From NCBI RefSeq assembly GCF_037975245.1, contig NC_092578.1, positions 10,272,359 to 10,336,358 on the forward strand: a DNA stretch of 64,000 nt, written 5' to 3'. A program made the position numbers and the translations under genes. This stretch comes from Apostichopus japonicus. Its lineage: Eukaryota; Echinodermata; Holothuroidea; Aspidochirotida; Stichopodidae. Shown piece by piece: positions 1-64,000 of this stretch. Numbering within the stretch: position 1 is the first letter of the stretch; each line of letters begins with the position of its first letter. A model generated the notes under the pieces. The model saw only the letters and a program-made list of their open reading frames with translations. It made no database searches and had not been told where the DNA came from.

Positions 1-14
1 AATTTGATATTTAC

Positions 15-68
15 CTAGAGTGGTTGTGCTCTCTTCAGTTGTTTCCTCTGTTGTAGTTGTCGAGGGAG
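15..68 (-). CDS. Exon B, unit U1: 18-residue Thr/Glu linker
   Basis: The acceptor CCTCTTTCAG precedes 54 nt reading APSTTTTEETTEESTTTL; the donor is CTAG|GTAAAT here and GTAATT in most other units. Phase 1-1. Nine Thr, two Ser and four Glu make it a likely O-glycosylated acidic spacer before the next D domain. It is the most downstream exon visible; the transcript continues beyond the left edge of the window. Confidence 0.78.
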   Translation of the reverse strand, partial: LPRQLQQRKQLKRAQPL

Positions 69-3000
69 CTGAAAGAGGAAAATGTAAAGTAATCATTCAT
101 TCTTCAAATACTTCTTCTAACTCTCAACAAGACTCTACGTTGTACAATATATATGTCTAAATCAGGGGGTAGCTCTGCAAACTTTAACCTGAAAACCTGC
201 AGAAATCATTCAAGCAGGGGGTATGTTTGCAAACAAACCTCTACTGCTGTTCATGTGCAAGGCCAATATACATGATGACATATCTTCTTGAATAAGTAAC
301 ACAATAATATAGTTCATTTAACCTCATTAATTGCTAAGCTTAGTTCCCTCAGTTCCCTCTTCCACCAGATGTACCTGCAGAGCAAGCCTCCTTTCAACAT
401 AGGAATCAGTGGCGAATCTTCTTTTTCATTATCTTGTAATACTAATGCATCTTCTAGATGACATAATACTCCCAACAGCTACAGCATCTATGGTGTTATT
501 ACACTCTCTACTTCAGTCAATCACATTTTATGCCTCTTATGTATCTACTGCCAAAATCCTCAGTTTCACATTGCTTGCTCAATTGATTATCATCCTTTCA
601 AATCCAATATCTTCAACTTAGAATAAAAGTTTTTGTAATTAAAGGTAATAACAGTACTGCATTTGCTTCCAACAAGTTCAATTCCGCAAGAAACTTTGGG
701 ACCAAATCCAAATCTTTGACACAATCAATTGCAGTGGACATTGATAGTAATATGTCATATGAATAGAAAAAGTTACCAACCTCCAGTAGTCGTAGCTTCT
801 GTGGTGGTTGTTGGAGTAGCTAAAAATTTAAAATGGGATTCAGGTGTTACATAATAAAATCTCATTTATTTCCTTCTTCTTTGGGGTATATAGCGTATCT
901 ATTAGTGTTCACTGATTATAATGTAAACTGTTCCATCTGTGTATTACATTTCATGCTACTAAAACTGACAGGAAAAGTCAGAAAAGCAAAGTGAACAACA
1001 GAAATATTGTCTCAAAGCATAAAGAAAGTGGTCTTTCCATGTAACTATGGCAATCATCTATATATTAACCTATCAATAGAAACAATTCAGATGTAATAAC
1101 TCACCACAAATCTTCACGGTTATCATTTCTTCGCCGAGAGTAATGCCAGACACCAGTAATACGACTTTGTTTATAGCAAATGTTGGCAGCTTTTCTGTAA
1201 TCGAGTCTGCTTGTCCAAATTCTACAGGAGTTTCACCATCATCATTTTTGATCAGCACATACTCAGAAGTGTCCGAACGCACCACCACAACCTTTATGGT
1301 AGCACCCTCCGGGATGCCTTGTCCCAGGTTCAATGTCATCGGAATTCCACCTTCTCCAAGGTTCAAGGCGTACACTTCCACGTCTGTCAGAGTTTCAGAA
1401 ACTGAGGCAGCTATCTCATCTGCATCATCAGCAGCTACAGTACTCAACTGGTCACTCACTACTTTGATGTTTGCTTCTTCGCAAGCTGTGGGGTCAAAAA
1501 TCACAAAAATCATTTCATTTCAATCATCATAGTTCAAACATGTCTTAACAGACAAAATACAGAAACAATCATATGGTGTAACCCTACCTTCAGCTAAATC
1601 ATCCAGTCTAATTTACATTATATACACTTAGCAAGTTTACATCATCTAAGATTGTTAAATTTTCATCAGTCATCCTCCCAGATGAAGTATGTCCACAGGA
1701 AAAGTTGCAATGTTTACTAAGTAGCAACTATCACCCAGGGACAACCTCACTTTAATTCATAATAAAGTACAAACTTCCTTTCAACATCAGTCTCACAATG
1801 ACTGACTAAGATGTCAACCACATACTCATTAAATAAACAAATTAACCAATGTGTCTGCATAATATTTGTCATTGTCAGATGTTTTGTTGTTGATTTGATC
1901 GTTGAGATCCCCAAAGATACCCAAATTTGCAAACAAAGAGGTCACTCTAACCCTAAGGTTATGACAGAACATCTCAAAGCTTTCAAGAGAACAGTCACTG
2001 AATTTGATAATTACCTAGAGTGGTTGTGCTCTCTTCAGTTGTTTCCTCTGTTGTAGTTGTCGAGGGAGCTGAAAGAGGAAAATGTAAAGTAATCATTCAT
2101 TCTTCAAATACTTCTTCTAACACTCAACAAGACTCTACGTTGTACAATATATATGTCTAAATCAGGGGGTAGCTCTGCAATTTTTAACCTGAAAACCTGC
2201 AGAAATCATTCAAGCAGGGGGTATGTTTGCAAACAAACCTCTACTGCTGTTCATGTGCAAGGCCAATATACATGATGACATATCTTCTTGAATAAGTAAC
2301 ACAATAATATAGTTCATTTAACCTCATTAATTGCTAAGCTTAGTTCCCTCAGTTCCCTCTTCCACCAGATGTACCTGCAGAGCAAGCCTCCTTTCAACAT
2401 AGGAATCAGTGGCGAATCTTCTTTTTCATTATCTTGTAATACTAATGCATCTTCTAGATGACATAATACTCCCAACAGCTACAGCATCTATGGTGTTATT
2501 ACACTCTCTACTTCAGTCAATCACATTTTATGCCTCTTATGTATCTACTGCCAAAATCCTCAGTTTCACATTGCTTGCTCAATTGATTATCATCCTTTCA
2601 AATCCAATATCTTCAACTTAGAATAAAAGTTTTTGTAATTAAAGGTAATAACAGTACTGCATTTGCTTCCAACAAGTTCAATTCCGCAAGAAACTTTGGG
2701 ACCAAATCCAAATCTTTGACACAATCAATTGCAGTGGACATTGATAGTAATATGTCATATGAATAGAAAAAGTTACCAACCTCCAGTAGTCGTAGCTTCT
2801 GTGGTGGTTGTTGGAGTAGCTAAAAATTTAAAATGGGATTCAGGTGTTACATAATAAAATCTCATTTATTTCCTTCTTCTTTGGGGTATATAGCGTATCT
2901 ATTAGTGTTCACTGATTATAATGTAAACTGTTCCATCTGTGTATTACATTTCATGCTACTAAAACTGACAGGAAAAGTCAGAAAAGCAAAGTGAACAACA

Positions 3001-6000
3001 GAAATATTGTCTCAAAGCATAAAGAAAGTGGTCTTTCCATGTAACTATGGCAATCATCTATATATTAACCTATCAATAGAAACAATTCAGATGTAATAAC
3101 TCACCACAAATCTTCACGGTTATCATTTCTTCGCCGAGAGTAATGCCAGACACCAGTAATACGACTTTGTTTATAGCAAATGTTGGCAGCTTTTCTGTAA
3201 TCGAGTCTGCTTGTCCAAATTCTACAGGAGTTTCACCATCATCATTTTTGATCAGCACATACTCAGAAGTGTCCGAACGCACCACCACAACCTTTATGGT
3301 AGCACCCTCCGGGATGCCTTGTCCCAGGTTCAATGTCATCGGAATTCCACCTTCTCCAAGGTTCAAGGCGTACACTTCCACGTCTGTCAGAGTTTCAGAA
3401 ACTGAGGCAGCTATCTCATCTGCATCATCAGCAGCTACAGTACTCAACTGGTCACTCACTACTTTGATGTTTGCTTCTTCGCAAGCTGTGGGGTCAAAAA
3501 TCACAAAAATCATTTCATTTCAATCATCATAGTTCAAACATGTCTTAACAGACAAAATACAGAAACAATCATATGGTGTAACCCTACCTTCAGCTAAATC
3601 ATCCAGTCTAATTTACATTATATACACTTAGCAAGTTTACATCATCTAAGATTGTTAAATTTTCATCAGTCATCCTCCCAGATGAAGTATGTCCACAGGA
3701 AAAGTTGCAATGTTTACTAAGTAGCAACTATCACCCAGGGACAACCTCACTTTAATTCATAATAAAGTACAAACTTCCTTTCAACATCAGTCTCACAATG
3801 ACTGACTAAGATGTCAACCACATACTCATTAAATAAACAAATTAACCAATGTGTCTGCATAATATTTGTCATTGTCAGATGTTTTGTTGTTGATTTGATC
3901 GTTGAGATCCCCAAAGATACCCAAATTTGCAAACAAAGAGGTCACTCTAACCCTAAGGTTATGACAGAACATCTCAAAGCTTTCAAGAGAACAGTCACTG
4001 AATTTGATAATTACCTAGAGTGGTTGTGCTCTCTTCAGTTGTTTCCTCTGTTGTAGTTGTCGAGGGAGCTGAAGGAGGAAAATGTAAAGTAATCATTCAT
4101 TCTTCAAATACTTCTTCTAACACTCAACAAGACTCTACGTTGTACAATATATATGTCTAAATCAGGGGGTAGCTCTGCAAACTTTAACCTGAAAACCTGC
4201 AGAAATCATTCAAGCAGGGGATATGTTTGCAAACAAACCTCTACTGCTGTTCATGTGCAAGGCCAATATACATGATGACATATCTTCTTGAATAAGTAAC
4301 ACAATAATATAGTTCATTTAACCTCATTAATTGCTAAGCTTAGTTCCTTCAGTTCCCTCTTCCACCAGATGTACCTGCAGAGCAAGCCTTCTTTCAACAT
4401 AGGAATCACTGGCGAATCTTCTTTTTCATTATCTTGTAATACTAATGCATCTTCTAGATGACATAATACTCCCAACAGCTACAGCATCTATGGTGTTATT
4501 GCACTCCCTACTTCAGTCAATCACATTTTATGCCTCTTATGTATCTACTGCCAAAATCCTCAGTTTCACATTGCTCAATTGATTATCATCCTTTCATATT
4601 CAAAATCTTCAACTTAGAATAAAAGTTTAATTCAAGATAATAACAGTACTGCATTGCTTCCAACAAGCTCAATTCAGCAAGAAACTTTGGGACCAAATCC
4701 AAATCTTTGACCCCATCAATTGCAGTGGACATTGATAGTAATATGTCATATGAACAGAAAAGTTACCAACCTCCAGTAGTCGTAGCTTCTGTGGTGGTTG
4801 CTAAAAGTTAAAATGGGATTCAGGTGTTATATAATAAAATCTCATAATTTCCTTCTTCTTTGGGGTATATAGCGTATCTATTAGTGTTCACTGATTATAA
4901 TGTAAACTGTTCCATCTGTGTATTACATTTCATGCTACTAAAACTGACAGGAAAAGTCAGAAAAGCAAAGTGAACAACAGAAATATTGTCTCAAAGCATA
5001 AAGAAAGTGGTCTTTCCATGTAACTATGGCAATCATCTATGAATTAACCTATCAATAGTAAAAATTCAGATGTAATAACTCACCACAAATCTTCACCGTT
5101 ATCATTTCTTCGCCGAGAGTAATGCCAGACACCAGTAATACGACTTTGTTTATAGCAAATGCTGGCAGCTTTTCTGTAATCGAGTCTGCTTGTCCAAATT
5201 CTACAGGAGTTTCACCATCATCATTTTTGATCAGCACATACTCAGAAGTGTCCGAACGCACCACCACAACCTTTATGGTAGCACCCTCCGGGATGCCTTG
5301 TCCCAGGTTCAATGTCATCGGAATTCCACCTTCTCCAAGGTTCAAGGCGTACACTTCCACGTCTGTCAGAGTTTCAGAAACTGAGGCAGCTATCTCATCG
5401 GCATCATCAGCAGCTACAGTACTCAACTGGTCGCTCACTACTTTGATGTTTGCTTCTTCGCAAGCTTGGCGTCAAAAATCACAAAAATCATTTCATTTCA
5501 ATCATCATAGTTCAAACATGTCTTAACAGACAAAATACAGAAACAATCATATGGTGTAACCCTACCTTCAGCTAAATCATCCAGTCTAATTTACGTTATA
5601 CACACTTAGCAAGTTTTTATTATCTAAGATGGCTCAATTTCATCAGTCGTCCTCCAATATTCACAGGAAAAGTTGCAATGTTTACTAAGTAGCAACTATC
5701 ACCCAGAGACAATCTCACTTTAATTCATTACAAAGTATAAACTTCCTTTCAACATCAGTCTCACCCTGACTAACACTTCAAACTCATAAAATAAACAAAT
5801 AAACCAATGTGTCTGCATAATATTTGTCATTGTCAGATAATTTTCTGTTGATTTGATAGTTGAGATCCCCAAATTTGGAAACAAAGAGGTCACTCTAACC
5901 CTAAGGTTATGGTATGACAGTACATCTCAAAGCTTTCAAGAGAACAGTGACTGAATTTGATAATTACCTAGAGTGGTTGTACTCTCTTCAGTAGTTTCCT

Positions 6001-9000
6001 CTGTTGTAGTTGTCGAGGGAGCTTAAAGAGGAAAATGTAAAGTAATCAGTCATTCTCCAAAAACTTCTTTTAATACTCAACAAGACTCTAAACTGTACAA
6101 TATATATGATGTCTAAATCAGGGGGTAGCTCTGCAAACTCTAACCTGAAAAACTGCATAAATCATTCAAGCAGGGTATGTTTGCAACCAAACCACTATTG
6201 CTGTTCATGTGCAAGGCCAATATACATGATGACATATCTTCTTGAATGAGTGACACGACAATATAGTCCATTTAACATGACAACATACATTATTAATTGC
6301 TAGGCTTAGTTCACTCTTCCACCAGATCATCGTAATATGTAATATAAATAGAAAAGTTACCAACCTCCAGTAGTCGTAGCTTCTGTGGTGGTTGTTGGAG
6401 TAGCTAAAAATTGAAAATGGGATTCAGATGTTTCTTAATAAAAATCTCATTATTTCCTTCTTCTTTGGGGTATATAGCATATCTATTAGTGTTGGCTAAT
6501 GATAATGTAAATTGTTCCATTTGTGTATTACAATTCATGCTACTAAAACTGACGGGAAAAGTCAGAAAAGCAAAGTGAACAACAGAAATTTTGTCTCAAA
6601 ACATAAAGCAAGTCGTCTTTCCATGTAACTATGGCAATCATCTATGAATTAACCTATCAATAGTTAAATTCAGATATAACAACTCACCACAAATCTTCAC
6701 AGTTATCATTTCTTCGTCGAGAGTAATGCCAGACACCAGTAATACAACTTTGTTTATAGCAAATGTTGGCAGCTTTTCTGTGATCGAGTCTGCCTGTCCA
6801 AATTCTACAGGAGTTTCACCATCATCATTTTTGATCAGCACATACTCAGAAGTGTCCGAACGCACCACCACAACCTTTATGGTAGCACCCTCCGGGATGC
6901 CTTCTCTCAGGTTCAATGTCATCGGAATTCCATCTTCTCCAAGGTTCAAGGTGTATACTTCCACGTCTGTCAGAGTTTCAGAAACTGAGTCGGCTATCTC
7001 TTGGGCATCATCAGCAGCTACAGCACTCAACTGGCCGGTCACTACTTTGATGTTTGCTTCTTCGCAAGCTGTGGGGTCAAAAATTCAAAAATCATTTCAT
7101 TTCAATCATCATAGTTCAATCATGTCTAACAGAAAAAATACAGAAACAATCATATGGTGTAACCCTACTTCAGCTTAACCATCCAGTCTAATTTACGTTA
7201 TATACACTTAGCAAGTTTTTATTATCTAAGATGGCTCAATTTCATCAGTCGTCCTCCGATATTCACAGGAAAAGTTGCAATGTTTACTAAGTAGCAACTA
7301 TCACCCAGAGACAATCTCACTTTAATTCATTACAAAGTATAAACTTCCTTTCAACATCAGTCTCACCCTGACTAACACTTCAAACTCATAAAATAAACAA
7401 ATTAACCAATGTGTCTGCATAATATTTGTCATTGTCAGATGTTTTTCTGTTGATTTGATAGTTGAGATCCCCAAATTTGGAAACAAAGAGGTCACTCTAA
7501 CCCTAAGGTTATGGTATGACAGTACATCTCAAAGCTTTCAAGAGAACAGTGACTGAACTTGATAATTACCTAGAGTGGTTGTACTCTCTTCAGTAGTTTC
7601 CTCTGTTGTAGTTGTCGAGGGAGCTTAAAGAGGAAAATGTAAAGTAATCAGTCATTCTCCAAAAACTTCTTCTAATACTCAACAAGACTCTAAACTGTAC
7701 AATATATATGATGTCTAAATCAGGGGGTAGCTCTGCAAACTCTAACCTGAAAAACTGCATAAATCATTCAAGCAGGGTATGTTTGCAACCAAACCACTAT
7801 TGCTGTTCATGTGCAAGGCCAATATACATGATGACATATCTTCTTGAATGAGTGACACGACAATATAGTCCATTTAACATGACAACATACATTATTAATT
7901 GCTAGGCTTAGTTCACTCTTCCACCAGATCATCGTAATATGTAATATAAATAGAAAAGTTACCAACCTCCAGTAGTCGTAGCTTCTGTGGTGGTTGTTGG
8001 AGTAGCTAAAAATTGAAAATGGGATTCAGATGTTTCTTAATAAAAATCTCATTATTTCCTTCTTCTTTGGGGTATATAGCATATCTATTAGTGTTGGCTA
8101 ATTATAATGTAAATTGTTCCATTTGTGTATTACAATTCATGCTACTAAAACTGACGGGAAAAGTCAGAAAAGCAAAGTGAACAACAGAAATTTTGTCTCA
8201 AAACATAAAGCAAGTCGTCTTTCCATGTAACTATGGCAATCATATATGAATTAACCTATCAATAGTTAAATTCAGATATAACAACTCACCACAAATCTTC
8301 ACAGTTATCATTTCTTCGTCGAGAGTAATGCCAGACACCAGTAATACGACTTTGTTTATAGCAAATGTTGGCAGCTTTTCTGTGATCGAGTCTGCCTGTC
8401 CAAATTCTACAGGAGTTTCACCATCATCATTTTTGATCAGCACATACTCAGAAGTGTCCGAACGCACCACCACAACCTTTATGGTAGCACCCTCCGGGAT
8501 GCCTTCTCTCAGGTTCAATGTCATCGGAATTCCATCTTCTCCAAGGTTCAAGGTGTATACTTCCACGTCTGTCAGAGTTTCAGAAACTGAGTCGGCTATC
8601 TCTTGGGCATCATCAGCAGCTACAGCACTCAACTGGCCGGTCACTACTTTGATGTTTGCTTCTTCGCAAGCTGTGGGGTCAAAAATTCAAAAATCATTTC
8701 ATTTTAATCATCATAGTTCAATCATGTCTAACAGAAAACATACAGAAACAATCATATGGTGTAACCCTACTTCAGCTTAACCATCCAGTCTAATGTACGT
8801 TATATACACTTAGCAAGTTTTTATTATCTAAGATGGCTCAATTTCATCAGTCGTCCTCCGATATTCACAGGAAAAGTTGCAATGTTTACTAAGTAGCAAC
8901 TATCACCCAGAGACAATCTCACTTTAATTCATTACAAAGTATAAACTTCCTTTCAACATCAGTCTCACCCTGACTAACACCACAAACTCATAAAATAAAC

Positions 9001-12000
9001 AAATTAACCAATGTGTCTGCATAATATTTGTCATTGTCAGATGTTTTTCTGTTGATTTGATAGTTGAGATCCCCAAATTTGCAAACAAAGAGGTCACTCT
9101 AACCCTAAGGTTATGGTATGACAGTACATCTCAAAGCTTTCAACAGAACAGTGACTGAATTTGATAATTACCTAGAGTGGTTGTACTCTCTTCAGTAGTT
9201 TCCTCTGTTGTAGTTGTCGAGGGAGCTTCAAGAGGAAAATGTAAAGTAATCAAGCATTCTTCAAATACTTCTTCTAACACTCAACAAGACTCTAGGTTGC
9301 ACAATATATATGTCTAAATCAGGGGGTAGCTCTGCAAATGTTAACCTGAAAACCTGCAGAAATCTTTCAAGCAGGGGATATGTTTGCAAACAAACCTCTA
9401 CTGCTGTTCATGTGCAAGGCCAATATACATGATGACATATCTTCTTGAATAAGTAACACAATAAAATAGTTCATTTAACCTCATAAATTGCTAAGCTTAG
9501 TTCCCTCTTCCACCAGATATACCTGCAGAGCAAGCCTCCTTTCAACATAGGAATCAGTGGCAGATCTTCTTTTTCATTATCTTGTAATACTAATGCATCT
9601 CCTAGATGACATAATACTCCCAACAGCTACAGCATCTATGGTGTTATTGCACTCCCTACTTCAGTCAATCACATTTTATGCCCCTTATGTATCTACTGCC
9701 AAAATCCTCAGTTTCACATTGCTCAATTGATTATCATCCTTTCACATCCAAAATCTTCAAACTTAGAATAAAAGTTTCTGTAATTAAAGATAATAACAGT
9801 ACTGCATTTGCTTCCAACAAGTTCAATTCCACAAGAAACTTTGGTACCAAATCCAATTCTTTGACACAATCAATTGCAGTGGATATGGATCGTAATATGT
9901 CATATGAATAGAAAAAGTTACCAACCTCCAGTAGTCGTAGCTTCTGTGGTGGTTGTTGGAGTAGCTAAAAATTAAAAATGGGATTCATGGTTACATAATA
10001 AAATCTCATTACTTCTTTCTTCTTTGGGGTATATAGCGTATCTATTAGTGTTCACTGATTATAATGTAAACTGTTCCATCTGTGTAGTACATTTCATGCT
10101 ACTAAAACTGACGGGAAAAGTCAGAAAAGCAAAGTGAACAACAGAAATATTGTCTCAAAGCATAAAGAAAGTGGTCTTTCCATGTAACTATGGAAATCAT
10201 CTATGAATTAACCTATCAATAGAAACAATTCAGATGTAATAACTCACCACAAATCTTCACGGTTATCATTTCTTCGCCGAGAGTAATGCCAGACACCAGT
10301 AATACGACTTTGTTTATAGCAAATGTTGGCAGCTTTTCTGTAATCGAGTCTGCTTGTCCAAATTCTACAGGAGTTTCACCATCATCATTTTTGATCAGCA
10401 CATACTCAGAAGTGTCCGAACGCACCACCACAACCTTGATGGTAGCACCCTCCGGGATGCCTTGTCCCAGGTTCAATGTCATCGGAATTCCACCTTCTCC
10501 AAGGTTCAAGGCGTACACTTCCACGTCTGTCAGAGTTTCAGAAACTGAGGCAGCTATCTCATCGGCATCATCAGCAGCTGCAGTACTCAACTGGTCACTC
10601 ACTACTTTGATGTTTGCTTCTTCGCAAGCTGTGGGGTCAAAAATCACAAAAATCATTTCATTTCAATCATCATAGTTCAAACATGTCTTAACAGACAAAA
10701 TACAGAAACAATCATATGGTGTAACCCTACCTTCAGCTAAATCATCCAGTCTAATTTACATTATATACACTTAGCAAGTTTATATCATCTAAGATTGTTA
10801 AATTTTCATCAGTCATCCTCCCAGATGAAGTATGTCCACAGGAAAAGTTGCAATGCTTACTGAGTAGCAACTATCACCCAGGGACAACCTCACTTTAATT
10901 CATAATAAAGTACAAACTTCCTTTCAACATCAGTCTCACAATGACTGACTAAGATGTCAACCACATACTCATTAAATAAACAAATTAACCAATGTGTCTG
11001 CATAATATTTGTCATTGTCAGATGTTTTGTTGTTGATTTGATCGTTGAGATCCCCAAAGATACCCAAATTTGCAAACAAAGAGGTCACTCTAACCCTAAG
11101 GTTATGACAGAACATCTCAAAGCTTTCAAGAGAACAGTCACTGAATTTGATAATTACCTAGAGTGGTTGTGCTCTCTTCAGTTGTTTCCTCTGTTGTAGT
11201 TGTCGAGGGAGCTGAAAGAGGAAAATGTAAAGTAATCATTCATTCTTCAAATACTTCTTCTAACACTCAACAAGACTCTACGTTGTACAATATATATGTC
11301 GAAATCAGGGGGTAGCTCTGCAATTTTTAACCTGAAAACCTGCAGAAATCATTCAAGCAGGGGGTATGTTTGCAAACAAACCTCTACTGCTGTTCATGTG
11401 CAAGGCCAATATACATGATGACATATCTTCTTGAATAAGTAACACAATAATATAGTTCATTTAACCTCATTAATTGCTAAGCTTAGTTCCCTCAGTTCCC
11501 TCTTCCACCAGATGTACCTGCAGAGCAAGCCTCCTTTCAACATAGGAATCAGTGGCGAATCTTCTTTTTCATTATCTTGTAATACTAATGCATCTTCTAG
11601 ATGACATAATACTCCCAACAGCTACAGCATCTATGGTGTTATTACACTCTCTACTTCAGTCAATCACATTTTATGCCTCTTATGTATCTACTGCCAAAAT
11701 CCTCAGTTTCACATTGCTTGCTCAATTGATTATCATCCTTTCAAATCCAATATCTTCAACTTAGAATAAAAGTTTTTGTAATTAAAGGTAATAACAGTAC
11801 TGCATTTGCTTCCAACAAGTTCAATTCCGCAAGAAACTTTGGGACCAAATCCAAATCTTTGACACAATCAATTGCAGTGGACAATGATAGTAATATGTCA
11901 TATGAATAGAAAAAGTTACCAACCTCCAGTAGTCGTAGCTTCTGTGGTGGTTGTTGGAGTAGCTAAAAATTTAAAATGGGATTCAGGTGTTACATAATAA

Positions 12001-15000
12001 AATCTCATTTATTTCCTTCTTCTTTGGGGTATATAGCGTATCTATTAGTGTTCACTGATTATAATGTAAACTGTTCCATCTGTGTATTACATTTCATGCT
12101 ACTAAAACTGACAGGAAAAGTCAGAAAAGCAAAGTGAACAACAGAAATATTGTCTCAAAGCATAAAGAAAGTGGTCTTTCCATGTAACTATGGCAATCAT
12201 CTATATATTAACCTATCAATAGAAACAATTCAGATGTAATAACTCACCACAAATCTTCACGGTTATCATTTCTTCGCCGAGAGTAATGCCAGACACCAGT
12301 AATACGACTTTGTTTATAGCAAATGTTGGCAGCTTTTCTGTAATCGAGTCTGCTTGTCCAAATTCTACAGGAGTTTCACCATCATCATTTTTGATCAGCA
12401 CATACTCAGAAGTGTCCGAACGCACCACCACAACCTTTATGGTAGCACCCTCCGGGATGCCTTGTCCCAGGTTCAATGTCATCGGAATTCCACCTTCTCC
12501 AAGGTTCAAGGCGTACACTTCCACGTCTGTCAGAGTTTCAGAAACTGAGGCAGCTATCTCATCTGCATCATCAGCAGCTACAGTACTCAACTGGTCACTG
12601 ACTACTTTGATGTTTGCTTCTTCGCAAGCTGTGGGGTCAAAAATCACAAAAATCATTTCATTTCAATCATCATAGTTCAAACATGTCTTAACAGACAAAA
12701 TACAGAAACAATCATATGGTGTAACCCTACCTTCAGCTAAATCATCCAGTCTAATTTACATTATATACACTTAGCAAGTTTACATCATCTAAGATTGTTA
12801 AATTTTCATCAGTCATCCTCCCAGATGAAGTATGTCCACAGGAAAAGTTGCAATGTTTACTAAGTAGCAACTATCACCCAGGGACAACCTCACTTTAATT
12901 CATAATAAAGTACAAACTTCCTTTCAATATCAGTCTCACAATGACTGACTAAGATGTCAACCACATACTCATTAAATAAACAAATTAACCAATGTGTCTG
13001 CATAATATTTGTCATTGTCAGATGTTTTGTTGTTGATTTGATCGTTGAGATCCCCAAAGATACCCAAATTTGCAAACAAAGAGGTCACTCTAACCCTAAG
13101 GTTATGACAGAACATCTCAAAGCTTTCAAGAGAACAGTCACTGAATTTGATAATTACCTAGAGTGGTTGTGCTCTCTTCAGTTGTTTCCTCTGTTGTAGT
13201 TGTCGAGGGAGCTGAAAGAGGAAAATGTAAAGTAATCATTCATTCTTCAAATACTTCTTCTAACACTCAACAAGACTCTACGTTGTACAATATATATGTC
13301 GAAATCAGGGGGTAGCTCTGCAAACTTTAACCTGAAAACCTGCAGAAATCATTCAAGCAGGGGTTATGTTTGCAAACAAACCTCTACTGCTGTTCATGTG
13401 CAAGGCCAATATACATGATGACATATCTTCTTGAATAAGTAACACAATAATATAGTTCATTTAACCTCATTAATTGCTAAGCTTAGTTCCCTCAGTTCCC
13501 TCTTCCACCAGATGTACCTGCAGAGCAAGCCTCCTTTCAACATAGGAATCAGTGGCGAATCTTCTTTTTCATTATCTTGTAATACTAATGCATATTCTAG
13601 ATGACATAATACTCCCAACAGCTACAGCATCTATGGTGTTATTACACTCTCTACTTCAGTCAATCACATTTTATGCCTCTTATGTATCTACTGCCAAAAT
13701 CCTCAGTTTCACATTGCTTGCTCAATTGATTATCATCCTTTCAAATCCAATATCTTCAACTTAGAATAAAAGTTTTTGTTATTAAAGGTAATAACAGTAC
13801 TGCATTTGCTTCCAACAAGCTCAATTCCACAAGAAACTTTGGTACCAAATCCAAATCTTTGACACAATCAATTGCAGTGGCCATTGATAGTAATATGTCA
13901 TATGAATAGAAAAAGTTACCAACCTCCAGTAGTCGTAGCTTCTGTGGTGGTTGTTGGAGTAGCTAAAAATTTAAAATGGGATTCAGGTGTTACATAATAA
14001 AATCTCATTTATTTCCTTCTTCTTTGGGGTATATAGCGTATCTATTAATGTTCACTGATTATAATGTAAGCTGTTCCATTTGTGTATCACAATTCATGCT
14101 ACTAAAACTGACGGGAAAAGTCAGAAAAGCAAAGTGAACAACAGAAATATTGTCTCAAAACATAAAGCAAGTCGTCTTTCCATGTAACTATGGCAATCAT
14201 CTATGAATTAACCTATCAATAGAAACAATTCAGATGTAATAACTCACCACAAATCTTCACGGTTATCATTTCTTCGCCGAGAGTAATGCCAGACACCAGT
14301 AATACGACTTTGTTTATAGCAAATGTTGGCAGCTTTTCTGTAATCGAGTCTGCTTGTCCAAATTCTACAGGAGTTTCCCCATCATCATTTTTGATCAGCA
14401 CATACTCAGAAGTGTCCGAACGCACCACCACAACCTTTATGGTAGCACCCTCCGGGATGCCTTGTCCCAGGTTCAATGTCATCGGAATTCCACCTTCTCC
14501 GAGGTTCAAGGCGTACACTTCCACGTCTGTCAGAGTTTCAGAAACTGAGGCGGCTATCTCATTGGCATCATCAGCAGCTACAGTACTCAACTGGTCACTC
14601 ACCACTTTGATGTTTGCTTCTTCGCAAGCTGTGGGGTCAAAAATTCAAAAATCATTTCATTTCAATCACAATAGTTCAATCATGTATTAACAGAAACAAT
14701 CATATGGTGTAACCCTACCTTCAGCTAAATCATCCAATCTAATTTACATTATATACACTTAGCAAGTTTACATCATCTAAGATTGTTAAATTTTCATCAG
14801 TCATCCTCCCAGATGAAGTATGTCCACAGGAAAAGTTGTAATGTTTACTCAGTAGCAACTATAACCCAGGGACAACCTCACTTTAATTCATAATAAAGTA
14901 CAAACTTCCTTTCAACATCAGTCTCACAATGACTGACTAAGATGTCAACCACATACTCATAAAATAAACAAATTAACCAATGTGTCTGCATAATATTTGT

Positions 15001-18000
15001 CATTGTCAGATGTTTTGTTGTTGATTTGATTGTTGAGATCCCCAAATTTGCAAACAAAGAGGTCATTCTAACCCTAAGGTTATGACAGAACATCTCAAAG
15101 CTTTCAAGAGAACAGTGACTGAATTTGATATTTACCTAGAGTGGTTGTACTCTCTTCAGTAGTTTCCTCTGTTGTAGTTGTCGAGGGAGCTGAAAGAGGA
15201 AAATGTAAAGTAATCATTCATTCTTCAAATACTTCTTCTAACTCTCAACAAGACTCTACGTTGTACAATATATATGTCTAAATCAGGGGGTAGCTCTGCA
15301 AACTCTAACCTGAAAAACTGCATAAATCATTCAAGCAGGGTATGTTTGCAACCAAACCACTATTGCTGTTCACGTGCAAGGCCAATATACATGATGAAAT
15401 ATCTTCTTGAATGAGTGACACAACAATATAGTCCATTTAACATCACAACATACATTATTAATTGCTAGGCTTAGTTCACTCTTCCACCAGATCATCGTAA
15501 TATGTAATATAAATAGAAAAGTTACCAACCTCCAGTAGTCGTAGCTTCTGTGGTGGTTGTTGGAGTAGCTAAATATTAAAATGGGATTCAGGTGTTACTT
15601 AATAAAAATCTCATTATTCCTTCTTCTTCAAGGTATATAGCATATCTATTAGTGTTGGCTAATTATAATGTAAGCTGTTCCATTTGTGTATCACAATTCA
15701 TGCTACTAAAACTGACGGGAAAAGTCAGAAAAGCAAAGTGAACAACAGAAATTTTGTCTCAAAACATAAAGCAAGTCGTCTTTCCAGGCAATCATCTATG
15801 AATTAACCTATCAATAGTTAAATTCAGATGTAATAACTCACCACAAATCTTCACAGTTATCATTTCTTCGTCGAGAGTAATGCCAGACACCAGTAATACG
15901 ACTTTGTTTATAGCAAATGTTGGCAGCTTTTCTGTAATCGAGTCTGCCTGTCCAAATTCTACAGGAGTTTCACCATCATCATTTTTGATCAGCACATACT
16001 CAGAAGTGTCCGAACGCACCACCACAACCTTTATGGTAGCACCCTCCGGGATGCCTTCTCTCAGGTTCAATGTCATCGGAATTCCATCTTCTCCAAGGTT
16101 CAAGGTGTATACTTCCACGTCTGTCAGAGTTTCAGAAACTGAGTCGGCTATCTCTTGGGCATCATCAGCAGCTACAGCACTCAACTGGCCGGTCACTACT
16201 TTGATGTTTGCTTCTTCGCAATCTGTGGGGTCAAAAATTCAAAAATCATTTCATTTCAATCATCATAGTTCAATCATGTCTTAACAGAAACAATCATATG
16301 GTGTAACCCTACCTTCAGCTAAACCATCCAGTCTAACTTACGTTATATACCCTTAGCAAGTTTTCATTATCTAAGATGGCTCAATTTCATCAGTCGTCCT
16401 CCGATATTCACAGGAAAAGTTGCAATGTTTACTAAGTAGCAACTATCACCCAGAGACAATCTCACTTTAATTCATTACAAAGTATAAACTTCCTTTCAAC
16501 ATCAGTCTCACCCTGACTAACACCACAAACTCATAAAATAAACAAATTAACCAATGTGTCTGCATAATATTTGTCATTGTCAGATGTTTTTCTGTTGATT
16601 TGATAGTTGAGATCCCCAAATTTGCAAACAAAGAGGTCACTCTAACCCTAAGGTTATGGTATGACAGTACATCTCAAAGCTTTCAAGAGAACAGTCACTG
16701 AATTTGATAATTACCTAGAGTGGTTGTACTCTCTTCAGTAGTTTCCTCTGTTGTAGTTGTCGAGGGAGCTTAAAGAGGAAAATGTAAAGTAATCAGTCAT
16801 TCTCCAAAAACTTCTTCTAAAACTCAACAAGACTCAAAACTGTACAATATATATGATGTCTAAATCAGGGGGTAGCTCTGCAAACTCTAACCTGAAAAAC
16901 TGCATAAATCATTCAAGCAGGGTATGTTTGCAACCAAACCACTATTGCTGTTCATGTGCAAGGCCAATATACATGATGACATATCTTCTTGAATGAGTGA
17001 CACAACAATATAGTCCATTTAACATCACAACATACATTATTAATTGCTAGGCTTAGTTCACTCTTCCACCAGATCATCGTAATATGTAATATAAATAGAA
17101 AAGTTACCAACCTCCAGTAGTCGTAGCTTCTGTGGTGGTTGTTGGAGTAGCTAAAAATTGAAAATGGGATTCAGATGTTTCTTAATAAAAATCTCATTAT
17201 TTCCTTCTTTTTTGGGGTATATAGCATATCTATTAGTGTTGGCTAATTATAATGTAAATTGTTCCATTTGTGTATTACAATTCATGATACTAAAACTGAC
17301 GGGAAAAGTCAGAAAAGCAAAGTGAACAACAGAAATTTTGTCTCAAAACATAAAGCAAGTCGTCTCTCCAGGCAATCATCTATGAATTAACCTATCAATA
17401 GTTAAATTCAGATGTAATAACTCACCACAAATCTTCACAGTTATCATTTCTTCGTCGAGAGTAATGCCAGACACCAGTAATACGACTTTGTTTATAGCAA
17501 ATGTTGGCAGCTTTTCTGTAATCGAGTCTGCCTGTCCAAATTCTACAGGAGTTTCCCCATCATCATTTTTGATCAGCACATACTCAGAAGTGTCCGAACG
17601 CACCACCACAACCTTTATGGTAGCACCCTCCGGGATGCCTTCTCTCAGGTTCAATGTCATCGGAATTCCACCTTCTCCAAGGTTCAAGGTGTATACTTCC
17701 ACGTCTGTCAGAGTTTCAGAAACTGAGTCGGCTATCTCTTGGGCATCATCAGCAGCTACAGCACTCAACTGGCCGGTCACTACTTTGATGTTTGCTTCTT
17801 CGCAAGCTGTGGGGTCAAAAATTCAAAAATCATTTCATTTCAATCATCATAGTTCAATCATGTCTTAACAGAAACAATCATATGGTGTAACCCTACCTTC
17901 AGCTAAACCATCCAGTCTAACTTACGTTATATACACTTAGCAAGTTTTCATTATCTAAGATGGCTCAATTTCATCAGTCGTCCTCCGATATTCACAGGAA

Positions 18001-21000
18001 AAGTTGCAATGTTTACTAAGTAGCAACTATCACCCAGAGACAATCTCACTTTAATTCATTACAAAGTATAAACTTCCTTTCAACATCAGTCTCACCCTGA
18101 CTAACACCACAAACTCATAAAATAAACAAATTAACCAATGTGTCTGCATAATATTTGTCATTTTCAGATGTTTTTCTGATGATTTGATAGTTGAGATCCC
18201 CAAATTTGCAAACAAAGAGGTCACTCTAACCCTAAGGTTATGGTATGACAGTACATCTCAAAGCTTTCAAGAAAACAGTCACTGAATTTGATAATTACCT
18301 AGAGTGGTTGTACTCTCTTCAGTAGTTTCCTCTGTTGTAGTTGTCGAGGGAGCTTAAAGAGGAAAATGTAAAGTAATCAGTCATTCTCCAAATACTTATT
18401 TTAATACTCAACAAGACTCTACTATGTTGTACAATATATATGTCGAAATCAGGGGTAGCTCTGCAAACTTTAACCTGAAAACCTGCAGAAATCATTCAAG
18501 CAGGGGGTATGTTTGCAAACAAACCTCTACTGCTGTTCATGTGCAAGGCCAATATACATGATGTGACATATCTTCTTGAATAAGTAACACAATAATATAG
18601 TTCATTTAACCTCATAAACTGCTAAGCTTAGTTCCCTCTTCCACCAGATGTACCTGCAGAGCAAGCCTCCTTTCAACATAGGAATCAGTGGCAGATCTTC
18701 TTTTTCATTATCTTGTAATAGTAATGCATCTTCTAGATGACATAATACTCCCAACAGCTACAGCATCTATGGTGTTATTGCACTCCCTACTTCAGTCAAT
18801 CACATTTTATGCCCCTTATGTATCTACTGCCAAAATCCTCAGTTTCACATTGCTCAATTGATTATCATCCTTTCACATCCAAAATCTTCAAACTTAGAAT
18901 AAAAGTTTCTGTAATTAAAGATAATAACAGTACTGCATTTGCTTCCAACAAGTTCAATCTGCAAGAAACTTTGGTACCAAATCCAAAACTTTGACACAAT
19001 CAATTGCAGTGGATATGGATCGTAATATGTCATATGAATAGAAAAAGTTACCAACCTCCAGTAGTCGTAGCTTCTGTGGTGGTTGCTAAAAGTTAAAATG
19101 GGATTCAGGTGTTATATAATAAAATCTCATAATTTCCTTCTTCTTTGGGGTATATAGCGTATCTATTAGTGTTCACTGATTATAATGTAAACTGTTCCAT
19201 TTGTGTATTACATTTCATGCTACTAAAACTGAGGGGAAAAGTCAGAAAAGCAAAGTGAACAACAGAAATATTGTCTCAAAACATAAAGAAAGTGGTCTTT
19301 CCATGTAACTATGGCAATCATCTATGAATTAAACTATCATTAGTTAAAACTCAGATGTAATAACTCACCACAAATCTTCACAGTTATCATTTCTTCGCCG
19401 AGAGTAATGCCAGACACCAGTAATACGACTTTGTTTATAGCAAATGTTGGCAGCTTTTCTGTAATCGAGTCTGCCTGTCCAAATTCTACAGGAGTTTCAC
19501 CATCATCATTTTTGATCAGCACATACTCAGAAGTGTCCGAACGCACCACCACAACCTTTATGGTAGCACCCTCCGGGATGCCTTCTCTCAGGTTCAATGT
19601 CATCGGAATTCCATCTTCTCCAAGGTTCAAGGTGTATACTTCCACGTCTGTCAGAGTTTCAGAAACTGAGTCGGCTATCTCTTGGGCATCATCAGCACCT
19701 ACAGCACTCAACTGGCCGGTCACTACTTTGATGTTTGCTTCTTCGCAAGCTGTGGGGTCAAAAATTCAAAAATCATTTCATTTCAATCACAATAGTTCAA
19801 TCATGTATTAACAGAAACAATCATATGGTGTAACCCTACCTTCAGCTAAACCATCCAGTCTAACTTACGTTATATACCCTTAGCAAGTTTTCATTATCTA
19901 AGATGGCTCAATTTCATCAGTCGTCCTCCGATATTCACAGGAAAAGTTGCAATGTTTACTAAGTAGCAACTATCACCCAGAGACAATCTCACTTTAATTC
20001 ATTACAAAGTATAAACTTCCTTTCAACATCAGTCTCACCCTGACTAACACCACAAACTCATAAAATAAACAAATTAACCAATGTGTCTGCATAATATTTG
20101 TCATTGTCAGATGTTTTTCTGTTGATTTGATAGTTGAGATCCCCAAATTTGCAAACAAAGAGGTCACTCTAACCCTAAGGTTATGTTATGACAGTACATC
20201 TCAAAGCTTTCAAGAGAACAGTCACTGAATTTGATAATTACCTAGAGTGGTTGTACTCTCTTCAGTAGTTTCCTCTGTTGTAGTTGTCGAGGGAGCTTAA
20301 AGAGGAAAATGTAAAGTAATCAGTCATTCTCCAAAAACTTCTTCTAAAACTCAACAAGACTCAAAACTGTACAATATATATGATGTCTAAATCAGGGGGT
20401 AGCTCTGCACACTCTAACCTGAAAAACTGCATAAATCATTCAAGCAGGGTATGTTTGCAACCAAACCACTATTGCTGTTCATGTGCAAGGCCAATATACA
20501 TGTCTGACGATGACATATCTTCTTGAATGAGTGACACAACAATATAGTCCATTTAACATCACAACATACATTATTAATTGCTAGGCTTAGTTCACTCTTC
20601 CACCAGATGATCGTAATATGTAATATAAATAGAAAAGTTACCAACCTCCAGTAGTCGTAGCTTCTGTGGTGGTTGTTGGAGTAGCTAAAAATTGAAAATG
20701 GGATTCAGATGTTTCTTAATAAAAATCTCATTATTTCCTTCTTTTTTGGGGTATATAGCATATCTATTAGTGTTGGCTAATTATAATGTAAATTGTTCCA
20801 TTTGTGTATTACAATTCATGCTAAAACTGACGGGAAAAGTCAGAAAAGCAAAGTGAACAACAGAAATTTTGTCTCAAAACATAAAGCAAGTCGTCTTTCC
20901 ATGTAACTATGGCAATCATCTATGAATTAACCTATCAATAGTTAAATTCAAATGTAATAACTCACCACAAATCTTCACAGTTATCATTTCTTCGTCGAGA

Positions 21001-24000
21001 GTAATGCCAGACACCAGTAATACGACTTTGTTTATAGCAAATGTTGGCAGCTTTTCTGTAATCGAGTCTGCCTGTCCAAATTCTACAGGAGTTTCACCAT
21101 CATCATTTTTTATCAGCACATACTCAGAAGTGTCCGAACGCACCACCACAACCTTTATGGTAACACCCTCCGGGATGCCTTCTCTCAGGTTCAATGTCAT
21201 CGGAATTCCACCTTCTCCAAGGTTCAAGGTGTATACTTCCACGTCTGTCAGAGTTTCAGAAACTGAGTCGGCTATCTCTTGGGCATCATCAGCAGCTACA
21301 GCACTCAACTGGCCGGTCACTACTTTGATGTTTGCTTCTTCGCAAGCTGTGGGGTCAAAAATTCAAAAATCATTTCATTTCAATCATCATAGTTCAATCA
21401 TGTCTTAACAGAAAAAATACAGAAACAATCATATGGTGTAACCCTACCTTCAGCTAAACCATCCAGTCTAACTTACGTTATATACACTTAGCAAGTTTTC
21501 ATTATCTAAGATGGCTCAATTTCATCAGTCGTCCTCCGATATTCACAGGAAAAGTTGCAATGTTTACTAAGTAGCAACTATCACCCAGAGACAATCTCAC
21601 TTTAATTCATTACAAAGTATAAACTTCCTTTCAACATCAGTCTCACCCTGACTAACACCACAAACTCATAAAATAAACAAATTAACCAATGTGTCTGCAT
21701 AATATTTGTCATTGTCAGATGTTTTTCTGTTGATTTGATAGTTGAGATCCCCAAATTTGGAAACAAAGAGGTCACTCTAACCCTAATGTTATGGTATGAC
21801 AGTACATCTCAAAGCTTTCAACAGAACAGTGACTGAATTTGATAATTACCTAGAGTGGTTGTACTCTCTTCAGTAGTTTCCTCTGTTGTAGTTGTCGAAG
21901 GAGCTTAAAGAGGAAAATGTAAAGTAATCAGTTATTCTCCAAATACTTCTTCTAATACTCAACAAGACTCTAGACTGTACAATATATATGATGTCTAAAT
22001 CAGGGGGTAGCTCTGCAAACTCTAACCTGAAAAACTGCATAAATCATTCAAGCAGGGTATGTTTGCAACCAAACCACTATTGCTGTTCACGTGCAAGGCC
22101 AATATACATGATGAAATATCTTCTTGAATGAGTGACACAACAATATAGTCCATTTAACATCACAACATACATTATTAATTGCTAGGCTTAGTTCACTCTT
22201 CCACCAGATGATCGTAATATGTAATATAAATAGAAAAGTTACCAACCTCCAGTAGTCGTAGCTTCTGTGGTGGTTGTTGGAGTAGCTAAAAATTGAAAAT
22301 GGGATTCAGATGTTTCTTAATAAAAATCTCATTATTTCCTTCTTCTTTGGGGTATATAGCATATCTATTAGTGTTGGCTAATTATAATGTAAATTGTTCC
22401 ATTTGTGTATTACAATTCATGCTACTAAAACTGACGGGAAAACTCAGAAAAGCAAAGTGAACAACAGAAATTTTGTCTCAAAACATAAAGCAAGTCGTCT
22501 TTCCATGTAACTATGGCAATCATCATCTATGAATTAACCTATCAATAGTTAAATTCAGCTGTAATAACTCACCACAAATCTTCACAGTTATCATTTCTTC
22601 GTCGAGAGTAATGCCAGACACCAGTAATACGACTTTGTTTATAGCAAATGTGGGCAGCTTTTCTGTAATCGAGTCTGCCTGTCCAAATTCTACAGGAGTT
22701 TCCCCATCATCATTTTTGATCAGCACATACTCAGAAGTGTCCGAACGCACCACCACAACCTTTATGGTAGCACCCTCCGGGATGCCTTCTCTCAGGTTCA
22801 ATGTCATCGGAATTCCACCTTCTCCAAGGTTCAAGGTGTATACTTCCACGTCTGTCAGAGTTTCAGAAACTGAGTCGGCTATCTCTTGGGCATCATCAGC
22901 AGCTACAGCACTCAACTGGCCGGTCACTACTTTGATGTTTGCTTCTTCGCAAGCTGTGGGGTCAAAAATTACAAAAATAATTTCATTTCAATCATCATAG
23001 TTCAATCATGTCTTAACAGAAACAATCATATGGTGTAACCCTACCTTCAGCTAAACCATCCAGTCTAACTTACGTTATATACCCTTAGCAAGTTTTCATT
23101 ATCTAAGATGGCTCAATTTCATCAGTCGTCCTCCGATATTCACAGGAAAAGTTGCAATGTTTACTAAGTAGCAACTATCACCCAGAGACAATCTCACTTT
23201 AATTCATTACAAAGTATAAACTTCCTTTCAACATCAGTCTCACCCTGACTAACACCACAAACTCATAAAATAAACAAATTAACCAATGTGTCTGCATAAT
23301 ATTTGTCATTGTCAGATGTTTTTCTGTTGATTTGATAGTTGAGATCCCCAAATTTGCAAACAAAGAGGTCACTCTAACCCTAAGGTTATGGTATGACATT
23401 ACATCTCAAAGCTTTCAACAGAACAGTCACTGAATTTGATAATTACCTAGAGTGGTTGTACTCTCTTCAGTAGTTTCCTCTGTTGTAGTTGTCGAGGGAG
23501 CTTAAAGAGGAAAATGTAAAGTAATCAGTCATTCTCCAAAAACTTCTTCTAAAACTCAACAAGACTCAAAACTGTACAATATATATGATGTCTAAATCAG
23601 GGGGTAGCTCTGCAAACTCTAACCTGAAAAACTGCATAAATCATTCAAGCAGGGTATGTTTGCAACCAAACCACTATTGCTGTTCATGTGCAAGGCCAAT
23701 ATACATGATGACATATCTTCTTGAATGAGTGACACAACAATATAGTCCATTTAACATCACAACATACATTATTAATTGCTAGGCTTAGTTCACTCTTCCA
23801 CCAGATGATCGTAATATGTAATATAAATAGAAAAGTTACCAACCTCCAGTAGTCGTAGCTTCTGTGGTGGTTGTTGGAGTAGCTAAAAATTGAAAATGGG
23901 ATTCAGATGTTTCTTAATAAAAATCTCATTATTTCCTTCTTTTTTGGGGTATATAGCATATCTATTAGTGTTGGCTAATTATAATGTAAATTGTTCCATT

Positions 24001-27000
24001 TGTGTATTACAATTCATGCTACTAAAACTGACGGGAAAAGTCAGAAAAGCAAAGTGAACAACAGAAATTTTGTCTCAAAACATAAAGCAAGTCGTCTTTC
24101 CATGTAACTATGGCAATCATCTATGAATTAACCTATCAATAGTTAAATTCAAATGTAATAACTCACCACAAATCTTCACAGTTATCATTTCTTCGTCGAG
24201 AGTAATGCCAGACACCAGTAATACGACTTTGTTTATAGCAAATGTTGGCAGCTTTTCTGTAATCGAGTCTGCCTGTCCAAATTCTACAGGAGTTTCACCA
24301 TCATCATTTTTGATCAGCACATACTCAGAAGTGTCCGAACGCACCACCACAACCTTTATGGTAGCACCCTCCGGGATGCCTTCTCTCAGGTTCAATGTCA
24401 TCGGAATTCCACCTTCTCCAAGGTTCAAGGTGTATACTTCCACGTCTGTCAGAGTTTCAGAAACTGAGTCGGCTATCTCTTGGGCATCATCAGCAGCTAC
24501 AGCACTCAACTGGCCGGTCACTACTTTGATGTTTGCTTCTTCGCAAGCTGTGGGGTCAAAAATTCAAAAATCATTTCATTTCAATCATCATAGTTCAATC
24601 ATGTCTTAACAGAAACAATCATATGGTGTAACCCTACCTTCAGCTAAACCATCCAGTCTAACTTACGTTATATACACTTAGCAAGTTTTCATTATCTAAG
24701 ATGGCTCAATTTCATCAGTCGTCCTCCGATATTCACAGGAAAAGTTGCAATGTTTACTAAGTAGCAACTATCACCCAGAGACAATCTCACTTTAATTCAT
24801 TACAAAGTATAAACTTCCTTTCAACATCAGTCTCACCCTGACTAACACCACAAACTCATAAAATAAACAAATTAACCAATGTGTCTGCATAATATTTGTC
24901 ATTTTCAGATGTTTTTCTGATGATTTGATAGTTGAGATCCCCAAATTTGCAAACAAAGAGGTCACTCTAACCCTAAGGTTATGGTATGACAGTACATCTC
25001 AAAGCTTTCAAGAAAACAGTCACTGAATTTGATAATTACCTAGAGTGGTTGTACTCTCTTCAGTAGTTTCCTCTGTTGTAGTTGTCGAGGGAGCTTAAAG
25101 AGGAAAATGTAAAGTAATCAGTCATTCTCCAAATACTTATTTTAATACTCAACAAGACTCTACTACGTTGTACAATATATATGTCGAAATCAGGGGTAGC
25201 TCTGCAAACTTTAACCTGAAAACCTGCAGAAATCATTCAAGCAGGGGGTATGTTTGCAAACAAACCTCTACTGCTGTTCATGTGCAAGGCCAATATACAT
25301 GATGTGACATATCTTCTTGAATAAGTAACACAATAATATAGTTCATTTAACCTCATAAACTGCTAAGCTTAGTTCCCTCTTCCACCAGATGTACCTGCAG
25401 AGCAAGCCTCCTTTCAACATAGGAATCAGTGGCAGATCTTCTTTTTCATTATCTTGTAATAGTAATGCATCTTCTAGATGACATAATACTCCCAACAGCT
25501 ACAGCATCTATGGTGTTATTGCACTCCCTACTTCAGTCAATCACATTTTATGCCCCTTATGTATCTACTGCCAAAATCCTCAGTTTCACATTGCTCAATT
25601 GATTATCATCCTTTCACATCCAAAATCTTCAAACTTAGAATAAAAGTTTCTGTAATTAAAGATAATAACAGTACTGCATTTGCTTCCAACAAGTTCAATC
25701 TGCAAGAAACTTTGGTACCAAATCCAAAACTTTGACACAATCAATTGCAGTGGATATGGATCGTAATATGTCATATGAATAGAAAAAGTTACCAACCTCC
25801 AGTAGTCGTAGCTTCTGTGGTGGTTGCTAAAAGTTAAAATGGGATTCAGGTGTTATATAATAAAATCTCATAATTTCCTTCTTCTTTGGGGTATATAGCG
25901 TATCTATTAGTGTTCACTAATTATAATGTAAACTGTTCCATTTGTGTATTACATTTCATGCTACTAAAACTGAGGGGAAAAGTCAGAAAAGCAAAGTGAA
26001 CAACAGAAATATTGTCTCAAAACATAAAGAAAGTGGTCTTTCCATGTAACTATGGCAATCATCTATGAATTAAACTATCATTAGTTAAAACTCAGATGTA
26101 ATAACTCACCACAAATCTTCACAGTTATCATTTCTTCGCCGAGAGTAATGCCAGACACCAGTAATACGACTTTGTTTATAGCAAATGTTGGCAGCTTTTC
26201 TGTAATCGAGTCTGCCTGTCCAAATTCTACAGGAGTTTCCCCATCATCATTTTTGATCAGCACATACTCAGAAGTGTCCGAACGCACCACCACAACCTTT
26301 ATGGTAGCACCCTCCGGGATGCCTTCTCTCAGGTTCAATGTCATCGGAATTCCATCTTCTCCAAGGTTCAAGGTGTATACTTCCACGTCTGTCAGAGTTT
26401 CAGAAACTGAGTCGGCTATCTCTTGGGCATCATCAGCACCTACAGCACTCAACTGGCCGGTCACTACTTTGATGTTTGCTTCTTCGCAAGCTGTGGGGTC
26501 AAAAATTCAAAAATCATTTCATTTCAATCACAATAGTTCAATCATGTATTAACAGAAACAATCATATGGTGTAACCCTACCTTCAGCTAAACCATCCAGT
26601 CTAACTTACGTTATATACCCTTAGCAAGTTTTCATTATCTAAGATGGCTCAATTTCATCAGTCGTCCTCCGATATTCACAGGAAAAGTTGCAATGTTTAC
26701 TAAGTAGCAACTATCACCCAGAGACAATCTCACTTTAATTCATTACAAAGTATAAACTTCCTTTCAACATCAGTCTCACCCTGACTAACACCACAAACTC
26801 ATAAAATAAACAAATTAACCAATGTGTCTGCATAATATTTGTCATTGTCAGATGTTTTTCTGTTGATTTGATAGTTGAGATCCCCAAATTTGCAAACAAA
26901 GAGGTCACTCTAACCCTAAGGTTATGTTATGACAGTACATCTCAAAGCTTTCAAGAGAACAGTCACTGAATTTGATAATTACCTAGAGTGGTTGTACTCT

Positions 27001-30000
27001 CTTCAGTAGTTTCCTCTGTTGTAGTTGTCGAGGGAGCTTAAAGAGGAAAATGTAAAGTAATCAGTCATTCTCCAAAAACTTCTTCTAAAACTCAACAAGA
27101 CTCAAAACTGTACAATATATATGATGTCTAAATCAGGGGGTAGCTCTGCACACTCTAACCTGAAAAACTGCATAAATCATTCAAGCAGGGTATGTTTGCA
27201 ACCAAACCACTATTGCTGTTCATGTGCAAGGCCAATATACATGATGACATATCTTCTTGAATGAGTGACACAACAATATAGTCCATTTAACATCACAACA
27301 TACATTATTAATTGCTAGGCTTAGTTCACTCTTCCACCAGATGATCGTAATATGTAATATAAATAGAAAAGTTACCAACCTCCAGTAGTCGTAGCTTCTG
27401 TGGTGGTTGTTGGAGTAGCTAAAAATTGAAAATGGGATTCAGATGTTTCTTAATAAAAATCTCATTATTTCCTTCTTTTTTGGGGTATATAGCATATCTA
27501 TTAGTGTTGGCTAATTATAATGGAAATTGTTCCATTTGTGTATTACAATTCATGATACTAAAACTGACGGGAAAAGTCAGAAAAGCAAAGTGAACAACAG
27601 AAATTTTGTCTCAAAACATAAAGCAAGTCGTCTTTCCATGTAACTATGGCAATCATCTATGAATTAACCTATCAATAGTTAAATTCAAATGTAATAACTC
27701 ACCACAAATCTTCACAGTTATCATTTCTTCGTCGAGAGTAATGCCAGACACCAGTAATACGACTTTGTTTATAGCAAATGTTGGCAGCTTTTCTGTAATC
27801 GAGTCTGCCTGTCCAAATTCTACAGGAGTTTCACCATCATCATTTTTTATCAGCACATACTCAGAAGTGTCCGAACGCACCACCACAACCTTTATGGTAA
27901 CACCCTCCGGGATGCCTTCTCTCAGGTTCAATGTCATCGGAATTCCACCTTCTCCAAGGTTCAAGGTGTATACTTCCACGTCTGTCAGAGTTTCAGAAAC
28001 TGAGTCGGCTATCTCTTGGGCATCATCAGCAGCTACAGCACTCAACTGGCCGGTCACTACTTTGATGTTTGCTTCTTCGCAAGCTGTGGGGTCAAAAATT
28101 CAAAAATCATTTCATTTCAATCATCATAGTTCAATCATGTCTTAACAGAAAAAATACAGAAACAATCATATGGTGTAACCCTACCTTCAGCTAAACCATC
28201 CAGTCTAACTTTAATATGTTATATACACTTAGCAAGTTTTCATTATCTAAGATGGCTCAATTTCATCAGTCGTCCTCCGATATTCACAGGAAAAGTTGCA
28301 ATGTTTACTAAGTAGCAACTATCACCCAGAGACAATCTCACTTTAATTCATTACAAAGTAAACTTCCTTTCAACATCAGTCTCACCCTGACTAACACCAC
28401 AAACTCATAAAATAAACAAATTAACCAATGTGTCTGCATAATATTTGTCATTGTCAGATGTTTTTCTGTTGATTTGATAGTTGAGATCCCCAAATTTGGA
28501 AACAAAGAGGTCACTCTAACCCTAATGTTATGGTATGACAGTACATCTCAAAGCTTTCAACAGAACAGTGACTGAATTTGATAATTACCTAGAGTGGTTG
28601 TACTCTCTTCAGTAGTTTCCTCTGTGGTAGTTGTCGAAGGAGCTTAAAGAGGAAAATGTAAAGTAATCAGTCATTCTCCAAATACTTCTTCTAATACTCA
28701 ACAAGACTCTAAACTGTACAATATATATGATGTCTAAATCAGGGGGTAGCTCTGCAAACTCTAACCTGAAAAACTGCATAAATCATTCAAGCAGGGTATG
28801 TTTGCAACCAAACCACTATTGCTGTTCATGTGCAAGGCCAATATACATGATGACATATCTTCTTGAATGAGTGACACGACAATATAGTCCATTTAACATG
28901 ACAACATACATTATTAATTGCTAGGCTTAGTTCACTCTTCCACCAGATCATCGTAATATGTAATATAAATAGAAAAGTTACCAACCTCCAGTAGTCGTAG
29001 CTTCTGTGGTGGTTGTTGGAGTAGCTAAAAATTGAAAATGGGATTCAGATGTTTCTTAATAAAAATCTCATTATTTCCTTCTTCTTTGGGGTATATAGCA
29101 TATCTATTAGTGTTGGCTAATTATAATGTAAATTGTTCCATTTGTGTATTACAATTCATGCTACTAAAACTGACGGGAAAACTCAGAAAAGCAAAGTGAA
29201 CAACAGAAATTTTGTCTCAAAACATAAAGCAAGTCGTCTTTCCATGTAACTATGGCAATCATCATCTATGAATTAACCTATCAATAGTTAAATTCAGCTG
29301 TAATAACTCACCACAAATCTTCACGGTTATCATTTCTTCGTCGAGAGTAATGCCAGACACCAGTAATACGACTTTGTTTATAGCAAATGTGGGCAGCTTT
29401 TCTGTAATCGAGTCTGCCTGTCCAAATTCTACAGGAGTTTCCCCATCATCATTTTTGATCAGCACATACTCAGAAGTGTCCGAACGCACCACCACAACCT
29501 TTATGGTAGCACCCTCCGGGATGCCTTCTCTCAGGTTCAATGTCATCGGAATTCCACCTTCTCCAAGGTTCAAGGTGTATACTTCCACGTCTGTCAGAGT
29601 TTCAGAAACTGAGTCGGCTATCTCTTGGGCATCATCAGCAGCTACAGCACTCAACTGGCCGGTCACTACTTTGATGTTTGCTTCTTCGCAAGCTGTGGGG
29701 TCAAAAATTACAAAAATCATTTCATTTCAATCATCATAGTTCAATCATGTCTTAACAGAAAAAATACAGAAACAATCATATGGTGTAACCCTACCTTCAG
29801 CTAAACCATCCAGTCTCACTTACGTTATATACACTTAGCAAGTTTTCATTATCTAAGATGGCTCAATTTCATCAGTCGTCCTCCGATATTCACAGGAAAA
29901 GTTGCAATGTTTACTAAGTAGCAACTATCACCCAGAGACAATCTCACTTAATTCATTACAAAGTATAAACTTCCTTTCAACATCAGTCTCACCCTGACTA

Positions 30001-33000
30001 ACACCACAAACTCATAAAATAAACAAATTAACCAATGTGTCTGCATAATATTTGTCATTGTCAGATGTTTTTCTGTTGATTTGATAGTTGAGATCCCCAA
30101 ATTTGGAAACAAAGAGGTCACTCTAACCCTAATGTTATGGTATGACAGTACATCTCAAAGCTTTCAACAGAACAGTCACTGAATTTGATAATTACCTAGA
30201 GTGGTTGTACTCTCTTCAGTAGTTTCCTCTGTTGTAGTTGTCGAGGGAGCTTAAAGAGGAAAATGTAAAGTAATCAGTCATTCTCCAAATACTTCTTTTA
30301 ATACTCATCAAGACTCAAACTGTACAATATATATGATGTCTAAATCAGGGGGTAGCTCTGCAAACTCTAACCTGAAAAACTGCATAAATCATTCAAGCAG
30401 GGTATGTTTGCAACCAAACCACTATTGCTGTTCATGTGCAAGGCCAATATACATGATGAAATATCTTTTTGAATGAGTGACACAACAATATAGTCCATTT
30501 AACATCACAACATACATTATTAATTGCTAGGCTTAGTTCACTCTTCCACCAGATGATCGTAATATGTAATATAAATAGAAAAGTTACCAACCTCCAGTAG
30601 TTGTAGCTTCTGTGGTGGTTGTTGGAGTAGCTAAAAATTGAAAATGGGATTCAGATGTTTCTTAATAAAAATCTCATTATTTCCTTCTTCTTTGGGGTAT
30701 ATAGCATATCTATTAGTGTTGGCTAATTATAATGTAAATTGTTCCATTTGTGTATTACAATTCATGCTACTAAAACTGATGGGAAAACTCAGAAAAGCAA
30801 AGTGAACAACAGAAATTTTGTCTCAAAACATAAAGCAAGTCGTCTTTCCATGTAACTATGGCAATCATCTATGAATTAACCTATCAATAGTTAAATTCAG
30901 CTGTAATAACTCACCACAAATCTTCACAGTTATCATTTCTTCGTCGAGAGTAATGCCAGACACCAGTAATACGACTTTGTTTATAGCAAATGTTGGCAGC
31001 TTTTCTGTAATCGAGTCTGCCTGTCCAAATTCTACAGGAGTTTCACCATCATCATTTTTTATCAGCACATACTCAGAAGTGTCCGAACGCACCACCACAA
31101 CCTTTATGGTAGCACCCTCCGGGATGCCTTCTCTCAGGTTCAATGTCATCGGAATTCCACCTTCTCCAAGGTTCAAGGTGTATACTTCCACGTCTGTCAG
31201 AGTTTCAGAAACTGAGTCGGCTATCTCTTGGGCATCATCAGCAGCTACAGCACTCAACTGGCCGGTCACTACTTTGATGTTTGCTTCTTCGCAAGCTGTG
31301 GGGTCAAAAATTCAAAAATCATTTCATTTCAATCATCATAGCTCAATCATGTCTTAACAGAAAAAATACAGAAACAATTATATGGTGTAACCCCTTCCTT
31401 CAGCTAAACCATCCAGTCTAACTTTAATATGTTATATACACTTAGCAAGTTTTCATTATCTAAGATGGCTCAATTTCATCAGTCGTCCTCCGATATTCAC
31501 AGGAAAAGTTGCAATGTTTACTAAGTAGCAACTATCACCCAGAGACAATCTCACTTTAATTCATTACAAAGTAAACTTCCTTTCAACATCAGTCTCACCC
31601 TGACTAACACCACAAACTCATAAAATAAACAAATTAACCAATGTGTCTGCATAATATTTGTCATTGTCAGATGTTTTTCTGTTGATTTGATAGTTGAGAT
31701 CCACAAATTTGCAAACAAAGAGGTCACTCTAACCCTAAGGTTATGGTAAGACAGTACATCTCAAAGCTTTCAAGAGAACAGTCACTGAATTTGATAATTA
31801 CCTAGAGTGGTTGTACTCTCTTCAGTAGTTTCCTCTGTTGTAGTTGTCGAGGGAGCTTAAAGAGGAAAATGTAAAGTAATCAGTCATTCTCCAAAAACTT
31901 CTTCTAAAACTCAACAAGACTCTAAACTGTACAATATATATGATGTCTAAATCAGGGGGTAGCTCTGCAAACTCTAACCTGAAAAACTGCATAAATCATT
32001 CAAGCAGGGTATGTTTGCAACCAAACCACTATTGCTGTTCATGTGCAAGGCCAATATACATGATGACATATCTTCTTGAATGAGTGACACAACAATATAG
32101 TCCATTTAACATCACAACATACATTATTAATTGCTAGGCTTAGTTCACTCTTCCACCAGATGATCGTAATATGTAATATAAATAGAAAAGTTACCAACCT
32201 CCAGTAGTCGTAGCTTCTGTGGTGGTTGTTGGAGTAGCTAAAAATTGAAAATGGGATTCAGATGTTTCTTAATAAAAATCTCATTATTTCCTTCTTTTTT
32301 GGGGTATATAGCATATCTATTAGTGTTGGCTAATTATAATGTAAATTGTTCCATTTGTGTATTACAATTCATGATACTAAAACTGACGGGAAAAGTCAGA
32401 AAAGCAAAGTGAACAACAGAAATTTTGTCTCAAAACATAAAGCAAGTCGTCTTTCCATGTAACTATGGCAATCATCTATGAATTAACCTATCAATAGTTA
32501 AATTCAGCTGTAATAACTCACCACAAATCTTCACAGTTATCATTTCTTCGTCGAGAGTAATGCCAGACACCAGTAATACGACTTTGTTTATAGCAAATGT
32601 TGGCAGCTTTTCTGTAATCGAGTCTGCCTGTCCAAATTCTACAGGAGTTTCACCATCATCATTTTTTATCAGCACATACTCAGAAGTGTCCGAACGCACC
32701 ACCACAACCTTTATGGTAGCACCCTCCGGGATGCCTTCTCTCAGGTTCAATGTCATCGGAATTCCACCTTCTCCAAGGTTCAAGGTGTATACTTCCACGT
32801 CTGTCAGAGTTTCAGAAACTGAGTCGGCTATCTCTTGGGCATCATCAGCAGCTACAGCACTCAACTGGCCGGTCACTACTTTGATGTTTGCTTCTTCGCA
32901 AGCTGTGGGGTCAAAAATTCAAAAATCATTTCATTTCAATCATCATAGTTCAATCATGTCTTAACAGAAAAAATACAGAAACAATCATATGGTGTAACCC

Positions 33001-36000
33001 TACCTTCAGCTAAACCATCCAGTCTAACTTACGTTATATACACTTAGCAAGTTTTCATTATCTAAGATGGCTCAATTTCATCAGTCGTCCTCCGATATTC
33101 ACAGGAAAAGTTGCAATGTTTACTAAGTAGCAACTATCACCCAGAGACAATCTCACTTTAATTCATTACAAAGTATAAACTTCCTTTCAACATCAGTCTC
33201 ACCCTGACTAACACCACAAACTCATAAAATAAACAAATTAACCAATGTGTCTGCATAATATTTGTCATTGTCAGATGTTTTTCTGTTGATTTGATAGTTG
33301 AGATCCACAAATTTGGAAACAAAGAGGTCACTCTAATCCTAATGTTATGGTATGACAGTACATCTCAAAGCTTTCAACAGAACAGTGACTGAATTTGATA
33401 ATTACCTAGAGTGGTTGTACTCTCTTCAGTAGTTTCCTCTGTTGTAGTTGTCGAAGGAGCTTAAAGGGGAAAATGTAAAGTAATCAGTCATTCCCCAAAT
33501 ACTTCTTCTAATACTCAACAAGACTCTAGGCTGTACAATATATATGATGTCTAAATCAGGGGGTAGCTCTGCAAACTCTAACCTGAAAAACTGCATAAAT
33601 CATTCAAGCAGGGTATGTTTGCAACCAAACCACTATTGCTGTTCACGTGCAAGGCCAATATACATGATGAAATATCTTTTTGAATGAGTGACACAACAAT
33701 ATAGTCCATTTAACATCACAACATACATTATTAATTGCTAGGCTTAGTTCACTCTTCCACCAGATGATCGTAATATGTAATATAAATAGAAAAGTTACCA
33801 ACCTCCAGTAGTTGTAGCTTCTGTGGTGGTTGTTGGAGTAGCTAAAAATTGAAAATGGGATTCAGATGTTTCTTAATAAAAATCTCATTATTTCCTTCTT
33901 CTTTGGGGTATATAGCATATCTATTAGTGTTGGCTAATTATAATGTAAATTGTTCCATTTGTGTATTACAATTCATGCTACTAAAACTGATGGGAAAACT
34001 CAGAAAAGCAAAGTGAACAACAGAAATTTTGTCTCAAAACATAAAGCAAGTCGTCTTTCCATGTAACTATGGCAATCATCTATGAATTAACCTATCAATA
34101 GTTAAATTCAGCTGTAATAACTCACCACAAATCTTCACAGTTATCATTTCTTCGTCGAGAGTAATGCCAGACACCAGTAATACGACTTTGTTTATAGCAA
34201 ATGTTGGCAGCTTTTCTGTAATCGAGTCTGCCTGTCCAAATTCTACAGGAGTTTCACCATCATCATTTTTGATCAGCACATACTCAGAAGTGTCCGAACG
34301 CACCACCACAACCTTTATGGTAGCACCGTCTGGGATGCCTTCTCTCAGGTTCAATGTCATCGGAATTCCACCTTCTCCAAGGTTCAAGGTGTATACTTCC
34401 ACGTCTGTCAGAGTTTCAGAAACTGAGTCGGCTATCTCTTGGGCATCATCAGCAGCTACAGCACTCAACTGGCCGGTCACTACTTTGATGTTTGCTTCTT
34501 CGCAAGCTGTGGGGTCAAAAATTCAAAAATCATTTCATTTCAATCATCATAGTTCAATCATGTCTTAACAGAAAAAATACAGAAACAATCATATGGTGTA
34601 ACCCTACCTTCAGCTAAACCATCCAGTCTAACCTACGTTATATACACTTAGCAAGTTTTCATTATCTAAGATGGCTCAATTTCATCAGTCGTCCTCCGAT
34701 ATTCACAGGAAAAGTTGCAATCTTTACTAAGTAGCAACTATCACCCAGAGACAATCTCACTTTAATTCATTACAAAGTATAAACTTCCTTTCAACATCAG
34801 TCTCACCCTGACTAACACCACAAACTCATAAAATAAACAAATTAACCAATGTGTCTGCATAATATTTGTCATTTTCAGATGTTTTTCTGATGATTTGATA
34901 GTTGAGATCCCCAAATTTGCAAACAAAGAGGTCACTCTAACCCTAAGGTTATGGTATGACAGTACATCTCAAAGCTTTCAAGAGAACAGTCACTGAATTT
35001 GATAATTACCTAGAGTGGTTGTACTCTCTTCAGTAGTTTCCTCTGTTGTAGTTGTCGAGGGAGCTTAAAGAGGAAAATGTAAAGTAATCAGTCATTCTCC
35101 AAATACTTATTTTAATACTCAACAAGACTCTACTACGTTGTACAATATATATGTCGAAATCAGGGGGTAGCTCTGCAAACTTTAACCTGAAAACCTGCAG
35201 AAATCATTCAAGCAGGGGGTATGTTTGCAAACAAACCTCTACTGCTGTTCATGTGCAAGGCCAATATACATGATGACATATCTTCTTGAATAAGTAACAC
35301 AATAATATAGTTCATTTAACCTCATAAACTGCTAAGCTTAGTTCCCTCTTCCACCAGATGTACCTGCAGAGCAAGCCTCCTTTCAACATAGGAATCAGTG
35401 GCAGATCTTCTTTTTCATTATCTTGTAATAGTAATGCATCTTCTAGATGACATAATACTCCCAACAGCTACAGCATCTATGGTGTTATTGCACTCCCTAC
35501 TTCAGTCAATCACATTTTATGCCCCTTATGTATCTACTGCCAAAATCCTCAGTTTCACATTGCTCAATTGATTATCATCCTTTCACATCCAAAATCTTCA
35601 AACTTAGAATAAAAGTTTCTGTAATTAAAGATAATAACAGTACTGCATTTGCTTCCAACAAGTTCAATCTGCAAGAAACTTTGGTACCAAATCCAAAACT
35701 TTGACACAATCAATTGCAGTGGATATGGATCGTAATATGTCATATGAATAGAAAAAGTTACCAACCTCCAGTAGTCGTAGCTTCTGTGGTGGTTGCTAAA
35801 AGTTAAAATGGGATTCAGGTGTTATATAATAAAATCTCATAATTTCCTTCTTCTTTGGGGTATATAGCGTATCTATTAGTGTTCACTGATAATAATGTAA
35901 ACTGTTACATTTGTGTATTACATTTCATGCTACTAAAACTGAGGGGAAAACTCAGAAAAGCAAAGTGAACAACAGAAATATTGTCTCAAAACATAAAGCA

Positions 36001-39000
36001 AGTCGTCTTTCCATGTAACTATGGCAATCATCTATGAATTAAACTATCATTAGTTAAAGCTCAGATGTAATAACTCACCACAAATCTTCACGGTTATCAT
36101 TTCTTCGCCGAGAGTAATGCCAGACACCAGTAATACGACTTTGTTTATAGCAAATGTTGGCAGCTTTTCTGTAATCGAGTCTGCCTGTCCAAATTCTACA
36201 GGAGTTTCCCCATCATCATTTTTGATCAGCACATACTCAGAAGTGTCCGAACGCACCACCACAACCTTTATGGTAGCACCCTCCGGGATGCCTTCTCTCA
36301 GGTTCAATGTCATCGGAATTCCATCTTCTCCAAGGTTCAAGGTGTATACTTCCACGTCTGTCAGAGTTTCAGAAACTGAGTCGGCTATCTCTTGGGCATC
36401 ATCAGCACCTACAGCACTCAACTGGCCGGTCACTACTTTGATGTTTGCTTCTTCGCAAGCTGTGGGGTCAAAAATTCAAAAATCATTTCATTTCAATCAC
36501 AATAGTTCAATCATGTATTAACAGAAACAATCATATGGTGTAACCCTACCTTCAGCTAAACCATCCAGTCTAACTTACGTTATATACCCTTAGCAAGTTT
36601 TCATTATCTAAGATGGCTCAATTTCATCAGTCGTCCTCCGATATTCACAGGAAAAGTTGCAATGTTTACTAAGTAGCAACTATCACCCAGAGACAATCTC
36701 ACTTTAATTCATTACAAAGTATAAACTTCCTTTCAACATCAGTCTCACCCTGACTAACACCACAAACTCATAAAATAAACAAATTAACCAATGTGTCTGC
36801 ATAATATTTGTCATTGTCAGATGTTTTTCTGTTGATTTGATAGTTGAGATCCCCAAATTTGCAAACAAAGAGGTCACTCTAACCCTAAGGTTATGTTATG
36901 ACAGTACATCTCAAAGCTTTCAAGAGAACAGTCACTGAATTTGATAATTACCTAGAGTGGTTGTACTCTCTTCAGTAGTTTCCTCTGTTGTAGTTGTCGA
37001 GGGAGCTTAAAGAGGAAAATGTAAAGTAATCAGTCATTCTCCAAAAACTTCTTCTAAAACTCAACAAGACTCAAAACTGTACAATATATATGATGTCTAA
37101 ATCAGGGGGTAGCTCTGCACACTCTAACCTGAAAAACTGCATAAATCATTCAAGCAGGGTATGTTTGCAACCAAACCACTATTGCTGTTCATGTGCAAGG
37201 CCAATATACATGATGACATATCTTCTTGAATGAGTGACACAACAATATAGTCCATTTAACATCACAACATACATTATTAATTGCTAGGCTTAGTTCACTC
37301 TTCCACCAGATGATCGTAATATGTAATATAAATAGAAAAGTTACCAACCTCCAGTAGTCGTAGCTTCTGTGGTGGTTGTTGGAGTAGCTAAAAATTGAAA
37401 ATGGGATTCAGATGTTTCTTAATAAAAATCTCATTATTTCCTTCTTTTTTGGGGTATATAGCATATCTATTAGTGTTGGCTAATTATAATGGAAATTGTT
37501 CCATTTGTGTATTACAATTCATGATACTAAAACTGACGGGAAAAGTCAGAAAAGCAAAGTGAACAACAGAAATTTTGTCTCAAAACATAAAGCAAGTCGT
37601 CTTTCCATGTAACTATGGCAATCATCTATGAATTAACCTATCAATAGTTAAATTCAAATGTAATAACTCACCACAAATCTTCACAGTTATCATTTCTTCG
37701 TCGAGAGTAATGCCAGACACCAGTAATACGACTTTGTTTATAGCAAATGTTGGCAGCTTTTCTGTAATCGAGTCTGCCTGTCCAAATTCTACAGGAGTTT
37801 CACCATCATCATTTTTTATCAGCACATACTCAGAAGTGTCCGAACGCACCACCACAACCTTTATGGTAACACCCTCCGGGATGCCTTCTCTCAGGTTCAA
37901 TGTCATCGGAATTCCACCTTCTCCAAGGTTCAAGGTGTATACTTCCACGTCTGTCAGAGTTTCAGAAACTGAGTCGGCTATCTCTTGGGCATCATCAGCA
38001 GCTACAGCACTCAACTGGCCGGTCACTACTTTGATGTTTGCTTCTTCGCAAGCTGTGGGGTCAAAAATTCAAAAATCATTTCATTTCAATCATCATAGTT
38101 CAATCATGTCTTAACAGAAAAAATACAGAAACAATCATATGGTGTAACCCTACCTTCAGCTAAACCATCCAGTCTAACTTTAATATGTTATATACACTTA
38201 GCAAGTTTTCATTATCTAAGATGGCTCAATTTCATCAGTCGTCCTCCGATATTCACAGGAAAAGTTGCAATGTTTACTAAGTAGCAACTATCACCCAGAG
38301 ACAATCTCACTTTAATTCATTACAAAGTAAACTTCCTTTCAACATCAGTCTCACCCTGACTAACACCACAAACTCATAAAATAAACAAATTAACCAATGT
38401 GTCTGCATAATATTTGTCATTGTCAGATGTTTTTCTGTTGATTTGATAGTTGAGATCCCCAAATTTGGAAACAAAGAGGTCACTCTAACCCTAATGTTAT
38501 GGTATGACAGTACATCTCAAAGCTTTCAACAGAACAGTGACTGAATTTGATAATTACCTAGAGTGGTTGTACTCTCTTCAGTAGTTTCCTCTGTGGTAGT
38601 TGTCGAAGGAGCTTAAAGAGGAAAATGTAAAGTAATCAGTCATTCTCCAAATACTTCTTCTAATACTCAACAAGACTCTAAACTGTACAATATATATGAT
38701 GTCTAAATCAGGGGGTAGCTCTGCAAACTCTAACCTGAAAAACTGCATAAATCATTCAAGCAGGGTATGTTTGCAACCAAACCACTATTGCTGTTCATGT
38801 GCAAGGCCAATATACATGATGACATATCTTCTTGAATGAGTGACACGACAATATAGTCCATTTAACATGACAACATACATTATTAATTGCTAGGCTTAGT
38901 TCACTCTTCCACCAGATCATCGTAATATGTAATATAAATAGAAAAGTTACCAACCTCCAGTAGTCGTAGCTTCTGTGGTGGTTGTTGGAGTAGCTAAAAA

Positions 39001-42000
39001 TTGAAAATGGGATTCAGATGTTTCTTAATAAAAATCTCATTATTTCCTTCTTCTTTGGGGTATATAGCATATCTATTAGTGTTGGCTAATTATAATGTAA
39101 ATTGTTCCATTTGTGTATTACAATTCATGCTACTAAAACTGACGGGAAAACTCAGAAAAGCAAAGTGAACAACAGAAATTTTGTCTCAAAACATAAAGCA
39201 AGTCGTCTTTCCATGTAACTATGGCAATCATCATCTATGAATTAACCTATCAATAGTTAAATTCAGCTGTAATAACTCACCACAAATCTTCACGGTTATC
39301 ATTTCTTCGTCGAGAGTAATGCCAGACACCAGTAATACGACTTTGTTTATAGCAAATGTGGGCAGCTTTTCTGTAATCGAGTCTGCCTGTCCAAATTCTA
39401 CAGGAGTTTCCCCATCATCATTTTTGATCAGCACATACTCAGAAGTGTCCGAACGCACCACCACAACCTTTATGGTAGCACCCTCCGGGATGCCTTCTCT
39501 CAGGTTCAATGTCATCGGAATTCCACCTTCTCCAAGGTTCAAGGTGTATACTTCCACGTCTGTCAGAGTTTCAGAAACTGAGTCGGCTATCTCTTGGGCA
39601 TCATCAGCAGCTACAGCACTCAACTGGCCGGTCACTACTTTGATGTTTGCTTCTTCGCAAGCTGTGGGGTCAAAAATTACAAAAATCATTTCATTTCAAT
39701 CATCATAGTTCAATCATGTCTTAACAGAAACAATCATATGGTGTAACCCTACCTTCAGCTAAACCATCCAGTCTAACTTACGTTATATACCCTTTAGCAA
39801 GTTTTCATTATCTAAGATGGCTCAATTTCATCAGTCGTCCTCCGATATTCACAGGAAAAGTTGCAATGTTTACTAAGTAGCAACTATCACCCAGAGACAA
39901 TCTCACTTTAATTCATTACAAAGTATAAACTTCCTTTCAACATCAGTCTCACCCTGACTAACACCACAAACTCATAAAATAAACAAATTAACCAATGTGT
40001 CTGCATAATATTTGTCATTGTCAGATGTTTTTCTGTTGATTTGATAGTTGAGATCCCCAAATTTGCAAACAAAGAGGTCACTCTAACCCTAAGGTTATGT
40101 TATGACAGTACATCTCAAAGCTTTCAAGAGAACAGTCACTGAATTTGATAATTACCTAGAGTGGTTGTACTCTCTTCAGTAGTTTCCTCTGTTGTAGTTG
40201 TCGAGGGAGCTTAAAGAGGAAAATGTAAAGTAATCAGTCATTCTCCAAAAACTTCTTCTAAAACTCAACAAGACTCAAAACTGTACAATATATATGATGT
40301 CTAAATCAGGGGGTAGCTCTGCACACTCTAACCTGAAAAACTGCATAAATCATTCAAGCAGGGTATGTTTGCAACCAAACCACTATTGCTGTTCATGTGC
40401 AAGGCCAATATACATGATGACATATCTTCTTGAATGAGTGACACAACAATATAGTCCATTTAACATCACAACATACATTATTAATTGCTAGGCTTAGTTC
40501 ACTCTTCCACCAGATCATCGTAATATGTAATATAAATAGAAAAGTTACCAACCTCCAGTAGTCGTAGCTTCTGTGGTGGTTGTTGGAGTAGCTAAAAATT
40601 GAAAATGGGATTCAGATGTTTCTTAATAAAAATCTCATTATTTCCTTCTTTTTTGGGGTATATAGCATATCTATTAGTGTTGGCTAATTATAATGGAAAT
40701 TGTTCCATTTGTGTATTACAATTCATGATACTAAAACTGACGGGAAAAGTCAGAAAAGCAAAGTGAACAACAGAAATTTTGTCTCAAAACATAAAGCAAG
40801 TCGTCTTTCCATGTAACTATGGCAATCATCTATGAATTAACCTATCAATAGTTAAATTCAAATGTAATAACTCACCACAAATCTTCACAGTTATCATTTC
40901 TTCGTCGAGAGTAATGCCAGACACCAGTAATACGACTTTGTTTATAGCAAATGTTGGCAGCTTTTCTGTAATCGAGTCTGCCTGTCCAAATTCTACAGGA
41001 GTTTCACCATCATCATTTTTTATCAGCACATACTCAGAAGTGTCCGAACGCACCACCACAACCTTTATGGTAACACCCTCCGGGATGCCTTCTCTCAGGT
41101 TCAATGTCATCGGAATTCCACCTTCTCCAAGGTTCAAGGTGTATACTTCCACGTCTGTCAGAGTTTCAGAAACTGAGTCGGCTATCTCTTGGGCATCATC
41201 AGCAGCTACAGCACTCAACTGGCCGGTCACTACTTTGATGTTTGCTTCTTCGCAAGCTGTGGGGTCAAAAATTCAAAAATCATTTCATTTCAATCATCAT
41301 AGTTCAATCATGTCTTAACAGAAAAAATACAGAAACAATCATATGGTGTAACCCTACCTTCAGCTAAACCATCCAGTCTAACTTTAATATGTTATATACA
41401 CTTAGCAAGTTTTCATTATCTAAGATGGCTCAATTTCATCAGTCGTCCTCCGATATTCACAGGAAAAGTTGCAATGTTTACTAAGTAGCAACTATCACCC
41501 AGAGACAATCTCACTTTAATTCATTACAAAGTAAACTTCCTTTCAACATCAGTCTCACCCTGACTAACACCACAAACTCATAAAATAAACAAATTAACCA
41601 ATGTGTCTGCATAATATTTGTCATTGTCAGATGTTTTTCTGTTGATTTGATAGTTGAGATCCCCAAATTTGGAAACAAAGAGGTCACTCTAACCCTAATG
41701 TTATGGTATGACAGTACATCTCAAAGCTTTCAACAGAACAGTGACTGAATTTGATAATTACCTAGAGTGGTTGTACTCTCTTCAGTAGTTTCCTCTGTGG
41801 TAGTTGTCGAAGGAGCTTAAAGAGGAAAATGTAAAGTAATCAGTCATTCTCCAAATACTTCTTCTAATACTCAACAAGACTCTAAACTGTACAATATATA
41901 TGATGTCTAAATCAGGGGGTAGCTCTGCAAACTCTAACCTGAAAAACTGCATAAATCATTCAAGCAGGGTATGTTTGCAACCAAACCACTATTGCTGTTC

Positions 42001-45000
42001 ATGTGCAAGGCCAATATACATGATGACATATCTTCTTGAATGAGTGACACGACAATATAGTCCATTTAACATGACAACATACATTATTAATTGCTAGGCT
42101 TAGTTCACTCTTCCACCAGATCATCGTAATATGTAATATAAATAGAAAAGTTACCAACCTCCAGTAGTCGTAGCTTCTGTGGTGGTTGTTGGAGTAGCTA
42201 AAAATTGAAAATGGGATTCAGATGTTTCTTAATAAAAATCTCATTATTTCCTTCTTCTTTGGGGTATATAGCATATCTATTAGTGTTGGCTAATTATAAT
42301 GTAAATTGTTCCATTTGTGTATTACAATTCATGCTACTAAAACTGACGGGAAAACTCAGAAAAGCAAAGTGAACAACAGAAATTTTGTCTCAAAACATAA
42401 AGCAAGTCGTCTTTCCATGTAACTATGGCAATCATCATCTATGAATTAACCTATCAATAGTTAAATTCAGCTGTAATAACTCACCACAAATCTTCACGGT
42501 TATCATTTCTTCGTCGAGAGTAATGCCAGACACCAGTAATACGACTTTGTTTATAGCAAATGTGGGCAGCTTTTCTGTAATCGAGTCTGCCTGTCCAAAT
42601 TCTACAGGAGTTTCCCCATCATCATTTTTGATCAGCACATACTCAGAAGTGTCCGAACGCACCACCACAACCTTTATGGTAGCACCCTCCGGGATGCCTT
42701 CTCTCAGGTTCAATGTCATCGGAATTCCACCTTCTCCAAGGTTCAAGGTGTATACTTCCACGTCTGTCAGAGTTTCAGAAACTGAGTCGGCTATCTCTTG
42801 GGCATCATCAGCAGCTACAGCACTCAACTGGCCGGTCACTACTTTGATGTTTGCTTCTTCGCAAGCTGTGGGGTCAAAAATTACAAAAATCATTTCATTT
42901 CAATCATCATAGTTCAATCATGTCTTAACAGAAACAATCATATGGTGTAACCCTACCTTCAGCTAAACCATCCAGTCTAACTTACGTTATATACCCTTTA
43001 GCAAGTTTTCATTATCTAAGATGGCTCAATTTCATCAGTCGTCCTCCGATATTCACAGGAAAAGTTGCAATGTTTACTAAGTAGCAACTATCACCCAGAG
43101 ACAATCTCACTTTAATTCATTACAAAGTATAAACTTCCTTTCAACATCAGTCTCACCCTGACTAACACCACAAACTCATAAAATAAACAAATTAACCAAT
43201 GTGTCTGCATAATATTTGTCATTGTCAGATGTTTTTCTGTTGATTTGATAGTTGAGATCCCCAAATTTGCAAACAAAGAGGTCACTCTAACCCTAAGGTT
43301 ATGGTATGACATTACATCTCAAAGCTTTCAACAGAACAGTGACTGAATTTGATAATTACCTAGAGTGGTTGTACTCTCTTCAGTAGTTTCCTCTGTTGTA
43401 GTTGTCGAGGGAGCTTAAAGAGGAAAATGTAAAGTAATCAGTCATTCTCCAAAAACTTCTTCTAAAACTCAACAAGACTCAAAACTGTACAATATATATG
43501 ATGTCTAAATCAGGGGGTAGCTCTGCAAACTCTAACCTGAAAAACTGCATAAATCATTCAAGCAGGGTATGTTTGCAACCAAACCACTATTGCTGTTCAT
43601 GTGCAAGGCCAATATACATGATGACATATCTTCTTGAATGAGTGACACAACAATATAGTCCATTTAACATCACAACATACATTATTAATTGCTAGGCTTA
43701 GTTCACTCTTCCACCAGATGATCGTAATATGTAATATAAATAGAAAAGTTACCAACCTCCAGTAGTCGTAGCTTCTGTGGTGGTTGTTGGAGTAGCTAAA
43801 AATTGAAAATGGGATTCAGATGTTTCTTAATAAAAATCTCATTATTTCCTTCTTTTTTGGGGTATATAGCATATCTATTAGTGTTGGCTAATTATAATGT
43901 AAATTGTTCCATTTGTGTATTACAATTCATGCTACTAAAACTGACGGGAAAAGTCAGAAAAGCAAAGTGAACAACAGAAATTTTGTCTCAAAACATAAAG
44001 CAAGTCGTCTTTCCATGTAACTATGGCAATCATCTATGAATTAACCTATCAATAGTTAAATTCAGCTGTAATAACTCACCACAAATCTTCACAGTTATCA
44101 TTTCTTCGTCGAGAGTAATGCCAGACACCAGTAATACGACTTTGTTTATAGCAAATGTTGGCAGCTTTTCTGTAATCGAGTCTGCCTGTCCAAATTCTAC
44201 AGGAGTTTCACCATCATCATTTTTGATCAGCACATACTCAGAAGTGTCCGAACGCACCACCACAACCTTTATGGTAGCACCCTCCGGGATGCCTTCTCTC
44301 AGGTTCAATGTCATCGGAATTCCACCTTCTCCAAGGTTCAAGGTGTATACTTCCACGTCTGTCAGAGTTTCAGAAACTGAGTCGGCTATCTCTTGGGCAT
44401 CATCAGCAGCTACAGCACTCAACTGGCCGGTCACTACTTTGATGTTTGCTTCTTCGCAAGCTGTGGGGTCAAAAATTCAAAAATCATTTCATTTCAATCA
44501 TCATAGTTCAATCATGTCTTAACAGAAAAAATACAGAAACAATCATATGGTGTAACCCTACCTTCAGCTAAACCATCCAGTCTCACTTACGTTATATACA
44601 CTTAGCAAGTTTTCATTATCTAAGATGGCTCAATTTCATCAGTCGTCCTCCGATATTCACAGGAAAAGTTGCAATGTTTACTAAGTAGCAACTATCACCC
44701 AGAGACAATCTCACTTAATTCATTACAAAGTATAAACTTCCTTTCAACATCAGTCTCACCCTGACTAACACCACAAACTCATAAAATAAACAAATTAACC
44801 AATGTGTCTGCATAATATTTGTCATTGTCAGATGTTTTTCTGTTGATTTGATAGTTGAGATCCCCAAATTTGGAAACAAAGAGGTCACTCTAACCCTAAT
44901 GTTATGGTATGACAGTACATCTCAAAGCTTTCAACAGAACAGTCACTGAATTTGATAATTACCTAGAGTGGTTGTACTCTCTTCAGTAGTTTCCTCTGTT

Positions 45001-48000
45001 GTAGTTGTCGAGGGAGCTTAAAGAGGAAAATGTAAAGTAATCAGTCATTCTCCAAATACTTCTTTTAATACTCATCAAGACTCAAACTGTACAATATATA
45101 TGATGTCTAAATCAGGGGGTAGCTCTGCAAACTCTAACCTGAAAAACTGCATAAATCATTCAAGCAGGGTATGTTTGCAACCAAACCACTATTGCTGTTC
45201 ATGTGCAAGGCCAATATACATGATGAAATATCTTTTTGAATGAGTGACACAACAATATAGTCCATTTAACATCACAACATACATTATTAATTGCTAGGCT
45301 TAGTTCACTCTTCCACCAGATGATCGTAATATGTAATATAAATAGAAAAGTTACCAACCTCCAGTAGTTGTAGCTTCTGTGGTGGTTGTTGGAGTAGCTA
45401 AAAATTGAAAATGGGATTCAGATGTTTCTTAATAAAAATCTCATTATTTCCTTCTTCTTTGGGGTATATAGCATATCTATTAGTGTTGGCTAATTATAAT
45501 GTAAATTGTTCCATTTGTGTATTACAATTCATGCTACTAAAACTGATGGGAAAACTCAGAAAAGCAAAGTGAACAACAGAAATTTTGTCTCAAAACATAA
45601 AGCAAGTCGTCTTTCCATGTAACTATGGCAATCATCTATGAATTAACCTATCAATAGTTAAATTCAGCTGTAATAACTCACCACAAATCTTCACAGTTAT
45701 CATTTCTTCGTCGAGAGTAATGCCAGACACCAGTAATACGACTTTGTTTATAGCAAATGTTGGCAGCTTTTCTGTAATCGAGTCTGCCTGTCCAAATTCT
45801 ACAGGAGTTTCACCATCATCATTTTTTATCAGCACATACTCAGAAGTGTCCGAACGCACCACCACAACCTTTATGGTAGCACCCTCCGGGATGCCTTCTC
45901 TCAGGTTCAATGTCATCGGAATTCCACCTTCTCCAAGGTTCAAGGTGTATACTTCCACGTCTGTCAGAGTTTCAGAAACTGAGTCGGCTATCTCTTGGGC
46001 ATCATCAGCAGCTACAGCACTCAACTGGCCGGTCACTACTTTGATGTTTGCTTCTTCGCAAGCTGTGGGGTCAAAAATTCAAAAATCATTTCATTTCAAT
46101 CATCATAGCTCAATCATGTCTTAACAGAAAAAATACAGAAACAATTATATGGTGTAACCCCTTCCTTCAGCTAAACCATCCAGTCTAACCTACGTTATAT
46201 ACACTTAGCAAGTTTTCATTATCTAAGATGGCTCAATTTCATCAGTCGTCCTCCGATATTCACAGGAAAAGTTGCAATGTTTACTAAGTAGCAACTATCA
46301 CCCAGAGACAATCTCACTTTAATTCATTACAAAGTAAACTTCCTTTCAACATCAGTCTCACCCTGACTAACACCACAAACTCATAAAATAAACAAATTAA
46401 CCAATGTGTCTGCATAATATTTGTCATTGTCAGATGTTTTTCTGTTGATTTGATAGTTGAGATCCACAAATTTGCAAACAAAGAGGTCACTCTAACCCTA
46501 AGGTTATGGTAAGACAGTACATCTCAAAGCTTTCAAGAGAACAGTCACTGAATTTGATAATTACCTAGAGTGGTTGTACTCTCTTCAGTAGTTTCCTCTG
46601 TTGTAGTTGTCGAGGGAGCTTAAAGAGGAAAATGTAAAGTAATCAGTCATTCTCCAAAAACTTCTTCTAAAACTCAACAAGACTCTAAACTGTACAATAT
46701 ATATGATGTCTAAATCAGGGGGTAGCTCTGCAAACTCTAACCTGAAAAACTGCATAAATCATTCAAGCAGGGTATGTTTGCAACCAAACCACTATTGCTG
46801 TTCATGTGCAAGGCCAATATACATGATGACATATCTTCTTGAATGAGTGACACAACAATATAGTCCATTTAACATCACAACATACATTATTAATTGCTAG
46901 GCTTAGTTCACTCTTCCACCAGATGATCGTAATATGTAATATAAATAGAAAAGTTACCAACCTCCAGTAGTCGTAGCTTCTGTGGTGGTTGTTGGAGTAG
47001 CTAAAAATTGAAAATGGGATTCAGATGTTTCTTAATAAAAATCTCATTATTTCCTTCTTTTTTGGGGTATATAGCATATCTATTAGTGTTGGCTAATTAT
47101 AATGTAAATTGTTCCATTTGTGTATTACAATTCATGATACTAAAACTGACGGGAAAAGTCAGAAAAGCAAAGTGAACAACAGAAATTTTGTCTCAAAACA
47201 TAAAGCAAGTCGTCTTTCCATGTAACTATGGCAATCATCTATGAATTAACCTATCAATAGTTAAATTCAGCTGTAATAACTCACCACAAATCTTCACAGT
47301 TATCATTTCTTCGTCGAGAGTAATGCCAGACACCAGTAATACGACTTTGTTTATAGCAAATGTTGGCAGCTTTTCTGTAATCGAGTCTGCCTGTCCAAAT
47401 TCTACAGGAGTTTCACCATCATCATTTTTTATCAGCACATACTCAGAAGTGTCCGAACGCACCACCACAACCTTTATGGTAGCACCCTCCGGGATGCCTT
47501 CTCTCAGGTTCAATGTCATCGGAATTCCACCTTCTCCAAGGTTCAAGGTGTATACTTCCACGTCTGTCAGAGTTTCAGAAACTGAGTCGGCTATCTCTTG
47601 GGCATCATCAGCAGCTACAGCACTCAACTGGCCGGTCACTACTTTGATGTTTGCTTCTTCGCAAGCTGTGGGGTCAAAAATTCAAAAATCATTTCATTTC
47701 AATCATCATAGTTCAATCATGTCTTAACAGAAAAAATACAGAAACAATCATATGGTGTAACCTTACCTTCAGCTAAACCATCCAGTCTAACTTACGTTAT
47801 ATACACTTAGCAAGTTTTCATTATCTAAGATGGCTCAATTTCATCAGTCGTCCTCCGATATTCACAGGAAAAGTTGCAATGTTTACTAAGTAGCAACTAT
47901 CACCCAGAGACAATCTCACTTTAATTCATTACAAAGTATAAACTTCCTTTCAACATCAGTCTCACCCTGACTAACACCACAAACTCATAAAATAAACAAA

Positions 48001-51000
48001 TTAACCAATGTGTCTGCATAATATTTGTCATTGTCAGATGTTTTTCTGTTGATTTGATAGTTGAGATCCACAAATTTGGAAACAAAGAGGTCACTCTAAT
48101 CCTAAGGTTATGGTATGACAGTACATCTCAAAGCTTTCAACAGAACAGTGACTGAATTTGATAATTACCTAGAGTGGTTGTACTCTCTTCAGTAGTTTCC
48201 TCTGTTGTAGTTGTCGAAGGAGCTTAAAGGGGAAAATGTAAAGTAATCAGTCATTCTCCAAATACTTCTTCTAATACTCAACAAGACTCTAGGCTGTACA
48301 ATATATATGATGTCTAAATCAGGGGGTAGCTCTGCAAACTCTAACCTGAAAAACTGCATAAATCATTCAAGCAGGGTATGTTTGCAACCAAACCACTATT
48401 GCTGTTCACGTGCAAGGCCAATATACATGATGAAATATCTTTTTGAATGAGTGACACAACAATATAGTCCATTTAACATCACAACATACATTATTAATTG
48501 CTAGGCTTAGTTCACTCTTCCACCAGATGATCGTAATATGTAATATAAATAGAAAAGTTACCAACCTCCAGTAGTTGTAGCTTCTGTGGTGGTTGTTGGA
48601 GTAGCTAAAAATTGAAAATGGGATTCAGATGTTTCTTAATAAAAATCTCATTATTTCCTTCTTCTTTGGGGTATATAGCATATCTATTAGTGTTGGCTAA
48701 TTATAATGTAAATTGTTCCATTTGTGTATTACAATTCATGCTACTAAAACTGATGGGAAAACTCAGAAAAGCAAAGTGAACTACAGAAATTTTGTCTCAA
48801 AACATAAAGCAAGTCGTCTTTCCATGTAACTATGGCAATCATCTATGAATTAACCTATCAATAGTTAAATTCAGCTGTAATAACTCACCACAAATCTTCA
48901 CAGTTATCATTTCTTCGTCGAGAGTAATGCCAGACACCAGTAATACGACTTTGTTTATAGCAAATGTTGGCAGCTTTTCTGTAATCGAGTCTGCCTGTCC
49001 AAATTCTACAGGAGTTTCACCATCATCATTTTTGATCAGCACATACTCAGAAGTGTCCGAACGCACCACCACAACCTTTATGGTAGCACCGTCTGGGATG
49101 CCTTCTCTCAGGTTCAATGTCATCGGAATTCCACCTTCTCCAAGGTTCAAGGTGTATACTTCCACGTCTGTCAGAGTTTCAGAAACTGAGTCGGCTATCT
49201 CTTGGGCATCATCAGCAGCTACAGCACTCAACTGGCCGGTCACTACTTTGATGTTTGCTTCTTCGCAAGCTGTGGGGTCAAAAATTCAAAAATCATTTCA
49301 TTTCAATCATCATAGTTCAATCATGTCTTAACAGAAAAAATACAGAAACAATCATATGGTGTAACCCTACCTTCAGCTAAACCATCCAGTCTAACTTACG
49401 TTATATACACTTAGCAAGTTTTCATTATCTAAGATGGCTCAATTTCATCAGTCGTCCTCCGATATTCACAGGAAAAGTTGCAATGTTTACTAAGTAGCAA
49501 CTATCACCCAGAGACAATCTCACTTTAATTCATTACAAAGTATAAACTTCCTTTCAACATCAGTCTCACCCTGACTAACACCACAAACTCATAAAATAAA
49601 CAAATTAACCAATGTGTCTGCATAATATTTGTCATTGTCAGATGTTTTTCTGTTGATTTGATAGTTGAGATCCACAAATTTGGAAACAAAGAGGTCACTC
49701 TAATCCTAATGTTATGGTATGACAGTACATCTCAAAGCTTTCAACAGAACAGTGACTGAATTTGATAATTACCTAGAGTGGTTGTACTCTCTTCAGTAGT
49801 TTCCTCTGTTGTAGTTGTCGAAGGAGCTTAAAGGGGAAAATGTAAAGTAATCAGTCATTCCCCAAATACTTCTTCTAATACTCAACAAGACTCTAGGCTG
49901 TACAATATATATGATGTCTAAATCAGGGGGTAGCTCTGCAAACTCTAACCTGAAAAACTGCATAAATCATTCAAGCAGGGTATGTTTGCAACCAAACCAC
50001 TATTGCTGTTCACGTGCAAGGCCAATATACATGATGAAATATCTTTTTGAATGAGTGACACAACAATATAGTCCATTTAACATCACAACATACATTATTA
50101 ATTGCTAGGCTTAGTTCACTCTTCCACCAGATGATCGTAATATGTAATATAAATAGAAAAGTTACCAACCTCCAGTAGTTGTAGCTTCTGTGGTGGTTGT
50201 TGGAGTAGCTAAAAATTGAAAATGGGATTCAGATGTTTCTTAATAAAAATCTCATTATTTCCTTCTTCTTTGGGGTATATAGCATATCTATTAGTGTTGG
50301 CTAATTATAATGTAAATTGTTCCATTTGTGTATTACAATTCATGCTACTAAAACTGATGGGAAAACTCAGAAAAGCAAAGTGAACAACAGAAATTTTGTC
50401 TCAAAACATAAAGCAAGTCGTCTTTCCATGTAACTATGGCAATCATCTATGAATTAACCTATCAATAGTTAAATTCAGCTGTAATAACTCACCACAAATC
50501 TTCACAGTTATCATTTCTTCGTCGAGAGTAATGCCAGACACCAGTAATACGACTTTGTTTATAGCAAATGTTGGCAGCTTTTCTGTAATCGAGTCTGCCT
50601 GTCCAAATTCTACAGGAGTTTCACCATCATCATTTTTGATCAGCACATACTCAGAAGTGTCCGAACGCACCACCACAACCTTTATGGTAGCACCGTCTGG
50701 GATGCCTTCTCTCAGGTTCAATGTCATCGGAATTCCACCTTCTCCAAGGTTCAAGGTGTATACTTCCACGTCTGTCAGAGTTTCAGAAACTGAGTCGGCT
50801 ATCTCTTGGGCATCATCAGCAGCTACAGCACTCAACTGGCCGGTCACTACTTTGATGTTTGCTTCTTCGCAAGCTGTGGGGTCAAAAATTCAAAAATCAT
50901 TTCATTTCAATCATCATAGTTCAATCATGTCTTAACAGAAAAAATACAGAAACAATCATATGGTGTAACCCTACCTTCAGCTAAACCATCCAGTCTAACC

Positions 51001-54000
51001 TACGTTATATACACTTAGCAAGTTTTCATTATCTAAGATGGCTCAATTTCATCAGTCGTCCTCCGATATTCACAGGAAAAGTTGCAATCTTTACTAAGTA
51101 GCAACTATCACCCAGAGACAATCTCACTTTAATTCATTACAAAGTATAAACTTCCTTTCAACATCAGTCTCACCCTGACTAACACCACAAACTCATAAAA
51201 TAAACAAATTAACCAATGTGTCTGCATAATATTTGTCATTTTCAGATGTTTTTCTGATGATTTGATAGTTGAGATCCCCAAATTTGCAAACAAAGAGGTC
51301 ACTCTAACCCTAAGGTTATGGTATGACAGTACATCTCAAAGCTTTCAAGAGAACAGTCACTGAATTTGATAATTACCTAGAGTGGTTGTACTCTCTTCAG
51401 TAGTTTCCTCTGTTGTAGTTGTCGAGGGAGCTTAAAGAGGAAAATGTAAAGTAATCAGTCATTCTCCAAATACTTATTTTAATACTCAACAAGACTCTAC
51501 TACGTTGTACAATATATATGTCGAAATCAGGGGGTAGCTCTGCAAACTTTAACCTGAAAACCTGCAGAAATCATTCAAGCAGGGGGTATGTTTGCAAACA
51601 AACCTCTACTGCTGTTCATGTGCAAGGCCAATATACATGATGACATATCTTCTTGAATAAGTAACACAATAATATAGTTCATTTAACCTCATAAACTGCT
51701 AAGCTTAGTTCCCTCTTCCACCAGATGTACCTGCAGAGCAAGCCTCCTTTCAACATAGGAATCAGTGGCAGATCTTCTTTTTCATTATCTTGTAATAGTA
51801 ATGCATCTTCTAGATGACATAATACTCCCAACAGCTACAGCATCTATGGTGTTATTGCACTCCCTACTTCAGTCAATCACATTTTATGCCCCTTATGTAT
51901 CTACTGCCAAAATCCTCAGTTTCACATTGCTCAATTGATTATCATCCTTTCACATCCAAAATCTTCAAACTTAGAATAAAAGTTTCTGTAATTAAAGACA
52001 ATAACAGTACTGCATTTGCTTCCAACAGTTCAATCTGCAAGAAACTTTGGTACCAAATCCAAAACTTTGACACATTCAATTGCAGTGGATATGGATCGTA
52101 ATATGTCATATGAATAGAAAAAGTTACCAACCTCCAGTAGTCGTAGCTTCTGTGGTGGTTGCTAAAAGTTAAAATCTATGGTGTTATTGCACTCCCTACT
52201 TCAGTCAATCACATTTTATGCCCCTTATGTATCTACTGCCAAAATCCTCAGTTTCACATTGCTCAATTGATTATCATCCTTTCACATCCAAAATCTTCAA
52301 ACTTAGAATAAAAGTTTCTGTAATTAAAGATAATAACAGTACTGCATTTGCTTCCAACAGTTCAATCTGCAAGAAACTTTGGTACCAAATCCAAAACTTT
52401 GACACATTCAATTGCAGTGGATATGGATCGTAATATGTCATATGAATAGAAAAAGTTACCAACCTCCAGTAGTCGTAGCTTCTGTGGTGGTTGCTAAAAG
52501 TTAAAATGGGATTCAGGTGTTATATAATAAAATCTCATAATTTCCTTCTCCTTTGGGGTATATAGCGTATCTATTAGTGTTCACTGATTATAATGTAAAT
52601 TGTTCCATTTGTGTATTACATTTCATGCTACTAAAACTGAGGGGAAAAGTCAGAAAAGCAAAGTGAACAACAGAAATATTGTCTCAAAACATAAAGAAAG
52701 TGGTCTTTCCATGTAACTATGGCAATCATCTATGAATTAAACTATCATTAGTTAAAACTCAGATGTAATAACTCACCACAAATCTTCACGGTTATCATTT
52801 CTTCGCCGAGAGTAATGCCAGACACCAGTAATACGACTTTGTTTATAGCAAATGTTGGCAGCTTTTCTGTAATCGAGTCTGCCTGTCCAAATTCTACAGG
52901 AGTTTCCCCATCATCATTTTTGATCAGCACATACTCAGAAGTGTCCGAACGCACCACCACAACCTTTATGGTAGCACCCTCCGGGATGCCTTCTCTCAGG
53001 TTCAATGTCATCGGAATTCCACCTTCTCCAAGGTTCAAGGTGTATACTTCCACGTCTGTCAGAGTTTCAGAAACTGAGTCGGCTATCTCTTGGGCATCAT
53101 CAGCACCTACAGCACTCAACTGGCCGGTCACTACTTTGATGTTTGCTTCTTCGCAAGCTGTGGGGTCAAAAATTCAAAAATCATTTCATTTCAATCATCA
53201 TAGTTCAATCATGTCTTAACAGAAACAATCATATGGTGTAACCCTACCTTCAGCTAAACCATCCAGTCTAACTTACGTTATATACCCTTAGCAAGTTTTC
53301 ATTATCTAAGATGGCTCAATTTCATCAGTCGTCCTCCGATATTCACAGGAAAAGTTGCAATGTTTACTAAGTAGCAACTTTCACCCAGAGACAATCTCAC
53401 TTTAATTCATTACAAAGTATAAACTTCCTTTCAACATCAGTCTCACCCTGACTAACACCACAAACTCATAAAATAAACAAATTAACCAATGTGTCTGCAT
53501 AATATTTGTCATTGTCAGATGTTTTTCTGTTGATTTGATAGTTGAGATCCCCAAATTTGCAAACAAAGAGGTCACTCTAACCCTAAGGTTATGGTATGAC
53601 AGTACATCTCAAAGCTTTCAAGAGAACAGTGACTGAATTTGATAATTACCTAGAGTGGTTGTACTCTCTTCAGTAGTTTCCTCTGTTGTAGTTGTCGAGG
53701 GAGCTTAAAGAGGAAAATGTAAAGTAATCAGTCATTCTCCAAAAACTTCTTCTAATACTCAACAAGACTCAAAACTATACGATATATATGATGTCTAAAT
53801 CAGGGGGTAGCTCTGCAAACTCTAACCTGAAAAACTGCATAAATCATTCAAGCAGGGTATGTTTGCAACCAAACCACTATTGCTGTTCATGTGCAAGGCC
53901 AATATACATGATGAAATATCTTCTTGAATGAGTGACACAACAATATAGTCCATTTAACATCACAACATACATTATTAATTGCTAGGCTTAGTTCACTCTT

Positions 54001-57000
54001 CCACCAGATGATCGTAATATGTAATATAAATAGAAAAGTTACCAACCTCCAGTAGTCGTAGATTCTGTGGTGGTTGTTGGAGTAGCTAAAAATTGAAAAT
54101 GGGATTCAGATGTTTCTCAATAAAAAATCTCATTATTTCCTTCTTCTTTGGGGTATATAGCATATCTATTAGTGTTGGCTAATTATAATGTAAATTGTTC
54201 CATTTGTGTATTACAGTTCATGCTACTAAAACTGACGGGAAAACTCAGAAAAGCAAAGTGAACAACAGAAATTTTGTCTCAAAACATAAAGCAAGTCGTC
54301 TTTCCATGTAACTATGGCAATCATCTATGAATTAACCTATCAATAGTTAAATTCAGCTGTAATAACTCACCACAAATCTTCACAGTTATCATTTCTTCGT
54401 CGAGAGTAATGCCAGACACCAGTAATACGACTTTGTTGATAGCAAATGTTGGCAGCTTTTCTGTAATCGAGTCTGCCTGTCCAAATTCTACAGGAGTTTC
54501 ACCATCATCATTTTTGATCAGCACATACTCAGAAGTGTCCGAACGCACCACCACAACCTTTATGGTAGCACCCTCCGGGATGCCTTCTCTCAGGTTCAAT
54601 GTCATCGGAATTCCACCTTCTCCAAGGTTCAAGGTGTACACTTCCACGTCTGTCAGAGTTTCAGAAACTGAGTCGGCTATCTCTTGGGCATCATCAGCAG
54701 CTACAGCACTCAACTGGCCGGTCACTACTTTGATGTTTGCTTCTTCGCAAGCTGTGGGGTCAAAAATTCAAAAATCATTTCATTTCAATCATCATAGTTC
54801 AATCATGTCTTAACAGAAAAAATACAGAAACAATCATATGGTGTAACCCTACCTTCAGCTAAACCATCCAGTCTAACTTACGTTATATACACTTAGCAAG
54901 TTTTCATTATCTAAGATGACTCAATTTCATCAGTCGTCCTCCGATATTCACAGGAAAAGTTGCAATCTTTACTAAGTAGCAACTATCACCCAGAGACAAT
55001 CTCACTTTAATTCATTACAAAGTATAAACTTCCTTCAACATCAGTCTCACCCTGACTAACACCACAAACTCATAACATAACAAATTAACCAATGTGTCTG
55101 CATAATATTTGTCATTGTCAGATGTTTTTCTGTTGATTTGATAGTTGAGATCCACAAATTTGGAAACAAAGAGGTCACTCTAACCCTAATGTTATGGTAT
55201 GACAGTACATCTCAAAGCTTTCAACAGAACAGTGACTAAATTTGATAATTACCTAGAGTGGTTGTACTCTCTTCAGTAGTATCCTCTGTTGTAGTTGTCG
55301 AGGGAGCTTAAAGAGGAAAATGTAAAGTAATCAGTCATTCTCCAAATACTTCTTTTAATACTCAACAAGACTCAAACTGTACAATATATATGATGTCTAA
55401 ATCAGGGGGTAGCTCTGCAAACTCTAACCTGAAAAACTGCATAAATCATTCAAGCAGGGTATGTTTGCAACCAAACCACTATTGCTGTTCATGTGCAAGG
55501 CCAATATACATGATGAAATATCTTTTTGAATGAGTGACACAACAATATAGTCCATTTAACATCACAACATACATTATTAATTGCTAGGCTTAGTTCACTC
55601 TTCCACCAGATGATCGTAATTTGTAATATAAATAGAAAAGTTACCAACCTCCAGTAGTTGTAGCTTCTGTGGTGGTTGTTGGAGTAGCTAAAAATTGAAA
55701 ATGGGATTCAGATGTTTCTTAATAAAAATCTCATTATTTCCTTCTTCTTTGGGGTATATAGCATATCTATTAGTGTTGGCTAATTATAATGTAAATTGTT
55801 CCATTTGTGTATTACAATTCATGCTACTAAAACTGATGGGAAAACTCAGAAAAGCAAAGTGAACAACAGAAATTTTGTCTCAAAACATAAAGCAAGTCGT
55901 CTTTCCATGTAACTATGGCAATCATCTATGAATTAACCTATCAATAGTTAAATTCAGCTGTAATAACTCACCACAAATCTTCACAGTTATCATTTCTTCG
56001 CCGAGAGTAATGCCAGACACCAGTAATACGACTTTGTTTATAGCAAATGTTGGCAGCTTTTCTGTAATCGAGTCTGCCTGTCCAAATTCTACAGGAGTTT
56101 CACCATCATCATTTTTGATCAGCACATACTCAGAAGTGTCCGAACGCACCACCACAACCTTTATGGTAGCACCCTCCGGGATGCCTTCTCTCAGGTTCAA
56201 TGTCATCGGAATTCCACCTTCCCCAAGGTTCAAGGTGTATACTTCCACGTCTGTCAGAGTTTCAGAAACTGAGTCGGCTATCTCTTGGGCATCATCAGCA
56301 GCTACAGCACTCAACTGGCCGGTCACTACTTTGATGTTTGCTTCTTCGCAAGCTGTGGGGTCAAAAATTCAAAAATCATTTCATTTCAATCATCATAGTT
56401 CAATCATGTCTTAACAGAAAAAATACAGAAACAATCATATGGTGTAACCCTACCTTCAGCTAAACCATCCAGTCTAACTTACGTTATATACACTTAGCAA
56501 GTTTTCATTATCTAAGATGGCTCAATTTCATCAGTCGTCCTCCGATATTCACAGGAAAAGTTGCAATGTTTACTAAGTAGCAACTATCACCCAGAGACAA
56601 TCTCACTTTAATTCATTACAAAGTATAAACTTCCTTTCAACATCAGTCTCACCCTGACTAACACCACAAACTCATAAAATAAACAAATTAACCAATGTGT
56701 CTGAAAATATTTGTCATTGTCAGATGTTTTGCTGTTGATTTGATAGTTGAGATCCCCAAATTTGGAAACAAAGAGGTCACTCTAATCCTAAGGTTATGGT
56801 ATGACAGTACATCTCAATGCTTTCAACAGAACAGTGACTGAATTTGATAATTACCTAGAGTGGTTGTACTCTCTTCAGTAGTTTCCTCTGTTGTAGTTGT
56901 CGAGGGAGCTTAAAGAGGAAAATGTAAAGTAATCAGTCATTCTCCAAAAACTTCTTCTAATACTCAACAAGACTCAAAACTGTACAATATATATGATGTC

Positions 57001-60000
57001 TAAATCAGGGGGTAGCTCTGCAAACTCTAACCTGAAAAACTGCATAAATCATTCAAGCAGAGTATGTTTGCAACCAAACCACTATTGCTGTTCATGTGCA
57101 AGGCCAATATACATGATGAAATATCTTCTTGAATGAGTGACACAACAATATAGTCCATTTAACATCACAACATACATTATTAATTGCTAGGCTTAGTTCA
57201 CTCTTCCACCAGATGATCGTAATATGTAATATAAATAGAAAAGTTACCAACCTCCAGTAGTCGTAGATTCTGTGGTGGTAGTTGGAGTAGCTAAAAATTG
57301 AAAATGGGATTCAGATGTTTCTCAATAAAAATCTCATTATTTCCTTCTTTTTTTGGGGTATATAGCATATCTATTAGTGTTGGCTAATTATAATGTAAAT
57401 TGTACCATTTGTGTATTACAATTCATGCTACTAAAACTGACGGGAAAACTCAGAAAAGCAAAGTGAACAACAGAAATTTTGTCTCAAAACATAAAGCAAG
57501 TCGTCTTTCCATGTAACTATGGCAATCATCTATGAATTAACCTATCAATAGTTAAATTCAGCTGTAATAACTCACCACAAATCTTCACAGTTATCATTTC
57601 TTCGTCGAGAGTAATGCCAGACACCAGTAATACGACTTTGTTGATAGCAAATGTTGGCAGCTTTTCTGTAATCGAGTCTGCCTGTCCAAATTCTACAGGA
57701 GATTCACCATCATCATTTTTGATCAGCACATACTCAGAAGTGTCCGAACGCACCACCACAACCTTTATGGTAGCACCCTCCGGGATGCCTTCTCTCAGGT
57801 TCAATGTCATCGGAATTCCACCTTCTCCAAGGTTCAAGGTGTATACTTCCACGTCTGTCAGAGTTTCAGAAACTGAGTCGGCTATCTCTTGGGCATCATC
57901 AGCAGCTACAGCACTCAACTGGCCGGTCACTACTTTGATGTTTGCTTCTTCGCAAGCTGTGGGGTCAAAAATTCAAAAATCATTTCATTTCAATCATCAT
58001 AGTTCAATCATGTCTTAACAGAAAAAATACAGAAACAATCATATGGTGTAACCCTACCTTCAGCTTAACCATCCAGTCTCACTTATGTTATATACACTTA
58101 GCAAGTTTTCATTATCTAAGATGGCTCAATTTCATCAGTCGTCCTCCGATATTCACAGGAAAAGTTGCAATCTTTACTAAGTAGCAACTATCACCCAGAG
58201 ACAATCTCACTTTAATTCATTACAAAGTATAAACTTCCTTTCAACATCAGTCTCACCCTGACTAACACCACAAACTCATAAAATAAACAAATTAACCAAT
58301 GTGTCTGAAAATATTTGTCATTGTCAGATGTTTTTCTGTTGATCTGATAGTTGAGATCCCCAAATTTGCAAACAAAGAGGTCACTCTAACCCTAAGGTTA
58401 TGGTATGACAGTACATCTCAATGCTTTCAACAGAACAGTGACTGAATTTGATAATTACCTAGAGTGGTTGTACTCTCTTCAGTAGTTTCCTCTGTTGTAG
58501 TTGTCGAGGGAGCTTAAAGAGGAAAATGTAAAGTAATCAGTCATTCTCCAAAAACTTCTTCTAATACTCAACAAGACTCAAAACTGTACAATATATATGA
58601 TGTCTAAATCAGGGGGTAGCTCTGCAAACTCTAACCTGAAAAACTGCATAAATCATTCAAGCAGAGTATGTTTGCAACCAAACCACTATTGCTGTTCATG
58701 TGCAAGGCCAATATACATGATGAAATATCTTCTTGAATGAGTGACACAACAATATAGTCCATTTAACATCACAACATACATTATTAATTGCTAGGCTTAG
58801 TTCACTCTTCCACCAGATGATCGTAATATGTAATATAAATAGAAAAGTTACCAACCTCCAGTAGTCGTAGATTCTGTGGTGGTTGTTGGAGTAGCTAAAA
58901 ATTGAAAATGGGATTCAGATGTTTCTCAATAAAAATCTCATTATTTCCTTCTTTTTTGGGGTATATAGCATATCTATTAGTGTTGGCTAATTATAATGTA
59001 AATTGTACCATTTGTGTATTACAATTCATGCTACTAAAACTGACGGGAAAAGTCAGAAAAGCAAAGTGAACAACAGAAATTTTGTCTCAAAACATAAAGC
59101 AAGTCGTCTTTCCATGTAACTATGGCAATCATCTATGAATTAACCTATCAATAGTTAAATTCAGCTGTAATAACTCACCACAAATCTTCACAGTTATCAT
59201 TTCTTCGTCGAGAGTAATGCCAGACACCAGTAATACGACTTTGTTGATAGCAAATGTTGGCAGCTTTTCTGTAATCGAGTCTGCCTGTCCAAATTCTACA
59301 GGAGTTTCACCATCATCATTTTTGATCAGCACATACTCAGAAGTGTCCGAACGCACCACCACAACCTTTATGGTAGCACCCTCCGGGATGCCTTCTCTCA
59401 GGTTCAATGTCATCGGAATTCCACCTTCTCCAAGGTTCAAGGTGTATACTTCCACGTCTGTCAGAGTTTCAGAAACTGAGTCGGCTATCTCTTGGGCATC
59501 ATCAGCAGCTACAGCACTCAACTGGCCGGTCACTACTTTGATGTTTGCTTCTTCGCAAGCTGTGGGGTCATAAATTCAAAAATCATTTCATTTCAATCAT
59601 CATAGTTCAATCATGTCTTAACAGAAAAAATACAGAAACAATCATATGGTGTAACCCTACCTTCAGCTTAACCATCCAGTCTCACTTACGTTATATACAC
59701 TTAGCAAGTTTTCATTATCTAAGATGGCTCAATTTCATCAGTCGTCCTCCGATATTCACAGGAAAAGTTGCAATGTTTACTAAGTAGCAACTATCACCCA
59801 GAGACAATCTCACTTTAATTCATTACAAAGTATAAACTTCCTTTCAACATCAGTCTCACCCTGACTAACACCACAAACTCATAAAATAAACAAATTAACC
59901 AATGTGTCTGAAAATATTTGTCATTGTCAGATGTTTTGCTGTTGATTTGATAGTTGAGATCCCCAAATTTGGAAACAAAGAGGTCACTCTAATCCTAAGG

Positions 60001-63000
60001 TTATGGTATGACAGTACATCTCAATGCTTTCAACAGAACAGTGACTGAATTTGATAATTACCTAGAGTGGTTGTACTCTCTTCAGTAGTTTCCTCTGTTG
60101 TAGTTGTCGAGGGAGCTTAAAGAGGAAAATGTAAAGTAATCAGTCATTCTCCAAAAACTTCTTCTAATACTCAACAAGACTCAAAACTGTACAATATATA
60201 TGATGTCTAAATCAGGGGGTAGCTCTGCAAACTCTAACCTGAAAAACTGCATAAATCATTCAAGCAGAGTATGTTTGCAACCAAACCACTATTGCTGTTC
60301 ATGTGCAAGGCCAATATACATGATGAAATATCTTCTTGAATGAGTGACACAACAATATAGTCCATTTAACATCACAACATACATTATTAATTGCTAGGCT
60401 TAGTTCACTCTTCCACCAGATGATCGTAATATGTAATATAAATAGAAAAGTTACCAACCTCCAGTAGTCGTAGATTCTGTGGTGGTAGTTGGAGTAGCTA
60501 AAAATTGAAAATGGGATTCAGATGTTTCTCAATAAAAATCTCATTATTTCCTTCTTTTTTTGGGGTATATAGCATATCTATTAGTGTTGGCTAATTATAA
60601 TGTAAATTGTACCATTTGTGTATTACAATTCATGCTACTAAAACTGACGGGGAAAAGTCAGAAAAGCAAAGTGAACAACAGAAATTTTGTCTCAAAACAT
60701 AAAGCAAGTCGTCTTTCCATGTAACTATGGCAATCATCTATGAATTAACCTATCAATAGTTAAATTCAGCTGTAATAACTCACCACAAATCTTCACAGTT
60801 ATCATTTCTTCGTCGAGAGTAATGCCAGACACCAGTAATACGACTTTGTTGATAGCAAATGTTGGCAGCTTTTCTGTAATCGAGTCTGCCTGTCCAAATT
60901 CTACAGGAGATTCACCATCATCATTTTTGATCAGCACATACTCAGAAGTGTCCGAACGCACCACCACAACCTTTATGGTAGCACCCTCCGGGATGCCTTC
61001 TCTCAGGTTCAATGTCATCGGAATTCCACCTTCTCCAAGGTTCAAGGTGTATACTTCCACGTCTGTCAGAGTTTCAGAAACTGAGTCGGCTATCTCTTGG
61101 GCATCATCAGCAGCTACAGCACTCAACTGGCCGGTCACTACTTTGATGTTTGCTTCTTCGCAAGCTGTGGGGTCAAAAATTCAAAAATCATTTCATTTCA
61201 ATCATCATAGTTCAATCATGTCTTAACAGAAAAAATACAGAAACAATCATATGGTGTAACCCTACCTTCAGCTTAACCATCCAGTCTCACTTATGTTATA
61301 TACACTTAGCAAGTTTTCATTATCTAAGATGGCTCAATTTCATCAGTCGTCCTCCGATATTCACAGGAAAAGTTGCAATCTTTACTAAGTAGCAACTATC
61401 ACCCAGAGACAATCTCACTTTAATTCATTACAAAGTATAAACTTCCTTTCAACATCAGTCTCACCCTGACTAACACCACAAACTCATAAAATAAACAAAT
61501 TAACCAATGTGTCTGAAAATATTTGTCATTGTCAGATGTTTTTCTGTTGATCTGATAGTTGAGATCCCCAAATTTGCAAACAAAGAGGTCACTCTAACCC
61601 TAAGGTTATGGTATGACAGTACATCTCAATGCTTTCAACAGAACAGTGACTGAATTTGATAATTACCTAGAGTGGTTGTACTCTCTTCAGTAGTTTCCTC
61701 TGTTGTAGTTGTCGAGGGAGCTTAAAGAGGAAAATGTAAAGTAATCAGTCATTCTCCAAAAACTTCTTCTAATACTCAACAAGACTCAAAACTGTACAAT
61801 ATATATGATGTCTAAATCAGGGGGTAGCTCTGCAAACTCTAACCTGAAAAACTGCATAAATCATTCAAGCAGAGTATGTTTGCAACCAAACCACTATTGC
61901 TGTTCATGTGCAAGGCCAATATACATGATGAAATATCTTCTTGAATGAGTGACACAACAATATAGTCCATTTAACATCACAACATACATTATTAATTGCT
62001 AGGCTTAGTTCACTCTTCCACCAGATGATCGTAATATGTAATATAAATAGAAAAGTTACCAACCTCCAGTAGTCGTAGATTCTGTGGTGGTTGTTGGAGT
62101 AGCTAAAAATTGAAAATGGGATTCAGATGTTTCTCAATAAAAATCTCATTATTTCCTTCTTTTTTGGGGTATATAGCATATCTATTAGTGTTGGCTAATT
62201 ATAATGTAAATTGTACCATTTGTGTATTACAATTCATGCTACTAAAACTGACGGGAAAAGTCAGAAAAGCAAAGTGAACAACAGAAATTTTGTCTCAAAA
62301 CATAAAGCAAGTCGTCTTTCCATGTAACTATGGCAATCATCTATGAATTAACCTATCAATAGTTAAATTCAGCTGTAATAACTCACCACAAATCTTCACA
62401 GTTATCATTTCTTCGTCGAGAGTAATGCCAGACACCAGTAATACGACTTTGTTGATAGCAAATGTTGGCAGCTTTTCTGTAATCGAGTCTGCCTGTCCAA
62501 ATTCTACAGGAGTTTCACCATCATCATTTTTGATCAGCACATACTCAGAAGTGTCCGAACGCACCACCACAACCTTTATGGTAGCACCCTCCGGGATGCC
62601 TTCTCTCAGGTTCAATGTCATCGGAATTCCACCTTCTCCAAGGTTCAAGGTGTATACTTCCACGTCTGTCAGAGTTTCAGAAACTGAGTCGGCTATCTCT
62701 TGGGCATCATCAGCAGCTACAGCACTCAACTGGCCGGTCACTACTTTGATGTTTGCTTCTTCGCAAGCTGTGGGGTCAAAAATTCAAAAATCATTTCATT
62801 TCAATCATCATAGTTCTATCATGTCTTAACAGAAAAAATACAGAAACAATCATATGGTGTAACCCTACCTTCAGCTTAACCATCCAGTCTCACTTACGTT
62901 ATATACACTTAGCAAGTTTTCATTATCTAAGATGGCTCAATTTCATCAGTCGTCCTCCGATATTCACAGGAAAAGTTGCAATCTTTACTAAGTAGCAACT

Positions 63001-64000
63001 ATCACCCAGAGACAATCTCACTTTAATTCATTACAAAGTATAAACTTCCTTTCAACATCAGTCTCACCCTGACTAACACCACAAACTCATAAAATAAACA
63101 AATTAACCAATGTGTCTGAAAATATTTGTCATTGTCAGATGTTTTTCTGTTGATTTGATAGTTGAGATCCCCAAATTTGGAAACAAAGAGGTCACTCTAA
63201 CCCTAAGGTTATGGTATGACAGTACATCTCAATGCTTTCAACAGAACAGTGACTGAATTTGATAATTACCTAGAGTGGTTGTACTCTCTTCAGTAGTTTC
63301 CTCTGTTGTAGTTGTCGAGGGAGCTTAAAGAGGAAAATGTAAAGTAATCAGTCATTCTCCAAAAACTTCTTCTAATACTCAACAAGACTCAAAACTGTAC
63401 AATATATATGATGTCTAAATCAGGGGGTAGCTCTGCAAACTCTAACCTGAAAAACTGCATAAATCATTCAAGCAGAGTATGTTTGCAACCAAACCACTAT
63501 TGCTGTTCATGTGCAAGGCCAATATACATGATGAAATATCTTCTTGAATGAGTGACACAACAATATAGTCCATTTAACATCACAACATACATTATTAATT
63601 GCTAGGCTTAGTTCACTCTTCCACCAGATGATCGTAATATGTAATATAAATAGAAAAGTTACCAACCTCCAGTAGTCGTAGATTCTGTGGTGGTTGTTGG
63701 AGTAGCTAAAAATTGAAAATGGGATTCAGATGTTTCTCAATAAAAATCTCATTATTTCCTTCTTTTTTGGGGTATATAGCATATCTATTAGTGTTGGCTA
63801 ATTATAATGTAAATTGTACCATTTGTGTATTACAATTCATGCTACTAAAACTGACGGGAAAAGTCAGAAAAGCAAAGTGAACAACAGAAATTTTGTCTCA
63901 AAACATAAAGCAAGTCGTCTTTCCATGTAACTATGGCAATCATCTATGAATTAACCTATCAATAGTTAAATTCAGCTGTAATAACTCACCACAAATCTCC
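15..64000 (-). CDS. Giant modular repeat protein gene (mucin-like), internal part, both ends open
   Basis: One multi-exon gene covers the window, transcribed right to left. It is made of repeated D-A-B exon triplets. D is a 127-residue beta-rich domain with Cys at residues 2 and 127 only. A and B are short Thr/Glu/Pro linkers of the kind that usually carries O-glycans in mucin-like extracellular proteins. Seen directly: GT/AG borders at every exon, all exons phase 1-1, and intact reading frame in all 37 full D exons. The D domain has 23 Asp/Glu against 8 Lys/Arg (type II) and no N-X-S/T site. Inferred: a secreted or cell-surface, strongly acidic, elongated protein. No signal peptide, transmembrane segment, start or stop lies inside the window, so localisation is inference. 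The alternative, a non-coding satellite with chance ORFs, is unlikely because splice sites, phases and frame are kept in every copy. Confidence 0.82.
69..780 (-). other. A-B intron, long form (reference)
   Basis: The 712-nt intron lies between exons A and B of U1. About 370 nt of it, roughly 390-755, is absent from the short units. That segment has no Thr-rich stretch, no terminal inverted repeat and no coding pattern I trust. The plus-strand 70-codon ORF inside it is lost in the other long units through small indels. Confidence 0.6.
781..819 (-). CDS. Exon A, unit U1: 13-residue Thr-rich linker (full form)
   Basis: The acceptor TTTTTAG precedes 39 nt reading ATPTTTTEATTTG, with Ala1 made from the split codon. 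I chose the donor GAG|GTTGGT because it keeps phase 1-1 and matches the next exon. A second GT five bases further (TTG|GTAACT) would leave phase 2 and break the frame into exon B. Eight of 13 residues are Thr, typical of an O-glycosylated spacer. This form occurs 33 times in the window. Confidence 0.78.
820..1104 (-). other. D-A intron (reference)
   Basis: The 285-nt AT-rich intron is bounded by GTGAGT and TTTTTAG. It is similar in all units and nothing coding is seen in it. Confidence 0.6.
1105..1485 (-). CDS. Exon D, unit U1 (type I domain; reference exon)
   Basis: The exon starts after the acceptor GACCCCACAG and ends before the donor GTGAGT, 381 nt, phase 1-1. The split first codon gives Ala1, then Cys2-Glu-Glu; the last full codon is Cys127. 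Strands suggested by alternating hydrophobic residues lie near 5-10, 36-43, 62-69, 75-80 and 104-112, with a last strand MITVKIC at 121-127, suggesting a beta-sandwich closed by a Cys2-Cys127 disulfide. Residues 40-49 and 51-60 look like an internal duplication (LNLGEGGIP / LNLGQGIPEG). Type I residues: Ser11, Asp12, Thr16, Asp23, Ala27, Ala40, Gly55, Gln56, Gly118. Its downstream linkers are A at 781-819 and B at 15-68. The ORF runs beyond the exon into both introns, so the ends are set by splice sites. Family unknown to me. Confidence 0.87.
1486..2014 (-). other. B-D intron (reference)
   Basis: The 529-nt intron lies between B of U2 and D of U1. It contains a possible 6-nt microexon at 1588-1593. 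Otherwise it is AT-rich and non-coding, with donor GTAATT and acceptor CCCCACAG. Confidence 0.55.
1588..1593 (-). other. Possible 6-nt microexon (CTGAAG), doubtful
   Basis: On the minus strand TTTAG|CTGAAG|GTAGGG has an acceptor-like AG, six bases in phase 1-1 (Ala-Glu) and a good donor. It would add two residues between B and D without changing frame. Against it: the pyrimidine tract is weak, and the donor G or GT is altered in U4, U5, U18 and U27. It may only be chance or a recursive splice site. Confidence 0.2.
3105..3485 (-). CDS. Exon D, unit U2 (type I)
   Basis: The encoded domain is identical to that of U1, exactly 2000 bp away. Downstream linkers: A 2781-2819 (full), B 2015-2068. The A-B intron is the long form. 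Confidence 0.86.
4771..4800 (-). CDS. Exon A, unit U3: 10-residue short linker
   Basis: A 9-bp deletion removes three codons and the old acceptor border; a new TTTTAG stands directly before CAACC. The exon becomes 30 nt reading ATTTEATTTG, still phase 1-1. The same allele occurs at 19056-19085, 25797-25826, 35766-35795, 52132-52161 and 52464-52493, always in units with a long A-B intron. Confidence 0.76.
5084..5464 (-). CDS. Exon D, unit U3 (type I, altered acceptor)
   Basis: The domain is type I with Thr102 changed to Ala. The acceptor differs from all others: a one-base loss and substitutions make it GACGCCAAG instead of GACCCCACAG, so it ends in AAG and may be weaker. The exon itself stays in frame. 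Downstream linkers: A 4771-4800 (short) and B 4015-4068. This is the only type I domain paired with a short A exon. Confidence 0.84.
6688..7068 (-). CDS. Exon D, unit U4 (type II, Asp46)
   Basis: This is the leftmost type II domain: Thr11, Gly12, Ala16, Gln23, Asp27, Thr40, Arg55, Glu56, Asp118. It also carries Gly46 to Asp. Downstream linkers: A 6365-6403, B 5968-6021. The A-B intron is the short form (343 nt). Confidence 0.86.
8290..8670 (-). CDS. Exon D, unit U5 (type II, Asp46)
   Basis: The protein is identical to that of U4, 1602 bp away, so the pair looks like a recent single-unit duplication. Downstream linkers: A 7967-8005, B 7570-7623. Confidence 0.86.
10248..10628 (-). CDS. Exon D, unit U6 (type I, Ala17)
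   Basis: Type I domain with Val17 to Ala. It corresponds to U1 at an offset of 9143 bp. Downstream linkers: A 9926-9964, B 9172-9225. The acceptor of this B exon ends in GAAG rather than CAG. Confidence 0.86.
12248..12628 (-). CDS. Exon D, unit U7 (type I)
   Basis: The protein is identical to U1 and U2; it corresponds to U2 at +9143 bp. Downstream linkers: A 11924-11962, B 11158-11211. Confidence 0.86.
14248..14628 (-). CDS. Exon D, unit U8 (type I, Asn23)
   Basis: Type I domain with Asp23 to Asn. Parts of its flanking introns resemble type II units, so it may be a recombinant between the two classes. Downstream linkers: A 13924-13962, B 13158-13211. Confidence 0.86.
15842..16222 (-). CDS. 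Exon D, unit U9 (type II, junction Ala to Asp)
   Basis: Type II with Asp46. The first exon base is A instead of C, so the junction codon reads Asp rather than Ala before Cys2; the acceptor CACAG is unchanged. Downstream linkers: A 15530-15568, B 15136-15189. Its B exon has the type II synonymous changes but a CAG acceptor like type I. Confidence 0.85.
17426..17806 (-). CDS. Exon D, unit U10 (type II consensus)
   Basis: Consensus type II protein. Downstream linkers: A 17112-17150, B 16715-16768. The intron upstream of it carries variants (TTTTCAGATG and CTGATGATTTG on the plus strand) shared with the introns upstream of U14, U20 and U30, each next to a long unit. Confidence 0.86.
19369..19749 (-). 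CDS. Exon D, unit U11 (type II, Gly18/Asp46/Gly118)
   Basis: This is a mosaic: type II residues in the first part, with Ala18 to Gly and Gly46 to Asp, but Gly118 as in type I. The A-B intron is long. Downstream linkers: A 19056-19085 (short), B 18299-18352. Confidence 0.86.
20966..21346 (-). CDS. Exon D, unit U12 (type II, Val62)
   Basis: Type II with Ala62 to Val, a marker shared only with U16, U22 and U24. Downstream linkers: A 20646-20684, B 20242-20295. The A-B intron has a private 7-bp insertion near 20503. Confidence 0.86.
22573..22953 (-). CDS. Exon D, unit U13 (type II consensus)
   Basis: Consensus type II protein. A 3-bp ATC gain just past the donor is shared with U17, U23 and U25. 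Downstream linkers: A 22247-22285, B 21850-21903. Confidence 0.86.
24167..24547 (-). CDS. Exon D, unit U14 (type II consensus)
   Basis: Consensus type II protein, copy of U10 at +6741 bp. Downstream linkers: A 23844-23882, B 23447-23500. Confidence 0.86.
26110..26490 (-). CDS. Exon D, unit U15 (type II, Gly18/Asp46/Gly118)
   Basis: The protein is identical to U11, exactly 6741 bp away. Downstream linkers: A 25797-25826 (short), B 25040-25093. The A-B intron is long. Confidence 0.86.
27703..28083 (-). CDS. Exon D, unit U16 (type II, Val62)
   Basis: The protein is identical to U12. Downstream linkers: A 27380-27418, B 26983-27036. Confidence 0.86.
29312..29692 (-). CDS. Exon D, unit U17 (type II consensus)
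   Basis: Consensus protein; its open frame continues into the upstream intron, which is not coding. Downstream linkers: A 28986-29024, B 28589-28642. The B exon has silent changes (Pro CCT, Thr ACC) shared with U23 and U25. Confidence 0.86.
30915..31295 (-). CDS. Exon D, unit U18 (type II consensus)
   Basis: Consensus protein with the silent Ile79 ATA codon. Downstream linkers: A 30592-30630 (silent ACA), B 30196-30249. Confidence 0.86.
32522..32902 (-). CDS. Exon D, unit U19 (type II consensus)
   Basis: Consensus protein, silent Ile79 ATA. Downstream linkers: A 32199-32237, B 31802-31855. Copied as U28 at +14763 bp. Confidence 0.86.
34126..34506 (-). CDS. Exon D, unit U20 (type II, Asp60)
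   Basis: Type II with Glu60 to Asp, found only here and in U29 and U30. Downstream linkers: A 33803-33841, B 33406-33459. Confidence 0.86.
36079..36459 (-). CDS. Exon D, unit U21 (type II, Gly18/Asp46/Gly118)
   Basis: Same protein as U11 and U15, third copy of the mosaic long unit. Downstream linkers: A 35766-35795 (short), B 35010-35063. Confidence 0.86.
37672..38052 (-). CDS. Exon D, unit U22 (type II, Val62)
   Basis: Copy of U16 at +9969 bp. Downstream linkers: A 37349-37387, B 36952-37005. Confidence 0.86.
39281..39661 (-). CDS. Exon D, unit U23 (type II consensus)
   Basis: Copy of U17 at +9969 bp. Downstream linkers: A 38955-38993, B 38558-38611. Confidence 0.86.
40876..41256 (-). CDS. 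Exon D, unit U24 (type II, Val62)
   Basis: Copy of U22 at +3204 bp. Downstream linkers: A 40553-40591, B 40156-40209. Confidence 0.86.
42485..42865 (-). CDS. Exon D, unit U25 (type II consensus)
   Basis: Copy of U23 at +3204 bp. Downstream linkers: A 42159-42197, B 41762-41815. Confidence 0.86.
44080..44460 (-). CDS. Exon D, unit U26 (type II consensus)
   Basis: Consensus protein. Its left part resembles U14 (offset about 19913 bp) and its right flank resembles U17/U18, so it lies at a junction between duplicated blocks. Downstream linkers: A 43757-43795, B 43360-43413. Confidence 0.86.
45682..46062 (-). CDS. Exon D, unit U27 (type II consensus)
   Basis: Copy of U18 at about +14767 bp. Downstream linkers: A 45359-45397, B 44963-45016. 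Confidence 0.86.
47285..47665 (-). CDS. Exon D, unit U28 (type II consensus)
   Basis: Copy of U19 at +14763 bp. Downstream linkers: A 46962-47000, B 46565-46618. Confidence 0.86.
48889..49269 (-). CDS. Exon D, unit U29 (type II, Asp60)
   Basis: Copy of U20 at +14763 bp. Downstream linkers: A 48566-48604, B 48169-48222. Confidence 0.86.
50493..50873 (-). CDS. Exon D, unit U30 (type II, Asp60)
   Basis: Second copy of the U20 type, 1604 bp from U29, so a single-unit duplication. Downstream linkers: A 50170-50208, B 49773-49826. Confidence 0.86.
52132..52161 (-). CDS. Exon A of U31, duplicated extra copy (short)
   Basis: Identical to the copy 332 bp to the right, with intact TTTTAG acceptor and GAG|GTTGGT donor. 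If spliced it adds ten Thr-rich residues in frame. Whether it is used cannot be told from sequence. Confidence 0.62.
52464..52493 (-). CDS. Exon A of U31, first copy (short)
   Basis: 30-nt short linker in phase 1-1, lying in the right-hand copy of the 332-bp duplication. It keeps both splice borders. Confidence 0.72.
52777..53157 (-). CDS. Exon D, unit U31 (type II, Gly18/Gly118, two A exons)
   Basis: Like U11, but with Gly46 restored. This is the longest unit: 2284 bp separate its D exon from that of U30. Downstream linkers: A 52464-52493, then a duplicated A at 52132-52161 (both short), then B 51377-51430. Confidence 0.85.
54371..54751 (-). CDS. Exon D, unit U32 (type II consensus)
   Basis: Consensus protein with silent Ile105 ATC, a marker shared with U34-U37. 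Downstream linkers: A 54047-54085, with Ala9 to Ser, and B 53650-53703. Confidence 0.86.
55972..56352 (-). CDS. Exon D, unit U33 (type II, Gly118)
   Basis: Type II with Gly118 as in type I. Downstream linkers: A 55649-55687 (Ala9 kept), B 55253-55306. The B exon has Glu9 to Asp, one of few amino-acid changes seen in any linker. Confidence 0.86.
57576..57956 (-). CDS. Exon D, unit U34 (type II, Ser86)
   Basis: Type II with Thr86 to Ser, shared only with U36. Downstream linkers: A 57252-57290 (Ala9 to Ser), B 56855-56908. Confidence 0.86.
59179..59559 (-). CDS. Exon D, unit U35 (type II consensus)
   Basis: Consensus protein. One base changed in the intron just upstream of the exon (plus-strand TCATAAATTC) is private to this copy. 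Downstream linkers: A 58856-58894 (Ser9), B 58459-58512. Confidence 0.86.
60784..61164 (-). CDS. Exon D, unit U36 (type II, Ser86)
   Basis: Copy of U34 at +3208 bp. Downstream linkers: A 60459-60497 (Ser9), B 60062-60115. Confidence 0.86.
62387..62767 (-). CDS. Exon D, unit U37 (type II consensus)
   Basis: Copy of U35 at +3208 bp. Downstream linkers: A 62064-62102 (Ser9), B 61667-61720. Confidence 0.86.
63990..64000 (-). CDS. Exon D, unit U38, last 11 bases only
   Basis: The donor GTGAGT and the end of the exon are present; the rest lies beyond the right edge, showing the array continues. The base at 63999 differs from other copies and would change Lys125 to Glu, though it sits two bases from the edge. 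Downstream linkers: A 63667-63705 (Ser9), B 63270-63323. Confidence 0.75.

Follow-up and report, generated by a model that had tools for sequence, protein, structure and literature searches.

The exon array described here is probably the central part of a single giant gene encoding a secreted protein that forms polymers, of the gel-forming mucin/von Willebrand factor (VWF) type, in which a D1-D2-D'-D3 start precedes about 207 copies of a repeated unit that we call the A domain, joined by Thr-rich linkers, and a cystine knot forms the end. The window, by which we mean the whole 64,000-nucleotide stretch of the Apostichopus japonicus genome that was analysed (C18:10,272,359-10,336,358, where C18 is the contig carrying the array), lies within this array, and both gene ends lie outside it. 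The original prediction had described a single repeat-built coding locus whose product would be an extracellular fibre or gel protein of exceptional length. The sequence supports that description, with VWD, C8 and TIL domains on the 5' side and a cystine knot on the 3' side; the probable mucin-type identity is new and comes from these ends beyond the window.

The part of the D-A-B array that falls in the window occupies window positions 15-63705 on the minus strand, as established from exon coordinates and a genome search. It comprises 38 D exons of 54 nt, 37 complete A exons of 381 nt and 39 B exons of 39 nt, six of which are shorter by 9 nt (30 nt) with the frame kept; one further A exon straddles the right window edge. 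The D exons (APSTTTTEETTEESTTTLG-type, Thr-rich) extend from the first at 15-68 to the last at 63270-63323, and the B exons (ATPTTTTEATTTGG-type, Thr-rich) from 781-819 to 63667-63705, all on the minus strand. The complete A exons, also on the minus strand and each supported by its coordinates and by a check of splice sites and stops, are found at 1105-1485, 3105-3485, 5084-5464, 6688-7068, 8290-8670, 10248-10628, 12248-12628, 14248-14628, 15842-16222, 17426-17806, 19369-19749, 20966-21346, 22573-22953, 24167-24547, 26110-26490, 27703-28083, 29312-29692, 30915-31295, 32522-32902, 34126-34506, 36079-36459, 37672-38052, 39281-39661, 40876-41256, 42485-42865, 44080-44460, 45682-46062, 47285-47665, 48889-49269, 50493-50873, 52777-53157, 54371-54751, 55972-56352, 57576-57956, 59179-59559, 60784-61164 and 62387-62767. 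Each of these A exons (37/37) is free of stops and bordered by an AG acceptor and by GTGAGTT as donor, and every D exon (38/38) has AG/GT and lacks a stop. The strict check was passed by 33 of the 39 B exons, and the other six, given the 9-nt shortening, retain AG/GT and phase. All D, A and B exons checked have phase 1 at both ends. The A domain in the window has about 126-127 residues with a single cysteine at either end, and the linker encoded by B plus D has 30 residues, 63% of them S/T and 70% T/S/P. A tandem duplication of 332 bp (99% matches) at window positions 51842-52507 doubles a B exon.

Our recount and splice-site check agree with the repeat, minus strand, exon borders and phase originally predicted. 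The coding sum for the window, recomputed as 37 x 127 + 38 x 18 + 39 x 13 - 18, is 5,872 residues, close to the predicted figure of about 5,870; the prediction of at least 38 D-A-B triplets holds for the repeat itself but not for a uniform series of 38, as the tally above makes plain.

Open frames, splice sites, phase, an excess of third-position changes and dN/dS below 1 together support the reading of the array as coding sequence. The variable sites among the 37 window A exons are distributed 7/8/20 over the three codon positions. By the Nei-Gojobori method (custom script), dN/dS was below 1 in 9/9 class comparisons (range 0.07-0.69): three 5' classes compared with one another gave 0.38, 0.65 and 0.69, and six comparisons within the class that occupies the 3' part of the array gave 0.07-0.47. 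Between the A1 and A2 classes, 360 of 378 exon bases are identical, and the flanking introns, at 264/289 and 249/279, fall below exon identity. The most diverged 5' class is different: its exon identity (338 and 343 of 378) is no higher than that of its introns, and this parity tells against strong constraint there. In the sampled stretches, among copies within 25% difference, 73/73 D exons were intact and 67/75 B exons strictly intact, the other 8/75 being 9 nt shorter in frame with AG/GT kept. The cysteines are also regular in these stretches, with two in 57/57 complete copies of the A1/A2 class and one internal cysteine in 30/30 complete copies of the 3' class, where the exon start AG-NN-TGY, which supplies the start cysteine, was seen in 23/23 of the pattern-caught copies among those 30.

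These observations bear on the possibility that the array is a decaying, untranslated satellite of former exons lying between working 5' and 3' parts of a mucin gene. Such a satellite would account for the duplication of exons together with introns, for the one fragment in the 3' class and for the parity just noted in the most diverged 5' class; the 5'-most A fragment, truncated and carrying a stop, also points that way and counts against the gene that we propose. Set against this are 207 complete copies free of stops, the dN/dS values and third-position excess, and the fact that the sole B length change met is one of 9 nt, in frame. We regard a satellite as very improbable.

The array extends far beyond the window. 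In a search of the genome (671.6 Mb, 35 contigs), the whole array was found to span C18:9,971,701-10,395,079, 423 kb on the minus strand throughout, and to hold at least 207 complete A-domain exons plus two fragments, with an internal stop absent in 208/209. The window A domain found at least 141 matches (140 complete and the 5' fragment), all on the minus strand of C18 at 10,137,655-10,395,079. A search with the diverged class of the 3' flank found at least 68 more, again on C18 minus, at 9,971,701-10,134,232; these are 67 that are complete or lack at most two residues, plus one fragment. No position is shared by the two result sets, and since 150 of 208 candidates were scored in either search, these counts are lower bounds. 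The two main A classes share 25-26% protein identity, with similar length and both boundary cysteines kept. The earlier description of the repeats as almost without divergence therefore applies within blocks, as between A1 and A2, and fails for the array as a whole, given the distance of the 3' class; likewise, the absence of any end in sight on either side is accurate inside the window and not beyond it, where flanking end domains are found.

Allowing 158 residues for each of 140 units, about 134 plus about 55 Thr-rich residues for each of 67 others and about 1,500 for both ends together, we arrive at a predicted product of about 36,000 residues (34,000-37,000) if all exons are used, approximately the length of titin. 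The figure of 55 comes from sampled units inspected by eye, and that of 1,500 is guessed.

A possible objection is that the copy number was inflated or altered by assembly and that the true gene has far fewer domains. The tandem units are indeed near identical: in one sampled stretch, 12 comparisons of adjacent 2-kb units gave 1-11 differing bases, and some adjacent 2,337-bp units in C18:10081000-10110999 are identical, the longest exact repeat there being at least 5,597 bp and perhaps longer, since it begins right at the edge of that stretch. In the window the longest such repeat measures 3,638 bp, and in further stretches 2,826, 5,041 and 3,352 bp. According to PMC10344927, the Apostichopus japonicus assembly (671.6 Mb, 34 scaffolds, 23 chromosomes) was made from PacBio HiFi reads with a mean length of 14,729 bp, and the exact repeats of 2.8 to 5.6 kb in the five stretches are shorter than that. 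HiFi reads can thus resolve the array repeats; identical neighbours exist, and copy number may differ between animals. Moreover, N letters are absent from every stretch fetched, which together with the window amount to 241 kb of the 423-kb array, and the distinct classes and diverged edge copies are unlike a simple assembly loop. We judge inflation by assembly to be improbable.

The identity of the proposed gene comes from its flanks. On the 5' side, the domains follow the order D1-D2-D'-D3 on the same strand as the array. The genome search placed three C8 domains here, one per D assembly, at C18:10402996-10403154, C18:10411634-10411810 and C18:10415850-10416062, all on the minus strand, and none inside the array among the 147 matches listed (150 of 158 candidates scored, genome-wide). 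Pfam matched the VWD domain of D3, at 10404454-10404606 with a part in the 5'-flank stretch L002, and the VWD of D2 in that same stretch. The second half of the D1 VWD was identified by its own CGLC motif and a BLAST match to D3, and its first half was recognised by eye only. For the TIL domains, that of D3 scored 41.9 bits against a Pfam cut-off of 24.5, those of D1 (24.2 bits) and D' (21.6 bits) fell just below this cut-off, and that of D2 was recognised by eye only. The CGLC motif, which serves polymerisation in the D domains of gel-forming mucins, is present in the VWD of D1 and D3 and was not found in that of D2. The D3 exon matched, in the PDB, IgG-Fc-binding protein (FCGBP; the best match), Mucin-2, Mucin-5B, Mucin-5AC and VWF. 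Neither a signal-peptide exon nor a first exon was identified, which counts against the gene as proposed.

On the 3' side (positions 416-790 of flank stretch L009) lies a cystine knot whose frame closes with a stop codon. Its Pfam matches are Cys_knot (3.4e-10, 40.6 bits, cut-off 24) and DAN (1.7e-7), and its nearest PDB entries are VWF and Mucin-2, then Norrin. Cys_knot has three matches genome-wide (7/7 candidates scored), one of them at the array locus. Farther 3' of the gene, L010:1000-2943 on the minus strand holds an RT-like open frame of 648 residues, noted by eye, that is probably a retrotransposon.

The array switches class near C18:10134232-10137655, and this switch might mark a boundary between two or more adjacent genes: D1-D3 and the A1/A2 domains would belong to the 5' one, the diverged class and the cystine knot to the 3' one. 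Against this, a Pfam scan of the stretch across the junction (L003) showed no terminal domain, its sole match being to PAD_M, whose 16.8 bits fall short of the cut-off of 24.8, and Thr-rich frames carry on over the junction. Also, just one cystine knot and, among the C8 matches listed, one C8 set were found for the entire locus. In view of the single sets of end domains, the junction without a terminal domain and the Thr-rich frames across it, the locus is most simply read as a single gene, about 460 kb long, whose start region and end each occur once, and adjacent genes seem to us a poor bet, on a par with assembly inflation.

We infer that the D-A-B exons are spliced into one single transcript. 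An alternative leaves the gene architecture as proposed and differs in the product alone: each mRNA would take a subset of the 207 domains, and alternative splicing would yield a family of shorter mucin-like proteins. The units are near identical within blocks and, because the exons checked have phase 1 at both ends, any D/A/B set could be skipped without a frameshift, a point that tells against a product with every exon. The donors, on the other hand, are uniform, GTGAGTT being present in all of the window A exons, and copies do not differ in any obvious regulatory way. Of the alternatives, we take this one most seriously, as a minority prospect clearly behind the single giant gene that we favour.

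The repeated A domain had not been recognised in the original prediction, and profile searches likewise place it in no family: two window frames of one A exon and six class members gave no Pfam family for it, and none matched the SEA domain, at E up to 10. Matches to PAD_M and ROF, from one class member each (E 0.05-0.11), were rejected as chance. A phmmer match in the PDB to the adhesin 7uc3 (E 0.69) was also rejected. A profile match to a CFA/I fimbrial subunit fusion (E 0.00059) was rejected because it came from three identical fused copies, each contributing 6.4 bits over 34 residues. A bacterial or archaeal origin was also rejected, a contig scan with 35 pattern matches having given no relative.

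Structure prediction had been suggested together with an HMM search of the 127-residue domain; it gave a low-confidence answer that leans to a jelly roll. AlphaFold2, run with 12 distinct window A proteins drawn from the 37 copies, returned a beta-rich model of low confidence (pLDDT 57.6, pTM 0.55). With this model, Foldseek found a best E of 0.011 and nothing at or below 0.001, its top rows being mostly discoidin, carbohydrate-binding module (CBM) or similar. VIA-align gave Z scores up to 7.1, where values below 8 may mean merely a common arrangement. Within that common-arrangement range of scores, model residues 1 to 126 cover whole neuropilin b1 domains end to end, a span that would suit a Cys-to-Cys clamp. 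We take all this as a hint that the fold leans to a discoidin/CBM jelly roll. The A domain would be a new family whose structure awaits solving.

The same contig carries a second locus with the same kind of ends. At C18:1,178,051-1,218,178 on the plus strand, three C8 domains and a cystine knot occur in the order seen at the array locus (stretches L025 and L026), and the centre holds long Thr/Ser/Pro frames, including a 3,803-codon frame that is 90% T/S/P; tblastn found no A-like domain in the 20 kb read there. These domains would form one gene, a probable paralogous gel-forming mucin of the PTS kind. Its ends are like those of the array gene and its centre differs, with classical PTS in place of A domains, so that with this apparent conventional paralog in the same genome the two mucin designs can be compared in one animal. 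Three further loci were noted in passing. Dense VWD and C8 exons extend over about 140 kb at C15:15,811,048-15,949,429 (plus strand), perhaps encoding a single multi-VWD protein of very large size; C8 and VWD exons cluster again at C18:5,262,117-5,273,260 (minus strand), on the same chromosome as the array; and cox1-like frame pieces at C29:14,745-31,219 may be nuclear mitochondrial DNA or an assembly leftover. The mitochondrial contig itself is translated with table 9 (AAA = Asn) and shows a gene order of the echinoid/holothuroid type, which fits A. japonicus.

We propose the following mechanism for the array protein. Its Cys-bounded A domains of about 127-134 residues, linked by short Thr-rich spacers, would each be closed by a disulfide from the first to the last cysteine, and the Thr-rich linkers would be O-glycosylated. 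The D assemblies would couple chains head to head and the cystine knot tail to tail, modes of coupling that are established for VWF and MUC2. The A domains would be beads that set the spacing and add non-covalent or sugar-binding contacts, a role parallel to that proposed for the CYS (CysD) domains of vertebrate mucins. The resulting gel, as mucus or on a surface, would be made of chains the size of titin provided that every exon is included. Polymer formation, glycosylation, a disulfide inside every bead and the tissue of expression are all parts of this proposal. A bolder version, which we offer tentatively and at somewhat less than an even chance, has a single secreted polypeptide of about 34,000-37,000 residues, polymerised through mucin D domains and the cystine knot, in which some 207 copies of an undescribed domain, possibly a sugar-binding jelly roll, have taken the place of the PTS region; the result would be a cable, both glycan-bearing and glycan-binding, that is micrometres long.

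If translated whole, this would be among the longest proteins known. Human gel-forming mucins have several thousand residues, and to our knowledge the predicted chain far exceeds any known gel-forming mucin. If the proposal is true, the mucin plan can make gels from hundreds of folded beads rather than from a PTS brush, and the near-perfect array offers a test of how such a chain gets spliced, folded and secreted. A giant protein is not out of place in this phylum, since in one survey (PMC11573180) the two proteomes richest in proteins of more than 5,000 residues are those of the echinoderms Patiria miniata and Strongylocentrotus purpuratus. The longest AUGUSTUS model of another sea cucumber, Holothuria glaberrima, has 79,360 residues according to a table in PMC13228809, and is possibly a similar giant. 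No title or beginning of an abstract that we found names a giant sea-cucumber mucin built on an array of domains, and one may still be in print.

The array protein has its ends in common with gel-forming mucins, and we infer that it works like one. A long PTS domain is the usual mark of mucins; no long PTS frame was present in the 241 kb of array read, where minus-strand stop-free stretches of 60 residues all had at most 33% S/T, and this counts against our interpretation. MUC2, MUC5AC and MUC5B show the same D1-D2-D'-D3 start, a C-terminal cystine knot and a centre in which folded domains alternate with Thr-rich sequence; among known structures, each of these three is matched by the D3 exon, and that of Mucin-2 by the cystine knot. 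The CYS domain of those mucins has about 110 residues, about 10% of them conserved cysteines. The A domain has two cysteines to its roughly ten and no Pfam match. VWF has the same start and the same cystine-knot end, with A1-A3 and a few C domains in its middle, where the array gene instead has an unrelated repeated domain. FCGBP, which gave the D3 exon its best structural match, consists of VWD assemblies in series and is not known to have a cystine knot, whereas the array gene has three C8 domains plus the knot. MUC16 is built as a long run of multi-exon units of about 156 residues, each with a folded SEA domain and Thr-rich sequence, and has a membrane anchor; such units resemble those of the array, but the units here have no SEA match and the ends are VWD and a cystine knot. 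The secreted mucus protein Oikosin1 of Oikopleura, as described in PMC6861317, resembles the array protein in having many copies of a mucin-type domain and differs in that these are 13 CYS domains. The same paper gives two CYS domains for MUC2, nine for MUC5AC and seven for MUC5B, where they are thought to add weak cross-links, against about 207 A copies here. The linkers here, about 30 residues long in the window, lie in small exons rather than in one long PTS exon. Relative to vertebrate mucins the proportion is reversed, and the folded beads dominate.
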